A stretch of 64,000 nucleotides of DNA from Victivallis sp. Marseille-Q1083 (GTDB lineage Bacteria > Verrucomicrobiota > Lentisphaeria > Victivallales > Victivallaceae), in the NCBI RefSeq assembly GCF_903645315.1, contig NZ_CAHJXL010000002.1, positions 608,934 to 672,933 of the forward strand, in the 5' to 3' direction. Below are positions 1 to 64,000 of the stretch, in pieces. The notes under the pieces were generated by a model. It had not been told where the DNA came from, ran no database searches, and saw nothing but the letters and a program-made list of their open reading frames with translations. The translations under genes were made by a program, and so were the position numbers. The stretch's first letter is position 1. Each line of letters starts with the position of its first letter.

Positions 1-915
1 CAAAGCCTCGGCGCGGCACGGCCAGACCAGCGGCCAGGCCAGCGGCCAGGCCAGCAAACTCAGCGTAAACCATTGGAAAGCGATTTTGACCAGCCGGGAA
101 GCCGGGCGGTACGAGCGCCGGAAAAGCATCAGCAGCCAGAGAGCGACCGCAATCAAAACGGTCGGGAAGGCCGCGGCGATCCTCCACAGTTCAAGCGGAA
201 TGTCCAGTTGGTCAAAATCGAAACTCGACAATTGAGTGAGCCCCGGACTGGCGAATATCACCCGGCTCAACAGCAGAGCGGCGGCATAAAGCGCCAGGAC
301 AACTGCGGTCCGAGTGTGAAGGTTTCCGGCGAAAATAACGACGGTCAGCAGCAGCAATGCCGCCGGCGGCAGAAAATTGGGGAGGAACGGGTAACACAGC
401 AGGGAAACGGGAACGAAAAAAGCAAACCGCTGTTTCGGCGAACGCGAGGTTGCCAGCATCGCATAGAGTAACGCGGTCAAAAACAGTGCGGCGAAAAAAA
501 TGTCATTGGGCTGGCGCAGCCAATCGATTGCCAGGCAATTGCCGAGCAACAACAGCACGCTGAAGATGCCGAAGCGCATGGCCAATCGTTCGCCGAGCAG
601 ATAGAGGAACAGCACCGTCAAAACGCCGGCCAGGATGGTCGGCAGCAACAGCAGCAGCAAATTGTCACTGCCGCCGAAGAGCCGGCTGATGCCCAGTTCG
701 ACCAGCAGGAAACTGTCGGCTTGGAATGTTTTATCATCCAGCACAATATTCCAGCCGTGCACTTCCGCCCGGTCGATCAGCCCGGGCAGCAGCGCATTGC
801 CGCTCATCGCCGCGGTATAACGGTAACTGCCGGCGGCGGCGATCAACAAAGTCAGCAGCAGCAAGGCGCCGATCACTTTGCCGCGAAAATTGGCGACCGT
901 GCTGGTATCGATCAT
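1..915 (-). CDS. polytopic membrane protein, N-terminal part (runs off left edge)
   Basis: The frame is open from an ATG at 915 to the window edge (305 codons) with no stop. The start overlaps the proA stop by four bases (ATGA), so the two genes are probably translationally coupled. The protein begins with a short polar stretch, then a hydrophobic segment (about residues 14-28), a loop, and many Leu/Ala/Phe-rich segments that read as membrane helices. The spacing of a first helix, a long extracytoplasmic loop and then clustered helices resembles GT-C-type membrane glycosyltransferases, but no diagnostic motif is visible in this part, so the function is left open. Near the edge a 12-base unit is repeated in frame and encodes Leu-Ala-Trp-Pro twice. 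Confidence 0.7.
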   Translation of the reverse strand, partial: MIDTSTVANFRGKVIGALLLLTLLIAAAGSYRYTAAMSGNALLPGLIDRAEVHGWNIVLDDKTFQADSFLLVELGISRLFGGSDNLLLLLLPTILAGVLTVLFLYLLGERLAMRFGIFSVLLLLGNCLAIDWLRQPNDIFFAALFLTALLYAMLATSRSPKQRFAFFVPVSLLCYPFLPNFLPPAALLLLTVVIFAGNLHTRTAVVLALYAAALLLSRVIFASPGLTQLSSFDFDQLDIPLELWRIAAAFPTVLIAVALWLLMLFRRSYRPASRLVKIAFQWFTLSLLAWPLAWPLVWPCRAEAL

Positions 916-2192
916 TCGCGGATCTGCCCGTCGCCGCGCACCAGATATTTATAGGAGGTCAGCTCATTGACGCCCATCGGACCTCTGGCATGCAGTTTGT
1001 CGGTGCTGATGCCGATTTCGGCGCCCATGCCGAATTCGCCGCCGTCGGTAAAACGGGTCGAGGCGTTGTGATAAACCGTCGCCGAATCGACCATCGCCAG
1101 AAAATAATCGGCATTTTCCTGACGGTTCGTCAAGATGCCGTCGCTGTGCCTGGATCCGTAATGATTGATATGCTCCACCGCTTCTTTGACGCCATCGACA
1201 ATTTTGACCGCCAGGATATAATCCAGATATTCGGCGAAATAGTCCGCTTCGGTCGCCGGCAGCGCCGTCGGCACCAGCTTTTGAAATTCCATGCCGCCGC
1301 GCAATTCGACGTGATGTTTTTTCATCGCTTTCAGAAACGGCGGTAAAAACTCCGGCGCTATCTGCCGGTCGATCAGCAGCGTTTCCAGCGCATTGCAGAC
1401 ACCGGGCCGCTGACATTTGGCATTTTCGATGATTTTGACCGCCATGTCGATGTCACAGTCCCGATCGACGAACAGGTGGCAGACGCCTTTATAATGTTTG
1501 ATTACCGGAATGGTCGACTGCTCGACCACCGCCCGGATCAGCCCTTCGCCGCCGCGCGGAATGATCAGATCGAGGTATTGATCCATTTTCAACAGGAATT
1601 GTACGGCTTGGCGGTCGGTCCACGGCACCAGTTGTACCGCGCCGTCCGGCATGCCGCAGACGACACCGGCCCGGTTCATGATCTGGGCCAGCGTTTGGTT
1701 GGAATGAAACGCTTCCGAACCGCCGCGCAGGATGACCGCGTTGCCGGCTTTCAGGCAGATGCCGGCGGCATCGACCGTGACATTCGGGCGGGACTCGTAA
1801 ATGATGCCGATGACGCCGATCGGCACGCTGACCTTGTCGATGCGCAGGCCGTTCGGCCGGTAGATGCTGGACAACACCTTGCCGACCGGGTCCTCCTGGG
1901 CGGCGACCTGCCGCAAACCGTCGGCCATGCCTTTGAGGCGTTTGTCGTCGAGCTGCAGGCGATCCAGCATCGCGGCCGACAGGCCGTTCTTGCGGCCGTT
2001 GGCCATATCCTTCTCGTTGGCGGCGAAAATATCGTTCCGGGCCGCTTCGATTTCGTCGGCCATATAGTTCAAGCAGCAAACTTTTGCCTGCGGCGGCATG
2101 ACGGCCAAAGCGCGGGCGGCGGAGACCGCTTTTTCCCCCATCGCGGTCAAGGTGCTTTGTATTTGTTCCATCGTAACATTTCTGGCAGTCAT
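912..2192 (-). CDS. proA: gamma-glutamyl phosphate reductase
   Basis: ProA reduces gamma-glutamyl phosphate to glutamate semialdehyde with NADPH, the second step of proline synthesis in the cytoplasm. The 426-residue length fits the family. Visible family blocks include IYESRPNVTVDAAG and LKAGNAVILRGGSEA in the N-terminal half, and QRPGVCNALETLL, which carries the catalytic cysteine. The HARGPMGVNELTSYKY block lies near the C terminus. An ATG five codons upstream is also in frame, but the ATG at 2192 has GAGGAG seven bases before it and is preferred. No proB is seen next to it; the neighbours are a flavoprotein upstream and a membrane protein that overlaps its stop. Confidence 0.96.
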   Translation of the reverse strand: MTARNVTMEQIQSTLTAMGEKAVSAARALAVMPPQAKVCCLNYMADEIEAARNDIFAANEKDMANGRKNGLSAAMLDRLQLDDKRLKGMADGLRQVAAQEDPVGKVLSSIYRPNGLRIDKVSVPIGVIGIIYESRPNVTVDAAGICLKAGNAVILRGGSEAFHSNQTLAQIMNRAGVVCGMPDGAVQLVPWTDRQAVQFLLKMDQYLDLIIPRGGEGLIRAVVEQSTIPVIKHYKGVCHLFVDRDCDIDMAVKIIENAKCQRPGVCNALETLLIDRQIAPEFLPPFLKAMKKHHVELRGGMEFQKLVPTALPATEADYFAEYLDYILAVKIVDGVKEAVEHINHYGSRHSDGILTNRQENADYFLAMVDSATVYHNASTRFTDGGEFGMGAEIGISTDKLHARGPMGVNELTSYKYLVRGDGQIRE

Positions 2193-2286
2193 ATCCGGAC
2201 TCCTCAATAAGTTTATATCCTAACAACCATATCTTGTATTGCTCTATAAAATAGTCCGTCAAAGCCGATTTGGCAACCGGCAATTC

Positions 2287-3537
2287 TCACAAGCCGCGGG
2301 CGGCGCAGCAAAAACCGGCCAGCGCGCCGGAACTGAACGCCCATTGCAAATTGTATCCGCCGCAGGGGCCGTCGACATCCAGCACTTCCCCGGCAAAATA
2401 AATACCGGGCTGCAGCCGGCTCTCCAGGGTTGCCGGATCGACTTTTTTCAAACTCACGCCGCCGTGCGTCACCATCGCCTTGTTCCAGCCGTCGGTCGCG
2501 GTGATTTCCATCGGCAGCGCGGTCAGCATTGCGGCCAGACGCCGCTGGCCTTCGGCGGTGAATTCGGCGGCTTTTCCGGAACCGTCCAGCCCGGCCAGGC
2601 GACACAGGTGATCGGCCAATTTCAACGGCAGTTGTTCCCCCAGCAGATTGCGGAGGAATTTTTTGCCCTGTTGCTGCCGCCAGAGTTGAAACTGCCGGAG
2701 CCATGCGTCCGTCCGGCGTTCCGCCAGCAGATTGATCTCCAGCGTCACCGCCGGCCGTTTCGCCAGCAGAGCGGCAATCCGGCCGGAAATGTCCAATACC
2801 GCCGGCCCGGAAACCCCATGATGAGTGAACAGCAGTTCGCCGCTGCCGGCAAGCTGCTGCCGCTGACCGCCGCGCACCGTGCAACTGCAGTCGGGTAAAA
2901 CGATGCCGGCACAATCGCCGACCCAGGCCGCCGGCGTTCGCAGACCGACCATCGCCGGACAGGGAGTGACGATTTCATGACCGATTTGCTCGGCCAGCCG
3001 GTAACCGCCGCCGCGGCCGCCCAGCGCCGGATAACCGCAACCGCCGGTGGTGATGATCACCCGGCCGGCCCGGACGACCCGGCCGTCTCCGGTTTCGATG
3101 CCGTAGGCCTGGTCCTCCCTGACGATCCGTCCGGCGCTGCAGCCGGTGACCAGCCGGACGCCGCGCTGCCGGCACTCATTCTCCAACGCGCACAGCACGT
3201 CGCCGGCTCGCTCCGAAACCGGAAAAACATGAAATCCGTCCGTCGACCGGGTCGGTACGCCGCGGGCGGCAAACCAGCCGCGCAATGCTTCCGGCGGCAG
3301 AAAACGCAGCGCCGGCAGCAGAAAACGCCACTGCCGGCCGAAACGTTCCGCCAATGCCTCCGGCGGCAGCCGGTTGGTCAAATTGCATTTGCCCGCTCCG
3401 GTGGCCAGCAGTTTCCGGCCGATGGCCGGCAATTGCTCCAGTACGGTCACCCGGCCGTTTCCGGCCGCCTGGCAGGCCGCCATCAAACCGGCCGGCCCGG
3501 CGCCGATGATGACGATATCCGAACGATCATTTCCCAT
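2287..3537 (-). CDS. BaiN/HI0933-type FAD-dependent oxidoreductase
   Basis: This is a flavoprotein of the HI0933/YhiN/BaiN family (416 residues), whose physiological substrates are mostly unknown. The N terminus carries the dinucleotide-binding signature IVIIGAGPAGLMAA, followed by the family block GRKLLATGAGKCNLTN. Further family blocks are ITTGGCGYPALGGRGGGY in the middle and GEVLDVDGPCGGYNLQWAFSSG at the C terminus. The start at 3537 is preferred over an in-frame ATG 18 codons upstream because GGGAG lies a normal distance before it. It precedes proA with a 94-base gap on the same strand and diverges from folE. Confidence 0.92.
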   Translation of the reverse strand: MGNDRSDIVIIGAGPAGLMAACQAAGNGRVTVLEQLPAIGRKLLATGAGKCNLTNRLPPEALAERFGRQWRFLLPALRFLPPEALRGWFAARGVPTRSTDGFHVFPVSERAGDVLCALENECRQRGVRLVTGCSAGRIVREDQAYGIETGDGRVVRAGRVIITTGGCGYPALGGRGGGYRLAEQIGHEIVTPCPAMVGLRTPAAWVGDCAGIVLPDCSCTVRGGQRQQLAGSGELLFTHHGVSGPAVLDISGRIAALLAKRPAVTLEINLLAERRTDAWLRQFQLWRQQQGKKFLRNLLGEQLPLKLADHLCRLAGLDGSGKAAEFTAEGQRRLAAMLTALPMEITATDGWNKAMVTHGGVSLKKVDPATLESRLQPGIYFAGEVLDVDGPCGGYNLQWAFSSGALAGFCCAARGL

Positions 3538-3683
3538 TGAACAGCTCCCTTCCGCATCGCTGATCCGGTAAATATAAATGGAATGCGCCATAAATCAATC
3601 TATATTTTTGACTCTGAATGAATGTGGAGTATATTTACCAATTGTTTTATATTTTTTAAGAAATCCAAGGTGAAGTTTCAAGT

Positions 3684-4229
3684 ATGATGGAAGATGCAGT
3701 GCGGCAGATTTTGCAGGCGATCGGCGAAGACCCGGAACGGGAAGGATTGCTGGATACGCCGAAACGGGTCCGCAAAAGTTTTGAATATTTGATGGGCGGT
3801 TACCGTAAAAATCTTGCCGCCGTGATCAACGGTGCTTTGTTCGAAGCGGAATCGGACGATATGATCATCGTCCGGGATATTGAATTTTACAGCATGTGCG
3901 AGCATCATATGCTGCCGTTCTTCGGCAAGTGCCACGTCGGTTACATCCCGCAGAAAAAAATTCTCGGCGTCAGCAAAGTGGCGCGGATTGTCGATATGTT
4001 TTCCCGGCGACTGCAGATTCAGGAGCGTTTGACCAGGCAGATTGCCGAGGCAATCATGCAGACGGTGGACGCCGAAGGCGTCGGGGTGGTAATGGAGGCC
4101 AAACATCTGTGCATGCAGATGCGCGGGGTCGAAAAGCAGCATTCGATGATGACGACTTCGGCAATGCAGGGCTCGTTCCGGGCGGAAGGTCCGACCCGGG
4201 CGGAATTCCTGCGGTTGATCCGCGGTTGA
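3684..4229 (+). CDS. folE: GTP cyclohydrolase I
   Basis: FolE converts GTP to 7,8-dihydroneopterin triphosphate, the first step of folate and pterin synthesis. The 181-residue protein keeps the zinc ligands Cys72, His75 (in [10 protein letters not shown]) and Cys143 (in HLCMQMRG), with the same 71-residue spacing as the E. coli enzyme. Other family blocks are [23 protein letters not shown] and the C-terminal [11 protein letters not shown]. Two consecutive ATG codons open the gene. It is first in a five-gene plus-strand cluster. The stop codon lies inside a tandem 11-base repeat, so the last residues (LIRG) come from the repeat. Confidence 0.96.
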
Positions 4230-4243
4230 TCCGCGGTTGATCC
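4211..4243 (+). repeat. three tandem copies of an 11-base unit at the folE stop
   Basis: GCGGTTGATCC occurs three times head to tail. The unit length is not a multiple of three, and the folE stop TGA sits in the second copy. Gain or loss of a unit would change the C-terminal residues or the stop position. Confidence 0.9.
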
Positions 4244-4264
4244 GGCGGGGAGTTTGAAGCGGCG

Positions 4265-4708
4265 ATGCGGGCATTGGTGCAGCGGGTTTCTTCCGGCGCG
4301 GTTTGCGTTGGAACGGAGCAGCTCGGCGCGATCGGAAAAGGTTTGGTCATTCTGCTGGGAGTGACGCATGCCGATACGGCTGCCGACGTCGATTTTCTGG
4401 CGGAGAAATGCGTCAATCTGCGGATTTTTGCCGACGAAGCCGGCAAAATGAACCGCTCCTTGGCCGACCTCGGCGGCGCGGCATTGATTGTTTCACAATT
4501 TACGTTGTACGCAGATTGTTCGCACGGCCGCCGTCCCGGCTTTGCCGAGGCGGCGCCGCCGGAACAGGCCGAACGATTGTACGATTTATTTGTCGATCGG
4601 GTGAAGCGCTCCGGCATCGGAGTCGCCACCGGGCGGTTCGGCGCCGAGATGCAATTGGAGATCCACAACGACGGGCCGGTGACTTTGCTGGTGGAATCCC
4701 GCAAATGA
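4265..4708 (+). CDS. dtd: D-aminoacyl-tRNA deacylase
   Basis: Dtd hydrolyses D-aminoacyl-tRNAs (and glycyl-tRNAAla) to keep D-amino acids out of translation. The 147-residue length is typical. The N terminus MRALVQRVSSGAV, the catalytic block SQFTLYAD, GRRPGF and the C-terminal block NDGPVT are all present; the last two motifs form the chiral proofreading site at the dimer interface. The usual Asn in NxGPVT is kept, with Asp at the variable position. The gene starts 35 bases after folE and ends 37 bases before dxr. Confidence 0.95.
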   Translation: MRALVQRVSSGAVCVGTEQLGAIGKGLVILLGVTHADTAADVDFLAEKCVNLRIFADEAGKMNRSLADLGGAALIVSQFTLYADCSHGRRPGFAEAAPPEQAERLYDLFVDRVKRSGIGVATGRFGAEMQLEIHNDGPVTLLVESRK

Positions 4709-4745
4709 GCGAGCCGAAAACGGGGAACTTTTTAGAAAGCTGGAA

Positions 4746-5897
4746 ATGAATAGGAAACGAGTGGTTGTCCTGGGCGCGACCGGTTCCATCGGGGAAAACG
4801 CCTTTCGCGTCCTGGAAAAATTTCCGGAGCGCTTCGATGTCGTCGGCCTGGTGGCCCGCAACAATATTGCCCGTCTGGCCCAGCAGGCGCGGGTGCTGCA
4901 TTGCCGCCAGGTTGTCACCACCGACCCGGCCAAACGGGAAAGTTTGCAGAATCTGCTGCCGCACGGTTATTATGCCTTCGGCGGCGAATCGGCGGTAATC
5001 GATCTGGTCTGCAGTTCGGAGGTCGATGTCGTCTTGTGCGCCATCGTCGGCACCGGCGGCGTCCAACCGGTGCTGGCGGCGCTGCAGGCCGGCAAGACGG
5101 TGGCGCTGGCCAGCAAGGAAGTGCTGGTGATGGCCGGCGAACTGGTGATGAATTTGATCTACTCCGGCCACGGCCGGATTATCCCGGTCGACAGTGAACA
5201 CAGCGCTATTTTTCAGTGTCTCTCCGGAAGATCGCCGGGCGAATTGGAACATATCATGTTGACGGCGTCCGGCGGCGCGTTCCGCGATGCCGGAATCGAA
5301 GAGATGCGCCGGGCGACGCCGGAGCGGGCATTGGCCCATCCGACCTGGTCGATGGGGCCCAAAGTGACCATCGATTCGGCGTCATTGATGAACAAGGCGC
5401 TGGAGATTGTCGAAGCCGGTTATCTGTTCGGCGTCGGACCGGAGAAAATCCGGGTGGTCATCCATCCGCAGTCGATCGTTCATTCGATGATCGAATTGAA
5501 GGACGGGTCGATTCTGGCGCAGTTGGCGCAAACCGATATGCGTTTCGCCATCCAGTATGCGTTGAGTTATCCGGAGCGCTTGAATGGCGAATTGCCGCGG
5601 CTGCAATTGAAGGATCTGTGCCGTTTGGAATTCCGGGAGCCGGACCGGCGGCGCTTCCCGTCCATCGGCTTTGCCGAGGAGGCTTTGCGGCGCGGCGGGA
5701 CGATGCCGGCGGTGATGAATGCCGCCAATGAAGTGGCCGTCGCGGCGTTTTGCCAGGGCAGGCTGCGTTTCACCGACATCTGGACGGTGATCGAGCGGAC
5801 CATGCGGGCGCACCGGGTCGAAGCGCAGCGCGATCTGGCGACGGTGCTGGCGGCCGACCGCTGGGCGAGGGAGTTCGCCGGCGCGGTGGAGTTGTAA
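4746..5897 (+). CDS. dxr: 1-deoxy-D-xylulose 5-phosphate reductoisomerase
   Basis: Dxr (IspC) makes 2-C-methyl-D-erythritol 4-phosphate with NADPH, the committed step of the MEP isoprenoid pathway. The 383-residue protein has the NADPH-binding GATGSIGENAFRVLE at the N terminus, the metal- and substrate-binding VDSEHSAIFQCL, the flexible-loop block HPTWSMGPKVTIDSASLMNK and the C-terminal NAANEVAVAAF. The next gene is rseP, as in many bacteria, and ispG follows, so two MEP enzymes flank the protease. Confidence 0.97.
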   Translation: MNRKRVVVLGATGSIGENAFRVLEKFPERFDVVGLVARNNIARLAQQARVLHCRQVVTTDPAKRESLQNLLPHGYYAFGGESAVIDLVCSSEVDVVLCAIVGTGGVQPVLAALQAGKTVALASKEVLVMAGELVMNLIYSGHGRIIPVDSEHSAIFQCLSGRSPGELEHIMLTASGGAFRDAGIEEMRRATPERALAHPTWSMGPKVTIDSASLMNKALEIVEAGYLFGVGPEKIRVVIHPQSIVHSMIELKDGSILAQLAQTDMRFAIQYALSYPERLNGELPRLQLKDLCRLEFREPDRRRFPSIGFAEEALRRGGTMPAVMNAANEVAVAAFCQGRLRFTDIWTVIERTMRAHRVEAQRDLATVLAADRWAREFAGAVEL

Positions 5898-5945
5898 TTG
5901 AGAATCATTGTAAAATAAATAAATACTTGAGGAGGGCGGCAAACG

Positions 5946-7688
5946 ATGCTGATGGAGCTGTTGAATTACCTGGAAGTCATCGGATTGATCATTCTGGTGA
6001 TTTTCTTTGTTGGAATGTGCATTTTCGTGCACGAACTCGGCCATTTCCTGGCGGCAAAATTGTGCGGCATGCACATCGACGCATTTTCCATCGGCTTTAA
6101 AAAAGCCTGGGGCAAGACGGTGAACGGCATTGAATACCGGATCGGTTACCTGCCGTTCGGCGGCTACGTCGAACTGCCGCAGGTGGATTCTACCAGCAAC
6201 ACGCCGAAGACGGCCGACGGCCGGGAGCTGCCGCGCGCCAAACCCTGGCAGCGGATTGTCACCGCTTTCGCCGGGCCGTTGTTCAATATTATTTTCGGGC
6301 TGCTGCTCGGTTGCGTCATCTGGTGGGGCGGCATTCCCCAGGATACCCCCAACATGCGGCAAATCATCGTCCGGGAAATCGCTGAAAACAGTCCGGAATA
6401 CCGGGCCGGGCTGCGGGTTGGCGATGCCATTGTGAAACTCAACGGTAAAGAATTTTTCTGTCCCTGGAATAAATTCGTCCAGGAAATCATGTTCAATTTC
6501 GAAAAGAGCGGTGTGACGCTGGATGTGGTACGGGACGGCAAGACTTTTCAGGTCAGCTACATGCCGGAAGCCAATACCAGCGAAGATCTGCCGGACGATT
6601 TGCGCCATGAAGGCATGGCGGTGCCTTTCTTCAAGCCGCTGGTGCCGATCGAACTGGACCCGGTCAAAAATTCCTCGGCGATGGCCGCCGGCGTGCGGCG
6701 CGGCGATATTTTACTGGAAATCAACGGCAAAGCGGTGAATTCTTTCGAGGAATTCCAGCAGGAGATCGACCGGCTCGGCCGCGAAAAAGCGCCGGTCCGG
6801 CTGAAACTCGAACGCGGCGGTAAAACGATTGAAAGCGGTGAGATCACTCCGGTGCTGCTCGGCAAGATCTATCAGATCGGCGCGTCGTTCACTTCGCAGG
6901 AAGACTGCAAAGTCGTAAAAGTGATCGAAGGTTCGCCGGCTTCGGTCGGCGGCCTGCAGGATGGCGATTTGATCCTGTCGATCAACGGCCAGCCGACCGC
7001 GACTTTTCCGCAATTCTATGAATTGCTGCAGAAGGATGGCGAAAATCCGCTCAAGGTGGCGGTCCGGCGCGGCGGGGAAACGGTGGATTTGGAAATCACC
7101 CCAGCGAAAAATGAATTTTATTCGCTGGAGTGCAGCGTGACGGTGATGAATTATCCGACGCCGTTTCAACAATTCCAGGATACGCTGGTCCTGAGTTACC
7201 GCTCTTTGAGCGGAATGATGATCTATATGGCCAACCATCTCGGCCTGACCGAAATGCGCAGCACGATCAAACCGAGCAATATGTCCGGTCCGCTCGGCAT
7301 CGGCCAGACGTTGTTCGTCGTCTTTCGCGACGGCTCTTTCATGCTGGGGCTGTATTTCGTCGTCGTCGTCGCTTTTGCGCTGGCGATCTTCAACCTGCTG
7401 CCGCTGCCGGTGCTCGACGGCGGTCATATTTTCTTTGCCGTCATTGAATTGATCATCGGCCGGCCGTTGCCGGAAATCGTCATCAAAGTGCTGACTTATA
7501 TTTTCATCACGCTGCTGTTGGGACTGATGGTCTTCGTCACCTGGGCCGACCTCGGCCGCCTGAAAAATCTGGTGGCGCCGGAACCGCCGGCGACGGAGGC
7601 CGCGCCGGAAAAAGTACCAGAGCCGGAAGACCAGGAAATGCCGTCGGAAGCGGTCTCGGCGGAAACGGTGGAAACCGCCGCACAATGA
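5946..7688 (+). CDS. rseP: RIP metalloprotease RseP (site-2 protease)
   Basis: This inner-membrane zinc protease cleaves within membrane segments; in E. coli it cuts the anti-sigma factor RseA and signal-peptide remnants. The first membrane helix holds the zinc motif H29-E30-x-x-H33 (FVHELGHFLAAKL), and the third zinc ligand lies in the helix with LPLPVLDGGH near residue 489. Two PDZ-like regions lie between them (one around GLRVGDAIVKLNG, another around GLQDGDLILSINGQP). At 580 residues it is longer than E. coli RseP (about 450), with extra periplasmic sequence and an acidic, proline-rich C-terminal tail. GGAGGGCGG supports the start, and the stop overlaps the ispG start by four bases. Confidence 0.95.
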   Translation: MLMELLNYLEVIGLIILVIFFVGMCIFVHELGHFLAAKLCGMHIDAFSIGFKKAWGKTVNGIEYRIGYLPFGGYVELPQVDSTSNTPKTADGRELPRAKPWQRIVTAFAGPLFNIIFGLLLGCVIWWGGIPQDTPNMRQIIVREIAENSPEYRAGLRVGDAIVKLNGKEFFCPWNKFVQEIMFNFEKSGVTLDVVRDGKTFQVSYMPEANTSEDLPDDLRHEGMAVPFFKPLVPIELDPVKNSSAMAAGVRRGDILLEINGKAVNSFEEFQQEIDRLGREKAPVRLKLERGGKTIESGEITPVLLGKIYQIGASFTSQEDCKVVKVIEGSPASVGGLQDGDLILSINGQPTATFPQFYELLQKDGENPLKVAVRRGGETVDLEITPAKNEFYSLECSVTVMNYPTPFQQFQDTLVLSYRSLSGMMIYMANHLGLTEMRSTIKPSNMSGPLGIGQTLFVVFRDGSFMLGLYFVVVVAFALAIFNLLPLPVLDGGHIFFAVIELIIGRPLPEIVIKVLTYIFITLLLGLMVFVTWADLGRLKNLVAPEPPATEAAPEKVPEPEDQEMPSEAVSAETVETAAQ

Positions 7689-8791
7689 ACGAAAAGACGG
7701 TGCGGCGTAAGACCAGGCAACTGTGGCTCGGTCGGATTCCGGTCGGCGGCGGCGCTCCGGTTTCCGTGCAGTCGATGACCAACACCGATACCGGGGATGC
7801 CGCCGCAACCCTTGCCCAGATCGCCCGGTTGGCGCAGGCGGGATGTGACATCGTCCGGGTGGCGGTGCCGGATGCGGCGGCCGCCCGGAGCCTGGCTGAA
7901 ATCTGCGACGCCAGCCCGTTGCCGGTCATTGCCGATATTCATTTTGATTACCGGCTGGCTCTGCTGGCGATCGAACATCGGGTTGCCGGCGTGCGGCTCA
8001 ATCCCGGAAACATCGGCGAAGCCGAAAAAGTCCGGCTGGTGGCGGAAAAAGCCGGCGAAGCCGGCATTCCGATCCGGGTCGGCGCCAATTCCGGCAGCCT
8101 CTCCGAAGCGGTCCGGCGCGAATTGATCGAACATGGCGTGAACGGCGAAGAACTGGTTGCCGAGACACTGGTGGCCAGCGCCCTGCGGGAATGTCGCCAA
8201 CTCGAGCAATACGGCTTCCGGGCGATCAAGGTTTCGTTGAAAGCTTCGTCGGTGCCGGTGACGGTGGCCGCCTGCCGGAAATTCGCCGACCGCACCGATT
8301 ATCCGCTGCACATCGGGGTGACCGAAGCCGGCACGCCGGGCAGGGGGATCATCAAATCGGCGGTCGGCATCGGGGCGTTGTTGCTCGACGGCATCGGCGA
8401 TACGCTGCGGGTCAGCCTGACGGCCGATCCGGTGGAGGAAATCGCACCGGCGTTGCGAATCCTGGAGTGTTGCAATTTGCGCCGGAGCTGCCCGGACGTC
8501 ATCTCCTGTCCGACCTGCGGACGGACGGCAATCGACCTGATCGGTCTGGTAACGCGGGTCGAAACCCTGCTGGACAACTGGCGGGCCGCCGGACGGCAAT
8601 TGACGCTGCGCAAGCTGGCGGTGATGGGCTGTGTGGTCAACGGACCCGGCGAGGCGCGGGAAGCGGAGCTCGGCATCGCCGGCGGCAAGGGCAAGCTGGC
8701 GATTTTCCGGTCCGGCGAATTGCTGGGAACTTATTCGGAAGAAACAGGATGGAATGTTTTTCAGGAGGAATTGTCGAAATTTTGCCGTTGA
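7685..8791 (+). CDS. ispG: 4-hydroxy-3-methylbut-2-en-1-yl diphosphate synthase
   Basis: IspG (GcpE) is a [4Fe-4S] enzyme that converts MEcPP to HMBPP, the penultimate MEP-pathway step. The protein has 368 residues, the short bacterial form. The N terminus shows VGGGAPVSVQSMTNTDT, the barrel has NPGNIG and GANSGSL, and the cluster cysteines lie in SCPTCGR and GCVVNGPGEA. It begins in the ATGA overlap with rseP. No clear terminator follows in the 166 bases before the next gene. Confidence 0.97.
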   Translation: MNEKTVRRKTRQLWLGRIPVGGGAPVSVQSMTNTDTGDAAATLAQIARLAQAGCDIVRVAVPDAAAARSLAEICDASPLPVIADIHFDYRLALLAIEHRVAGVRLNPGNIGEAEKVRLVAEKAGEAGIPIRVGANSGSLSEAVRRELIEHGVNGEELVAETLVASALRECRQLEQYGFRAIKVSLKASSVPVTVAACRKFADRTDYPLHIGVTEAGTPGRGIIKSAVGIGALLLDGIGDTLRVSLTADPVEEIAPALRILECCNLRRSCPDVISCPTCGRTAIDLIGLVTRVETLLDNWRAAGRQLTLRKLAVMGCVVNGPGEAREAELGIAGGKGKLAIFRSGELLGTYSEETGWNVFQEELSKFCR

Positions 8792-8957
8792 AAACGAAAG
8801 AGAATTGAGGGCTGTGCCGCGGGAACCATATTTCTTTGGATAGAGCGGGGAAAAATCATTTTTTTATCGGCTGCTTATTGATTTATTGACAAATCATGCT
8901 AATTTGGGAACAGAGGAATTGCGTTCTATCTAATCTTAAAGTGAGGAGTAAGTGAAG

Positions 8958-11900
8958 ATGGCACAGAGTTTTGAAGGAAAGTTGCTGGAGGCATCCAGCG
9001 CAGAAGTGCTCAAAGCGGCCAAACAGCTGCTGAAGAGTTCTCGTTTGGCTTGCGCTTATCGCGATGAAACCGGTTCGATCAATGCGGTGTTTCAGGAGGG
9101 CAATCATTATGCCCATACTGTCGTGCAGCTCGGCGAACCGCCGACTGCGGTTTGCAGTTGCGGCAATCATGGCGATTCGTTATGTGCGCATGCGGTAGCT
9201 TCAATTATGTATTGTGGCCGGTTTCGGTCGACAGAAATAGCCCCGATCAACGACGGAGTGGCGCGTTACGCGGGGATTAAGGATGAGAGTTTGGAATCTT
9301 TGGCCGGGCGGGGGACAGCGCCGGCGGAAGCGCAACTGTTCATTCAGGCGGAATCTGATTTCCCGCATGTGCCTAGCAAGTGGGAAAATGTCGCACTGAC
9401 AGTTAAGTTGCGCGCCGGGAACCGCGACTATGTTGGCAACGTCAATAATCTGCGCCAGCTTTATTTCGATAAGGCATTGGCCATTACGTTGAAATTGAAT
9501 CAGTTTTCTCTACAGGATCGGCAGATTATTCACTTTCTGGCGGTTAACGCCGAGGCGGAAAACTCCCAGTTGCTGCTGAATTCGGAAGTCACTGCCGAGT
9601 TTTTCCATTCCCTGATCGGTTTCGACCGGTTCAGCCGCAATGGCCGCCGTCTGATCGTCCACCGCGAACACGCCGAACCGGTGGTGTTGAAAAAGCGGAT
9701 CGGCAATGAAGTGATGCTGTCGCCCGGTATCGTGGTGGGCGGAGCGCCGTTGTCGATTCATTCGGCGAAGGTTATCGTCGGCCGTTCCGGCTGCTGGATC
9801 GGCCGACAGGGGGAATACTGGTGGATGCCGGCGACGCTGGACATCGGCTGGCTGCGGAATTTTTTCCGTACCGGCGAGCAGAAACGCCAGTACAATGAAT
9901 ACCAGAAATTGATTGCCGACGGCGGTTTTCCGGTCCGTCTGCTCGATGTCGAATCGTTCGAGCCGGAAAAGAAGCCCTGTACGGTGCTGCTGTCCGGCAA
10001 TTTGAGTCTGGAGAATGGTTTGCGGTTGAAAACCAATTATCTGTACGACAACGTCATCTATCCGGCCGATCACGGCCGCCTGTCTCGCGACGGCCGGAAA
10101 TTCTGGCTGCGCGATGAGGAAATGGAACAGTCGTTCGCCAATGAACTGAAAATGTTCGGGTTTGCCGAACACGGGGCGGAATTGCAGCTGGATGACAGCG
10201 AAACCATCGGCGTTTTTCTCGATCAGGTTTTGCCGATGTGGCTGACCCAGCGGCCGAATTGCTGCCTGACGGCGGAACTGGCGCGGTTGTGCCGGGGCGG
10301 CAGCGGTCTGCCCGGGGCGATGATGCAGTGCACTTTGGCCAAAACGTTGTCGGACCGCTACGTGCTGAATTATCAGTTGGAGTGCTACGGGCAGGGGATC
10401 GGTTTTCAACAGGCGTTGAAAGCGGTCAAAAATCATCGCCGTTACCTGCAGCTGGCCAACAACCACATGGCGCTTCTCGATGAATCGTTCGGTAATTTTC
10501 TGCTGGCGGCGGAGAATGTCATCCAGAAAGTGGATGAAAAAAAGATGACTTTCGAACTGCCGCGCTGTGCAGTTCATTATTGGAAGCACATTGCCCGCAA
10601 TACGCCGGAAGTCATTCCGGAGGAGTTCCAGCTTCTGGCCTCTCCCGGCGCTGCGGCGCCGCAGGAACTGCCGGACCCGCCGGCGGCGGAATTCAAAGGT
10701 GAATTGCGCGGTTACCAGCAGGAAGGCGTCAATTGGATGCGGCAACTGCTGGACAACAGTTTCAACGTCGTGCTGGCCGATGAGATGGGCCTGGGCAAGA
10801 CGGTTCAACTGCTGGCATTGCTGGCCGGCCGCAAAACGAAAAAAGATGCGCCGATTCTGATCATCTGTCCGGCCAGCCTGGTTGAGAACTGGAAGCGGGA
10901 ATGCGGGAAATTCGTTCCCGGTTTCCGGGTGGCGGTATTGAATTGCGGCGGCCGCGATGAAATCTGGCAGCATGCGATGGACTATGATCTGATCGTCGGC
11001 TCTTACTCGATTACCCGGTTGGACGCCGAGGCGCTGAAAAGCCTGAAATTCAGCTACCTGATCCTCGATGAAGCGCAGCATATCAAGAATCCCAATACCG
11101 CCAACGCGCAGAATTGCAAGGCGATCCGGGCCGACCACCGTCTGGTGTTGACCGGCACGCCGCTGGAAAACTCTTCGGAAGACCTGTGGAGTATTTTCGA
11201 TTTTCTGCATCCGGGATTGCTCGGTTCGTTCAACAGTTTCAAGAAATATTACGGCAATCTGCGCGACAATCCGGCCTTGCAGCAGGATCTGGCGGCACGG
11301 GTTACGCCGTTCATCAAGCGGCGCACCAAAGCGCATGTTTGCCAGGAATTGCCGCCGAAGCAGGAATACACGCTGATGTGCGAGATGGAAGTTGAACAGC
11401 GCAGGCTGTATGACGAAATCCTTCGCCACGGCCGCGAGCAGCTCAAGGCGTTGCCGAAAAATGACAACCGGGCCAATTTCGAAATTTTGACGACGCTGTT
11501 GCGGCTGCGCCAGGTTTGCTGTCATCCGGATTTGCTGCCGGAGGCCGGCAAGAATGTCGTTTCGGCTAAATTTGAACTGCTCAAAGAATTGATCAACCAG
11601 CATATCGACAGCGGCAATAAGATGCTGTTATTCAGTCAGTTCACCAGCCTTCTGTCGTTGATCCGCGACTGGCTGGATGCCGAAGGAATCCGTTACGAAT
11701 ATCTCGATGGCGCTACCCGCAACCGGCAGCAACGGGTCGATTCGTTCAACAATACGCCGGAAATTCCGTTGTTTCTGCTCAGTTTGAAAGCCGGCGGCAC
11801 CGGTTTGAATCTGACCAGCGCGGATACGGTGATTATCTTCGATCCCTGGTGGAATCCGGCGGTGGAGTTGCAGGCGGCCGACCGCACCCATCGCATTGGC

Positions 11901-12068
11901 CAAACCAAACCGGTTACCAGCATTAAACTGCTGGTCAAGGACTCGATCGAGGAAAAGATCCTGGCGTTGCAGGATAAGAAGCAGGAGATTTTTGACAATA
12001 TCATCGAAAATCCGGCTGCGAACGCCGACAAGTTGTCGCTGGAAGAGTTGAAATTTCTGTTCCAATGA
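8958..12068 (+). CDS. SWIM zinc finger plus SNF2-family ATPase/helicase
   Basis: This is a 1036-residue DNA-dependent ATPase of the bacterial SNF2 type. Near the N terminus Cys66-x-Cys68 and Cys76-x-His78 form a SWIM zinc finger. A middle region without recognised motifs follows. The C-terminal motor has motif I DEMGLGKT (about residue 605), the DEAQ box in LILDEAQHIKN, motif III LTGTPLENS, and the helicase-C blocks FSQFTSLL, KAGGTGLNLT and DRTHRIGQ. GTG at 8952 is an alternative start, but GAGGAG is better spaced for the ATG at 8958. It stands alone and ends at a strong terminator. No phage-defence partner genes (as in DISARM-like systems) are adjacent, so a transcription or chromatin-remodelling role is more likely. 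Confidence 0.93.
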   Translation: MAQSFEGKLLEASSAEVLKAAKQLLKSSRLACAYRDETGSINAVFQEGNHYAHTVVQLGEPPTAVCSCGNHGDSLCAHAVASIMYCGRFRSTEIAPINDGVARYAGIKDESLESLAGRGTAPAEAQLFIQAESDFPHVPSKWENVALTVKLRAGNRDYVGNVNNLRQLYFDKALAITLKLNQFSLQDRQIIHFLAVNAEAENSQLLLNSEVTAEFFHSLIGFDRFSRNGRRLIVHREHAEPVVLKKRIGNEVMLSPGIVVGGAPLSIHSAKVIVGRSGCWIGRQGEYWWMPATLDIGWLRNFFRTGEQKRQYNEYQKLIADGGFPVRLLDVESFEPEKKPCTVLLSGNLSLENGLRLKTNYLYDNVIYPADHGRLSRDGRKFWLRDEEMEQSFANELKMFGFAEHGAELQLDDSETIGVFLDQVLPMWLTQRPNCCLTAELARLCRGGSGLPGAMMQCTLAKTLSDRYVLNYQLECYGQGIGFQQALKAVKNHRRYLQLANNHMALLDESFGNFLLAAENVIQKVDEKKMTFELPRCAVHYWKHIARNTPEVIPEEFQLLASPGAAAPQELPDPPAAEFKGELRGYQQEGVNWMRQLLDNSFNVVLADEMGLGKTVQLLALLAGRKTKKDAPILIICPASLVENWKRECGKFVPGFRVAVLNCGGRDEIWQHAMDYDLIVGSYSITRLDAEALKSLKFSYLILDEAQHIKNPNTANAQNCKAIRADHRLVLTGTPLENSSEDLWSIFDFLHPGLLGSFNSFKKYYGNLRDNPALQQDLAARVTPFIKRRTKAHVCQELPPKQEYTLMCEMEVEQRRLYDEILRHGREQLKALPKNDNRANFEILTTLLRLRQVCCHPDLLPEAGKNVVSAKFELLKELINQHIDSGNKMLLFSQFTSLLSLIRDWLDAEGIRYEYLDGATRNRQQRVDSFNNTPEIPLFLLSLKAGGTGLNLTSADTVIIFDPWWNPAVELQAADRTHRIGQTKPVTSIKLLVKDSIEEKILALQDKKQEIFDNIIENPAANADKLSLEELKFLFQ

Positions 12069-12080
12069 AAATTCTCTTGA

Positions 12081-12119
12081 AAAAGCAGCCGGACCAAGCA
12101 GCCGGCTGCTTTTTTTTTG
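12081..12119 (+). terminator. rho-independent terminator after the SNF2 gene
   Basis: A 12-base stem (AAAAGCAGCCGG with CCGGCTGCTTTT) and a nine-base loop run into a long T tract 13 bases after the stop. Confidence 0.93.
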
Positions 12120-12131
12120 TGCGCGCAGTTG

Positions 12132-12137
12132 TATAAT
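12132..12137 (+). promoter_or_regulatory. TATAAT box placed immediately before the start codon
   Basis: A perfect TATAAT ends five bases before the only plausible ATG (12143) of the COG3014 lipoprotein gene, and no Shine-Dalgarno sequence is visible. If it is a true -10 box, transcription would start at or next to the ATG and the mRNA would be leaderless. No convincing -35 box is seen; the bases 17 upstream belong to the terminator T tract. Confidence 0.35.
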
Positions 12138-12142
12138 ATAAT

Positions 12143-13717
12143 ATGATCAGAATATGGATAATCGGTGCTAAAAAACGAATCGTTTATTCCAACCGGCCGA
12201 TTCGGAAGATTGCCGGTTGTTGTCTGGCCGGTATTTGCTTGAGCGGCTGTTCCAGCATTTGGGACGCGCATACCCAAAAAGACGGCATGGTGGAAGATTA
12301 TTTGGATGGCCGCTTCGATTCCGGAATTCGACGCGCCGAGAAAAAATTGGAATCGGCCCGCGGCAGCGGGGATGAATTGATGTGGCTGTTGGAATTGGGG
12401 TCGCTCTATTTCTACAACCGGCGTTATCCGGAAAGCATCGCGATCTGGCAGCAGGCGGATGCGCTGGTGGAAGAGTACGACAACCGGGCCGTGGTCAGCG
12501 TCCGCGATGTCGGCGCCGAGGCTGGGGCGATGGCGACCAATCTGAACGCCTTGCCGTATCGCGGTTTCGGACATGACCGGATCATGCTGCCGATCTTCAA
12601 AGCGCTGGCGCAGTTGGGCAGCGGCGATGAAGAATTGATGCTGGTCAATTTGCGCCGGATGCGTTCTTTTCAGGATCGCATTGCCGAGCGTTACGCTTCG
12701 GAAATCGCCAAAGAAAAAGCTCAAGTCGCCATGGAGAATTTAACGGCGGTCCGCAAGCTGGGGGAATTGGCCGCCGGCGGGAAAAAAAACGAAAAAAGCT
12801 CCGAGCCGGGCGGTGAGCCGCTGGCCGCGCTGCAGGAAAATGCCGACTTCAAGGAGCGCCTGGCCGCGATTGAACTGCAGGCCAGAAATGCCTACGGTAA
12901 TTTTTTGAATCCGTTGGCGATTTTTTTGTCGGGGCTGGGCTATCTGCGGGAAAATGACTGGGAGAATGCCTATATCGATTTCAAGCGGCTTTATGAGGCG
13001 ATGCCGGACAATGAGCTGATCCGGAAATATTTTGTCACCGTCCTGCGGCAGACCCGCCGGCCGGTTCCGGCAGTCCTGGCGTCGGTCGAACCGTTCCGGA
13101 TGGCGTTGGACCGCAGCAGCGTTTACCTGATTTTCGCCAACGGCCGCGGCGCGGCTTTTACCGAAAAGAAATATGAGATCACCGTTCCCTATCTCGGCTA
13201 TACCGGCATCGCCTTTCCGGTTTGCGAATATTATCCGCGGCCGTTCGGCAAAGTGGCGGCTTTGACCGGCAGCGATTGGACGGAAACCGTGCCGGTGGCG
13301 GATATGGATGCCATCGTTTCCCAGGAATATACCGAACGACTGCCGGCGATGATTACCCGGCTGGTGGTCAATTACCTGGTGAAGGAAACGGCCAGTTTGC
13401 TCATCTCCCAGTCGGCCAGTACGGCCGATGAGGCGGTGCGATATCTGACTTATTTCGGGACCGGCATTTACAAATATCTGTTCAATACCGCCGACACCCG
13501 CAGTTGGGAACTGCTGCCGGGCGAATTTCAAATCGGTCAGTTGCCGATGCCGTCGGACCATCGGCTTGAGGTTCAATTGCTGGCGCCGGACGGCAGGACG
13601 GTGCTGCGGCAGACGACGGTAAATTTCGGAGAGCAATGCCGGTCGGCCATCGTTTACGTCAATGCGCCAAGTCAGAAAAATTGGGATTGCCTGGTTTTGG
13701 AATTTTACGATCAATAA
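12143..13717 (+). CDS. COG3014-type lipoprotein
   Basis: This 524-residue exported lipoprotein resembles the uncharacterised COG3014 family. A basic N-terminal stretch and hydrophobic core end in the lipobox LSGC, with the lipidated Cys near residue 36. The mature part is helical and repeat-like early on (RRAEKKLE, LYFYNRRYPESIAIWQQAD), suggesting TPR-like hairpins, then turns into a beta-rich C terminus. It is followed at 18 and 23 bases by YcfL-like and LpoB-like lipoprotein genes, a grouping known from some Gammaproteobacteria. The link to peptidoglycan synthase activation is inferred only from these neighbours. The ATG at 12143 is the only usual start codon before the lipobox. Confidence 0.8.
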   Translation: MIRIWIIGAKKRIVYSNRPIRKIAGCCLAGICLSGCSSIWDAHTQKDGMVEDYLDGRFDSGIRRAEKKLESARGSGDELMWLLELGSLYFYNRRYPESIAIWQQADALVEEYDNRAVVSVRDVGAEAGAMATNLNALPYRGFGHDRIMLPIFKALAQLGSGDEELMLVNLRRMRSFQDRIAERYASEIAKEKAQVAMENLTAVRKLGELAAGGKKNEKSSEPGGEPLAALQENADFKERLAAIELQARNAYGNFLNPLAIFLSGLGYLRENDWENAYIDFKRLYEAMPDNELIRKYFVTVLRQTRRPVPAVLASVEPFRMALDRSSVYLIFANGRGAAFTEKKYEITVPYLGYTGIAFPVCEYYPRPFGKVAALTGSDWTETVPVADMDAIVSQEYTERLPAMITRLVVNYLVKETASLLISQSASTADEAVRYLTYFGTGIYKYLFNTADTRSWELLPGEFQIGQLPMPSDHRLEVQLLAPDGRTVLRQTTVNFGEQCRSAIVYVNAPSQKNWDCLVLEFYDQ

Positions 13718-13735
13718 GGACGCAGGGAGGAAAAG

Positions 13736-14185
13736 ATGACGAAAAATGTTTTCGGCGGTTTGTTGGGGCTGTTGTTGCTGGCGGGCTGCCAGAATTCCAT
13801 CAACACGACCGGCAGTGATCCGGCTTTGTTCAATCCGATGACCGATCAGCGGTTTGTCACCGACAGTTTTTTGCGTGACCGATTGAAATTGATAAAAATC
13901 GACCAGGGGACGACGCCGGAAGGATTCCTGCAGATTCAGGTGACCGCGTTGAACGACCGCGTCGGATTTTTCAGCGAAAGCTGGAGTACGCTGACCGGCG
14001 GCAATCCGTATAAGATTGATTACCGGTTTCTGTGGTTCGACGAGGGCGGCTTTGCGATCGATTCGAATATGGCCATCTGGCAGGAAGTGATTACCCGGCC
14101 GGGTGAGCCGGTGCTGTTTGTCGGGACCGCGCCGTCGGCGAAATGCAAGAATTTTGTGTTGAGTGTCAAAGAATCGGACAATTGA
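13736..14185 (+). CDS. YcfL-like (DUF1425) lipoprotein
   Basis: This is a 149-residue lipoprotein. The signal sequence ends in LLLAGC (Cys near residue 18). The mature domain contains the YcfL-type block around YRFLWFDEGGFAID, followed by a Trp and a C-terminal strand region. In E. coli, YcfL is encoded directly beside LpoB, and here the lpoB-like gene follows after 23 bases, which supports the call. The molecular role of the family is not established. GGAGG precedes the start. Confidence 0.8.
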   Translation: MTKNVFGGLLGLLLLAGCQNSINTTGSDPALFNPMTDQRFVTDSFLRDRLKLIKIDQGTTPEGFLQIQVTALNDRVGFFSESWSTLTGGNPYKIDYRFLWFDEGGFAIDSNMAIWQEVITRPGEPVLFVGTAPSAKCKNFVLSVKESDN

Positions 14186-14208
14186 ATCACTGTTCAGGAG
14201 GGTAGAAA

Positions 14209-14853
14209 ATGAATAAATTCTGGAATTTGACCGTGGCTGGAATTGGCATGTTGGGATTGGCGGGGTGCGGTTCCGGGCCGGAACGTTTCGATCCCCGGGA
14301 CAATCCGGCCCGGCTGCGGGCGATGGGAGCGCTGGCGGCGGCCGATTATCAGGAAGCGGCGGCGGTGGCCATCAATGCGTTGATGGGCAGTCCGGTATTC
14401 AATCGTTATTTGCAGGAGTATCAGGCGGATCACGGCGGCAGAAAGCCGCTGATGATGTTGTCGACGGTCCGCAACAGCACCGACAACGAGCATATCGATA
14501 CCAGGTTTATGACCGAACGCATCAGCGAAGATCTGCTCAATGGCGACAAGGTGCGCTTGACCAGCGCGTTTGCCGGCTCGGGGCAGGATGTCGACGATGC
14601 CAATATCATGATCCGCCAGCAGGATGTCAACGAATACGCCGACAAGAAAACCACCATCGGCCGCGATTCGCTGGAGGTGCCGCTGCTGGGGCTGTCCGGC
14701 AACATCATCACCCAGACCGACCAGGTCGGCCGCGACCGCAATTACAGTATTTTCTTCGTATTGACGATGACCGATTACCGTACCGGCGAGGTGGTTTGGA
14801 AGCATACCCAGGAACTGGGCCGGCGTGACACACAGTCGTGGTTCGGCTTCTGA
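14209..14853 (+). CDS. lpoB: penicillin-binding protein activator LpoB-like lipoprotein
   Basis: LpoB is an outer-membrane lipoprotein that reaches through peptidoglycan to activate the synthase PBP1b. The 214-residue protein has a lipobox LAGC (Cys near 20) and the conserved LpoB core: a first helix with LSTVRNSTDNEHIDTRFMT, then RISEDLL, the linker with ADYIL-like spacing around DQVGRDRNYS, and the closing strands YSIFFVLTMTDYRTGEVVW. The family ends in a short tail, here WFGF. Activity towards a particular PBP is inferred. It is last in the three-lipoprotein operon. Confidence 0.85.
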   Translation: MNKFWNLTVAGIGMLGLAGCGSGPERFDPRDNPARLRAMGALAAADYQEAAAVAINALMGSPVFNRYLQEYQADHGGRKPLMMLSTVRNSTDNEHIDTRFMTERISEDLLNGDKVRLTSAFAGSGQDVDDANIMIRQQDVNEYADKKTTIGRDSLEVPLLGLSGNIITQTDQVGRDRNYSIFFVLTMTDYRTGEVVWKHTQELGRRDTQSWFGF

Positions 14854-14977
14854 AGCGGCGTTGACCGTATTCCCCGGGGGAAGCGGCCATCGGGGAATGG
14901 CGCCGAAAATTTTCCCGGCAAGTTGATTGTTGACCGTGCGATGCTATATTAACGCCGAGCGTCAGAACCATCAGGGA

Positions 14978-15134
14978 AGATGGAATGAATATACCATCGT
15001 AACCTCAACAATGCCTTTTCCGAAGGAATGAGTACGGCGAAGCCGCACGGAATGCCGGAGGGGAGGGGCCTAGCGAAAAGCACCCGGAGCTTTTGGCGGA
15101 ATGCCAGAAGCCCCCGAGGCTCGGAGCCGAGGGT
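14978..15134 (+). repeat. structured repeat, copy 1
   Basis: About 155 bases beginning AGATGGAATGAATATACC that recur 188 bases downstream. Inside is a stem CTTTTGGC / GCCAGAAG with a five-base loop, followed by the near-palindrome GGCTCGGAGCC. A short open frame beginning MSTAKPHGMPE lies in it, but the stem-loops and the matching stem changes in copy 2 suggest that the RNA or DNA structure is what is kept. There is no match to a named element that I can state. Confidence 0.75.
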
Positions 15135-15165
15135 TGATCGTGGACGAAGAGAGACCAGGAAACAA

Positions 15166-15320
15166 AGATGGAATGAATATACCATCGTAACATTAACAAT
15201 GCCTTTTCCGAAGGAATGAGTACGGCGAAGCCGTGCGGAATGCCGGAGGAGGGGCCTTGCGAAAAGTACCCGAAGCTTCTGGCGGAACGCCAGAAGTCCC
15301 GAGGCTCGGAGCCGGAGGGA
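15166..15320 (+). repeat. structured repeat, copy 2
   Basis: This is a second copy of the preceding repeat, roughly 90% identical by eye. The first stem reads CTTCTGGC / GCCAGAAG here, while copy 1 has a G-T pair at one position, so pairing is kept in both. Copy 2 ends about 20 bases before the ribosome-binding site of the BamE-like lipoprotein and so probably lies in that gene's leader. Confidence 0.75.
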
Positions 15321-15354
15321 GACAACTTTTTGGGGATCAAAGGAGATGCTTACA

Positions 15355-15687
15355 GTGACGAGCAAATATCTGCTGTTGCCGGCGTTGGCGTTGTTGTTGT
15401 CCGGCTGTGGTTATTTTTCACAATACGACAATCTGAAGAATGCGGAAAAACTGCGGGTCGGGATGACCAAACAGGAAGTCCTGGGGATCATGGGGGAACC
15501 GCTGACCAACGAAGTGTACAACACGCCGAATGTCTGGTATTATTACGTGACTACCCAGTGGCATGACGGCCTGTATACCGAGGACGAATGCATGCCGCTG
15601 TTGTTTGAAGACGGCAAATTGATCGGTTGGGGAAATGAATTCTACAACCGGTTGCGGATGCAGAACAAACATGTCATCAAAGATTGA
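15355..15687 (+). CDS. small BamE/SmpA-like lipoprotein
   Basis: This 110-residue lipoprotein has signal sequence [13 protein letters not shown]. The mature part has the BamE/SmpA-type helix block [17 protein letters not shown], then a Tyr/Trp-rich strand ([11 protein letters not shown]) and a final strand [12 protein letters not shown]. That is the helix-strand-strand order of the BamE fold, which in E. coli stabilises the BAM complex, but many unrelated lipoproteins share it. GTG at 15355 is chosen because GGAG lies nine bases before it; an in-frame ATG at 15346 directly abuts that GGAG. Its 3' end overlaps the sirtuin gene by 17 bases. Confidence 0.75.
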
Positions 15688-16414
15688 CCAGCTTCTGACC
15701 ATGCTGCGGGAGGCGCAGCATTGTGTCGCGTTCACCGGCGCCGGCATCTCGACGCTGGCCGGGATTCGTGATTTTCGCGGCGCCAACGGATTTTACCGCG
15801 ATCCGGATGTCGATGCGGACCGGGTTTTCTCGCTGCCGGCTTTTCTGGCGGATCCGTCCTATTATTACCTGCATACCAGAAATTTCATCTACGACCTCGA
15901 TGAAAAGCGGCCGGGCATCGTTCATACCGAACTGGCCCGGCTGGAAGCGCTGGGAATCGTCAAATGTGTCGTCACGCAGAATATCGATCTGCTGCACCAG
16001 AAAGCCGGTTCGCATCATGTGCTGGAGTTGCACGGTTCGCCCCAGCGGCATCATTGTCTCAAGTGCGGCAGAATTTATTCTTTCCGGCAAATTGTCGACC
16101 GTCTGGAACGGGAACCGGTGCCGTACTGCGAAAGCTGCGGCGGCATCGTCAAGCCGGATATCGTTTTCTTCGGTGAAAACCTGGATGAACAAACCATCGA
16201 CGCGGCCGTCCAGGAAGCGAGTTCCGCCGATTTGCTGCTGGTGCTCGGTTCCAGTCTGGTGGTCAACCCGGCCGCCTCCTTGCCGAATTACACCAGATAT
16301 TTCGGCGGGCAGGTGGTTATCGTCAATGCCGACTCCACGCCGAAGGATCATCTGGCGGTATTGCATTTTGACGACTTGCAGGCAGTTTTCGCTGCGACGG
16401 CAGCCATTCAATAA
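15671..16414 (+). CDS. SIR2-family NAD-dependent protein deacylase
   Basis: Sirtuins remove acyl groups from lysines using NAD+. The protein (247 residues) shows the NAD-binding block [15 protein letters not shown], the ribose-binding [12 protein letters not shown], the catalytic His in [11 protein letters not shown], a zinc site CLKC...CESC, and [13 protein letters not shown]. It lacks the Tyr and Arg pair expected of CobB-like desuccinylases at the usual place as far as I can align by eye, so plain deacetylase activity is the safer guess. The start at 15671 overlaps the preceding lipoprotein gene; an ATG at 15701 is possible but would cut close to the NAD site. Confidence 0.9.
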
Positions 16415-16424
16415 ACGTTCGGAT

Positions 16425-16464
16425 TAAAAAACCGTCCCGATCGCAGGATCGGGACGGTTTTTTT
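16425..16464. terminator. bidirectional terminator between convergent genes
   Basis: A long stem (AAAACCGTCCCGATC with GATCGGGACGGTTTT) around a four-base loop has an A run on its left and a T run on its right. It can therefore end both the sirtuin transcript and the convergent phosphoesterase transcript. Confidence 0.93.
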
Positions 16465-16485
16465 AATGATCGCTGAAAGAATTGT

Positions 16486-18351
16486 CTACGGCAGCGTCAC
16501 CTTGTAAATTTTACCTTCCACCAGCGTCAGGTACAAATTGCCGTCTTCATCCAGAAAATAGTTGTTGACCTGGGAGTTGCCGCAATTGTACTGCCAGAGC
16601 AATCTGCCGGTGACGGCATCGACGCAATACAGCATGCCGGTCCGCGAGGCCAGGAAAATCCGTCCTTTGGTTTCGATCACCGGACTCGGCGTATGTTCGT
16701 AGCCCATGCCGGTATCGCAGCGCCAGCGCAATTCGTATTCCGGGGTTTCGGTCGAAACGGCGATCAATTCCCCGTCCATCGTCTTGGCGTAAACCGTACT
16801 GCCGTCGGGGGAAATGCCCATCGATTCGCGATATTTGTATTGATTGTCGCGCCACAACTGCTGTCCGCCGTCCGCCGTGAACGCGGTCATATAACGGTCC
16901 GGCGCCACGATGATGACCTTGTTGCCGGTCAGGGCAGGAATGCAATTGCCCGGCGACAGCAGCACCCCGGCTTTGCCGTTGTTCCAGCGCCATAACTCCT
17001 TGCCGGTCGCTTCATCCAGACAGTACAGATGGCGGTCCCAGGCGCCAAATACCACTTTGCCGCCGGCCACGGCCGGCCGCGCTTGAAAAATGCCGTTGAC
17101 TCCGGAGAACCGCCAGTCGATTTTACCGCTCTTCAGGTCGATTTTCAGGAAGTCGCCCATTCCGGCTCCCATATACAGTTTATCGCCGACGATCAAACCG
17201 TCGTTGACCACCGGCGCCGCGGTTTCGATGCTCCAGAGCGTTTCGCCGTTTTCGGCATTCAATCCCAGGATGGCATTGTGGGGGCTGCCGACTACGACAA
17301 CGCCGTCGCCGTAGAGCGGCGTCGAATAAACCGCACTGCCGAGATCGCGGCTCCACCGCAAACGGCCGTTTTTCCAGTCGTAGGCTTTGACTTCGCCGAG
17401 CGAATTGGCATAATAGAGAACGTCGCCGTCGACCGACAGGCCGGAAAACATCGAACTGCCGTCGTCCAGCACCAGTTCCACTTCAGCGTCGGCCGGCTGC
17501 TCCCTGAAGCTGTCGGGGTCCGGCCGGGTTTCCGGTTTCAGATCCTTCAAGGCGCTCAACGTGGCAAAATCGATGTCGAAAACCGGTTCAGCCGGCAATG
17601 CTTCCCCCAGCACCTTATTGAATACCTTGAGTTCCCGGTCGTTCAAATCAACGATGCTGTAGCCCGGCCCGGTGCCGTCCATCACCAGTGAACGGAAGAG
17701 GATGCCCGGGATGCCGTCGATGTTGCGCAGTTGATAGCTGTGAAAATGGCCGTGCAGCGTCGCGGCGGTGTCGTATTTTTTCAACACATCGACGACGTCG
17801 CTCCAATTGTTCATGCCGCCCTGTTCGCCGATAAACGGACAGTGTCCGACACAGATGACCCGATCACCCGCTTTGACCATAGCCGCCAGCGTCCGGTCGA
17901 GCCATTTGATATCCTGGGATTTTACGTTGGAGTCGCCCATCTTCATATAGGGCCCGGTGCTGAAGCCGATGAAAATGAAATTGCCTTTCCGGAAGACGAA
18001 ACGGTCGTCGCCCCAGTTTTCCAGAATCCGCAAACCGGCGCTCTGCGACCAGTTGGTTTCATGGTTGCCGGGGATAACGTAACAGGGTACCTGCAGCCGG
18101 TCGAGCTGCGCTTTGACCGCATCCAGTTCGGCGTTGGCGCCCGAATTGCTCAAATCGCCGGATACGATGACAAATTCGATCGAAGAATCCGCATTGACTT
18201 CATCGACACTCCGCTTCAGAAAAGTTTCGTTGTCTATGCCGGGCGAGACGTGGACATCGCTGAATACCGCGAAACGCATGGCGTCGTCAGCGGCCTGCAG
18301 CGTCGTTACGCCGAAGCAGAATGCCACGGCACAGAGGATTTGTCTGATCAC
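16486..18351 (-). CDS. secreted metallophosphoesterase with PQQ-type beta-propeller
   Basis: This 621-residue protein begins with a signal peptide (cleavage likely after LQAA, about residue 21). Residues about 25-240 form a calcineurin-like phosphoesterase with metal-site blocks D32-x-H34, G65-D66 (VSGDLSN), N96-H97 (GNHETN), GHCP and HGHFH. Residues about 290-620 are a PQQ/BamB-like propeller with repeated blades, e.g. KAYDWKNGRLRWSRDLG, LNAENGETLWSIET, CLDEATGKELWRW and YCVDAVTGRLLWQYNC. The substrate is unknown; the propeller may bind a partner or polymer in the periplasm. The combination is known in PVC and Bacteroidota bacteria. It ends at a shared terminator and diverges from the GHL10 gene. 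Confidence 0.9.
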   Translation of the reverse strand: MIRQILCAVAFCFGVTTLQAADDAMRFAVFSDVHVSPGIDNETFLKRSVDEVNADSSIEFVIVSGDLSNSGANAELDAVKAQLDRLQVPCYVIPGNHETNWSQSAGLRILENWGDDRFVFRKGNFIFIGFSTGPYMKMGDSNVKSQDIKWLDRTLAAMVKAGDRVICVGHCPFIGEQGGMNNWSDVVDVLKKYDTAATLHGHFHSYQLRNIDGIPGILFRSLVMDGTGPGYSIVDLNDRELKVFNKVLGEALPAEPVFDIDFATLSALKDLKPETRPDPDSFREQPADAEVELVLDDGSSMFSGLSVDGDVLYYANSLGEVKAYDWKNGRLRWSRDLGSAVYSTPLYGDGVVVVGSPHNAILGLNAENGETLWSIETAAPVVNDGLIVGDKLYMGAGMGDFLKIDLKSGKIDWRFSGVNGIFQARPAVAGGKVVFGAWDRHLYCLDEATGKELWRWNNGKAGVLLSPGNCIPALTGNKVIIVAPDRYMTAFTADGGQQLWRDNQYKYRESMGISPDGSTVYAKTMDGELIAVSTETPEYELRWRCDTGMGYEHTPSPVIETKGRIFLASRTGMLYCVDAVTGRLLWQYNCGNSQVNNYFLDEDGNLYLTLVEGKIYKVTLP

Positions 18352-18494
18352 TTGAGATACCTCATTTTTTGAATTGTTCCGAATATCCGGTACAATAGAA
18401 CTGTGCCGGGGATTTTACAAGCCTCAGCCGGGAGATATTCGGCTGCCGGCGGAACATTTTCCGTGCAAAAGCAGTTATTTTTTTCAATTATTAT

Positions 18495-18524
18495 TTGTAT
18501 AAACTCCCTTTGCCGTGCTATTCT
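18495..18524 (+). promoter_or_regulatory. candidate sigma-70 promoter for the GHL10 gene
   Basis: TTGTAT and TATTCT are separated by 18 bases in an AT-rich stretch, about 70 bases before the start codon. Confidence 0.4.
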
Positions 18525-18596
18525 ATATAGCGAGAACGGAGCTGGTTTTTACCCAGCAGAGCGCCGAAGATTCAATTTTAACGATGAGTGGAAGTT

Positions 18597-19961
18597 ATGA
18601 ATGGAATAGCCAGATGGACGGTATTGATGATGATGTCGATACCAATGGTGCTGAGTGCCGCCCCCAGGGTGGAGACGATGATTTATAAAGATCAAGCCGG
18701 GAAACCGGTGCCGTATGCCGGTACGGTCGCGCCCAACAGCAAAGTGCTGATTCCGACCCAGTATCACCCCAAAACCACCGAAGCGCGCGGCGCCTGGGTG
18801 GCGACAGTCCAGAATATCGATTTCGGCAAGCATCGGACTGCCGCTTCCTTCAAAAAGCAGTTCACGCAGATTCTCGACGACCTGAAAAGCAAGAATTTCA
18901 ATTTCATCGTCTTTCAGGTGCGGCCGACCAACGACGCGTTTTATCGTTCCGGCCTGAATCCCTGGTCGCGTTTCCTGACCGGCGAAGAGGGCGTTGAAAT
19001 CAAGGGGTTCGATCCGCTGGCGTTCATGATCGAGGAGACGCACAAGCGCGGCATGCAGTTTCACGCCTGGCTCAATCCCTACCGGGTGGTCGGCAGCACC
19101 GACCAGAGCAAATCGGCTTATCTGAATTCATTGAGCGACAAAAATTTTGCCAGACAGAATCCGCATCTGGTGCTGGATGTTCCGAAGAACGGCCAGCGGA
19201 CTTTGATTTTGAATCCGGGAGAACCGGAAGTGATCAAATTCGTCGTCGACACTGTCCGGGAACTGGCCAGCAATTACGATGTCGACGCGATTCATTTCGA
19301 CGATTACTTTTATCCTTATGGCGGCGTCGGCAACGTGGACAAAGATACTTACCAGCGCCAGAACAAGCGGCAGCAGTCGATCGAGGATTGGCGGCGCGAG
19401 AACGTCAATACCTTGATCCAGAGTGTTTCGCGCGCCATCGCCGCCAACAACCGGATCAACAACAAGCAGGTTCAATTCGGCATCAGTCCGTTCGGCATCT
19501 GGGCGAATTATTCGCCGGAGCAGAAATTCGGTTCGCTGACCCGCGGTTCCGAAGCGTTGAATTCGCAGTATGCCGATACCCGCCGCTGGGTCAAAGAGGG
19601 CTGGATCGATTACATCGCGCCGCAGTTGTATTGGCCCTTCGCCCATAAGGTGGCGGCTTATGCCGCGCTGGCCGACTGGTGGGCCTACACGGTGCGCGGG
19701 ACCAATGTGAATTTGTACATCGGCATGGCGCCTTACCGCCTGGGCGAGGAAAGCATCTGGCAGAATCCGATGGAAATCGTCGACCAGCTCCGTTACAACG
19801 GCAAATATCCGGAAATCAAAGGCGAAATCTTTTTCTCATACCGCAACATCGCCAATCCCGGCAATGCCGTCATGAAGAAAGGCCTGGAACAAGTTTGGAA
19901 GAATTGCTGGAACAAACCGGCCGCGCTGCCGGCCTGCGGCCCCTTCAAGCCGAAACGGTGA
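18597..19961 (+). CDS. GHL10 (DUF187) family secreted glycosyl-hydrolase-like protein
   Basis: This is an exported (454-residue) TIM-barrel protein of the glycosyl-hydrolase-like GHL10 family. The signal peptide ends near LSAAP. Family blocks are RGAWVATVQNIDF, FQVRPTNDAFYRS, FHAWLNPYRV, DAIHFDDYFYP (containing the acidic pair expected at the active site), FGISPFGIW and YIAPQLYWPF. Members are thought to act on peptidoglycan- or cell-surface-type polysaccharides, but the substrate here is not visible. A GTG three codons upstream is an alternative start; neither has a strong Shine-Dalgarno sequence. It diverges from the phosphoesterase gene. Confidence 0.9.
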   Translation: MNGIARWTVLMMMSIPMVLSAAPRVETMIYKDQAGKPVPYAGTVAPNSKVLIPTQYHPKTTEARGAWVATVQNIDFGKHRTAASFKKQFTQILDDLKSKNFNFIVFQVRPTNDAFYRSGLNPWSRFLTGEEGVEIKGFDPLAFMIEETHKRGMQFHAWLNPYRVVGSTDQSKSAYLNSLSDKNFARQNPHLVLDVPKNGQRTLILNPGEPEVIKFVVDTVRELASNYDVDAIHFDDYFYPYGGVGNVDKDTYQRQNKRQQSIEDWRRENVNTLIQSVSRAIAANNRINNKQVQFGISPFGIWANYSPEQKFGSLTRGSEALNSQYADTRRWVKEGWIDYIAPQLYWPFAHKVAAYAALADWWAYTVRGTNVNLYIGMAPYRLGEESIWQNPMEIVDQLRYNGKYPEIKGEIFFSYRNIANPGNAVMKKGLEQVWKNCWNKPAALPACGPFKPKR

Positions 19962-19990
19962 CCGGGAAATTCCCGCTTGCTCATTGATTA

Positions 19991-20020
19991 ACAGAACGGT
20001 TGCCGAGGCAACCGTTCTGT
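19991..20020 (+). terminator. perfect hairpin between the GHL10 gene and the next gene
   Basis: ACAGAACGGTTGCC and its exact complement face each other across at most a few bases, 30 bases after the GHL10 stop. Only three T residues follow, so it may be a weak terminator or an attenuator in the leader of the next gene. Confidence 0.6.
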
Positions 20021-20038
20021 TTCGTATGGAAAAATGAA

Positions 20039-21271
20039 ATGGAAAAGAACGTTATGAGCTTACGACAGACAATCAAACGAAATCTGGACTGGTTCGAACA
20101 GTCGACGATCATGGAGCCGGCGGATGGCCGCTGGGGCGTGGCGGAACGGATTCTGGAGACCGCCGGCAATCCGGAAACTGAGAGGATTTTTACCGATTTT
20201 CCCGCGCAAACGCCGCATGATTCCTGGTGTGTCATCGAATCCAGACGGGCGGACTGCAATTTTGAAGCGGTCCTCTATTTTGCATTGGCCGCCGATACGC
20301 TGCAGCAGGAAAAATATCGGAAAATAGCCGAAAACATTCTGGATTTTCTGTATTTTCGCAGCGGTTTGCTGATTCGTGCCGATAAAAATGCGCCAAGCGG
20401 AATCTGGAACTGGTCCCATATCAATCCGGGGGCCTTTTCCCATTGGCTGGATGACAACGGCTGGGTGGCCGCTTTGCAGTTGGTGTTAGGACGGCGTTAT
20501 CCGCAATGGGACCGGAAGTACGGCATGACCGGCTGGGGGTTGAAGCTGGCCGGCGAGCTGGCGAACGCTCTCGACCGAACCATCCATCACAGTTTTCCGG
20601 GGGAACCGGGCATCTGGCGCGACCCGCAGGAGAAATGGCTCGGCTGGCTGCAGTTGCCGCACTGGGGGGTGCCGCCCTGTATGGCGCTGCTGGCGGCCTG
20701 CGCGGTTGACCCGCAGGAGAAATATGTCTGGCTGGTACGGCGTTACCATCAGTACATGGCGGATCATCTGGCGGATTTCAATGCCAGTGAATTGACTTAT
20801 GGGCTGATCGGTGCGACGGCGGCGTTTAAACTGTTTCAGGATGACTTCTATTGGCGGTTGGCTCTGGCGATCGGCGACCGCATTCTGGTTCGCATGGACC
20901 GCGAGACCGGCAATTTGCCATCTGAACATCACGAAGCACCGAAGGGCGCTCATCTGGTCGATACCATTTACACCGCCAACTGGGCTTTGCTGGGACTTCA
21001 GAATCTCTGCCGGGTCTGTCCGAAAAAAGAGTATGCGGAGGCCTATGCCAAATTGCTGCGGTTGCTTGAAAGCATTCAGGACGACGGTGCGGCGTTGCAG
21101 TATCGCGGCAGTTGGCGGGGTATGTACGATTTGCAGGCCCGTCATTGGGGAGGAGGCAACTGTTATGAGGGCGGCGCCGGCAGTGTCTACAGCGGCTGGA
21201 CCAATGCGCCGATCGGCATGGCAATGCTCTGGGCGGCGCGCCGGGAATCGATGCTGGATCTCTTTGCTTGA
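20039..21271 (+). CDS. uncharacterised helical-barrel protein
   Basis: I do not recognise a named family. The protein (411 residues from 20039, or 406 from the ATG at 20054) is cytoplasmic by appearance, with no signal peptide. It is made of regularly spaced amphipathic helices and aromatic-rich loops (GIWNWSHINPGAFSHWLDDN, WLGWLQLPHWGVPP, HWGGGNCYEGGAGSVYSGW). That pattern resembles six-hairpin glycosidases and related (alpha/alpha)6 barrels. Placement after a GHL10 protein makes a role in sugar metabolism plausible but unproven. TTG codons further upstream are unlikely starts because they fall in the preceding hairpin. Confidence 0.75.
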   Translation: MEKNVMSLRQTIKRNLDWFEQSTIMEPADGRWGVAERILETAGNPETERIFTDFPAQTPHDSWCVIESRRADCNFEAVLYFALAADTLQQEKYRKIAENILDFLYFRSGLLIRADKNAPSGIWNWSHINPGAFSHWLDDNGWVAALQLVLGRRYPQWDRKYGMTGWGLKLAGELANALDRTIHHSFPGEPGIWRDPQEKWLGWLQLPHWGVPPCMALLAACAVDPQEKYVWLVRRYHQYMADHLADFNASELTYGLIGATAAFKLFQDDFYWRLALAIGDRILVRMDRETGNLPSEHHEAPKGAHLVDTIYTANWALLGLQNLCRVCPKKEYAEAYAKLLRLLESIQDDGAALQYRGSWRGMYDLQARHWGGGNCYEGGAGSVYSGWTNAPIGMAMLWAARRESMLDLFA

Positions 21272-21302
21272 GGACGATACGAAAATAAACCGATTGATCA
21301 AT

Positions 21303-21345
21303 TGGGCCGGCGGCGGAAAATTCCTGCCGCCGGCCAAGTTTTTTT
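21303..21345. terminator. bidirectional terminator between convergent genes
   Basis: GC-rich stem GGCCGGCGGC / GCCGCCGGCC with a loop of about 11 bases, followed by a run of seven T. It lies between the helical-barrel gene and the convergent alcohol dehydrogenase gene. Confidence 0.92.
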
Positions 21346-21376
21346 GTTTTGATCCGGTTTTACCGAATTTCAACCG

Positions 21377-22537
21377 TCAGCATTTGCTGACGATTTCATA
21401 AGCCATTTTCGCGTCGATATTGCCTTTTTCGCCATACTTTTCCCGCCGCTTGGCAAAACGCTCCTGCACGGCTTGGGCCGCTTCCTGCGGATCGATGCCG
21501 TAATCGGCCAGGGAGGTCGGGACCCCGAGCGAATTGAAAAAGGAGGCCGTCGCCGTAATCGTCCGGTCGATCGCGGTGTCGTCATCCGGATTGCTGATTT
21601 CCCAAATCCGTTTGCCGTATTGCAGCAACTTCGCCTTTTTCTGCTCCCGCAGCCGGTTCCACAACGCCGGCAGGACGATCGCCAGGGTGCGGGCATGGTC
21701 CAGACCGTAAATGGCGGTCAGCTCGTGGCCGATCATATGAGTGCCCCAATCCTGCATGACGCCGCAGCCCAGCCAGCCGTTCAAGCCGACGGTGGCGCAC
21801 CAGAAAATGTTGGCGCGAATATCGTAATTGTCCGGCTGTTCCAACGCCAGCGGCCCCTGTTCGACGATGGTTTGCAGAACTCCTTCGGACATCCGGTCCT
21901 GCAGCGGCGTATTGACATCGATCGTCACGTACTGTTCGACGGTATGGACGAAAGTGTCCACCAGGCCGTTGGCGGTCTGCCGTTCCGGCAGCGTGGTGGT
22001 GAACGCGGGATCCAGCAGCGAAAATTTCGGAAAGACCAATTCGGAACCGAAATGCAATTTTTCATTGGTCGAGTTGCGGGAAATGACCGCGGTGCAGTTC
22101 ATCTCCGAACCGGTGGCCGGCAGCGTCATCACCGCTCCCAGCGGCAGCGCAGCCTTGACCTGGTCGCCTTCTTCGAATTTGGCCAGGATATCCCAGGGGT
22201 CTTCACCTTCGTATTTGGCTGCTGCGGCGATGAATTTGGTCGCATCCAGCACTGAACCGCCGCCGACCGCCAGCAGAAAGTCGACTTTTTCCGCATTGGC
22301 CAATTCCACCGCTTTCATGCAGGTTTCATAGCGCGGATTGGGTTCGATACCCTGGAATTCCACCACCGTGGCATTGGCCAATGCCGCTTTTACCTGATCA
22401 TAAGCGCCGTTGCGTTTTACCGAACCGCCGCCGTAAATCAACATGATTTTACCGGCAGGGGCCAATTCGGCCAATTTGGCCACGCAATCTTTCCCGAATT
22501 CGACATGGACGGGATTGTAAAATGAAAAATTCAACAT
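21377..22537 (-). CDS. iron-containing alcohol dehydrogenase (BdhA/YqhD type)
   Basis: This is a 386-residue NAD(P)H-dependent group III alcohol dehydrogenase that reduces aldehydes. The N terminus NPVHVEFGKD and the cofactor site GGGSVKRNG / AVGGGSVLDATK resemble the YqhD/BdhA butanol dehydrogenases. Metal ligands appear in VDTFVHTVEQ (Asp, His), MIGHELTAIYGLDHAR (two His). The GGGSVKR form of the cofactor loop is typical of NADPH-preferring members. GAGGAGG precedes the ATG. It follows the coiled-coil/TPR gene by 21 bases, although the two roles have no obvious link. Confidence 0.93.
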   Translation of the reverse strand: MLNFSFYNPVHVEFGKDCVAKLAELAPAGKIMLIYGGGSVKRNGAYDQVKAALANATVVEFQGIEPNPRYETCMKAVELANAEKVDFLLAVGGGSVLDATKFIAAAAKYEGEDPWDILAKFEEGDQVKAALPLGAVMTLPATGSEMNCTAVISRNSTNEKLHFGSELVFPKFSLLDPAFTTTLPERQTANGLVDTFVHTVEQYVTIDVNTPLQDRMSEGVLQTIVEQGPLALEQPDNYDIRANIFWCATVGLNGWLGCGVMQDWGTHMIGHELTAIYGLDHARTLAIVLPALWNRLREQKKAKLLQYGKRIWEISNPDDDTAIDRTITATASFFNSLGVPTSLADYGIDPQEAAQAVQERFAKRREKYGEKGNIDAKMAYEIVSKC

Positions 22538-22558
22538 TTGCAGAACCTCCTCGCAAAG

Positions 22559-25504
22559 TTATTTTTGAATGAGTTGTTGATACGCCTCGATGACCCGCTG
22601 CCATTCGGCGGATTGCTCTGGGGGCGGCGTGGCCGCCAGCCGGTCGGCCAACCGATCCGCCACGGGCTGATATTCCTCTGCCGGCATCCAGGGCTGCGCC
22701 CCATTGCGCTCCCGCGCCAGCGAGAGCAAATCTGCCGCTGCCGGCAGCTGATTCGATTCCAATTCCGCCAGCGCTGCGATGCACAATCCGGCCGGATCGG
22801 CCGTTTCCCGCGGGATGGTTTTCAACGCCAGCTCGGCGTTGCCGTTTTGCAATTGGGCAAACGCCAGTTTGTTGATCGGCAACGGGCCGGATTTATCCAG
22901 TTGGCAAAGCTGCTCGTAATACCAGATGGCCGAATCGAAATCTTCACCGTTTTCCGCTTCGGCGGCGGCCTGGTAGAGGAATTCAATCGTCTCCTTCTGG
23001 TCGGAAAGGGCATCTTTCAGCAATTCTTCCAATCTGGCATCGGGCGGCAAGCCCAGTTCCCGGGCGGCCTGATAGAGCCGGACCGCCTCTTCCTGACGGG
23101 CGGCGTCGTTCTCGGCGATGACCAGCGCCAGTTCGCGGCGGGCGGAAATATCCCGCGGCTCCCGGTCGATCGCCCGGTTCAACATCTTTTCCGCTTCCTG
23201 CGGCTGGTTGCTGCGGGCGAGGGCGGTGCCGACTGCCAGCAACAGTTGGTAATCGTCCGGGTGCTTCTGCAGCGGTTTTTCCAGCAGGGCCAGCGCGTTG
23301 CCGTATTTCTCCAGGCCGTTGAGCGCCCGGGCCAACTGAACGACCGCCGGCAGCGATTCGCCGTCGCGCAAAACCGCCAGTTGCAGCGCTTCCGCCGCTT
23401 CGCCGTAACGTTCCTGAAGCAGATACAGCGTTCCCAGTTTTAAATTCGCCTCGAAGTGATCCGGTTCGCCGGCCAGAATCTGCCGGTAATTCCAGATTGC
23501 CACTTCATTGGCGCCGCGCGTTTCCGCTTCCTGACCATTTTTCAGAAATTCGGCGATTTTTTCCGGCGTCGGGGCTTCCGGCTGGACCGCCGGGCGCGGT
23601 TGGGATTCTTCCGGGGTCACTTTGGCCTGAAGCAATTGTTCACGCAATTTGGCATTGGCCGTTTCCAGTTCTTTTACCCGTTCATCCTGTGAATTCTGCT
23701 TTTTCAGCGCGGCGTTCGCTTCCCGCAATTGCTCCCGGTCGTTCAGTGCCAACTGAAGCTTCTGCTCCGTCAGGACCAGGCGGGATTCCAATTCGGCGTA
23801 TTTCTGATTTTCCTGTTGCAAAGCGGTAAGATCCGTCTGTTTCCGCGCCTGAGCCTGTAATTTTTCATTCGCCAATTTCAATTCCCGTTGCAGCGTTTCC
23901 AACTGCCCCTTGACGGCACGCAACGACTCCACTTCCCGTTGCAGAGGTTCCGCTTTTTGGGCCGCCAATTCCAGTGAAACCACCGACGCTTTCAATTCGA
24001 TGAAGGCCTTCTTGGCTTCCTCGGCCAACATTTCCGCTTCCTCCTGGCGGGTTTTCGCTTCCGTCAAACCGGCCTGCAGCGTTTCGACTTCCCGGCGGCG
24101 ATTGGCCAGTTCGGTCGTCAACGTTTTATTCTGCTCGTCGACTGCGAGGGCATTTTGATACTGGGAATCATTGCTGCTGTTCAAACGGCTCTGCAGTTTG
24201 TCGGCTTTGTCCATCCACTCCTGCAAATTCTCTTCCTGCCGGCGAGCGGTTTCCCGCAACGTTTTCAGTTCTTCCAGCGCTTCGGCATCGGCTTTCTGCA
24301 GCCGTTCATATTGCTCGTTGAGGATCCGGTTCTCTTCGGAAACGGTGGAATAGCGGCTGTTCATCGTTTTCAGCGCATCGCGGAACTGTTCCATTTCCAG
24401 ATTGTTTTCACGCAATTTATCCTGTTGCAGCAGCAGATCGCGCTGCTGTTGCTCCGTGTCGGTCCGCAACTGATCCAATTTCTCCCGCAACGTCTGATTT
24501 TCAAGAAAGAGGTCGGCATTGATTCGATTGGCGCCTTCCGTGCCGTTTTTGGCGTCGACAAACCAATGGTTGAGCTTGTCGATTTCGGCCTGTTTCTCGC
24601 CGGACAATTTTTTCAATTGCTCCAGCTCTTTGAGCACCTGGCTCAAACGGCTGGACACCTCACCATGCGTTTTCGACAGATCATTGTATTTCTGCATCTG
24701 GGCGGCGTTCTCATAGTCCAGAGTTTTAACCCGTTCCCTGGCGTTTTTTTCCGCTTCCCGGCTCTGATTTCGTTCCTGAATTGCTCCGTTGAGCTCTTCC
24801 TGCAGTTTCTTGAAATCCTCCTGGAAAGTGGCGAACCGCTTGGCCAGCAACTCCCGGTTCAGCCGTTCATTGATCAGTTGATTCTTGATTTCATTTTTTT
24901 CACTGTCCGGCTGGCTGAGTTTTTTCTCCAGCGCTTCATAACGGCGCAGCAGCAATTCGTAGTTTTCCTCCGCGATCCGCTTCTCTTTGATCAGATTTTC
25001 AATTTCGGTCCGGTTGGTCTGGTGACGGCGGAGCTCCTGCCGGTTTTCTTCCAGTTCTTTCAACGCTTCCAGCAAGCGTTTTTTATAGGCGGCCAGCTCT
25101 TCCTCCAGCGCGGAATTGCCCGCGGAAACGGCGACCGGCGACCCGGCGGGGACGGCCGGAGGCACGGAATCAGGTTCCGACGCCGGAACGGTCTTGCCCA
25201 GCGTCGTTTGAATGACACCGATCGCCTGGTCGCACATATTGATGCGGCCGTCGATGATGCTCTGCTTCCAATCCGGCCGCCGTTCTTTCAATTCGGCATA
25301 ACAGGCCCGCGCCTGCCGAAATTGTTCCAGTGCCGCTTCCAGGTTGCCCTTGCTCTGCAGCGCTTCGCCTTTTGCATAAAGATAATATCCCTGCCGCCAC
25401 ACTTCCCACGGCGAATATTCGCTTTCTTCCGCCATGCTGTTCAGCGAGAACAACAGCCCGAAGGACAGCGCCAGCAAACTGGGGCGGATTTTCCATTGAT
25501 GCAT
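22559..25504 (-). CDS. exported coiled-coil and TPR protein
   Basis: This is a 981-residue protein. A signal peptide (residues 1-25, ending SMAEE) is followed by a short TPR-like helical pair (GEALQSKGNLEAALEQFRQAR). A very long coiled coil comes next, about residues 130-635, dense in Glu, Gln, Lys and Leu heptads. A Pro-rich hinge (about 636-650) leads into TPR repeats to the C terminus, such as LGTLYLLQERYGEAAEALQLA and AVGTALARSNQPQEAEKML. I do not recognise a named family; the layout suggests a periplasmic scaffold. It lies 27 bases after hflX and 21 before the dehydrogenase, so the three may share a transcript. Confidence 0.85.
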   Translation of the reverse strand: MHQWKIRPSLLALSFGLLFSLNSMAEESEYSPWEVWRQGYYLYAKGEALQSKGNLEAALEQFRQARACYAELKERRPDWKQSIIDGRINMCDQAIGVIQTTLGKTVPASEPDSVPPAVPAGSPVAVSAGNSALEEELAAYKKRLLEALKELEENRQELRRHQTNRTEIENLIKEKRIAEENYELLLRRYEALEKKLSQPDSEKNEIKNQLINERLNRELLAKRFATFQEDFKKLQEELNGAIQERNQSREAEKNARERVKTLDYENAAQMQKYNDLSKTHGEVSSRLSQVLKELEQLKKLSGEKQAEIDKLNHWFVDAKNGTEGANRINADLFLENQTLREKLDQLRTDTEQQQRDLLLQQDKLRENNLEMEQFRDALKTMNSRYSTVSEENRILNEQYERLQKADAEALEELKTLRETARRQEENLQEWMDKADKLQSRLNSSNDSQYQNALAVDEQNKTLTTELANRRREVETLQAGLTEAKTRQEEAEMLAEEAKKAFIELKASVVSLELAAQKAEPLQREVESLRAVKGQLETLQRELKLANEKLQAQARKQTDLTALQQENQKYAELESRLVLTEQKLQLALNDREQLREANAALKKQNSQDERVKELETANAKLREQLLQAKVTPEESQPRPAVQPEAPTPEKIAEFLKNGQEAETRGANEVAIWNYRQILAGEPDHFEANLKLGTLYLLQERYGEAAEALQLAVLRDGESLPAVVQLARALNGLEKYGNALALLEKPLQKHPDDYQLLLAVGTALARSNQPQEAEKMLNRAIDREPRDISARRELALVIAENDAARQEEAVRLYQAARELGLPPDARLEELLKDALSDQKETIEFLYQAAAEAENGEDFDSAIWYYEQLCQLDKSGPLPINKLAFAQLQNGNAELALKTIPRETADPAGLCIAALAELESNQLPAAADLLSLARERNGAQPWMPAEEYQPVADRLADRLAATPPPEQSAEWQRVIEAYQQLIQK

Positions 25505-25531
25505 GAATGATCACTCCAAATTTTTTTTTCG

Positions 25532-26851
25532 TTAAACTGATACGGCGAATTCTTCGAATTTCTCCCGCAGCGCCGCATTGATGCTGAAAGTCAGATGCAG
25601 AAAGCCGTCGTCGTCATATTTGGCCTCCATGACATTGCCTTTGGCATAGGCCAGCGCGGAAAGGTCGTGGCGGCTGGGCGGCAGCTTGACGTTGAGCAAA
25701 CGGGTTTGACGGTTGCTGTAATCGATCAGGCGGCGGCGCAACTCATCGAAACCGGCGCCGGTTTTCGTCGAGACGAAAACGCCGGACGGGAAGAGTCCTC
25801 TGGCCCGGGCCAGCCGCAATGTATCCGGTTGCAAGTCGAGTTTGTTGAAGACGACCAGAATGTCCTTCCGGTCGGCGCCCAGCTCCTTCAGCACCTGCAT
25901 GGTGGTTTCCCAGTGTTCTTCCAACTGCGGACTGGAAACATCCAGCACCAGAACCAGAAAATCGGCATAAACCGCCTCTTCCAGCGTGGATTTGAACGCT
26001 TCGACCAGCGAGTGCGGCAGTTTGCGGATGAAGCCGACCGTGTCGGTCAACAGCAGCAACTGGTTATTGTCGAGCGTCAATTTGCGGGTGGTCGGATCCA
26101 GCGTGGCGAAAAGTTTGTCCTCGGTTAGGACCTGCGCCTGAGTCAAGCGGTTGAGCAGCGATGATTTACCGGCATTGGTATAGCCGACGATGGCGGCATG
26201 CGGAACCGCGTTGCGCCTCCGGCTTTTGCGCTGGGTGACCCGTTGCTTGCCGATGGTCAACAGTTCTTTTTTCAAAAAGGCAATCCGGTTCTGAATCAGA
26301 CGCCGGTCGGCTTCGATTTGCTTCTCCCCTTCGCCGCGGGTTCCTTTGGCGCCGCCGCGCTGGCGGGAAAGGTGCGTCCAGGCCCGGGTCAGGCGCGGCA
26401 AATAATACTGCAGCCTGGCCAGCTCCACCTGGAGTACCGCTTCGCGGGTGGAAGCTCGTTCGGCGAAAATATCCAGAATGATCTCCTGCCGGTCGATCAC
26501 ACAGCCTTTGATCAACCGTTCCCAGTTGCGCTGCTGGGACGGGGTCAATTCGACGTCGAAGATCAATGAATCGGCTTCCAGCTCCTGAAAACGCCGGCAG
26601 ATTTCCTCCGCCTTGCCATTGCCGATAAAATATTGCGCCATCGGCGCCGCGTGCAATTTGACGACAATCCGCTCAATGACTTCCACCCCGAGCGTCCGGG
26701 CCAGCTCCTGCAATTCATCGAGATGCTCGTGAACGATGCCGGGCTCCTCGCCGGGAGCCTGCACGCCGACGATGATCGCGTATTCGATTTTTTTGCGGGC
26801 CTCTTTTTCGTTATCAATCATAGAATGGCTACTTTCCGAATATTCTGTCAT
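25532..26851 (-). CDS. hflX: ribosome-associated GTPase HflX
   Basis: HflX is a GTPase that binds 50S and 70S ribosomes and rescues stalled or stress-damaged ribosomes. The 439-residue protein has the N-terminal HflX domain (RRGGAKGTRGEGEKQIEADRR block), then the GTPase with G1 GYTNAGKSSLLNRL, G3 DTVGFIRKLPHSLVEAFKSTLEE and G4 NKLD. A short C-terminal domain follows. Two starts are possible, 26851 and 26821 (the latter has GGAAAG upstream); the core is the same. The gene is first of a minus-strand group with the coiled-coil/TPR protein. Confidence 0.95.
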   Translation of the reverse strand: MTEYSESSHSMIDNEKEARKKIEYAIIVGVQAPGEEPGIVHEHLDELQELARTLGVEVIERIVVKLHAAPMAQYFIGNGKAEEICRRFQELEADSLIFDVELTPSQQRNWERLIKGCVIDRQEIILDIFAERASTREAVLQVELARLQYYLPRLTRAWTHLSRQRGGAKGTRGEGEKQIEADRRLIQNRIAFLKKELLTIGKQRVTQRKSRRRNAVPHAAIVGYTNAGKSSLLNRLTQAQVLTEDKLFATLDPTTRKLTLDNNQLLLLTDTVGFIRKLPHSLVEAFKSTLEEAVYADFLVLVLDVSSPQLEEHWETTMQVLKELGADRKDILVVFNKLDLQPDTLRLARARGLFPSGVFVSTKTGAGFDELRRRLIDYSNRQTRLLNVKLPPSRHDLSALAYAKGNVMEAKYDDDGFLHLTFSINAALREKFEEFAVSV

Positions 26852-26939
26852 CCATGCTTAATTTAAAGCAAAGTTACTGTTCCGCAAGGCAGGAAGCCGG
26901 CAAAAGTCGGACAACTTTGCTTTTTTTGAACATCTCGGC

Positions 26940-26968
26940 TTGGCAAGCGGCCGAAAACGGGCTATAGT
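26940..26968 (+). promoter_or_regulatory. sigma-70-type promoter of the tRNA-Leu gene
   Basis: TTGGCA and TATAGT lie 17 bases apart, and the -10 box ends 17 bases before the mature tRNA 5' end. Confidence 0.78.
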
Positions 26969-26985
26969 TCGACGCTTTCCTATCC

Positions 26986-27070
26986 GCGCGAGTGGCGAAA
27001 TTGGCAGACGCGCCAGACTTAGGATCTGGTCTCGAAAGAGGTGTGGGTTCGACTCCCATCTTGCGCACCA
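26986..27070 (+). tRNA. tRNA-Leu (anticodon UAG)
   Basis: This is an 85-base class II tRNA with encoded CCA. The seven-pair acceptor stem (GCGCGAG with CTTGCGC, one G-T pair) closes a normal D arm. The anticodon stem CCAGA/TCTGG has loop CTTAGGA, so the anticodon is TAG. The long variable arm (TCTCGAAAGAGG) is typical of leucine tRNAs, and the T loop is TTCGACT. It reads CUN-type leucine codons. The sequence after the CCA shows no integrase gene or repeat of the tRNA 3' end nearby. Confidence 0.97.
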
Positions 27071-27366
27071 CCTGATAATTAGATTGTGTTCCCACTATCC
27101 GGGCCATCGCTGGTGTTTCCAGCGGAGAGTGAGAATGAAACCGCCGCACGGTCAGAGGCGGTGACCATATGAAGTTTTGTGGTGAGACCTCCTCATGAGT
27201 AGCCGATTCCTTGCTTGCCACTTTTTTTAAAGCTCCGGTTCCATTTGGATGCACTTTGATGCTTGTCTGTCAAGCATACCGCTTCCATTTTTATACGGAT
27301 AACATTTTCTTGTTGAAGCGCTTCAACAAGATGTTGCCAAACACCATACTTCATCGCAAACCGGAT
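27071..27366. other. gap between tRNA-Leu and the PAS-receiver gene
   Basis: 296 bases without a supported gene. Apart from the operator-like palindrome it holds small hairpins (ACCGCC / GGCGGT near 27140-27160; TGCTTG / CAAGCA near 27261-27279). Confidence 0.5.
27309..27330. promoter_or_regulatory. 22-base perfect palindrome resembling a LacI/GalR-family operator
   Basis: Two 11-base arms (CTTGTTGAAGC and its complement) meet without a spacer. The core TGAAGCGCTTCA fits the LacI-family pattern of symmetric half-sites around a central CG. It lies 36 bases beyond the 3' end of the PAS-receiver gene, with no T run on either side, so a terminator is unlikely. A frameshifted LacI-family regulator is encoded 2 kb away. 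No intact target gene sits directly next to it in a suitable orientation. Confidence 0.6.
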
Positions 27367-28971
27367 TTATCCGAAAATCGGATTTACCGGCCTACCGGAA
27401 GGAAAGGTGGCGAAAAAATCTCTCAAGCTATTAATCGTGACTGGTTTATATAAGACACCCTGAAATTCCGCTGCAGACGCGCCAATCACCTGCGCGTCAG
27501 CGGTTACGGCGATGACCGGCAACTTGGCCAGTTCCGGAGACTGGTGAATTTCTTTGGCCAACTTCGCGCCATCAATTTCCGGCATCCAGAGGTCGGTCAG
27601 AACCAGTTTGAAATCCGAGTTTTTCCGTAAAATGGCCAACGCTTCCTTTCCGGACAAAGCGCAGACGCTTTCAATGTCGAGCTTCCGGAGCATGGCGGAA
27701 AGCACTTTCAGATTCATCGGCACATCATCCACCAACAGAACGCGTGGCTTTTGCACTTCCGCCGGAGATGGTGCGGCCGGTTCCACTTCCCCGGCGAGGA
27801 TTTTGCGCCAGCTCTCCTGGTAGTCCGGATAGTCCTCCGGTGAAATCCACTGATCTTCCGGGAGTGGTTTGCCGGCGGCGTCCTTTCCCCAGATTTCCCC
27901 ATTGTATTCGATCCGGCTGAGAACGATCCGCTCCTTGTCGCAACTGCAGCAGAAGTAAACGATTTTGATGGTCGTGGAAGCATTTTCCAGCAACTCTTTC
28001 TGACGATAAATCCAGTCGCGAGTCGCATTTTCACAAGTCATATCGCGAATGATCATCACCGCTCCGGTGATATCGCCTTGCCGATCGCGGATCGGCGCCG
28101 CGCTGTTGGCGATATACCGGCGCGTGCCGTCAGCCGCGATCAGGCCGGTGTGGTTGGCCGGTTGAACCGGTTCGCCGCTCTCGATGGCCTGGACCAGTGG
28201 AGAAACGACCGGCGCATCATCCGGGTATCGAATCAACCTGAGCCGATCGGCGAGCTTCCGGCCTACCATGTCGGTGGAGGAATAGCCGGTCAGGTTGGCG
28301 GCCACCGGATTGACCAGGGTGACATTTTCGGCGGCATCGGTTACGATTACGCCGTCGCCGATGGAGTTCAAGGTCAACTCAAAGCGTTCGGCGATGGCTT
28401 CCGCCTTCGACCTGGCGGTGTACAGTTCGTCGATATCGGTTGATATGCACAATACGGCGTCCCGGCGGAAAATCCGTTTCGGCAGTTTGACAAACTGCGC
28501 CCGCCGTCGTTTGCCAGCCAGGGTGTATTCGCAGTTCTGCGGCTTTTCGGTTTGGAATGTGATGTCGAGCGCCTTTTGAAATTCTGTTACGGCGTCCGGA
28601 ATGATCAGGAGATCCGAATAATGTTGTGGCTTTTCGCGATTTTGGAGGTCCGGCGCCTGCCAGTAGAGCAGATTACCCTGCCGATCCAGCACCATTGTCC
28701 GGGTGGGCGTGTAGCGGAAGATCGTTCGCGCGAGATAATTCCGCCGATTCCGCATCCACAGGATAAACAGCAATACCGTCAGGAACGCGGCCAACTGGGC
28801 GCCTCCCACGCAGAAAACTTCCAGGTGATGCTCCGGCAGCGGAAACCAGTGAGGTGCAGCGTTCGGCATTGCCACCGCAACGGGGAAACCGCCGGAGAGC
28901 CACGGAAAGAAGGTGAGGATTTTATTTTGACGGAAACAACCGCCAAACAGCGGAACCCGGATAATTTGCAT
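27367..28971 (-). CDS. membrane PAS-domain protein with C-terminal receiver, no kinase domain
   Basis: The 534-residue protein has a membrane helix near residues 50-72 (GGAQLAAFLTVLLFILWM) followed by Arg-rich sequence. Two PAS regions come next, the second clear (LNSIGDGVIVTDAAENVTLVNPVAANLTGYSS, ending in VMIIRDMT). A further PAS-like stretch with paired Cys (YFCCSCDKE) leads to a C-terminal receiver domain: VLLVDDVPMN, phosphoacceptor Asp in LVLTDLWMPEIDG, and Lys in LYKPV. The HisKA and ATPase domains normally found between PAS and receiver in hybrid kinases are absent. It may receive phosphate from a separate kinase. The start at 28971 has GGAAG upstream; an in-frame extension to 29223 lacks a ribosome-binding site. 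Confidence 0.85.
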   Translation of the reverse strand: MQIIRVPLFGGCFRQNKILTFFPWLSGGFPVAVAMPNAAPHWFPLPEHHLEVFCVGGAQLAAFLTVLLFILWMRNRRNYLARTIFRYTPTRTMVLDRQGNLLYWQAPDLQNREKPQHYSDLLIIPDAVTEFQKALDITFQTEKPQNCEYTLAGKRRRAQFVKLPKRIFRRDAVLCISTDIDELYTARSKAEAIAERFELTLNSIGDGVIVTDAAENVTLVNPVAANLTGYSSTDMVGRKLADRLRLIRYPDDAPVVSPLVQAIESGEPVQPANHTGLIAADGTRRYIANSAAPIRDRQGDITGAVMIIRDMTCENATRDWIYRQKELLENASTTIKIVYFCCSCDKERIVLSRIEYNGEIWGKDAAGKPLPEDQWISPEDYPDYQESWRKILAGEVEPAAPSPAEVQKPRVLLVDDVPMNLKVLSAMLRKLDIESVCALSGKEALAILRKNSDFKLVLTDLWMPEIDGAKLAKEIHQSPELAKLPVIAVTADAQVIGASAAEFQGVLYKPVTINSLRDFFATFPSGRPVNPIFG

Positions 28972-29365
28972 GAAAGCTTCCTTGACTGGAGTTGATAAAA
29001 AATGAAATACGGTTCCTAGCCGGCATGGAGACAGGCCGGAAAAAGAAAAGACGTGGACGGAGAATGGCTTTTGGGTGAAAAATAAGAAAAAATCAATAAA
29101 AAATGCAGGTCCCGGCAGAAAATGGCACATGTGCGGAGAGGTTGCTGTCTGTGGAATTCTGTGAGCGTTATGTTGCTTACGCAACGATTTCCCATAAACA
29201 GATTCCTTTTTTGTCAACAACAATCCGACCTTTTACTATAATCCTTTCGCTGCTGGAATGGCAAATCGTTTGATCTTTTTTCGTTATTCCAGCCGCCTTG
29301 GGTTGATTTTGTTCAATGGACTGCTAATATAGCTCTTTATTCGTTATATAATTTCGAGGAAATTC
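28972..29365. other. divergent intergenic region, PAS-receiver / LacI-type regulator
   Basis: 394 bases, AT-rich, no supported gene. A TATAAT at 29237-29242 with a TTGTCA 20 bases upstream could be a suboptimal promoter for the regulator; a second TATAAT at 29347 is too close to the start codon to serve. Confidence 0.4.
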
Positions 29366-30420
29366 GTGAATATCAGAGAATTTGCAGCTTTGTGCAACGT
29401 AGCGCCTTCTACGGCTTCCCGTATTTTGAGGCATCCCTTAGCAACCTCTCAGGCAAGACGGGAGGTTTATGACCGGGTCCATGCCAAAGCCCGCGAGGTA
29501 GGTTTTCACGTGAACTGCCACGCCAAAGCGTTATTTTCCGCTAAATCGAATATGATCGCCTGCGTCGCCGGCGGACAGGCTAATATGCTTTGCGGGCACA
29601 TCGCCGAAGGAATTACTCCGGTGTTGGTTCGACACGGAAAGTTTTTTCCCTCTATCCCTGCGGCGGAGATTGGAAACTGGAGGCCAAAGCCTTCGAGTCG
29701 ATGTTGTACAACAAGGCGGATGCGATCATTCATATTCCCGCCCCGCAATATGCCGATCCTTACAGTTATGAACATATTTTGGAGGTACTCCGGCAATATC
29801 CGAAGTTGCCGCCGATCCTTTCCGTTTACGGCGGAACGAATTATGCAGGATTCCATCAGATCCGGTTCCGGGAGTGGGAAACCGGCAGGAAAGCCGCACT
29901 GCGGCATTTGGAATGCGGATGCCGTAAGTTTGGCTTGATTACCACCCGCCCGGCCAATATCTTTGCTCTGGAATTGGCGAGGGGGTACCGGGAAACTCTG
30001 CTGGAGAACGGCATTGCCCCGCAAAATCTGGTTGAAGTGGGGCTGGGAAGCCCGATTCTGCCGGATGCCTATGCGCCTTTGCGCGATGTGGAGGGACTCT
30101 GGTGCAGTTATTATGTCATCTTCATTCTGACCAGCAAATTCCTGCTGCAGGTCTGCGATTTGAGCAGAATGCACGTCGGTACCGTTTTTTCCGATGAATC
30201 GACGCAGAGCTATCTGAATCTACTGCCCTGTACCGCGACGAGCGATTCGCCGCGTTCGTTTTCCGGCTGGTTCGGCAGTTGTGTCGTGCATAAGTTCAAT
30301 TTGCACGATCTTGGTGTCCGCGCCGCCGAAACCGCGGTCAGGTTGTCCGATGCTCCCGACACGCCGCCGGGAATCGACTATATCGATTTCAAAACTGAAA
30401 CGTACCATTACGGGGATTGA
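29366..30420 (+). pseudogene. LacI/GalR-family transcriptional regulator, frameshifted
   Basis: Two overlapping frames make one LacI-family protein of about 350 residues. The first (from GTG 29366, with GAGGAA upstream) has the helix-turn-helix NIREFAALCNVAPSTASRILRH and hinge-type helix, then ACVAGGQANMLCGHI. The second frame continues with LYPCGGDWKLEAKAFESML, the periplasmic-binding-protein-like effector domain, to 30420. The switch falls at a run of six T at 29642-29647; one extra T would give the continuous reading GKFFSLYPCGG. The break is therefore a one-base deletion, a sequencing error, or a slippage site. The likely operator is the palindrome at 27309. Confidence 0.8.
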
Positions 30421-31073
30421 GTGCCGCCGCAGTTCTGATTGTGATTGTCACTCGCTTCTTCCCCTGTCATTTGATCGTCAGAGTGACGGATTAAATTAGT
30501 TTTCATTATTCTGAAAAATAATAAATTCAGACTAACGCATAAAAAAAGAAACTGGAAATAATATCAAAAACTACGGAAGAAAAGTAAATTCAGGAGACAA
30601 ATTATAAATTTTCGTCTTGCTTTTTCAGGATGGGGGAGTTATATTCACGGTTCAGACAGTATTTGCTGAGGTTGGATACTGTATGTTGATTGCTTAAATT
30701 TCAAGGATGGTCTGTGAGGAATCGTTGCATATGCAGCAAGAACAAAAAAACACCGATTCCTCCCTCAGAAAAACCTCATGGCACATGTACCGAAACTTTC
30801 TCTTCTGATATTCACCCAGCCGGATGTCAGGGGATCGACCTTTCATTTTTTTACATAAAATCCGGATATTTTCTGCCCGGAAATCTTGAACTTTTCATAT
30901 TTTTCTCACTGGCGATGAAATTCCTGGTCGGATTTTCTTCGTTTTTTTATTTTTCCCGTATACATGGTAGAAATATAGAGAACACTTCTTCGGTCCGGCG
31001 ACTTGGGCCGGTGGAGTGTTCTCTATTTTTTCTCAAAATATAACAACTTTATTTCAGTCACAAGGAGCGTAAG
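30421..31073. other. AT-rich 650-base intergenic region upstream of the secretion operon
   Basis: No convincing gene. It holds an inverted repeat (ACAGTAT / ATACTGT, 30656-30682) that could be a regulator site, and a strong terminator-like hairpin at 30976-31031. A transcript ending at that hairpin would not cover any recognised gene, so a small RNA or a long regulated leader for the TolC-like gene is possible. Confidence 0.5.
30976..31031 (+). terminator. terminator or attenuator before the TolC-like gene
   Basis: An outer 11-base stem (TAGAGAACACT with AGTGTTCTCTA) and an inner six-base stem (CGGTCC / GGGCCG) are followed by ATTTTTTCT. The structure ends about 43 bases before the TolC-like start codon. 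Confidence 0.8.
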
Positions 31074-32675
31074 ATGAAAATTTGCAGGACGCTGGTCGGT
31101 GTGGGGGCTGCCGGGATGGTGCTTCTGGCCGGCTGCAAATCTTTCGATGAGTATCAGGATGATCGTATCGCCTACGCGGTCAAACACTTCGAACGGGCCC
31201 AGTACAGCAACATCGATTCGGAGAAGGTGTTGACTTTGAACAAGTGCGTCGCCCTTGCGGTCCAAAATAACCTCGACCTGAAGGTGTTCGGGCTCGAAGA
31301 AAATGTGGCGAAAGAAATGCGGACCAGCGAGATGCTCGGGATGCTGCCGGAGCTCAACGTCTCCAACAACCTCACCGGCCGCACCAACACGCCGGCCTCA
31401 AGCAGCCAGCAACTGCACGGCGAAGGCTCCGGCACGTACAGTTATTCGCAGAGCCAGGCCCGCAACGTCAACTATCTCAATGTGGATCTGGCGCTCAGTG
31501 TGCTGGATTTCGGGCTGGCGTTTTTCAACACCCAGCAGGCGAATGACCGGATGCTGCTGCGGCAGCAGATTCCCCGCCGCGCCGAACAGAATCTGGTGCT
31601 CGATACCGTGCGTGTCTATTTTCAGGTTGCCGCCGCCCAGCGGGCGATCGACATAACCACTAGGCTGCTTGAGGATTGCAAAGATCGCTACGAACTGATC
31701 GAGCAGATGGGTGAATCGGGGCAGATCTCGCCGTTCCGCGCCTTTGACGAGGTACGTCAATTCATCGATATGGAAAAACGGCTTACGAATTACATCCGCA
31801 GTTACGACAATTCCTGCGTCGAGCTGCGTTCGTTGCTCGGGCTCTATCCGAACACCCGGATCAAGGTCGATGATTCAATTCTCGACCAGGTGCCGGAATT
31901 CACTTTACCGGAAATGGAATTGATGGAGCAGATCGCGCTGATGAAGCGGCCGGAGCTGTATGAAATCGACATGCAGAAGCATATCAACGTTCTTGAATGC
32001 CGCAAGACCATTGCGATGATGTTCCCGAATGTGCGGATGTTCGTGGATTTCACCAATTCGGACAACAGTTTTCTGTATCATTCCGCCTGGTGGGAACTCG
32101 GTATCCGCGCCGCTTATAATCTGTTGAGGCTGCCGCAGCAGATTTCCCGTTACCAGGCTTACAGTGCGCAGGTCGACGCGGAAGAGGCGAGGAGCTATGC
32201 GCAGGCGATAGGAGTGATCGCGCAGGTGCGTATCGCCCACGCGGATCTGGTTTCGGTCAAGGAGCGTTACAACATCGACGTGCGGGTCAATGCGGCCTAT
32301 CGGAAGAATCTGGCGAAGGCCGAGGCCAGCGATGAAATTTCCGGCGAACTCTCGCAGTTGGAACTTGCGCACATGCGTCTGGCCACCACCGAAACCGAGA
32401 TCGAAAAATATCTGTCGCTCGGCAACTATTACGTCTCTTATTTCCGGTTGTTGAATACGCTCGGAATAGAGGATCTGCATGCGGCGACGGTGGAAGGGCT
32501 GAAAAATCAGTTGGACGAAGAACGTATCCGCGCCGAAGCCGAGTTGGAAGAGGCCAGGGCGGAATATGAGTCCGAACAGGCCAATGTGGAAGCCGATTCC
32601 GAACAGGCGGAAATAACCGAAGCGGAAGAGCAGCTCGACGTTGCGGTTTCTCCTCCGACTGAGCCTGCCAGATAA
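31074..32675 (+). CDS. TolC-family outer membrane lipoprotein
   Basis: This 533-residue outer membrane factor belongs to the TolC/OEP type, which forms a trimeric channel across the outer membrane and periplasm. A lipobox LLAGC (Cys near residue 22) gives a lipidated N terminus. The two internal repeats expected of the family are visible: helices beginning LTLNKCVALAVQNNLDL with QVAAAQRAIDITTRLLEDCKDRYELI, and MEQIALMKRPELYEIDMQ with HADLVSVKERYNIDVRVNAAYRKNL. The C terminus is an unusual acidic, Glu-rich tail of about 50 residues. It is first in the operon, 11 bases before the giant exoprotein gene, which points to a dedicated channel. Confidence 0.88.
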   Translation: MKICRTLVGVGAAGMVLLAGCKSFDEYQDDRIAYAVKHFERAQYSNIDSEKVLTLNKCVALAVQNNLDLKVFGLEENVAKEMRTSEMLGMLPELNVSNNLTGRTNTPASSSQQLHGEGSGTYSYSQSQARNVNYLNVDLALSVLDFGLAFFNTQQANDRMLLRQQIPRRAEQNLVLDTVRVYFQVAAAQRAIDITTRLLEDCKDRYELIEQMGESGQISPFRAFDEVRQFIDMEKRLTNYIRSYDNSCVELRSLLGLYPNTRIKVDDSILDQVPEFTLPEMELMEQIALMKRPELYEIDMQKHINVLECRKTIAMMFPNVRMFVDFTNSDNSFLYHSAWWELGIRAAYNLLRLPQQISRYQAYSAQVDAEEARSYAQAIGVIAQVRIAHADLVSVKERYNIDVRVNAAYRKNLAKAEASDEISGELSQLELAHMRLATTETEIEKYLSLGNYYVSYFRLLNTLGIEDLHAATVEGLKNQLDEERIRAEAELEEARAEYESEQANVEADSEQAEITEAEEQLDVAVSPPTEPAR

Positions 32676-32686
32676 CGAGGTGTTTC

Positions 32687-35600
32687 ATGAAAAGTGAATT
32701 TGATCTGTTTCGGTTGGAAGACCGGGTATTGTTCGAAGCGGCGGCGGCGGTGGAAATCGTCGAAGCGGCGGAAGCAGCGCACGACGATCCGAACGCCAAT
32801 GTGAACCAGGGTGAAAAACAGGCGCAGGACGACCGGGACGCGTTGAAGAACGCGCCGCCGGAGAATCCGGCGGATCAGGCGCTTCACCATGACGCCGGCG
32901 ACGCGCCGGACGATCCGGCGCACAACGCCGATGTGGATGCGCTGGTCGATAAAATCATCAACGGCGACCTGCCGGTGATCGACGATGCGGCGCTCGATCA
33001 CGGCGTTGACCACGGCGTCGGCCCGGTTATCGACCATGGTGTCGGCCCGGCGCTCGACGATCTGCTGCATCCCGCCCCGGTCGATGGCGACCATCTGGTG
33101 CTGAACGACCACGGCGAATCCGTCTCGACCGGCAAGGAACTGGTGGTCATCAACTCTTCGGTCATGGACGCCGATGCGATTCTCGGCGAACTTGCGCCGA
33201 ACCAGGAGGTGCTGCACCTCGATTCCGGCTCCGACGCGATGGACCAGATTCTCGACTATCTGAACTCCTCCGATACGCATTACGACGCGATTCACATCGT
33301 TTCGCACGGCAATGACGGCTACTTCGTGCTGAATGGCGAGGTGGTTGACGGCGATCACTTCGATGCCGCCGAATGGGCCGCGGTCGGCGAACACCTGACC
33401 GACCACGGCGATATTATGATTTACGGCTGCGACCTGGCGAAGAGTGACGCCGGGCAGCACCTCGTCGACATGATCGCCGACGCCACCGGCGCGGACGTGG
33501 CGGCGAGCACCGACGCCACCGGACTGGGCGGCGACTGGGACCTCGAATTCCATCATGGCGTGATTGAAACCGCCAGCATTAGCGTATCCGGTTACGAATA
33601 CCAACTGCACAACATTCAGGTGACCAGCGGCCTGAACGACGGCGTCGGCTCCCTGCGCGACGCGATCGGTCAATCCCATTCCGGCGATGAAATCACCTTT
33701 GCCGACTCCGTTGGCAAGGTTACCCTGACTTCGGACATCTCGATCGACAAAGACCTGACCATCAGCGGGGACCGATTGAGTTACACCGTATTGGAGGGCA
33801 ACGGCACCGACGATATTTTACGGATCGACGGTTGCACCACTACGGTGACGCTGGAGAATTTGGCGTTTCACAACGGCGGCGACGGCGCGATTTGGAATAA
33901 CGCAACGCTGAACATCACGCATTGCCTCTTCAGCGGCGATTCCGGCGACACCGGCGGCGCGATTCACAATCAGGTTGTGGTGAACATCAAAGATTCCGTT
34001 TTTACCGACAACTCCGCCACCTCTGGCGGCGCCATCGGCAATTCCGGAATATTGAATATCACAGGGACCACCTTCAGCGGCAATTCCGCCTCGGAATGCG
34101 GCGGCGCGATTTACAATACGGCGGGGAACAATGGCGGAACCGTCAGCAATTTCGGGACTCTCATACTGGTGAATTCCACGGTTTACGGCAACCGGGCGGA
34201 GGGTAACGGCGGCGGTATCTATTCCGGCTCCAATAGCGGAAAGGTGGCCGTGGTGAACTCCACGCTGGCGGGAAATTCGGCCCAGAAAGCGGACAGCGGA
34301 GGCGGCATCTATATGGATCCGGGTTATAATAATGCCAATCTCGAAGTGATCAACAGCATCGTCGTCGGCAATTATACCGGGGACGATCCCACCGCCGCGA
34401 ACGATATCGGGGGGGAAGCCGCCAAGTTCTCCCGCTCTTTCCTCGTATACGGCGTCATTACCATGACGTCCAGCATCTCGGACGGCGAAAGCAATATCGC
34501 GTCCGACGTCGATAAAACCTTTCATGCCAAATGGGACAAGGACAACACCTCCGGAAAGTGGGAGCTGGTCGACCGGAATGACGAAATGCCGATCTTCCAG
34601 GACGGAATGGTAAAAATTTATGCCGACAGCGTTGGCGCGATCGAGGGCACGCTGGTCGGCTGGAAGAAAAATTCGGGCCCGGCGGATTTCAACAAACTCT
34701 GGGAAGGCAATTTTTACTACCGCTCGAGTTGGAGCATCGACTCCGGTAGCTGGGTCTCTATGGACGGCGGCGGCAACATCGACTTCATTACGACGGTGGG
34801 AGCGGTCAATTTCGGGCTCGGCGACAACGCCGTGGCGCTGATGTTCGCTGCCGGGCAGAACGGTATCTCCCGGACTGACGTTTCCAGCTACAACATCGGC
34901 GCTTACGCCTTGCAGGCCCATAAGCCCGATATCGTGGTGAACACCAACCTGGACTCCGCCTCCGATCATACCAATCCGTTCGACGACGTGACCACCCTGC
35001 GGGACGCGATTCAATACGCCGGGCGCGCCTCGTGGTTTGTTCTCGATAAAGACAACCAGATAACGGAAGTGTTTATGCCGGGCAATGAGGTCAGGTTCGA
35101 CAAGGCTTTCTTCACGACTGATCCAAACCACAAGAAAACCATCGTTCTGGACCGCAAAATCCAGATTCTCCGGGAAGACCACATCCGGATCGCCGGAGTG
35201 GATCAGGACGGCAACGACCTGGTCGACGCGAACGGTGAGTCGTACATCGTCATCGACGGCGGCGGCATAAACCGGATCTTCGAGATCGGCAACGGGAACC
35301 GCGCGACGGATGTGGCCATGTACAATCTGATCCTGCAGAACGGCCATGCCAATGGCGTCGGCATGACCAAGGGCGGAGCAGTCTTCAACTGGTTCAACAG
35401 CAAGGTGGACATCGACCGGGTAATCTCCCGGGACAACGAAGCCCAGACTGGCGGCGCGATTTACAATGCCGGAACGCTGAGCGTTACGAATTCCATCTTC
35501 AGCGGCAATAGCGGCGACAACGGTGGCGCGATTTACAATGCCGGAACGCTGACTGCGGAAAACATCAACTTCAATACCAACCTGGCAGCCCGTGACGGCG

Positions 35601-36238
35601 GCGCGATTTACAATACGTCGGCAGGTACGTTGACTATCAATAGCGCCACCTTTTCCAAAAACACAGTCATGGGAAGCGGCGGCGCGATTTTTAACGACGC
35701 CGGCCGGGTGACCGTGGCGAATTCGACATTTTACGATCAGAAGAGCGCCGGCGACGGCGGCGCGATTTACAACAACAAAGGCCGGCTTACGGTGGTGGGT
35801 TCCACCTTTTACCACAATACCGCCGGCATAGGCGTCCGGAGCGAAGGCGGCGCGATTTTCAGTAACGGCGCCGCCAGCAGGCTGGTGCTGGTCAATTCCA
35901 TCCTCGTCGGCAACATCGCCGACGTGGCCGCCGCCAACGACCTGTCGACGCAGAATGCCGAACTCGACCTCTACTATTCCTTTTACGGGCAGCTGTCGGG
36001 AAATATCGGCAAGGGCGTCGCTTCCTGGGGGAAGATCAAAGTGAAGGATGTGTTCGGCGATTCTCCTAGTCCGGCCGAGAAAGAAATCAACGGCGTGAAG
36101 CAGATTTATTTCGAGCTGAAAGACGGGGTGGATGCCGTCACGATGGGTACGAAAGTACAGGTGGACGGCGGCGGTTTTCTGCAGTATTACTACATGGATG
36201 GCCCGTTCAAATGGGAAACCCTCGGCGCGATGCGCTGA
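32687..36238 (+). CDS. giant exoprotein, N-terminal part (LEPR-like tag, DUF4347, Pmp-type repeats)
   Basis: This 1183-residue segment opens a roughly 4000-residue exoprotein. No classical signal peptide is seen; instead the N terminus reads FRLEDRVLFEAAAA, like the LEPR-type motif found on very large PVC-group exoproteins. Asp/His-rich sequence follows, then a DUF4347 domain (about residues 150-305) with His207 in IVSHGNDG and Cys248 in IYGCDLAK. The rest is parallel beta-helix sequence with repeated GGAIYNAGTL and FxxN motifs, as in chlamydial Pmp proteins, and a SLRDAI / TLRDAI variant of the CSLREA motif. The frame ends early because of a one-base deletion near 36229; the same repeat elsewhere reads IGAVALTT across this point. 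Confidence 0.85.
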   Translation: MKSEFDLFRLEDRVLFEAAAAVEIVEAAEAAHDDPNANVNQGEKQAQDDRDALKNAPPENPADQALHHDAGDAPDDPAHNADVDALVDKIINGDLPVIDDAALDHGVDHGVGPVIDHGVGPALDDLLHPAPVDGDHLVLNDHGESVSTGKELVVINSSVMDADAILGELAPNQEVLHLDSGSDAMDQILDYLNSSDTHYDAIHIVSHGNDGYFVLNGEVVDGDHFDAAEWAAVGEHLTDHGDIMIYGCDLAKSDAGQHLVDMIADATGADVAASTDATGLGGDWDLEFHHGVIETASISVSGYEYQLHNIQVTSGLNDGVGSLRDAIGQSHSGDEITFADSVGKVTLTSDISIDKDLTISGDRLSYTVLEGNGTDDILRIDGCTTTVTLENLAFHNGGDGAIWNNATLNITHCLFSGDSGDTGGAIHNQVVVNIKDSVFTDNSATSGGAIGNSGILNITGTTFSGNSASECGGAIYNTAGNNGGTVSNFGTLILVNSTVYGNRAEGNGGGIYSGSNSGKVAVVNSTLAGNSAQKADSGGGIYMDPGYNNANLEVINSIVVGNYTGDDPTAANDIGGEAAKFSRSFLVYGVITMTSSISDGESNIASDVDKTFHAKWDKDNTSGKWELVDRNDEMPIFQDGMVKIYADSVGAIEGTLVGWKKNSGPADFNKLWEGNFYYRSSWSIDSGSWVSMDGGGNIDFITTVGAVNFGLGDNAVALMFAAGQNGISRTDVSSYNIGAYALQAHKPDIVVNTNLDSASDHTNPFDDVTTLRDAIQYAGRASWFVLDKDNQITEVFMPGNEVRFDKAFFTTDPNHKKTIVLDRKIQILREDHIRIAGVDQDGNDLVDANGESYIVIDGGGINRIFEIGNGNRATDVAMYNLILQNGHANGVGMTKGGAVFNWFNSKVDIDRVISRDNEAQTGGAIYNAGTLSVTNSIFSGNSGDNGGAIYNAGTLTAENINFNTNLAARDGGAIYNTSAGTLTINSATFSKNTVMGSGGAIFNDAGRVTVANSTFYDQKSAGDGGAIYNNKGRLTVVGSTFYHNTAGIGVRSEGGAIFSNGAASRLVLVNSILVGNIADVAAANDLSTQNAELDLYYSFYGQLSGNIGKGVASWGKIKVKDVFGDSPSPAEKEINGVKQIYFELKDGVDAVTMGTKVQVDGGGFLQYYYMDGPFKWETLGAMR

Positions 36239-39200
36239 CCACGGCGCAGCTCCAGCACGACCAGATCGGCAGATCGCGGCAGCTCCATGATTCGTCCGAA
36301 GAGTACAGCGTCGGCGCGATTTCCATGATCCGGGAAGACGCGTCGCTCACCGTCGATACCGTCCTGGATGTGTTGGACCCCTACGACGGCGTAATCAGCC
36401 TCCGCGAAGCGCTGGCTTATGCCGCGGCGGGAATCACGGAGACGGACGGCACTTTCACGGTCACTTTCGCAAATTCGCTCGGTTCGAACATCGTCATCAC
36501 GCTCGACCCCGCGCTCAAAGCCCTGACCGTCGATTCGGCGTTGTTTACGAAAGATGCCCCGCTGACCATTGACGGTGAAGGGCGGGTCACCCTTGATGGC
36601 GGTCATACGGACAGTTCCGGCGGTAGCCAGCTCCTGAATATCGCCGCCGGCAATTTTGTTTTCCTCAACAATATGACCTTTCGGAACGGTTATGCCGGCG
36701 GTGACGGCGGCGCCATCACCAATACCGGGACGCTGAATATTAAAAATGTCAACTTCAACCATAACACGGCAGTTGGCAACGGCGGCGCGATTTACAGTGA
36801 GGCGAGAAGCAGTCTGACCATAAATACCGCCACTTTCCGCGAGAACAGTGGGGGCTCCGGCGGCGCGATTTACAATGCCGGGACGCTGACTGTGGCGAAT
36901 TCGACATTTTTCGGGAATGAGGCTGTTGTCAATGGTGGGGCGATTTACAGCGGCAATGCCTCGCTGCTGGTGGTGGGAACCACCATTTACGATAATACCG
37001 CCAACAAGGGCGGAGGGGTTTACAGCCCCGGCATCGTAATAGCGGTGAATTCCATTTTCGTCGGCAACCGCGACAGCGTTAAGGGCGATTTCTATGTGGG
37101 TCAGGCTGACCTTTACTATTCCTTTTATGGCGGGCTGTCAGGGAAAACCGGTACGGCCACCGGTTCCCGGGGAAATATCAAAGCGTCGGATGTTTTCGGC
37201 GACTCTCCAACTCCGGCCGGGAAAGTAATCAACGGCGTAACGCAGAACTATTTCGAGTTGAAGGATGAGGCGGTGATCGGCATGGCGGGTACGAAAGTAC
37301 AGGTGGACGGCAACGGTTTTCTGCAGTATTACGACATGACGGATCCGGGCAACCGCCGGTGGTACACCATCGGCGCGGTCGCGCTGACCACGGTGCAGCT
37401 TCAGGGCGACCAGATTGGGCGGTACCGTTTGACGGCGGATTCGTTTTTCAAGTACAGCCCCGGCGCGGTCCAGCAGCAGCTGTCGCTCACCGTCACCACC
37501 GATCTGGATGTGGTGAACCCCAATGACGGCCTGATCAGCTTGCGCGAAGCGCTGGCCCATGCCGCGATGGGATTCACGGCGGCGGACGGCAGTTACACGA
37601 TCACTTTCGCGGATTCGCTCGGCTCGGAGATCACCATTACGCTCGACGGCACGCTCGGAGCATTGAGCATCGATTCGCCGCAGTTTAAGACGGCTCCCTT
37701 GACCATTGAGGGCGGCGGGCGGGTCGCTCTCGACGGTGGCGGAGCTACCCATATTCTGGAAATCGCCGCCGACAATCGCGTTTCCCTCAACGGCATGACC
37801 TTTCAAAACGGTCGTAGCGGCGGCGATGGCGGCGCGATTTATAACGCCGGTACTCTGAGCGTGACCGGCGCCGCGTTCACCGGGAATATGGCGGACGGCG
37901 GTGGCGGCGGGGCGGTTTACAACACCGGGTCGCTGGTGATCGCGAACGCCTCCTTTACCGGAAATTTGGCCGGCGTCGGCGGGGCGATTTACAGCAACGG
38001 GCTGCTGACGGTGGTGAATTCCACCTTTTACGGAAATGGGGCGAACGACGACGGCGGCGCGATCTACTTCAACGGCGACACGAAGTTCGAGCTGACGGTG
38101 GCCGGTTCCACCCTGACCGGGAACATCGCTAATGGCGGCGGCGGCGGAATCTTCGTCCGGAGCGGGGCGATAACCCTGGTCAATGACATCATTGTCGACA
38201 ATCTTTCCCCGGCTGACGGGAAAGATATCCATAGCAATGGCGACATCACCGCCATCGGTTTAGTTTACGGCACCGCGGTCGGTTCCTTCGTGACCGAATG
38301 GCACTCTTATTCCAATGTTCAGGCCAGCCAGATTTTCACCACCAAAACACCTTCGATCCGGGTGGTCGACGGGATCACCCAGAGCTATTTCGAGGTCAAG
38401 AATACGCCGGATGTCAAGGTCACCAGCGCGGGAACGAAATTGCAGGTGGACGAAAACAGCGGCAATTTGCAGTATTACGATATCGAAAATTCGAGCTGGG
38501 TGAACCTCGGCGCGGTCACGCTGACCACGGAGCTGGTGCAGCACGACCAGATCGGCCGGGCGCGGATGATGTACGATTCCTCCTCGGAGTATGGCATCGG
38601 CGCGATCTCCATGCACCGGGAAACGCCGTCGCTCACGGTCAACACCGATCTGGACCTCGTGGACCCCTACGACGGCCGGATCAGCCTGCGCGAAGCGCTG
38701 GCCTACGCCGCGGCGGGGACCCGGGCGTTCGACGGCAGTTATACGGTTGACTTCGCGAATTTGTTCAGCGGAACCATCATTATGCTCGATCCCGCGCTCG
38801 GAGCATTGACGGTGAAAGCCGGGAGCTTTGCGGCGGATGACCCGCTGATCATCAACGGCAACGGCGAAGTCACCATCGTTGGCAGCGGGTTGACGCAGCT
38901 CTTCGTCATCGGGCGGGACAATGAGGTCCGGATGAACGTCTTTACTTTGTCGGAGGGGTTCGCCGAGGACGGCGGCGCGATCTACAACGCGGGCAGCCTG
39001 ACGATGAACCGTGTGACGTTCAACTCCAATTCCGCTGATAACGGTGGCGCGATTTACAATGCCGGGACGCTGACGATCACCAATTCCACCTTCAGCAATA
39101 ACGCGGCCGGCATCGCCGGCGGCGCGGTTTACAATGCCGGGACGCTGACGGTGGAAAACGCCGATTTCAACGCCAATACGACCCAACAGAACGGCGGGGG

Positions 39201-42200
39201 GATTTTCAACGCGGCGGAATGCTCGCTGACGGTAAACGGCGCCACCTTCCGACATAATATCGCTGAAAATTTCGGCGGCGCGATCTACAACGCCGGAACT
39301 CTGACGGTGGCGAATGCGACATTGTTCGAGAATTCAGCCGACCGCGACGGAGGCGCGATTTACAATACCGGAACGTTGACCGTTGTCGGAGCGACCTTTT
39401 TCAAAAATGAGGCCGGCGGCAACGGCGGCGCAGTTTACAGCATCGGGAAGCTGCGGCTGGCGAATTCGATCCTGGCCGGCAACACCGGCGGCGAGGATTT
39501 ATACGCGGACGGCGTGGCCGAAGGCTACTACTCCTTCATCGGGAGCATGCAGGGAGCCTTCACTAGGAATGTGGCAAATCACTTCAACGTGACGCCGGAG
39601 GAAATTTTCGGCGACCGGCCGGCGGTTTCCACCACTAAAATCAACGGGGTAACGCAGAGCTATTTCGAGCTGAAAGACAGTGCGCCGGCCGTTACGGCGG
39701 GCACGAAACTGCGGGTGGTCGGCGGAAATCTACAGTATTATGACATGACCGCGATTTACCGCTGGGCGGACATCGGCGCGGTCGCGCTGTCCACGGCTCA
39801 ACTCCAGTATGATCAGATCGGTCGGGCGCGGCTGACGCGGGATTTGCTCGCGGCGTACAGCATCGGGGCGATTTCCATGCTCAAGGAAAATCCGTCGCTC
39901 ATCGTCACCACCGATCAGGATGTGGTGAATCCTTACGATGACGTGATCAGCCTGCGCGAAGCGCTGGCCTTTGCCGCGGCGGGAATCCGCGCGGCGGATC
40001 ATACCTACACGATCACCTTCGCGGATTCGCTGGCGGGCAGCGCCATTGAGATCGACGGCAAGCTCGCAAGCCTGACCGTCGCAGCGGGGGCGTTCACGAT
40101 TTTGAACCCGCTGACCATCGACGGCGGGGGCAGAATCACCATTGACGGCGGCCGATCCAGTACGCGCGTTTGCCCCCTGGAAATCGGCGCCGACAATTAT
40201 GTATTCCTCAACGGCCTGATTTTTGAGGACGGGGGGAATGCGAAAGGGCTCGGCGGCGCGATTATCAACGCGGGGAATCTGACCGTGACCAACACCACGT
40301 TTACCGGGAATGGGATCAGCGGCCAACGTGGCGGTGGAGCGATTTACAATACCGGAAATCTGGTGATCGACAATGCCGCCTTCATCGGCAATCAATCTTC
40401 CGAAGGCGGCGGTGGGGCGATTTACAACACGGGCAGCCTGGTGGTCAACAACGCAACGTTTTCCAGGAATCTGGCCGATACCAACCGTGGCAACTCCGGC
40501 GGCGGCGCTATCTGGAACAGCAATGGCCAGGTGGTGGTGGCGAACACCACGTTTACCGGAAACCGGACCAACGGAAAGGGCGGGGCGATTTATGCTGAAA
40601 ACGGCACCCTGGTCGTCCTGAACTCCACCATTACCCAGAATAACGGCAAGAAGGACGGCAGCGGGATTTACTGCGACTCCGCCGAACTGGCGATCGCCAA
40701 TTCGATCATTCTCGGCAATACCGGTTCCACGAACATAAAGGTCGACGGAAATAACGGCTTCTCCGCCGTTTATCTGGTTACCAGTGAAACTCCCCAGAAA
40801 ACGCCCGATTACAGTGATCACAATTTCTTCGATTGCCAGGATGATCCGTTCACGGATGGGAATCCTCGGAAGAGGACGGTCAACGGCGTGGAGCAGCTTT
40901 ATTTCGAGGTGAAAGACGTTTCGGTTGTGGAGACTACCACGGATGGTACGAAGCTGCGGTCGTACTACGGCAAGAACGGTTGCGACATCGAGTATTACAG
41001 CAAGGATTCGAGTAACTGGCAGACCTTGATCAACTATTTGAAGTCGGTGCCGACTGATGAACAGTTCTCGTATGACCAGATCGGCCGGGACCGCCTGATG
41101 TATGACCGGAGTCAGACCTACAGCATCGGGGCCGTCAACATGCTCCGGGAACAGCCGTCGCTCACCGTCACCACCGACCTGGATTTGGTGGATCCCTGCG
41201 ACGGCCGGATCAGCCTCCGCGAGGCCGCGCTTTATTACGCGCACTCCGGCGACACCGTCACCTTCGCCGGCAAAATCGCCGCCGTTCTGGATCATGATCT
41301 CGAGCTCAAGTTCGATCTGAACCTCAATTTCGGCGATACCGGAGCCTCGGTCTCCAGCGGTAGGGACGGGATTGCCCTGAAATCCGAATTCGCGCTTATC
41401 GTGCAGGGAGCCGCCGCGTTTAACCATCTCCTTTTGAGCGGCAAAGGCGACCTCTCCTTCACCGGTTCTACCGACGGTTCGGCAACGGTCGATCGGACCG
41501 GCGGCGGCGTGATCTACAGTTCTGCGGATTCGCAGGTCGTCTATGGCGGAACGTATTTCGATTTGTTGCTCACCGGCACTGGCGCCGATGGCGCCGAGGT
41601 GAAAGAGTTCGGCGGCGATATCGCGGTTGCGAACAGTTTTGACGCAAGCGGGACGGCCAACGGCCAATACCTGCAAATCAACGGCAACCATTACCAATTG
41701 ACGCTCCCGAAAATCGGAATCGTGATCCGCTACACCGATATTCACGACCTGACGGCGGCGGAAAGCCTGGTGCTCGACGACACCAATACCATTGCCGGAA
41801 CAACGAATATCGCGGTTTATCTGAACACGCTTTTCGACTCCGGGAAGAGTATAACCTACGGCCAGACGCTGAGCGATGCCGGTTCCTTTCAGCTTTCCGC
41901 TTATGCGCGCGGTATTTTACTTGGCGGCGACTGGAGTTTCCTCAATGGGACTACTCGGCCGCAGGTGAAGGATTCCGATGTGACCTCTTATGAAATCATA
42001 TTGGGAGGATACTACTCGAAAGCGACTTTGACGATCACGCCGAAGCAGATCACGGTCAGCGGCATCGCGGCCGACAATCGCGTCTACGACGGCACCACCG
42101 ATGCGACGCTCGATTACACCAACGCGGTGCTGACCGGCAAGCTGGCCGGCGATACCCTGAGCGTCAGCACAACCGGCACTTTCGCCGATAAGAATGTTGG

Positions 42201-43782
42201 AGTTAATAAGGTTGTTACCTTAGGTACGCTCACCCTTGGCGGCACTGATGCCAGGAACTATGTGCTCGCCGGCGCTGGCCAGCAGACCACGACGATCGCG
42301 ACGATTACGGCGCGTGCAATTACGGTCAGCGGCATCGCGGCAGACGACCGTACTTACGACGGCACCACCGCCGCCACACTCGATTACACCAACGCGGTGC
42401 TGACCGGTAAGCTGGCCGGCGATACCCTGAGCGCCAGCACGACCGGCATTTTCGCCGATAAGAATGTTGGGGTCGACAAGGTAGTCACCTTAGGTACGCT
42501 CACTCTGAATGGCACCGATGCCAGGAACTACGTTCTCGCCGGCACTGGTCAGCAGACCACGACGACCGCGACGATTACGGCGCGTGCGATTACGGTCAGC
42601 GGCATCGCAGCAGACGACCGCGTCTACGACGGAACCACCGCTGCCACACTCGACTACACGAATGCGATGCTGACCGGCAAAGTCGCCGGCGATACCCTGA
42701 GCGTCAGCACCACCGGCACTTTCGCCGACAAAAACGTTGGAGCCGACAAGGTTGTCACGTTGGGCACTCTCACTCTGAATGGCACCGATGCCAGGAACTA
42801 TGTGCTGGCCGGCGCTGGCCAACAGACGACGACAACCGCGACGATTACGGCGCGTGCAATTACGGTCAGCGGCATCGCGGCCGACGACCGCGTCTACGAC
42901 GGCACCACTGATGCGACGCTCGATTACACCAATGCGGTGCTGACCGGCAAAGTTGCCGGCGATACCCTGAGCGTCAGCACCACCGGTAGTTTCGCCGATA
43001 AGAATGTTGGAGTCGACAAGGTAGTCACGCTGGGCACGCTCACCCTTAGCGGCACCGATGCCAATAACTACGTGTTTGCCGGTACCGGTCAACAGACCAC
43101 GACGACCGCAACAATCACAGCGTGTGCGATTACGGTCAGCGGCATCGCGGCAGACGACCGCGTCTACGACGGCACCACCGCCGCAACACTCGATTACACC
43201 AACGCGATGTTGTCCGGCAAGTTGGCCGGCGATACCTTGAGCGTCAGCACAACCGGCACTTTCGCCGATAAGAATGTTGGGGTCGACAAGGTTGTCACGT
43301 TGGGCACTCTCACTCTGAATGGCACCGATGCCAGGAACTACGTTCTCGCCGTCACCGGTCAGCAGACCACGACCACCGCAACGATTACGGCGCGTGCGAT
43401 TACGGTCAGCGGCATCGCGGCAGACGACCGCGTCTACGATGGCACGACCGCCGCGACGCTCGATTACACCAATGCGGTGTTGGCCGGTAAGGTCATCGGC
43501 GATACCCTGAGCGTCAGCGCCACCGGCGTTTTCGCCGATAAAAACGCCGGAGTTGGAAAAACCGTCAATTTAGGTGCTTTGACCCTTAGCGGCGCCGACG
43601 TGGGCAACTACATTCTTGCCGGTACCGGTCAGCAGACCTCAACGACCGCAACGATCACGCCGCGGGACATTACGGTGACGGCGGATGAGCAAAAAAAAAT
43701 TGGGGGAACCGCCGATCCGGAATTGACTTACCAGCTCACCGAAGGCAGTCTGGTCGATGGCGACGGTTTTCCGGCGAACTGA
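36211..43782 (+). CDS. giant exoprotein, central part (CSLREA/Pmp-type blocks and six YDG repeats)
   Basis: This is the continuation of the same protein in the next frame (2523 residues; the first codons are an artefact of the frameshift). Five blocks of about 1.1-1.3 kb each begin with a variant of SLTVTTDLDxVxPxDG and ISLREALA, run through many GGAIYNAGTLTV plus FxxN beta-helix turns, and close with a variant of YFELKD and DQIGRxR. From about 42046 come six YDG domains (VYDGTTAATLDYTNAVL), then the start of an MBG-type domain. This looks like a filamentous surface adhesin or matrix protein. The frame stops in GDGFPAN because one T is missing near 43769. Confidence 0.85.
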   Translation: MGNPRRDALTTAQLQHDQIGRSRQLHDSSEEYSVGAISMIREDASLTVDTVLDVLDPYDGVISLREALAYAAAGITETDGTFTVTFANSLGSNIVITLDPALKALTVDSALFTKDAPLTIDGEGRVTLDGGHTDSSGGSQLLNIAAGNFVFLNNMTFRNGYAGGDGGAITNTGTLNIKNVNFNHNTAVGNGGAIYSEARSSLTINTATFRENSGGSGGAIYNAGTLTVANSTFFGNEAVVNGGAIYSGNASLLVVGTTIYDNTANKGGGVYSPGIVIAVNSIFVGNRDSVKGDFYVGQADLYYSFYGGLSGKTGTATGSRGNIKASDVFGDSPTPAGKVINGVTQNYFELKDEAVIGMAGTKVQVDGNGFLQYYDMTDPGNRRWYTIGAVALTTVQLQGDQIGRYRLTADSFFKYSPGAVQQQLSLTVTTDLDVVNPNDGLISLREALAHAAMGFTAADGSYTITFADSLGSEITITLDGTLGALSIDSPQFKTAPLTIEGGGRVALDGGGATHILEIAADNRVSLNGMTFQNGRSGGDGGAIYNAGTLSVTGAAFTGNMADGGGGGAVYNTGSLVIANASFTGNLAGVGGAIYSNGLLTVVNSTFYGNGANDDGGAIYFNGDTKFELTVAGSTLTGNIANGGGGGIFVRSGAITLVNDIIVDNLSPADGKDIHSNGDITAIGLVYGTAVGSFVTEWHSYSNVQASQIFTTKTPSIRVVDGITQSYFEVKNTPDVKVTSAGTKLQVDENSGNLQYYDIENSSWVNLGAVTLTTELVQHDQIGRARMMYDSSSEYGIGAISMHRETPSLTVNTDLDLVDPYDGRISLREALAYAAAGTRAFDGSYTVDFANLFSGTIIMLDPALGALTVKAGSFAADDPLIINGNGEVTIVGSGLTQLFVIGRDNEVRMNVFTLSEGFAEDGGAIYNAGSLTMNRVTFNSNSADNGGAIYNAGTLTITNSTFSNNAAGIAGGAVYNAGTLTVENADFNANTTQQNGGGIFNAAECSLTVNGATFRHNIAENFGGAIYNAGTLTVANATLFENSADRDGGAIYNTGTLTVVGATFFKNEAGGNGGAVYSIGKLRLANSILAGNTGGEDLYADGVAEGYYSFIGSMQGAFTRNVANHFNVTPEEIFGDRPAVSTTKINGVTQSYFELKDSAPAVTAGTKLRVVGGNLQYYDMTAIYRWADIGAVALSTAQLQYDQIGRARLTRDLLAAYSIGAISMLKENPSLIVTTDQDVVNPYDDVISLREALAFAAAGIRAADHTYTITFADSLAGSAIEIDGKLASLTVAAGAFTILNPLTIDGGGRITIDGGRSSTRVCPLEIGADNYVFLNGLIFEDGGNAKGLGGAIINAGNLTVTNTTFTGNGISGQRGGGAIYNTGNLVIDNAAFIGNQSSEGGGGAIYNTGSLVVNNATFSRNLADTNRGNSGGGAIWNSNGQVVVANTTFTGNRTNGKGGAIYAENGTLVVLNSTITQNNGKKDGSGIYCDSAELAIANSIILGNTGSTNIKVDGNNGFSAVYLVTSETPQKTPDYSDHNFFDCQDDPFTDGNPRKRTVNGVEQLYFEVKDVSVVETTTDGTKLRSYYGKNGCDIEYYSKDSSNWQTLINYLKSVPTDEQFSYDQIGRDRLMYDRSQTYSIGAVNMLREQPSLTVTTDLDLVDPCDGRISLREAALYYAHSGDTVTFAGKIAAVLDHDLELKFDLNLNFGDTGASVSSGRDGIALKSEFALIVQGAAAFNHLLLSGKGDLSFTGSTDGSATVDRTGGGVIYSSADSQVVYGGTYFDLLLTGTGADGAEVKEFGGDIAVANSFDASGTANGQYLQINGNHYQLTLPKIGIVIRYTDIHDLTAAESLVLDDTNTIAGTTNIAVYLNTLFDSGKSITYGQTLSDAGSFQLSAYARGILLGGDWSFLNGTTRPQVKDSDVTSYEIILGGYYSKATLTITPKQITVSGIAADNRVYDGTTDATLDYTNAVLTGKLAGDTLSVSTTGTFADKNVGVNKVVTLGTLTLGGTDARNYVLAGAGQQTTTIATITARAITVSGIAADDRTYDGTTAATLDYTNAVLTGKLAGDTLSASTTGIFADKNVGVDKVVTLGTLTLNGTDARNYVLAGTGQQTTTTATITARAITVSGIAADDRVYDGTTAATLDYTNAMLTGKVAGDTLSVSTTGTFADKNVGADKVVTLGTLTLNGTDARNYVLAGAGQQTTTTATITARAITVSGIAADDRVYDGTTDATLDYTNAVLTGKVAGDTLSVSTTGSFADKNVGVDKVVTLGTLTLSGTDANNYVFAGTGQQTTTTATITACAITVSGIAADDRVYDGTTAATLDYTNAMLSGKLAGDTLSVSTTGTFADKNVGVDKVVTLGTLTLNGTDARNYVLAVTGQQTTTTATITARAITVSGIAADDRVYDGTTAATLDYTNAVLAGKVIGDTLSVSATGVFADKNAGVGKTVNLGALTLSGADVGNYILAGTGQQTSTTATITPRDITVTADEQKKIGGTADPELTYQLTEGSLVDGDGFPAN
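42061..43680 (+). repeat. six tandem 270-base YDG-domain repeats
   Basis: The repeat period is exactly 270 bases (90 residues): GGCATCGC begins units at 42061, 42331, 42601, 42871, 43141 and 43411. Units 1-5 are very similar at the DNA level, while the sixth has diverged, the gradient expected from recent internal duplication. Confidence 0.95.
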
Positions 43783-43886
43783 CGCGCGACGCCGGTGAAA
43801 AGGCCGGCGATTACGCGATCCGGCAGGGAACGCTGACGGCCGGCGGCAACTACAACTTAACCTATGTTGGGGCCAACCTGACCATT

Positions 43887-44699
43887 GTGGCGAAGCCGGT
43901 TTTTGACTCGGGTATCTATTCTTCCGGGTTGAATCCGAATTTTGCCTCCGCGCTGATCACCGACAGCGTCCGGGCGGAGCTGAAGAACTTGCTGACCTCG
44001 TTCGCGGGCGACAATTTCAAGCTGCTGGGAATCAACAGCCTCCCCGCCGCGCTTTCATTTTACGATTACTTGAGTGATATCGGTGACGGCATCGAATGGA
44101 ACAACATTAATTTTACCGATTTTGCCCACGATGCGACGATCCAGCGGCTCTTTGGACAGGTGACGGACTACCTCGGGCTGGATCGCAATCAAGCGACTTG
44201 GTCACCGAGGCTGATCTACGCGTTGAATCATTTGAAAGCGGACGTTGAAGACCTGCTGGGAATCAACAGCTCTGCGGAATTGTACGAGAACGGCAATATT
44301 TCCTACGGGCCGGACTATTCGTTCAGAAGCCCGGTGGTCCATACGATGGGCTTCGGGACCTTCATCGGTGTGAGAAACTTCAGTCCTTACCGCACTCCTA
44401 TCGATGATGTTCCGGGAATTGCAAACTCGGATACTCTGCTTCCGAACATGGCGCTGAACGGTGCGTCCGGACCGGCGGAAGATGTGATCAGCATCCCGGG
44501 CGCAGAGAACACCGGCTTCCGGTATCTCGCGCCGGAGATGCCGCCGATCAAGCCGGGGCGGAACGCCCAGTTAGCGGATGCGGAGCTTCAAAAACTGTTA
44601 CGTGATTTCGGTCCGGTTCGTGGCGATGCGCTGTTGGAAAAGAGCCGCGCCTTCAAGAGCGAATTTGAACTCCTGTTGGACGAGCTGGTGACCGCATGA
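43887..44699 (+). CDS. giant exoprotein, C-terminal part
   Basis: This is the third frame of the exoprotein. Reading is open back to about 43770 and completes the MBG-type domain (GELTRDAGEKAGDYAIRQG then NYNLTYVGANLTI), so the GTG at 43887 is not a natural start. The remaining 260 residues have no recognised domain. They are moderately hydrophilic with helical ends (RAELKNLLTSF, LLEKSRAFKSEFELLLDELV). There is no autotransporter barrel, RTX nonapeptide block or cell-wall sorting motif. If the export machine recognises a C-terminal signal, it would be in this part. The stop overlaps the HlyD gene start by four bases. Confidence 0.75.
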   Translation: MAKPVFDSGIYSSGLNPNFASALITDSVRAELKNLLTSFAGDNFKLLGINSLPAALSFYDYLSDIGDGIEWNNINFTDFAHDATIQRLFGQVTDYLGLDRNQATWSPRLIYALNHLKADVEDLLGINSSAELYENGNISYGPDYSFRSPVVHTMGFGTFIGVRNFSPYRTPIDDVPGIANSDTLLPNMALNGASGPAEDVISIPGAENTGFRYLAPEMPPIKPGRNAQLADAELQKLLRDFGPVRGDALLEKSRAFKSEFELLLDELVTA

Positions 44700-45412
44700 A
44701 GAAACTCGGCGTTATAGGCGGATTGTTCGCTGTGCTGTTGCTCGGAGCAGCAGAGCATCCGGTGGTGAAAGCGGTGCTGTTCCCGTTCCGCGAGGCGGTG
44801 ATCGCCGCGCGGGTCGATTCGGCGTTGGAGCCGTACCGGTTCAAGCTCGGCGAACCGTTCAAGGCGGGCGACACGCTGGTGACGCTCGACACTTCACGAT
44901 ATGCGATCGAGGAAAAACGAGCGCATGATCAGTTCGATTTCGCCAAAGCGAACTACGAGGACAAGAAACTGCTGCGGGCGAAAAACTTCACCAGCGATTT
45001 CGAACTGAAAAAGTCCGAGTACGATTTTCGTCAGGCGGAGAACGCGCTCGCCGATGCGCAGTTGAACGTTTCGTTTTGCACGGTAAAAGCGCCGTTTGCC
45101 GGCAAAATCGTCGAGTTTCTGACCCGCGAATACGAGACCATCCGCCCGGGGCAGCCGCTGTTCCGGATCATCGACGACAACCAGTTGCTGGCGGTGATGA
45201 ATGTGCCGATGGACGACAAGGCGCTCTGTACGGTCGGGAATTCCGTCACCATCGCCATAACAGGGGAAAACCTGACCGCGTCCGGACGGATTTATGAGGT
45301 AACGCCGCAGGCTGATCATCGCACCGGGACGGTGCGCATCCGGGTGTTGATCGACAATGCCGCCGGTCAGTTCAAGGCCGGCATGACCGGAGAGTTGATT
45401 TATGGCCAATGA
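44696..45412 (+). CDS. HlyD-type periplasmic adaptor
   Basis: This is a 238-residue membrane-fusion protein. An N-terminal hydrophobic segment (VIGGLFAVLLLGAAE) anchors or exports it. A split lipoyl domain (FKLGEPFKAGDTLVTLDTSRY and VKAPFAGKIVEFL) flanks a short coiled-coil hairpin (about residues 65-118), and a beta-barrel part follows (RIIDDNQLLAVMNVP, TGTVRIRVLIDN). Such adaptors bridge an inner-membrane pump and a TolC channel. It begins in the exoprotein stop (ATGA), and its own stop overlaps the next gene by 11 bases. Confidence 0.88.
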   Translation: MKKLGVIGGLFAVLLLGAAEHPVVKAVLFPFREAVIAARVDSALEPYRFKLGEPFKAGDTLVTLDTSRYAIEEKRAHDQFDFAKANYEDKKLLRAKNFTSDFELKKSEYDFRQAENALADAQLNVSFCTVKAPFAGKIVEFLTREYETIRPGQPLFRIIDDNQLLAVMNVPMDDKALCTVGNSVTIAITGENLTASGRIYEVTPQADHRTGTVRIRVLIDNAAGQFKAGMTGELIYGQ

Positions 45413-46742
45413 GGAGTTTGCCGCCCGGCTGAAGGCCTTCGCGTTGATGCTGAAATATGGTCATGACCTGTTCGGCGCGAAAAATTTCAGCGACGCGGCG
45501 GCGATGGCGGTCAGCAACAGCCGTTCGCTGTTGAATTTTCGTACCGCGACACTGCTGGAACTCTCCGGCGGTAAATCGCGGGTGATCGCGCAGTACGGCC
45601 AAGTGGAAGTCAATCCGCACTCCCGGCTGGCGGTTTTGCAGAACAAATTGGCGGAAACGTTGAAATTCGGGAACGAACCGCTGACCGTGAGCAGGGATAA
45701 CGGCCTTTCCACTGAGCTGGCCGAACATGACGCGGTTTATTTATGCCTCAAACTAACGCCGCCGCCGAATGCGGCCGAAATTGATTTCGTTTTCATCTGG
45801 CTGCTGGAATATGAAAAAGAGGTTCCGGGTTTTGCCGCTAACACGGCGAAATTGCTGGGCAGCTCCATTTCCGAGGCGCTCTACTATCAGCGCCTTTGCA
45901 AAAGCCGTCTGACCGGGGTGAGACGGCAGGTAAAAAAACGATGGATGTGGGCGGCGGCGCTGATGATTCTCGCCGGGGCGATGTTCATCCGGGTGCCGGA
46001 AAACGCCACCGCGGAATTTACGCTGAAAGCGCCGGAAATCACCAGCTCTTATGCCTGGTTCGACGGCCCGATCGCCAGATGCCTGGTTCAGGACGGCGAT
46101 ACGGTGACCAAAGGCGAGCTCATCGCCGAATACGACACCGCGCAGTTGAGCTACCGCCTCTCCAGCGCCCGCAGCGCGCTGCGGGAGATCGAAACTGAGC
46201 TTGCCCTGGAACAGCAGAACGCGTTTACCGATCAGGACCGCCTCGGCAAAGTAAAGCTCCTCGAGGCCCGGCGCGACACGGTGAAAGTATCGGTTGAAGA
46301 GGCCGAATGGTATCTGGAGCATTCGCAACTTCCGGCGCCGGCGGACGGTATTCTGGCTTTGACCGACGGGCGTGCCGAATTGCTGGCCGGCAAAGCGGTC
46401 CGTACCGGCGACAAGCTCTTTGAGGTATTCGGTGGCTCCGGCATGGTTGCCGAGATTCCGGTCAACGAACGCGACGCCTCGATTTTGCGCCGGCAATTTG
46501 ACGCGACTTTGTTTTTACATACGGCACCTGAGACGGCGATTCCGGTGGAAATTCTGGAGGTTTCGCACTATCCGGAGCTGACCGAACAGAAGACCTACTG
46601 CTATCGGGTCCGGGCGAAACTGCCGGACGGCCTGACCGGCCTGCGCTATGGTATGCGCGGCATCGCCAAGCTCTCCGGCGGCAAGGTTTCGCTCGGTTAC
46701 CGGTTGTTCAAGAGTGTCGTTCTTTACTTCCGGGGATTGTGA
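45402..46742 (+). CDS. GAF-like domain plus HlyD-type adaptor
   Basis: This is a 446-residue protein with a cytoplasmic GAF-like region (about residues 15-165: FSDAAAMAVSNSRSLLNFRTATLLEL, then YLCLKL and FVFIWLLE). A single membrane helix lies at about 181-196 (WMWAAALMILAGAMFI). The periplasmic HlyD part has lipoyl halves (CLVQDGDTVTKGELIAEYD; LPAPADGILALTDGRAELLAG) around a helical hairpin. Such GAF-HlyD proteins are found with M50-type membrane partners in other bacteria. A regulatory input through GAF is possible but unproven. Its stop is one base before the next ATG. Confidence 0.85.
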   Translation: MANEEFAARLKAFALMLKYGHDLFGAKNFSDAAAMAVSNSRSLLNFRTATLLELSGGKSRVIAQYGQVEVNPHSRLAVLQNKLAETLKFGNEPLTVSRDNGLSTELAEHDAVYLCLKLTPPPNAAEIDFVFIWLLEYEKEVPGFAANTAKLLGSSISEALYYQRLCKSRLTGVRRQVKKRWMWAAALMILAGAMFIRVPENATAEFTLKAPEITSSYAWFDGPIARCLVQDGDTVTKGELIAEYDTAQLSYRLSSARSALREIETELALEQQNAFTDQDRLGKVKLLEARRDTVKVSVEEAEWYLEHSQLPAPADGILALTDGRAELLAGKAVRTGDKLFEVFGGSGMVAEIPVNERDASILRRQFDATLFLHTAPETAIPVEILEVSHYPELTEQKTYCYRVRAKLPDGLTGLRYGMRGIAKLSGGKVSLGYRLFKSVVLYFRGL

Positions 46743-46743
46743 C

Positions 46744-48816
46744 ATGGCCGCAACCGAACCCGAACTGCTGACCGGTATTTTGCGGACGGACGTCGAGGTG
46801 ATCCGCGGCGACCCTCCACTGCTTTTCGACCGCCAGGCGGACACTTATTACAAGATCTCTCCCACGCTGCTCGATGTTCTGGCTTTCCTGAACGAATCGG
46901 AGCCGGTTTCGGTGTTTCTGGAAAAACTCAACCGCAACGGCATTCCGGTAACGCGGGAAGAGCTGATGCGGCTGCTGGCTTTTCTGCAGCAGAACAATCT
47001 GTTGGCTCCGGAATACGGACACATCGGCGTCAAACGCGAAAGACAGGCAGAAATGCGGGAAAAAACGGCGTTTCTGCGCTTCTCCGCCGCATATCTCTTT
47101 TTCAAATTCCCGCCTTGGCGGCCGGAACGGTTCTTTGACAAAATCAGCCCGTATGTCAGTTGGCTCGCTTCCCGGCCGGTCATCCTGCTGCTGCTGGTTC
47201 CCGCGCTGCTCGGCTATCTGCTGCTGATTCGTGATTTCGGCGCGGTACGGGCCACCTTTTTAGATTCGCTCTCGTGGGCCGGGTTGGCCAAATATTTTGT
47301 CGCGATTCTGTTCCTGAAATTCATCCATGAGGCGGCGCATTCGCTGGCCGCGATCCACTTTCACTGCCGGGTGCGCGGCATCGGGCTTGGCTTCATGGTC
47401 TTTTATCCGCGGCTCTACACCGATACTACCGACAGTTGGCGGCTGCCGCGCCGGCAGCGGCTGCTGATCGATTCGGCGGGCATCATCATCGAGCTGCTGC
47501 TCGGCGGTTGTGCGGCGCTGCTCTGGACCTACCTGCCACCCGGCGCGTGGAAGTCGACGATGTTCTACGTTTTCGCCGTGAGTTTGATCTCGACGCTGTT
47601 CGTCAACGGCAACCCCTGCATTCGTTACGACGGCTATTATATCCTCTGCGACCTGGTCAACATTGAAAATCTGATGACCCGGTCGGGTGAATATGTCAAA
47701 CAGTTCTGGCGCTGGTATTTTCTGCGCCTGGGCTCCAAGCCCGACCACCCGCGCGGTGCATTTCTGCTTTGTTTCGGCGTCTGTTCGTTCATCTACCGCA
47801 TTTTTCTTTATACCTCGATCATTCTGGTGATCTATCACAAATTCGTCAAGGCGGTGGCCATCGTAATGATGATTCTTGAACTGTACAGCATTCTGATCTA
47901 TCCGTGCTGGCGGGAGATTCAGACGGTGAGGGCGCTGTCAAAACGCTCAGCCAACCGGGCGCGCCGATTTCTCGGCGGCGGGCTGCTGGTGGTTCTGGCG
48001 GCGATCCTGTTTTTGCCGCTGTCGTGGAACATCACCTTGCCGGGAGAGACCGTTCCGGCGGAACGGCTGCTGGTAACGGTGCCGGAGGGTGGCTATCTGA
48101 CTGGCGATCTGCCGCGCCGAGCGCGTCCGGTACGTGAGGAAGAGATGCTGTTCCGGCTCGAATCGCCGCAGTTGGACAGCGCAATCCGACGCCTGGTCGG
48201 AACCTTAAAATACGATGAAACGCTCTATGCGCTTCAGCAGCTCGATGAGAATAAGTTTTCCGAAAGCCGGGTGACGGCCGAAAAGATCGCTTCCGATCGT
48301 CTGAGTCTGGCCGAATTGCTCCGGCGCCGACACAGCCTAACCGCCCGCGCCGGCACGGCCGGTATCTTCGTGTCGGAATTACCGGATTTGTCGGCCGGAG
48401 CGTTTCTGGCGAAGGGCAGGAAAATCGGTGAAATCGTTTCGCAGGAGCCGTTGCTTTACGTCTACGCCCAAGACCGGGATCTCGGCAAATTGAAAGTCGG
48501 AGACGTCGCTGTCGTGACGTTCCGGGATACCCTGGCCTCCTGGCCAGCGGAAGTCACGGCAGTTGATCAGATATCGACCCGGTTGGAAAATTCGCCGCTG
48601 CTTCAGCATTTCGGCGGCCCCATTCCGGTCTATTTTGAAGCGGAAAAAAGCAATTCGTATACGTCGGTACTCGCCTTGTACCGCGTGACGCTGCGATTTA
48701 CCGGCCAACCGGATATCGACTGCGGCCGGGTGGCGACTGTCAAGATTTCACATCGGGAACGACTATGGAGCCGTCTGAAGCAAACTGCACTTTCGATTGT
48801 TCATCGGGAGTTTTGA
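46744..48816 (+). CDS. PqqD-like, M50-type membrane protein with HlyD-like C terminus
   Basis: This is a 690-residue integral membrane protein. Residues about 1-100 resemble a PqqD-type peptide-binding winged helix (YYKISPTLLDVLAFLNE). The membrane core has the M50 zinc motif His195-Glu-Ala-Ala-His199 (KFIHEAAHSLAA) and the third-ligand block GNPCIRYDGYYILCD about 95 residues later. The C-terminal 230 residues are periplasmic with HlyD-like lipoyl and barrel features (GIFVSELPDLSAGAFLAKG; VGDVAVVTF). It may process or translocate the exoprotein; no ABC ATPase is encoded in the operon. An in-frame ATG at 46648 lies inside the previous gene and is less likely. Confidence 0.85.
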   Translation: MAATEPELLTGILRTDVEVIRGDPPLLFDRQADTYYKISPTLLDVLAFLNESEPVSVFLEKLNRNGIPVTREELMRLLAFLQQNNLLAPEYGHIGVKRERQAEMREKTAFLRFSAAYLFFKFPPWRPERFFDKISPYVSWLASRPVILLLLVPALLGYLLLIRDFGAVRATFLDSLSWAGLAKYFVAILFLKFIHEAAHSLAAIHFHCRVRGIGLGFMVFYPRLYTDTTDSWRLPRRQRLLIDSAGIIIELLLGGCAALLWTYLPPGAWKSTMFYVFAVSLISTLFVNGNPCIRYDGYYILCDLVNIENLMTRSGEYVKQFWRWYFLRLGSKPDHPRGAFLLCFGVCSFIYRIFLYTSIILVIYHKFVKAVAIVMMILELYSILIYPCWREIQTVRALSKRSANRARRFLGGGLLVVLAAILFLPLSWNITLPGETVPAERLLVTVPEGGYLTGDLPRRARPVREEEMLFRLESPQLDSAIRRLVGTLKYDETLYALQQLDENKFSESRVTAEKIASDRLSLAELLRRRHSLTARAGTAGIFVSELPDLSAGAFLAKGRKIGEIVSQEPLLYVYAQDRDLGKLKVGDVAVVTFRDTLASWPAEVTAVDQISTRLENSPLLQHFGGPIPVYFEAEKSNSYTSVLALYRVTLRFTGQPDIDCGRVATVKISHRERLWSRLKQTALSIVHREF

Positions 48817-48859
48817 AGCGGAGCGACGGATGAATTTTCTTCCGCTTCATTAGGGTTTC

Positions 48860-49592
48860 TGAAGGCCAATAGTCACCTCAGCTTCCGGCAGACCTTCGAT
48901 TGAAAACTTCTCCGAATTTGACCGGCTGCGAGGCTTCCAGCAGAAATTCCTGCCGCCATCCATGACCGGCGGTCAGAGTATCATCGGCAGCGGTTTTACC
49001 GTAATCAACAGCACCAAGTTGCCGCGCAAAGTGATCGTTTTGGGCCCGGCCGGAGCGTTGCTCTGAATGAACAGCGCCTTGGCGAACGGCCCGGCAATTG
49101 ATTTCGGCACGATTGATGCGGCCAGTTTCGCGGATTCTCCCTGCTGCAACTCCGTGGCGACGGCTATGTAATGCGTTATTCGGCCGAAGACGGCCAGGTG
49201 ATATCCCTGACAACACGCCGTTCGGCCGGACGAGATCAAGCCGGACTCGCCGAGCGTCGGCCTGGAAATTATTTACGACGAACCCGGTAACATCAGGCAG
49301 GTGTGGAGCAGCGCCGAAGGACTGGCCGACGTCGTCGTCACCGACCCCGGCAACAGCTACGAGATCCGCATCTATCCGCCGGCCAACGCCGGAACCAAGA
49401 CCAACGGCGCTTATGTGCCGACCGGCGATCCGCATACCGTCTGGAAGATTGAGAACCCGAATCCCAGCCAGGCCACCCAGGTCCAAGTCTCCAAGCCGGT
49501 AGTTCATTGAGGGGGGGAACCTTTACCGCCGGAACCGGAACCGCAGTCAAAATGACAATGACTTACGGCACCACCGCATCAATGGAAATTTA
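48860..49592 (+). pseudogene. remnant of an RHS-like wall-associated protein
   Basis: Fragments in shifting frames resemble the region before the YD repeats in RHS-type proteins: GGQSIIGSGFTVINSTKLP near 48970-49010, LLQLRGDGYVMRYSAEDGQV near 49145-49205, then VGLEIIYDEPGNIRQVWSS and SYEIRIYPPANAGTKTNG up to the stop at 49510. At least three frame breaks separate them, and the gene is cut by the IS5-type element at 49593. The RHS assignment is by look only; no YD repeats or core domain remain. Confidence 0.45.
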
Positions 49593-50427
49593 GGTTGTGT
49601 CGTCAATAGATGTGTGCTATATTATGCAAACGTCAAACTATAGGTGATGAAAAATGGCGAATGCATACGAACGGCACGACATATCGGATGAGTCTTGGGC
49701 AAAAATAGAGTTGTCGTTACCGGGGCGCAAGGGAACCTGGGGAGGCAATGCGCGAGACAATCGGCAATTTGTGAATGCGGTATTTTGGATATTGCGAACG
49801 GGCGCCCCTTGGCGTGATTTGCCGTCGAGCTACGGAGATTGGAAGAATACTCATAAGCGTTTTTGCCGTTGGCGCGACAAAGGGGTCTGGGAACGTCTGC
49901 TGGAACAGCTGATTGACAATCCTGAATTTGAACTGCTGATGATTGACGCAAGTCATGTAAAAGTTCATCCACATAGAAGCGGCGCTCGCGGCGGCAATCA
50001 GGACATGGGCAAGACAAAAGGGGGCTCAACACCAAGATACATCTGGCCGTGGATGCGCATGGTATGCCGGTCAGAATCCTTATTACAAAAGGTACCGCAG
50101 CGGATTGTGGGCAGGCTGAAAAATTGATTGATGGAATTGAAGCTGGAGCTCTTTTGGCGGACCGCGGATACGATTCCGACGCGATAGTTGAGAAAGCGGA
50201 AAAGTCCGGAATGAAAGCGGTCATTCCGCCAAGAAAAAACCGCAAGGTTCAGCGTGAATACGATAAGGAACTGTATAAGTTGCGCCACTGGGGCGAAAAC
50301 GCATTTCTGGTGCTGAAACGGTGGCGCGGAATTGCGACGCGATATGCCAAAAACACGGCATCGTTTCTGGCCGCAGTTCAAATCAGGTGCATTGCTGCTT
50401 TGATATGAAACTATTGGCGACACTGTC
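49593..50427 (+). mobile_element. IS5-family (IS427-group type) insertion sequence
   Basis: An 835-base element with imperfect ends (GGTTGTGTCGTCAATAG left; GACAGTGTCGCCAATAG right, inverted). It is flanked by the two-base duplication TA at 49591-49592 and 50428-50429. It sits between the RHS remnant and the 3' end of lamin-tail gene F. Confidence 0.88.
49654..50408 (+). CDS. IS5-type DDE transposase, two overlapping frames
   Basis: The first frame (49654-50127) carries the N-terminal helix-turn-helix region, WILRTGAPWRDLP and the first Asp in LLMIDASHVKVH. The second (in the -1 frame, to 50408) continues with GLNTKIHLAVDAHGMPVR, the second Asp in LADRGYDSD and the Glu in HWGENAFLVLKRWRGIATRY. 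An AAAAGGGGG run at 50016-50024 marks the switch, as expected for -1 frameshifting in the IS427 group, so the element may still be active. Confidence 0.88.
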
Positions 50428-50582
50428 TAGCTATTATTTACTGACATCACGAATGTACAAATCAAATACCTCCGACCACTTGCCGACTTCGTCCCCGCTC
50501 TCCGTACGAATCCGCCAATAATAATCACCGGGAGATAATTCCAAGCGAAACTGACGTTCCTGTCCTCGATATTCGTGTAATA

Positions 50583-51694
50583 TTGTACCGGCAACTAACT
50601 AACTTGCATATAAAACAGTCTTGGAATGGAATAATTTCTTGATTCGTTCCGGTTGTTCAGCTATCATTTCCATATGTTGCTTGGCATGTTCGGTTATTTT
50701 TCCTTTGGCGCGTCCCAAGGGCTTGTTGTTCAGATTTGATTTCAAGTCGCGGTTGAGATATTCATCCGGGTTCAGGTCGGGACTGTAGCTCGGCAAGAAA
50801 AATAACTTGATGAAAGCCGCGTTTTCCTGCAGAAAGCCAGTCAACGTTTTGCTGTGGTGAACCCGCAGGTTATCCAGAATCAAATACACTTTCCGCTCAT
50901 TTTGACGAATCAGACGTTCCATGAATTGGATCAGGAGTTGAGCCGTCATCGTTTCGCTGTAAAACATGAAATGAGTTTTCCCCTGGTTGGTAATCGCGCT
51001 GATCATATTAACTTTTTCGCGTACCGGATTGACTGCTTGCACCGGAGTGTTGCCTTTCGGCGCATAACTGCGGCCCTTGGCCTCGTCATTGCGAATTCCT
51101 GTTTCATCCCCCCAAAAGATATCCGCGTCTTCTGATTTTGCCAGCTTTTTGATTCGGGGATACTCCTCAATCAGCCATTTTTGAACGTGCGCCTCATTGC
51201 GCTGATAAGCTTTCTTAACTGGTTTTTGCGGCGTAAATCCCCAGCGTTTCAAGTACTCCCCCATGGTTCGGACTGGTATTTCGATTCCAAACGAAATCTT
51301 GATGTGCAACCGTACCGCCTGACGAGTCCAGAGCGCAAATGGCAATTTTAACTGATCCGGACAATGGTCGACCAAATCTTTCCGTATCTTACTCTCTTCA
51401 TGCGGAAGCAGACGGCGTCCAAAGCCGACTGGACGACCGCATTTCTTTACTTTCAAAGCAGACAAGCCGCTTTTTTTCCACTTGCTTATCCACTTGCCCA
51501 CCGTGTTGCGGTGCGCTCCGACGATTTTTCCGATTTCTGTACAATTATTACATTTGCCGCTTTGATACAATCTCACGGCCTGCTTGCGCCGCTCTTCAAG
51601 AGCGACCTTATCGAGTTTTCGGGCATCTTGAGTTTCCATGATGATAATATACACCATCAAGCAAATATTGCACGTATGTTAATTGCCGAATCTA
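50583..51694 (-). mobile_element. IS630-type element, copy 1
   Basis: 1112 bases with ends TTGTACCGGCAACTAAC and, inverted, TAGATTCGGCAATTAAC; TA is duplicated at 50581-50582 and 51695-51696. It lies in gene F. Confidence 0.9.
50599..51639 (-). CDS. IS630-family transposase (copy 1)
   Basis: A 346-residue DDE transposase. The N terminus has a helix-turn-helix pair (CTEIGKIVGAHRNTVGKWISKW). The catalytic Asp residues are in FWGDETGI and LILDNLRVHHSK, and the Glu in SYSPDLNPDEYLN, the usual IS630 signature. An in-frame ATG seven codons upstream (51660) gives a slightly longer form. It differs from copy 2 by a Thr/Pro change and about two silent changes. Confidence 0.93.
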   Translation of the reverse strand: METQDARKLDKVALEERRKQAVRLYQSGKCNNCTEIGKIVGAHRNTVGKWISKWKKSGLSALKVKKCGRPVGFGRRLLPHEESKIRKDLVDHCPDQLKLPFALWTRQAVRLHIKISFGIEIPVRTMGEYLKRWGFTPQKPVKKAYQRNEAHVQKWLIEEYPRIKKLAKSEDADIFWGDETGIRNDEAKGRSYAPKGNTPVQAVNPVREKVNMISAITNQGKTHFMFYSETMTAQLLIQFMERLIRQNERKVYLILDNLRVHHSKTLTGFLQENAAFIKLFFLPSYSPDLNPDEYLNRDLKSNLNNKPLGRAKGKITEHAKQHMEMIAEQPERIKKLFHSKTVLYAS

Positions 51695-52086
51695 TAACTC
51701 ATGAAAATCCGCACTAGAAGAAATTTGAACATAGTAATTGCCATCTTCTGTTATATGACCATCCCAGTTGAACAAGGCAAAAAATTTGCTCTCTTTTTGC
51801 CAATTCAAAAAAATTCGAACTTCCTTCATTAACTCCCGTAACCGCGGAACAACCAATGGATTCTCCCGCCCCAATGAAGTTTCCTCCGGCAGATAGACAA
51901 ACCAAGATAAAAGCGGCTGGGAAAGTGAACGAAAATCATGATCATACTTCAATTTTCGATTTAGAATAATACCAATACTTCTACCGGGTACATTTCCATC
52001 AGAAAATATTGTTTGAACTAAATGTTTCTGACGAAGAAAATTCTGTTTTGCCTCTTTCAGCTTATTGCTTGCAACAGCTTCTCTTA

Positions 52087-53198
52087 TTGTACCGGCAACT
52101 AACTAACTTGCATATAAAACAGTCTTGGAATGGAATAATTTCTTGATTCGTTCCGGTTGTTCAGCTATCATTTCCATATGTTGCTTGGCATGTTCGGTTA
52201 TTTTTCCTTTGGCGCGTCCCAAGGGCTTGTTGTTCAGATTTGATTTCAAGTCGCGGTTGAGATATTCATCCGGGTTCAGGTCGGGACTGTAGCTCGGCAA
52301 GAAAAATAACTTGATGAAAGCCGCGTTTTCCTGCAGAAAGCCAGTCAACGTTTTGCTGTGGTGAACCCGCAGGTTATCCAGAATCAAATACACTTTCCGC
52401 TCATTTTGACGAATCAGACGTTCCATGAATTGGATCAGGAGTTGAGCCGTCATCGTTTCGCTGTAAAACATGAAATGAGTTTTCCCCTGGTTGGTAATCG
52501 CGCTGATCATATTAACTTTTTCGCGTACCGGATTGACTGCTTGCACCGGGGGGTTGCCTTTCGGCGCATAACTGCGGCCCTTAGCCTCGTCATTGCGAAT
52601 TCCTGTTTCATCCCCCCAAAAGATATCCGCATCTTCTGATTTTGCCAGCTTTTTGATTCGGGGATACTCCTCAATCAGCCATTTTTGAACGTGCGCCTCA
52701 TTGCGCTGATAAGCTTTCTTAACTGGTTTTTGCGGCGTAAATCCCCAGCGTTTCAAGTACTCCCCCATGGTTCGGACTGGTATTTCGATTCCAAACGAAA
52801 TCTTGATGTGCAACCGTACCGCCTGACGAGTCCAGAGCGCAAATGGCAATTTTAACTGATCCGGACAATGGTCGACCAAATCTTTCCGTATCTTACTCTC
52901 TTCATGCGGAAGCAGACGGCGTCCAAAGCCGACTGGACGACCGCATTTCTTTACTTTCAAAGCAGACAAGCCGCTTTTTTTCCACTTGCTTATCCACTTG
53001 CCCACCGTGTTGCGGTGCGCTCCGACGATTTTTCCGATTTCTGTACAATTATTACATTTGCCGCTTTGATACAATCTCACGGCCTGCTTGCGCCGCTCTT
53101 CAAGAGCGACCTTATCGAGTTTTCGGGCATCTTGAGTTTCCATGATGATAATATACACCATCAAGCAAATATTGCACGTATGTTAATTGCCGAATCTA
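52087..53198 (-). mobile_element. IS630-type element, copy 2
   Basis: This 1112-base copy has the same ends and orientation as copy 1 and differs by only a few bases. TA is duplicated at 52085-52086 and 53199-53200. It also lies in gene F, 390 bases from copy 1. Confidence 0.9.
52103..53143 (-). CDS. IS630-family transposase (copy 2)
   Basis: A 346-residue transposase with the same DDE blocks as copy 1. It carries Pro where copy 1 has Thr in the GNxPVQAV segment. Both copies look functional. Confidence 0.93.
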   Translation of the reverse strand: METQDARKLDKVALEERRKQAVRLYQSGKCNNCTEIGKIVGAHRNTVGKWISKWKKSGLSALKVKKCGRPVGFGRRLLPHEESKIRKDLVDHCPDQLKLPFALWTRQAVRLHIKISFGIEIPVRTMGEYLKRWGFTPQKPVKKAYQRNEAHVQKWLIEEYPRIKKLAKSEDADIFWGDETGIRNDEAKGRSYAPKGNPPVQAVNPVREKVNMISAITNQGKTHFMFYSETMTAQLLIQFMERLIRQNERKVYLILDNLRVHHSKTLTGFLQENAAFIKLFFLPSYSPDLNPDEYLNRDLKSNLNNKPLGRAKGKITEHAKQHMEMIAEQPERIKKLFHSKTVLYAS

Positions 53199-54039
53199 TA
53201 TCATTACATCATCTTCGAATATTCCATTCTCCAAAGCCTGATGTTTGCTTACTGAAATAACTTTATCCATTAAATATGCACGATGCCCCCACTGAATATA
53301 ATCTTCCAGATATTCACCCATACGGTCCCGACTGGAATACAACGCACATTCTTCCAGACAGTCATCTTGAAATGCTTCCGCAGCCCAGGGGGCGTCACAC
53401 ACCAGAACCTTACCTGTACTTTCCGGAGACAAAATATTTTGTTCGAGCTCTCCAAATACAACGACAGCTGTTTCTCCCGGCAACAATACGGTTTCCGGAG
53501 GAAATTCGTAACAATGCTCCTCACTATCCCACAACGTCCAGCCGCTGATATCGACCTCACTTTTGGCGGTATTCTGCAGCTCAACCATCATCGGACCGGC
53601 ATCGAGAGTCGGCTTCAACGTAATCTCACTCAAACGCACACCTTCTCCCAATAAACAGCATGCGCAACAAAGGACAGTCAACAATCCAATCGTTATCTTC
53701 ATTTTTCCACCTCATAGCCCATATAATCAGGATGATCCGTCAAATATACGGAAGTATTCCAGTAATCAGCTTTCGACCACTCGCTTACGCCGGACGCATT
53801 TTCATATCGCACCCGCCAGTAGAAGCAAACCGGAGCAGTTTTAAAAATATATTCGGGAATATTAACTTTTTCCTCTTTCATTATTTTTTTAAATAATGGA
53901 TCCTCTGCCACTTGTAAACGGAAGAAACCATCATCTTTCAATTTAAATGCACCATATTTCCACCTCAGAAGAATCGTAATTCTCACATGATCTAATTCTG
54001 ATGGTGAAACTAAAACACTTTGTCCTTTAAAAGAATTAA

Positions 54040-55620
54040 CCTGAATATTGCGTAAATTTTCAAAAACAAAGAGGCAGATTCTCGACTAACGTATTATATT
54101 GTAATATCTTACATCACAATATAACGCCGAGGTCTGCCAATGACAAAATGTAATGTTTCGATTCCGGTCTTTCAAGGTCCGAAAAGCAGAAAAATTGAAT
54201 TCAATTTCGCCGGTGGAGATATCAGCAGTGACGGCGGGTTGCTTTTTGTGAAAGAATTCGACCGCAAACTCGGTTTGACCCGGCGCGCCGGTAACCTGCT
54301 GGATTCTTTTGATCTTCGACAGCCCGGAAAAGTTGAGCATTCCTATCTGAGCATGCTTCGTCAACGAGTTTTTGGTTTGGTTGCCGGCCATGAAGATCTC
54401 AATGACCATCATGAATTGCGAACTGATCCGCTGATTCAAACTGTTGTCGGTCGTGATCGTCAACTCGCCACTCCAAGCACTTTATGTCGATTCGAAAATG
54501 GAATCGATCGTCGTGCTTGCGTAGATTTGAGCCGATTGTTTGTCGAATTCTTTATCGAAAGTTTTTCCACGCCGCCTCGAGAATTGATTCTTGATTTCGA
54601 TGCTACCGATGACCTCACTTACGGGATGCAGGAAAATCGCTTTTTTCATGGCTATTATGACCACTATTGCTTTTTGCCGTTGTATGTTTTCTGCGGGGAT
54701 CAATTGCTTGTGGCTTATTTGCGTCCATCAAAAATTGATGCGGCCAAGCATGCTTGGGCGATTCTCTCGCTACTGGTAAAGCGCTTTCGGCAGAAATGGC
54801 CGAAGGTTAAGATTATTTTCCGGGGAGACAGTGGCTTTTGTCGGCAGAAAATGCTGAACTGGTGTGATAAAAATGAGGTCAAATATATTGTCGGATTGGC
54901 GAAAAATCCACGTTTGCTGGAATTATCAAAAGATCTTCAAGTGAAAGCGGAAGCACTTTACAACGAAACACATGAAAAAGCAAAACTGTTTACTCAGTTC
55001 GAATATGCGGCAGGAACTTGGAAATACCCGCGCCGGGTGATTGCCAAAGCGGAATTCAACTCCCCCGGACCGAATAATCGTTTTATCGTCACCAATCTTG
55101 ATGATGATGGACAATATCTTTATGAAAAAGTCTATTGCGCCCGAGGTGAGATGGAAAACAGGATCAAGGAACAGCAGCTGGATCTTTTCGCTGATCGGAC
55201 GAGCTGCCATGACTTTGCGGCAAATCAATTCCGGCTTCTGCTTTCAAGTTTGGCTTATATTCTCATGGAACGGTTTCGGGCATTGTTGTTGACAGGAACT
55301 CAATTTGCCGAGGCTACCTGCGGCAGCATTCGCTTATACCTGGTGAAAATCGGTGCCATTATTCGGCGGAATACCAGAAAAATTTATGTTGCTCTTTCAA
55401 GTGCTTGTCCAAATCAGGAACTCCTCCGCTTGATCGCTGCGAAAATCATCGCTTGGGAATAAAACCTTGGAGAGCTGTCCCCGGCTCGCCGAACAACAAC
55501 GGGGGAAAGGGGGAATATGCTCAATTTGCAAAAAAACGACAATATCCGACTCTGAAAATAAAAACTTCCGAATCTTCTGAACATTTCTCGACGATTCGAA
55601 AGTTTCATGCAACATTCAGG
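54040..55620 (+). mobile_element. IS1380-type element, copy 1
   Basis: 1581 bases; ends CCTGAATATTGC and, inverted, CCTGAATGTTGC. TTAA is duplicated at 54036-54039 and 55621-55624. It lies in gene E. Confidence 0.92.
54140..55462 (+). CDS. IS1380-family transposase (copy 1)
   Basis: A 440-residue DDE transposase. The catalytic residues fall in LILDFDATDD, IIFRGDSGFCR and the late Glu of GEMENRIKEQQ. The N terminus MTKCNVSIPVFQGPKSRKIEF and the DHHELRTDPL block are typical of the family. It is nearly identical to copy 2 at 58481. Confidence 0.95.
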   Translation: MTKCNVSIPVFQGPKSRKIEFNFAGGDISSDGGLLFVKEFDRKLGLTRRAGNLLDSFDLRQPGKVEHSYLSMLRQRVFGLVAGHEDLNDHHELRTDPLIQTVVGRDRQLATPSTLCRFENGIDRRACVDLSRLFVEFFIESFSTPPRELILDFDATDDLTYGMQENRFFHGYYDHYCFLPLYVFCGDQLLVAYLRPSKIDAAKHAWAILSLLVKRFRQKWPKVKIIFRGDSGFCRQKMLNWCDKNEVKYIVGLAKNPRLLELSKDLQVKAEALYNETHEKAKLFTQFEYAAGTWKYPRRVIAKAEFNSPGPNNRFIVTNLDDDGQYLYEKVYCARGEMENRIKEQQLDLFADRTSCHDFAANQFRLLLSSLAYILMERFRALLLTGTQFAEATCGSIRLYLVKIGAIIRRNTRKIYVALSSACPNQELLRLIAAKIIAWE

Positions 55621-56320
55621 TTAACAGATAGAGGACGGGGAATTGGATTAGTCTCCCCGATACTCTGATCTTCTTCCGAAGTCATATACCAATTTGAATA
55701 TTCCCCAGTTTTCCGGTTACGATAACGCGCCAGATTACCGCCGACAAAGTATCCATGAAAGAGCATATTGAAACAATAAGGCTCTGGGGTATCGCTATTT
55801 TTGGCAATCCAACAGACCTGATCGATCAACTCCCCCGGCTGCCGGTCGGTACTCGAAGGCGAATATAACCGACAACTTTGTTCCGTCCAATTTCGAAACG
55901 CCTTCTCATAACCGTCCTGGGTACAATAAAGCCACAAGACCGTATCATTACCTTTCTCTTCTTCCGGAAAGCCGAAAACCACTACTGCCAGCCCGTTCCC
56001 GGTTATCACCGACGATGCCGGAAATTCGTAGGTGAAGTCGTTTTGATCTACCAGAAGGTAACCGGCCAGATCAACAGGGGCGGAAGAAGTATTTTCCAAT
56101 TCAATTATCACCGGACGTTCTCCTCGCGGAAAGAAGACAACTTCGCTCAGATGAATATCACCCGCTGAGGCATAAAAAATCGTCGGCAACCAAATAGCGG
56201 TCAGCAATTTTACGAAGAACGGCTGTCTTATTATCATATTTCTCCCTTTCCCGGCATGATCTGCCGCCCGGGAATTCCCCGAACGGCTAAGACAATGAAT
56301 TATCGATTGTTTTTTATATA

Positions 56321-57052
56321 TTATATTTCACAGAAGTCTGGTTTTTTAGTATTTGAAAGGCTGAAAATTATTCCGGGACGGCTTTTTAAAGGAACAGGCA
56401 GATTGACCCTGAAGAGTTGCGGATCGCTCCAGCGGCCTTCTCGGCCGGGTGAAATTTCACGCACCCGGTAATAGTATTTCCCATTCGGCACCTCGGGATA
56501 CCAAAGCCTCTTTTGAGTAATTTTTTCTGCCTCCCAAGCAGAAAAATCCCGAGCTTTACTGAGCTGATATTGAAATTCGCCGGCCGGCTTCAATAAACCA
56601 AAGACAAGGATAGAGACTCGCCAGGCGCCTGCAGATTCGTCAAACTGACGCAGAACAATCAGATTCTTATTCAGAGTCCGTTTGCGCCCTTTCTGATAAA
56701 TGCGATGTCCCCACTGGACATAAGCCTCCAATGTTGCCGACGAACGCCCGGCGGCGGAATACAGGGCGCACTCCTCCAGAAAACGATCGGACAGCATCCC
56801 GGACGGCAACTCCAGGGGCAGCACTTCGCCGCCCGCCAGCATAACCCCGTCCGGAATGACCAGGGAGTGACCGCGGCCATCCCAAAGACTCCAGCCGGAA
56901 AGAGCCTGCTCCGTTTGGCCGAGGTTCTGAAATTCTACTTTTGCGGTTTCTCCTTTGACAAACGGAGCGATCGACAGTTCTCTGAAACGGATTTCCGCAG
57001 CAGGCAACCAGCAAACGGCAAACATCAATAAAATACCATAAGTCCACTTCAT
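56321..57052 (-). CDS. lamin-tail-domain protein D (B-type), intact
   Basis: This 243-residue exported protein has a signal peptide ending WLPAAE and a lamin-tail domain (IRFRELSIAPFVKGETAKVEF, LSGWSLWDGRGH, GGEVLPLELPSG). It also has ECALYS, YVQWGHRIYQKGRKR, and a shorter second half ending in a strand pattern GKYYYRVREISPGREGRWSD. It closely resembles gene B but lacks about 50 residues between the two halves. The function is unknown; lamin-tail domains in bacteria occur on exported, surface or enzyme-linked proteins. It starts 4 bases after the stop of gene C. Confidence 0.85.
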   Translation of the reverse strand: MKWTYGILLMFAVCWLPAAEIRFRELSIAPFVKGETAKVEFQNLGQTEQALSGWSLWDGRGHSLVIPDGVMLAGGEVLPLELPSGMLSDRFLEECALYSAAGRSSATLEAYVQWGHRIYQKGRKRTLNKNLIVLRQFDESAGAWRVSILVFGLLKPAGEFQYQLSKARDFSAWEAEKITQKRLWYPEVPNGKYYYRVREISPGREGRWSDPQLFRVNLPVPLKSRPGIIFSLSNTKKPDFCEI

Positions 57053-57082
57053 GACTTCACTCTTTCTTTGATAAGTCTTCTA

Positions 57083-58295
57083 CTGTCCAGTCAAATTTGA
57101 AAAGATAAAATTATGTGTTATCTTAATCTCCAATGGATTTAACAATGGAGGTTGGATATGGCAGATGCAAAATATCGGTTTTGTTTAACGAACGATGAAA
57201 AGCAGGAACTGAATCAGATGGTGTCGAGCGGAAAGCGCAATGCCCGGCAGGTATTGGATGCCTTGATATTGCTGAATTGTGATGAATCCGAGGGCAAGAA
57301 ACAATCCGATGAAATTGTCGGAGGTTTCTTGAAGGTCGGTAAATTGCGTGTTCATCGAGTTCGTAAGCGTTTCTTTGAAAACGGAATGGGAGGAGTGTTC
57401 AATCTGCCGCATGGCGGAGGACGTACCAAGCATACAGACGGTGATTTTGAAGCACATTTGATAGCCTTGAGTTGCGGAGAACCGCCAGCGGGACACTCGC
57501 AGTGGAGCTTGCGCTTGCTTGCTGATAAAATGGTGGAGCTGGAATATGTTGAATCTGTATCGCATGAAACAGTGCGGCAGGTTCTTAAAAAAACGAACTC
57601 AAGCCTTGGCAAAAAGAGCAATGGGTAATTCCGCCGCAGAAAAATGCGGCATTTGTTGCAGATATGGAACGAGTGCTTGATATTTACAAGCGGCCTTATG
57701 ACGAAAAATTCCCAGTCGTTTGTTATGATGAGATGCCTCGCCAGTTGCTTGAGGAAGTGCGAGAAATACAGCCTATGCGTCCAGGGCAGTCTAAACGAGT
57801 GGACTATGAGTATCGCCGCATGGGAACATGTAATGTCTTGTTGGCAAGCGAACCGTTGCGCGGGTGGAGAATGGCAGATGTGACACAGACAAAAACAGCA
57901 AAGGATTGGGCGATATTTACTGAGAAAATAGCTTTGGCCTATCCGAATGCAGAGAAGATTATTTTAATTGAAGATAACCTCAACACACATAAACCGGCAT
58001 CATGGTACGAAACGTTTCCACCAGAAAAAGCCAAGGCTTTAATGGATAAATTCGAGCTTGTTTACACGCCAAAACATGGTTCGTGGCTCAATATGGCGGA
58101 AATTGAACTCAATGTAGTATCGGCACAATGTCTGAAAAAGAGAATCGCCTCCATAGAAGAAATGAGAAGCATGGTGAATACATGGGAGAAAGAGCGAAAC
58201 CAGAAAACAAAAACCATCAATTGGCAGTTTTCAACAACGGATGCACGAGTAAAGTTGCATCGACTATATCCATCTTTTCAAATTTGACTGGACAC
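57083..58295 (+). mobile_element. second IS630-type element (different from copies 1 and 2)
   Basis: 1213 bases; ends match at 23 of 24 positions (TGTCCAGTCAAATTTG core). TA is duplicated at 57081-57082 and 58296-58297. It interrupts the last codons of gene C. Confidence 0.88.
57152..58287 (+). CDS. IS630-type transposase, two frames
   Basis: The first frame (57152-57628) has the helix-turn-helix region (VGGFLKVGKLRVHRVRKRF). The second frame (to 58287) has the DDE part: VVCYDEMPRQL, IILIEDNLNTHKP, and KHGSWLNMAEIELN. The switch falls on seven A at 57587-57593: one extra A, or a -1 slip, gives LKKNELKPWQKEQW. This could be programmed frameshifting or an inactivating deletion. Confidence 0.85.
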
Positions 58296-58322
58296 TACTT
58301 CATAATCAACATAATATACTAA

Positions 58323-59903
58323 CCTGAATGTTGCATGAAACTTTCGAATCGTCGAGAAATGTTCAGAAGATTCGGAAGTTTTTATTTTCAGAGTCGGATA
58401 TTGTCGTTTTTTTGCAAATTGAGCATATTCCCCCTTTCCCCCGTTGTTGTTCGGCGAGCCGGGGACAGCTCTCCAAGGTTTTATTCCCAAGCGATGATTT
58501 TCGCAGCGATCAAGCGGAGGAGTTCCTGATTTGGACAAGCACTTGAAAGAGCAACATAAATTTTTCTGGTATTCCGCCGAATAATGGCACCGATTTTCAC
58601 CAGGTATAAGCGAATGCTGCCGCAGGTAGCCTCGGCAAATTGAGTTCCTGTCAACAACAATGCCCGAAACCGTTCCATGAGAATATAAGCCAAACTTGAA
58701 AGCAGAAGCCGGAATTGATTTGCCGCAAAGTCATGGCAGCTCGTCCGATCAGCGAAAAGATCCAGCTGCTGTTCCTTGATCCTGTTTTCCATCTCACCTC
58801 GGGCGCAATAGACTTTTTCATAAAGATATTGTCCATCATCATCAAGATTGGTGACGATAAAACGATTATTCGGTCCGGGGGAGTTGAATTCCGCTTTGGC
58901 AATCACCCGGCGCGGGTATTTCCAAGTTCCTGCCGCATATTCGAACTGAGTAAACAGTTTTGCTTTTTCATGTGTTTCGTTGTAAAGTGCTTCCGCTTTC
59001 ACTTGAAGATCTTTTGATAATTCCAGCAAACGTGGATTTTTCGCCAATCCGACAATATATTTGACCTCATTTTTATCACACCAGTTCAGCATTTTCTGCC
59101 GGCAAAAGCCACTGTCTCCCCGGAAAATAATCTTAACCTTCGGCCATTTCTGCCGAAAGCGCTTTACCAGTAGCGAGAGAATCGCCCAAGCATGCTTGGC
59201 CGCATCAATTTTTGATGGACGCAAATAAGCCACAAGCAATTGATCCCCGCAGAAAACATACAACGGCAAAAAGCAATAGTGGTCATAATAGCCATGAAAA
59301 AAGCGATTTTCCTGCATCCCGTAAGTGAGGTCATCGGTAGCATCGAAATCAAGAATCAATTCTCGAGGCGGCGTGGAGAAACTTTCGATAAAGAATTCGA
59401 CAAACAATCGGCTCAAATCTACGCAAGCACGACGATCGATTCCATTTTCGAATCGACATAAAGTGCTTGGAGTGGCGAGTTGACGATCACGACCGGCAAC
59501 AGTTTGAATCAGCGGATCAGTTCGCAATTCATGATGGTCATTGAGATCTTCATGGCCGGCAACCAAACCAAAAACTCGTTGACGAAGCATGCTCAGATAG
59601 GAATGTTCAACTTTTCCGGGCTGTCGAATATCAAAAGAATCCAGCAGTTTACCGGCGCGCCGGGTCAAACCGAGTTTGCGGTCGAATTCTTTCACGAAAA
59701 GCAACCCGCCGTCACTGCTGATATCTCCACCGGCGAAATTGAATTCAATTTTTCTGCTTTTCGGACCTTGAAAGAACGGAATCGAAACGTTACATTTTGT
59801 CATTGGCAGACCTCGGCGTTATATTGTCACGTAAAATATTACAATATAATATATTAGTCGAGAATCTGCCTCTTTGTTTTTGAAAATTTACGCAATATTC
59901 AGG
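58323..59903 (-). mobile_element. IS1380-type element, copy 2
   Basis: 1581 bases, opposite orientation to copy 1, with CTAA duplicated at 58319-58322 and 59904-59907. It interrupts gene C, 27 bases from the second IS630-type element. Confidence 0.92.
58481..59803 (-). CDS. IS1380-family transposase (copy 2)
   Basis: A 440-residue transposase with the same catalytic blocks as copy 1. It differs at a few positions near the N terminus (SIPFFQ, AGKLLDSFDIRQ, TVAGRD). Confidence 0.95.
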   Translation of the reverse strand: MTKCNVSIPFFQGPKSRKIEFNFAGGDISSDGGLLFVKEFDRKLGLTRRAGKLLDSFDIRQPGKVEHSYLSMLRQRVFGLVAGHEDLNDHHELRTDPLIQTVAGRDRQLATPSTLCRFENGIDRRACVDLSRLFVEFFIESFSTPPRELILDFDATDDLTYGMQENRFFHGYYDHYCFLPLYVFCGDQLLVAYLRPSKIDAAKHAWAILSLLVKRFRQKWPKVKIIFRGDSGFCRQKMLNWCDKNEVKYIVGLAKNPRLLELSKDLQVKAEALYNETHEKAKLFTQFEYAAGTWKYPRRVIAKAEFNSPGPNNRFIVTNLDDDGQYLYEKVYCARGEMENRIKEQQLDLFADRTSCHDFAANQFRLLLSSLAYILMERFRALLLTGTQFAEATCGSIRLYLVKIGAIIRRNTRKIYVALSSACPNQELLRLIAAKIIAWE

Positions 59904-60769
59904 CTAAAGCAGAAGATTGATTTTGTACTGCCCATTTCCCCACTTGCGTTCCATGCTCCCAGCGTACCCGGACATAGAAAAAACCATTCCCAACTTCCAC
60001 ACTCCCTTGAGGCTCCTCAGTCACACATTTGGCCGGCTATCGTCTGGAACTTCAGATCCTGACTGACCTGTAGACGGTAACAACCATCTTGCCCCAGCCA
60101 TCCCGTCCAACGAAAACTCAAACGATAACGTTCTTTGCGGATTTCTTCTTCATCACTTGTTTGATACTGACCATTCCCCATACCTCTTAAAAGACTCGGA
60201 GTCGGCCGTGGACATTTCCCCATTGCAGAAAATCAATCAGTGAATCAGGCATCTTAGCTGTCGAACGAAACAACGCACACTCTTCCCAACCACACTTCTG
60301 CAGAAAGTCATCCCGCCACGGTTCAGTGCAGAAAAGCCAAATGGCTTCCTCATTCATTGGGAAATCGACTTCTTCCGACTCCCCCATCACCACCACGACG
60401 AGGCCGCCGGGCGAAACTTTCGTCTCATCCGGAAAGGTATAAGTCAAACCCTCTGAATCGGTCAGACAATAGCCGCCGATATTCAATTCTACTGGCGCAC
60501 AATTTTCCAGTTCCACCATGATCGGCTGATCCTGAGAATATTGATTACAATTCAACTCACTCAATTGCAGATCCGGAATCTCAACATGCCTTCCAAACAC
60601 CCAACCGCAAAAAAAAAATAGAATTAACAAACAATAGTTATGTTTCTTCATTTGTTTCTCATTTCCTATCGCTCAGCCTTTTTCGCCCAATATTCAAAAG
60701 ACACATTAAAATTTCATGAGCTATCCGCGACGGCACCATACCCGAAGACCATAAACTTATTGTTGCATA

Positions 60770-61666
60770 TTAATCAACCGTTCCGCTTTTTGCAAGTGTA
60801 TTTACAAAAAAACCTTTGGTGTCAGTCCAGGCGCCTTCCTTATCCGAAGAAATCTTTCGAACGCGTAAATAGTATTTCCCATCGACTAAATTTAATTGCC
60901 AGCCATGTTGGTCCGAACGGATTTCTTTAATTAGATCAGAAAATTCTTCATTTCTGCTAATTTGGATATGATATATTCCTTGCGTATTCAAAAGACCATA
61001 CACCTTAATCAGCACTTCAGGAACTCCAGAAGCTCCATTATAGTAACAGCTTACTTCCAATTGCGGAAGCGGCAAGTCATTTTTTCGCCCCAAACTGGTT
61101 TCATCGGGCTGGCAAAGAAACCATTGGTTAAAATCTTCCACAACTATATCACCAGCCGTTACACGGTCTCGATTGCCATCCCATAAAACTTCAATACTTC
61201 GTCCCTTCTTTTCCTCATAGGTAAAAACTGTAAATACCAACAATCGTTCCTGCCAGATTCCTTTGTCCACAGCTAACTTTTTATTCAGACTCTGCTGCCG
61301 GCCCTTTTGATAAATACGATGACCCCATTGTACATAATCTTCCAACGTTGTCAAGGAGCGCTCCGTACCTGAATACAACGCACATTCCGCCAAAAGGCGA
61401 TCCGATAACGCTCCAACCGGCATTTCAAAAGCCAATACTTCTCCGCTTTCCAATACGATTCCGTCTGGAATCGTTAAATAATGTCCTTCACCATCCCAGA
61501 TACTCCAGCCGGAAAGGTCCTGTGCTGTTTCTCCAATATTCTGTAACTCAACTTCAGCCGTCTCCCCTTCGGCGAAGGGACCTATGGTAATTTCACTGAA
61601 ACGAACGTCTGCGCCATTCAGCCAATAAGTAACAAATATCAAGAAAATATTATAAAGACATTTCAT
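60770..61666 (-). CDS. lamin-tail-domain protein B (B-type), intact
   Basis: This 298-residue exported protein has a signal peptide (MKCLYNIFLIFVTYWLNGA) and a lamin-tail domain (VRFSEITIGPFAEGETAEVEL, LSGWSIWDGEGHYL, GEVLAFEMPVG). ECALYSGTERS and YVQWGHRIYQKGRQQ follow, then WFLCQPDETSLGRKN. The C-terminal strand domain contains GKYYLRVRKISSDKEGAWTD. It begins four bases after the stop of gene A. An in-frame ATG 51 codons upstream lies inside gene A and is rejected. No enzyme motif is visible. Confidence 0.88.
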   Translation of the reverse strand: MKCLYNIFLIFVTYWLNGADVRFSEITIGPFAEGETAEVELQNIGETAQDLSGWSIWDGEGHYLTIPDGIVLESGEVLAFEMPVGALSDRLLAECALYSGTERSLTTLEDYVQWGHRIYQKGRQQSLNKKLAVDKGIWQERLLVFTVFTYEEKKGRSIEVLWDGNRDRVTAGDIVVEDFNQWFLCQPDETSLGRKNDLPLPQLEVSCYYNGASGVPEVLIKVYGLLNTQGIYHIQISRNEEFSDLIKEIRSDQHGWQLNLVDGKYYLRVRKISSDKEGAWTDTKGFFVNTLAKSGTVD

Positions 61667-61670
61667 AATT

Positions 61671-62681
61671 TCATTCTTTCTCCGATAAATCTTCCACAAA
61701 ACGACTGGAATAATATCCCAATACCATATATTCGTGCTCAACAGCCCATTTGCCAATTTGTTCACCGTTTTCCCAGCGCACCCTGGCATAGAAAATACCA
61801 TTCCCGACTTCCACTTCACAATGAGGCTCTTTTACCACAGTTTCAGCCTCTATCATCTGGAATTTAGGGTCCTGACTGATTTGCAAACGATACTGACCGT
61901 TTTTTCCCAACCACCCACGCCAACAATAACTCAAACGATAGCGTTCCCGTTCAATCTCATCTTCCCTCGCCGTTTGATACTGCCCCCCGACACCGCTCAA
62001 TAAAACTGGAGTCGGCCAGGAATTTTTAACTCCCAAACTGCAATCTTCCGGAGACAAACCAAACCACCTTGCGTAATTTCCTTCAAACTCTTCCCCGGGT
62101 AAGGTTGCCAAGGTATCTTCGTATGAAATCCCTTGATCACCATCCAAAATGCAAAATGTACATAAAAAATATCCATCATGATGTGCATCTTTCCATGCTT
62201 TTGCCGCAGCAGAAATTGTCACAGGTGCAAATAAGCGATGTCCCCATTGAACAAAATCAACTAAATCTGCGGCAGTTTTTGTTGTGGAACGATAAAGGGC
62301 ACATTCTTCCCAACCACGATTTTTTAAGAAATTTCCCCGCCACGGCTCATCACAGAAAAGCCAAACAGCATTCTCATTCATTGGACAATCGACATCATCC
62401 GGATCACCCATCACCACCACTATGATGCCATCGGCCGAAACTTTAGTCTGCTCCGGAAAGGTATAAGTCAAGCCTCGGGAATCGACTAGGCAGTAGCCGC
62501 TGATATCCAACGCGCCGGACGCACAATTTTCCAACTCAATCATTACCACATCGTCCGAATTTTCCCGATGGCATCTCAATTCACTCAACTGAAGATCCCC
62601 GTTCGCTATGACTTTTAAAGAAAAAAACATAAAGGAAACAACTATAATAATATAAAACCTACTCCAAAAATCACGTTGCAT
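61671..62681 (-). CDS. lamin-tail-domain protein A (A-type), intact
   Basis: This is a 336-residue exported protein. A hydrophobic signal segment (RFYIIIVVSFMFFSL) precedes the lamin-tail domain (LQLSELRC, MIELENCAS, ISGYCLVDSRGLTYTFP, GIIVVVMGDPDD). WEECALYRS, LVDFVQWGHRLF and WFGLSPEDCSLGVKN follow, then a C-terminal strand domain with GIFYARVRWENGEQIGKWAV. Two adjacent ATGs compete; 62681 is better spaced from GGAAGG. Forty bases upstream begins a degenerate IS1380-type fragment, which may have replaced the native promoter. Confidence 0.88.
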   Translation of the reverse strand: MQRDFWSRFYIIIVVSFMFFSLKVIANGDLQLSELRCHRENSDDVVMIELENCASGALDISGYCLVDSRGLTYTFPEQTKVSADGIIVVVMGDPDDVDCPMNENAVWLFCDEPWRGNFLKNRGWEECALYRSTTKTAADLVDFVQWGHRLFAPVTISAAAKAWKDAHHDGYFLCTFCILDGDQGISYEDTLATLPGEEFEGNYARWFGLSPEDCSLGVKNSWPTPVLLSGVGGQYQTAREDEIERERYRLSYCWRGWLGKNGQYRLQISQDPKFQMIEAETVVKEPHCEVEVGNGIFYARVRWENGEQIGKWAVEHEYMVLGYYSSRFVEDLSEKE

Positions 62682-62723
62682 CATACCTTCCTTTGATAGA
62701 AAATAATCTTTATTCGAAATTAG

Positions 62724-63262
62724 CCTGAATATTGCATAAATTATTCCAGAACAAAGAAGCAGAATATCAATTAATATATTATATTTCAATAACTTAAATT
62801 ACATTATAACGTTAAGGTTTGCCTGTAACAAAATGTAGTGTTCCAAGTTGTAACTTTCAAGGACCGCAAAGCAGAAAAGTAGAATTCAATTTCGATGGCG
62901 ATCCGCTTTTTATAAAAGAATTTGATCGCAAGCTCGGTTTGACCCGTCACGCCGGTAAATTGTTGAATTCTTTTGATGTTCGACAATCCGGAAAAGTCAA
63001 GTACTGTTTTAACATGTTGCGTCAAAGAGTGTTTGCGCTGGTTGCGGGCAATGAAGATCTCAATGACCATCATGAATTACGAAGCGATCCGTTGATTCAG
63101 ACCGTTGTCGGTCGTGACCGGTTACTCGCCACCCCGTGCACTTTGTGTCGATTCGAAAACGGAATGGAACGTCAGGCCTGCATCGAATTGAGCCGGTTAT
63201 TTGTCGAATTCTTCCTTGAGAGCTTTCTTGTGCCGCCTCGTGACAGGAAGATAAGCCTTTAA
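62724..63262 (+). pseudogene. degenerate IS1380-type fragment
   Basis: A third, diverged relative of the IS1380 copies. Its left end CCTGAATATTGCA is present, but the start codon is lost (CCTGTAAC where the others have an ATG). About nine residues are missing after EFNFDG, and the transposase breaks off after VPPRD, before the first catalytic Asp. The right end is missing. Confidence 0.85.
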
Positions 63263-63415
63263 AAAAGTGAAACGATGTTTGTGAATCGTACCTCGTCACC
63301 CACACCTGTCCTAACAATTTTCAAAATGGCGTAATTTTCTGATTACGCCCCCTCATTTTCATCTATTTCACACCAATTCTCAAAAGTAGCCCCCCTTTGT
63401 TGTAAATCTGCTGTC
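63263..63415. other. spacer between IS fragments
   Basis: No gene. It holds the hairpin GGCGTAAT / ATTACGCC at 63328-63349. The end of the IS4-type element should lie here but I cannot fix it without its other end. Confidence 0.5.
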
Positions 63416-64000
63416 CTAAAAAGCGAACTCTGGTTGAAATGATTCCGGCTCCGGTGGTTTGGTAAATGGTTGATCCAGCCATTGGCGCAAGTCGCGGTAA
63501 ACAAATAGATTCCATTTCAGGAAAGTGACCAGGGTTGAAAAATGCCATTGCGCTTTCGACAAAAACTTCAGGTACTTGGTCAGCAAAATAGCGATAAGCG
63601 CTGTCCAAACTTGAATCCGAACCGCATTTTCGCTGGTGCCGATAAACGTTTTGATCTTGAAGTTCTGCTTGAGCATCTTGAAAAAGCTTTCGATTTGCCA
63701 GCGAGCCTTATAGATGTCGCCGATCGTTTGTGCGTCCAGCTCAAAATTGTTGGTTAGCAAGGTCAATGTCCGATGGTTTTCCACATCGCAGACGACCACT
63801 TTGCGGAGACGTTCCGGATATTTGTCTTGCGAACCACGCAGAAAAATGACTTCATCGCTCAAAACGGTTCCGGGATATTGCTTGACATCGTATTCCGGGA
63901 TGTCGTAGGTCGTATTGGTCTTGAGGCGCGTGACAAAATCCACACCGGAGAGATTCCATTTATACAGCATGGAAAAATCAACGTATCCGCGATCACAAAC
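63416..64000 (-). CDS. IS4-family transposase, C-terminal part (runs off right edge)
   Basis: The frame is open from the window edge (195 codons). It begins with VCDRGYVDFSML, which holds the second catalytic Asp, followed by FVTRLKTNTTYD. The IS4 signature Y-x2-R-x3-E-x6-K is exact in YKARWQIESFFKMLK. The C terminus is complete (stop at 63416). Confidence 0.9.
   Translation of the reverse strand, partial: VCDRGYVDFSMLYKWNLSGVDFVTRLKTNTTYDIPEYDVKQYPGTVLSDEVIFLRGSQDKYPERLRKVVVCDVENHRTLTLLTNNFELDAQTIGDIYKARWQIESFFKMLKQNFKIKTFIGTSENAVRIQVWTALIAILLTKYLKFLSKAQWHFSTLVTFLKWNLFVYRDLRQWLDQPFTKPPEPESFQPEFAF

Follow-up and report, generated by a model that had tools for sequence, protein, structure and literature searches.

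How a bacterium exports a protein of several thousand residues is the question raised by the locus described here. Type I secretion (HlyB-HlyD-TolC), which exports giant adhesins such as LapA and SiiE, has as its hallmarks an ABC ATPase and an uncleaved C-terminal secretion signal, and RTX repeats are not universal among its substrates. For bacterial proteins of 5,000 to 20,000 residues, we know of no settled answer as to the export route. In the window analyzed here (the whole 64,000-nucleotide stretch of DNA from Victivallis sp. Marseille-Q1083), a giant repeat exoprotein is encoded among HlyD adaptors and a TolC-type channel, with no ABC ATPase.

Layout of the operon and its exoprotein

The operon was confirmed to follow a five-gene plan, comprising a TolC-type lipoprotein, a DUF4347 exoprotein, a HlyD adaptor, a GAF-type HlyD adaptor, and an M50 protein with a PqqD-like N-terminus, an M50 core and a HlyD C-terminus:

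31074..32675, + strand: P0001, TolC/OEP-type outer-membrane lipoprotein (OEP PF02321, 1.1e-19; lipobox LAGC)
32687..36238, + strand: P0002, exoprotein frame 1, with leader-like N-terminal motif, DUF4347 and PMP repeats; ends at a frame break
32714..32734, + strand: LEDRVLF, a case of the LExRx[LM][FL] motif, exoprotein residues 10-16; motif conserved in relatives
33140..33577, + strand: DUF4347 domain (PF14252, 1e-38; residues 152-297)
36211..43782, + strand: P0003, exoprotein frame 2 (YDG PF18657, 2.2e-102; Chlam_PMP, 1.5e-22)
43887..44699, + strand: P0004, exoprotein frame 3, the C-terminal region; comes after the break near 43.77 kb
44696..45412, + strand: P0005, HlyD1, an RND-type periplasmic adaptor with an N-terminal leader (HlyD_D23, 4.8e-17; RND_mfp above cut-off)
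45402..46742, + strand: P0006, GAF-type HlyD adaptor (HlyD_3, 6.8e-8)
46744..48816, + strand: P0007, PqqD-like + M50 + HlyD fusion (Peptidase_M50, 4.8e-7)
46783..47043 (approximate limits), + strand: PqqD/RRE-like N-terminal domain of the M50 protein (PDB profile search)
47326..47340, + strand: HEAAH zinc motif of the M50 core; H, E and H invariant in 62/62 aligned proteins
47605..47640, + strand: NGNPCIRYDGYY, second metal-ligand motif; N288 and D296 invariant in 62/62

The tight packing described in an earlier, sequence-only reading was borne out by the ORF positions: the exoprotein starts at 32687, 11 bases past the TolC stop, the HlyD1 start overlaps the exoprotein stop, and the second HlyD gene overlaps that of HlyD1. 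The M50 gene likely starts at the ATG at 46744, one base past the preceding stop, rather than at the mechanical ORF start at 46648. P0006 consists of an N-terminal region, a single hydrophobic stretch and a HlyD C-terminus. Pfam matches (HlyD_D23, HlyD_3 and OEP) place in the operon the HlyD-type adaptor and TolC-type channel that are also features of type I secretion.

The exoprotein had been read as a single frame of roughly 4000 residues, with its frame breaks overlooked; it is in fact spread over three ORFs (32687-36238, 36211-43782 and 43887-44699), which were analyzed as such with the breaks left unmended. The two breaks, one near 36.23 kb and the other near 43.77 kb, lie within repeats and may be sequencing errors or genuine, and the window's own exoprotein may be non-functional through them. 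The exoprotein of a close relative (genome G006, locus L043) occupies one open frame of 2500 residues. Frame 2 carries PMP repeats plus six YDG stretches towards its C-terminal end, frame 3 returned zero Pfam and zero NCBIfam matches, and no calcium-binding RTX family was matched in Pfam by any of the frames.

Signal peptides, the substrate trait of the Sec-dependent two-step systems T2SS and T5SS, were absent from the exoproteins as judged by hydropathy of the first 50 residues (no predictor used), which did not exceed 1.99 across 22 exoproteins selected by their motif, versus 2.36 and 2.62 in the leaders of two window proteins. The N-terminal motif is similar to LEPR-XLL without being identical. 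Model NF012209 (LEPR-XLL; LEPR-8K), which likewise describes an N-terminal motif on giant exoproteins, is matched above cut-off by two exoproteins of a sister clade (clade II, below), and neither the window N-terminus (LEDRVLFEAA) nor the E. coli variant matches it.

The M50 protein and its two clades

The signature of an M50 intramembrane metalloprotease, HExxH plus the second Asp motif, is present in all 62 aligned M50 proteins, in which D227 is likewise invariant. Against PDB, a profile search with the M50 N-terminus gave weak matches to TfuB1 (0.0054) and PqqD (0.059), and designed TIM barrels scored in between (0.02-0.03). The Pfam PqqD family was matched by 5/62 M50 proteins and by 6/25 N-termini searched separately, and Pfam GAF by 18/55 aligned relatives of P0006. 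The GAF and PqqD labels given by the sequence-only reading are kept because these relatives match, although the window's own HlyD-2 and M50 proteins have no such Pfam match. Its proposal that the PqqD-like domain binds the exoprotein N-terminus is indirectly favoured by the conserved substrate motif and the weak TfuB1 match, and is weakened by the lack of a Pfam PqqD match in the window member. The daptide and YydH-LiaK M50 metalloproteases of RiPPs (NF041824, NF058609) share the PqqD-like + M50 arrangement, and 349 positions of the daptide_HExxH model align with the M50 protein; however, the score of 151 bits is below the curated cut-off of 300, and in the window the M50 region is joined to a HlyD part, with a giant protein instead of a small peptide encoded alongside. 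A structure prediction for the M50 fusion was discarded (pLDDT 35, alignment of three sequences).

The M50 tree splits into two clades. Clade I contains the window, its Lentisphaeria relatives, Azospirillum, Magnetospirillum and a form found on an E. coli plasmid. This plasmid form has the five genes, with no ABC ATPase among the genes listed beside it, and its four transport genes were found at a coverage of at least 80% in 22/5426 E. coli genomes. In clade II, a short SecA-like ATPase, also missed by the sequence-only reading, adjoins M50 in 19/25 loci. It scores at least 650 bits at 22 places in 20 genomes, the other listed SecA matches reaching at most 436 bits; 19 of these 20 genomes carry M50, and 19 of the 22 copies directly follow it. 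No SecA-like gene was found in the clade I-type loci examined, and the window's genome has a single SecA match at E<=1e-100 (2.4e-121), which is of the ordinary score class, with no secondary SecA. No linked motor was found in clade I, the window included.

A related module, which the sequence-only reading had not connected with the locus, was described in 2015. That paper presents a secondary SecA_DEAD/HlyD/M50/GAF module with a role that is "completely unknown," proposes SecA_DEAD as its ATPase and M50 as a membrane pore, and counts Methylobacterium extorquens AM1 among the carriers of the module with SecA_DEAD (Kamneva, Poudel & Ward, 2015; PMC4452313). Among the papers listed by the literature searches, no other has a title or abstract that describes the module. 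As described there, the module combines M50 with HlyD, GAF-HlyD, HlyD and sometimes an OEP protein, and has no ABC. The window operon likewise has M50-HlyD, GAF-HlyD (a label taken from relatives) and HlyD side by side, but it has no adjoining SecA-like gene and belongs to the sister clade. A secondary SecA is also named in PMC5313232, and the passages retrieved from PMC12153261, PMC10868602 and PMC12322963 do not describe the machine. No link to a substrate was found in the open-access literature searched, so naming likely substrates, with the motif at their N-terminus, apparently adds something new to the 2015 module.

Substrates and ABC ATPases across genomes

All counts come from a single draw from the phylum, 288 genomes, with fixed thresholds, and absence means absence at the depth searched (the best 3, 8, 5, 4 or 36 candidates per genome scored, depending on the search); the p values overstate significance because related genomes are not independent. 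M50 was found in 58 genomes, DUF4347 in 41 and both in 34 (p 8e-22). In the window's genome, which encodes three DUF4347 exoproteins, each of the three M50 copies has one of them to itself within 14 kb, so the association is more than chance. The LExRx[LM][FL] motif stands at the start of 37/42 DUF4347 proteins in genomes with M50 versus 1/6 in genomes without (p 8e-4; 1/7 if a dropped protein, M50-negative and open at its 5' end, is retained). These proteins were picked by DUF4347, not by motif, and covered 49 of 53 distinct DUF4347 proteins, leaving out the window genome's own three and G194:C69. The pattern was defined after viewing 15 of the 49; among proteins unseen at that point the figures are 22/27 versus 1/6 (p 0.005). 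LEPR-XLL was found at E<=1e-3, a cut-off set after viewing the list, in 19 genomes, 18 of them with the SecA-like gene (p 2e-25), and at 0.01 in 23 genomes, again 18 with that gene. Conversely, 18/20 genomes with the SecA-like gene have LEPR-XLL giants, the frames of which reach 20,466 residues. Exceptions are 12/58 M50 genomes with neither DUF4347 nor LEPR-XLL, and 9/55 genomes with either that lack M50.

The absence of an ABC ATPase, as previously asserted, holds for the operon and the window (PF00005 genome search; custom ABC profile on window ORFs) but not for the genome, which has 41 PF00005 matches, the nearest lying about 12 kb ahead of the window and 111 kb past it, and two type I ABC + HlyD pairs unlinked to the operon, at about 927 kb (C2) and 2463 kb (C1). 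Nor is an ABC ATPase a constant part of homologous operons: in the fetched stretches, a type I ABC of the kind tested is linked to the M50 locus in only 4/63 loci (4/38 in clade I, 0/25 in clade II). All four belong to one lineage, genus g3 (four genomes), in which the same gene row begins, upstream, with the pair. ABC ATPases of whatever kind occur in 9/63 loci, five of which are accounted for by kinds other than type I. In clade II loci L087 and L089, a stand-alone ABC ATPase on the same strand precedes TolC and HlyD1 by about 1 kb. At a Phyllobacterium M50 locus, a type I HlyD and an ABC lie about 3.3 kb and 4.8 kb off on the opposite strand.

The proposed check of co-occurrence with and without an ABC ATPase gave, besides the M50/DUF4347 link, a type I ABC in 18 of the 34 genomes with both genes, while 14 yielded no match for this ABC and none for a type I HlyD. 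Type I ABC presence does not track the operon in the window's family, where ABC pairs occur in 40 of the 47 genomes drawn (15/20 with M50 versus 25/27 without). Over the 288 genomes, the ABC is found in 20/58 with M50 versus 40/230 without (p 0.006) and type I HlyD in 23/58 versus 50/230 (p 0.007). The phylum-wide ABC enrichment is read as commonness in the window's order, not linkage, because it vanishes within the family.

These data bear on the idea that the exoprotein leaves by type I secretion in trans, with an unlinked ABC + HlyD pair as the motor and the M50 and GAF-HlyD proteins as accessories in processing or gating. Consistent with it are the two complete pairs in the genome, with ABCs that share 61% and 53% identity with the linked ABC of g3, the four g3 genomes with that pair in the same gene row, the 18/34 count and the enrichment over the whole draw. 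However, in 14/34 genomes both the ABC N-terminus and a type I HlyD went unmatched, and their matches to the HlyB model reach at most 450 bits and start past the C39-like region, compared with 598-677 bits for the pairs of two controls (best 5 candidates per genome scored for type I HlyD, best 36 for HlyB). The pair is also equally common in family members without M50, the linked g3 ABC groups with that of an M50-less genome while the C2 copy of the window's genome falls outside that clade, and E. coli, among 14 control genomes, has no type I HlyD match at 1e-30. As a general answer, an ABC in trans is weakened by the 288-genome profile and the ABC tree; we keep it as a rival and consider it unlikely.

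It is more doubtful still that M50 stands outside the conduit as a protease with a part in processing or regulation (release, removal of the leader or anti-sigma cleavage) while an unlinked pump and the two free HlyD adaptors perform export. An invariant protease site, an RND adaptor as the best score of HlyD1 and, in a few loci (L087, L089), stand-alone ABC ATPases close to the adaptors would suit such a role; against it, the M50 protein has a HlyD C-terminus of its own and is again accompanied by these adaptors in 31/38 clade I and 18/25 clade II loci, and besides the ABC ATPases of mixed kinds in 9/63 loci and the SecA-like gene, no other ATPase or pump family was seen among the listed gene clusters, most of them unannotated. 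The locus could also be a decaying copy, with real breaks and a dead exoprotein, the genome's other two loci being the functional ones. The two frame breaks and the intact frames at those loci (3105 and 1854 residues) point that way, but the transport genes are all open, coding persists on either side of each break and single-base sequencing errors are possible; we regard decay as rather improbable.

A candidate route for giant proteins

An ABC-independent exporter centred on M50, as the sequence-only reading had suggested, fits the comparative data on locus-linked type I ABCs and on genomes without that ABC and type I HlyD; the ABC pairs in trans and the linked pairs of g3 speak against it. 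The operon shares with type I secretion the HlyD adaptors, a TolC-type channel and a giant repeat exoprotein without a signal peptide, and differs in having no linked ABC, an adaptor fused to M50 and a conserved N-terminal motif. We think it probable that the operon is a dedicated exporter with its own substrate, not a standard type I system, and that it uses an N-terminal leader.

From the gene content, linkage, co-occurrence, motif that tracks M50 and invariant catalytic residues, we infer a scheme of leader binding, cleavage, conduit, one-step export and motor. The operon would represent one clade of a widespread secretion machine distinct from standard type I. LExRx[LM][FL] at the extreme N-terminus (LEPR-XLL in the sister clade) would be the export leader, bound at the inner face of the membrane by the PqqD/RRE-like domain of the M50-HlyD protein, and the M50 core, its zinc site kept, would cut the leader or gate entry. 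The HlyD parts of the M50 and GAF-type proteins, with the free HlyD, may build a conduit across the periplasm and dock it to the TolC-type lipoprotein, so that the giant chain would leave in one step. The motor in clade II is likely the dedicated short SecA-like ATPase beside M50, and that in clade I, the window included, may be the housekeeping SecA, possibly together with SecYEG. Tentatively, and at somewhat less than an even chance, these parts could amount to a separate secretion class, with an N-terminal leader LExRxL[FL], an RRE on M50, a SecA-type motor (dedicated in clade II, borrowed from housekeeping in clade I), a HlyD/TolC conduit and one-step export, spanning Verrucomicrobiota and Proteobacteria, E. 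coli plasmids included.

The data supply a candidate signal on the substrate and a defined machine that occurs naturally in two versions, one having a SecA-like ATPase of its own and the other lacking it, so the export of giant proteins becomes directly testable; since the five-gene form occurs on E. coli plasmids, known laboratory genetics can be applied. The link to substrates gives a likely role to the 2015 module, which previously had none. Related gene sets, some with a SecA-type motor, suggest how the largest bacterial proteins may be exported, and a separate secretion class, if real, would provide a one-step export route for some of them.

Operon and exoprotein

The operon at 31074-48816 (+) has the five-gene order described in the sequence-only reading: a TolC-type lipoprotein, the exoprotein, a HlyD adaptor, a second HlyD whose N-terminal part is of GAF type, and an M50 protein (46744-48816) with a HlyD C-terminus. 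The tight spacing was also borne out, with 11 bases or overlaps between genes and one base before the M50 gene. The exoprotein, which was read as a single frame of about 4000 residues, is instead broken near 36.23 and 43.77 kb, with both breaks falling within repeats; that of a close relative (L043) is a single open frame of 2500 residues. Overall, the observation is partly confirmed and its interpretation partly supported. Directly after the operon, G+C content shifts from about 0.55-0.60 before 50 kb to 0.43-0.47 at 50001-64000, possibly an island boundary.

The window's genome (4.82 Mb, five contigs) has three sites with M50 homologues and three exoproteins with DUF4347 (four matches, two in one protein), the DUF4347 of each lying at most 14 kb from one M50 gene. 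Searching with the M50 protein found two named records, both Lentisphaerae/Lentisphaeria metagenome assemblies.

SecA-like ATPase and M50 clades

We clustered ORFs around the M50 genes of 60 fetched loci, the three of the window's genome and four plasmid loci. A short SecA-like protein recurs directly after M50 in 19 loci, and all 19 proteins match SecA_DEAD, P-loop_SecA and SecA_PP_bind, with no other SecA Pfam domain reported. Across a draw of 288 genomes of the phylum Verrucomicrobiota, the SecA-like search was bimodal, giving 22 places with at least 650 bits in 20 genomes and scores of 436 bits or less for the rest of the matches listed. M50 is present in 19 of these 20 genomes (p = 7e-14; p values throughout ignore kinship among genomes and hence overstate). 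Nineteen of the 22 copies lie next to M50, those of genomes G083 and G217 are each on a different contig from M50, and one sits on a 3.4-kb contig of G180, a genome without an M50 match. The same search found no SecA-like copy in the window's genome.

A quick tree built from 63 M50 proteins has two clades. Clade II contains 25 rows, 19 of them with the SecA-like gene. Clade I contains 38 rows, 34 from the window's order together with Azospirillum, Magnetospirillum, Phyllobacterium and an E. coli plasmid, and the SecA-like gene was found beside M50 in none of the 38. M50, GAF-HlyD and HlyD1 occur together in 31/38 clade I-type and 18/25 clade II-type fetched loci of the phylum, with TolC detected in 20 and 16, respectively; several of the loci end at contig ends or at the 20-kb limit. 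Clade II M50 genes lacking a SecA-like gene, a GAF-HlyD match and LEPR/DUF4347 (E<=1e-3) were seen in L099 and L100 (genomes G042 and G054), where they adjoin a HlyD-like ORF of 722-759 residues, and in L091, L092 and L095; these five loci are a possible third type.

On the E. coli plasmid, the clade I module encodes an Ig-like giant together with TolC, two adaptors and M50-HlyD, and the neighbouring genes listed include no ABC. Among the 5426 complete E. coli genomes searched, 22 carry its four transport genes with coverage of at least 80% (any match in 24), and 4/25 places are chromosomal, two of which were viewed. In L112, L113, L134 and L135, which cover plasmid copies of the five-gene module and the chromosomal ones of the two strains viewed, the Ig-like giant is annotated as one open CDS, with insertion-sequence genes nearby.

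Type I ABC ATPases

As claimed, no ABC ATPase was found in the operon or the window, by PF00005 search or by an ABC profile on ORFs. This profile, built from 12 ABC domains, was also run on 63 fetched loci and detected an ABC ATPase of any kind in nine.

ABC ATPases in the fetched loci
L051, L053, L055, L056 (four genomes of one genus, g3): type I ABC + HlyD pair directly upstream of TolC-exoprotein-HlyD-HlyD-M50
L083: two ABC domains and an ABC_tran_Xtn linker
L087, 9702-10439 (+): stand-alone ATPase about 1 kb upstream of TolC + HlyD1, same strand; clade II
L089, 9726-10373 (+): stand-alone ATPase, placed likewise, clade II; two more at greater distance
L091: stand-alone ATPase
L063: weaker match

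The stand-alone ATPases of L087 and L089 possibly serve the adjoining TolC and HlyD1. At the Phyllobacterium M50 locus, a type I HlyD and an ABC lie 3.3 kb and 4.8 kb off on the opposite strand. Homologous operons thus do not always carry an ABC: a type I ABC occurs in 4/38 clade I-type and 0/25 clade II-type loci.

It is possible that an unlinked type I ABC pair acts in trans for the window's exporter. Two of the 41 PF00005 matches in the window's genome are the ABC members of type I ABC + HlyD pairs away from the operon, at about 927 kb (contig C2) and 2463 kb (contig C1). Their HlyD partners exceed the threshold of TIGR01843, and with the HlyB model the two ABCs reach 642 and 677 bits, short of its cut-off of 725.55. 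The linked pairs of g3 also favour this explanation, although in the ABC tree their ABCs cluster with that of a genome lacking M50, and the C2 copy is placed elsewhere; from this placement and the ABC distribution over the draw, we regard the linkage as the arrangement of one lineage. Type I ABCs whose N-terminal region, about 300 residues long, includes a C39-like part were seen at two loci:
L103, 8924-11539 (-)
L104, 7663-10242 (+)

M50 was found in 58 of the 288 genomes (E<=1e-20), DUF4347 in 41, the ABC N-terminal region including the C39-like part in 60, and type I HlyD in 73 (E<=1e-30). M50 and DUF4347 co-occur, as the sequence-only reading had proposed to look for, both being present in 34 genomes (p = 8e-22). 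Over the whole draw, ABC is commoner with M50 (20/58 vs 40/230 without; p = 0.006), as is type I HlyD (23/58 vs 50/230; p = 0.007). Within the window's family, however, where M50 and ABC are both common (type I ABC with the C39-like part in 40/47 drawn members), there is no enrichment (15/20 with M50 vs 25/27 without). Of the 34 genomes with M50 and DUF4347, 14 yielded no such ABC and no type I HlyD in the searches over the draw. The HlyB model gave matches of at most 450 bits in those 14, all starting past the C39-like region, and four copies at 598-677 bits in the controls G000 and G197. In eight genomes with M50 and DUF4347 or LEPR-XLL (G040, G046, G099, G144, G147, G226, G235 and G266), no such ABC, type I HlyD or SecA-like gene was found.

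Likely substrates and proposed mechanism

The clade I exoprotein motif, LExR[IVM]LF, lies about 4 to 15 residues from the likely start and in most cases leads into a stretch rich in alanine; in the E. coli giant it reads LESRQLFDGAA. We picked proteins by DUF4347, which lies deeper in the protein, to avoid selection by the motif. LExRx[LM][FL] stands in frame upstream of DUF4347 in 37/42 proteins of M50 genomes vs 1/6 without M50 (p = 8e-4), 15 of the 42 having been seen before the pattern was fixed; among proteins unseen at definition, the counts are 22/27 vs 1/6 (p = 0.005). The three exoproteins of the window's genome, outside this count, also have it. Within the first 90 residues, the motif occurs in 23 of 1325 ORFs of at least 200 residues in the same loci, true exoproteins among them. 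Two of the five misses are near variants (LEDRVLY, LEERILC). One, in an M50 genome (G093:C57, L158), has a hydrophobic, signal-peptide-like N-terminus, and DUF4347 by itself is therefore not an export tag.

Two clade II giants match the NCBIfam LEPR-XLL model (NF012209) at the N-terminus with scores above its cut-off. The model finds 23 of the 288 genomes at E<=0.01 and 19 at E<=1e-3, 18 with the SecA-like gene either way, and its longest frames have 20,466, 19,216 and 18,984 residues. Genome G011 has four DUF4347 exoproteins (on C15, locus L140, and on C18, C22 and C23), one in a 16,206-residue frame, but just one M50 match, which lies on a different contig; judging from these sequences, a single exporter may serve several substrates.

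A profile of 25 M50 N-terminal regions matched TfuB1 best in PDB (0.0054), followed by designed TIM barrels (0.02-0.03) and PqqD (0.059); PqqD Pfam matches 6/25. TfuB1 and PqqD are leader-peptide binders in RiPP pathways. H195, E196, H199, D227, N288 and D296 are invariant in 62/62 M50 proteins, and selection therefore probably acts on the protease site. PDB matches for the C-terminal half are the adaptors MacA, EmrA and HlyD. In the simplest model, the exoprotein leader would be bound, M50 would process it or gate entry, and a SecA-type motor would drive export through a composite HlyD/TolC conduit; we infer such a motor for the window's exporter too.

Kamneva, Poudel and Ward (2015; PMC4452313) described the module of SecA_DEAD, HlyD, GAF-HlyD and M50 and saw no ABC in its loci; they proposed SecA_DEAD as the ATPase and M50 as the pore, and called the module's broader role "completely unknown"; the term LEPR is absent from its main text. 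As the module already appears there, the machine is not new in kind. Within the open-access literature searched, the SecA-less clade that includes the window appears to be new, as do the substrate class and N-terminal motif. The window's operon is a variant of a known, uncharacterised machine, and its interest is that export of the largest bacterial proteins becomes testable.
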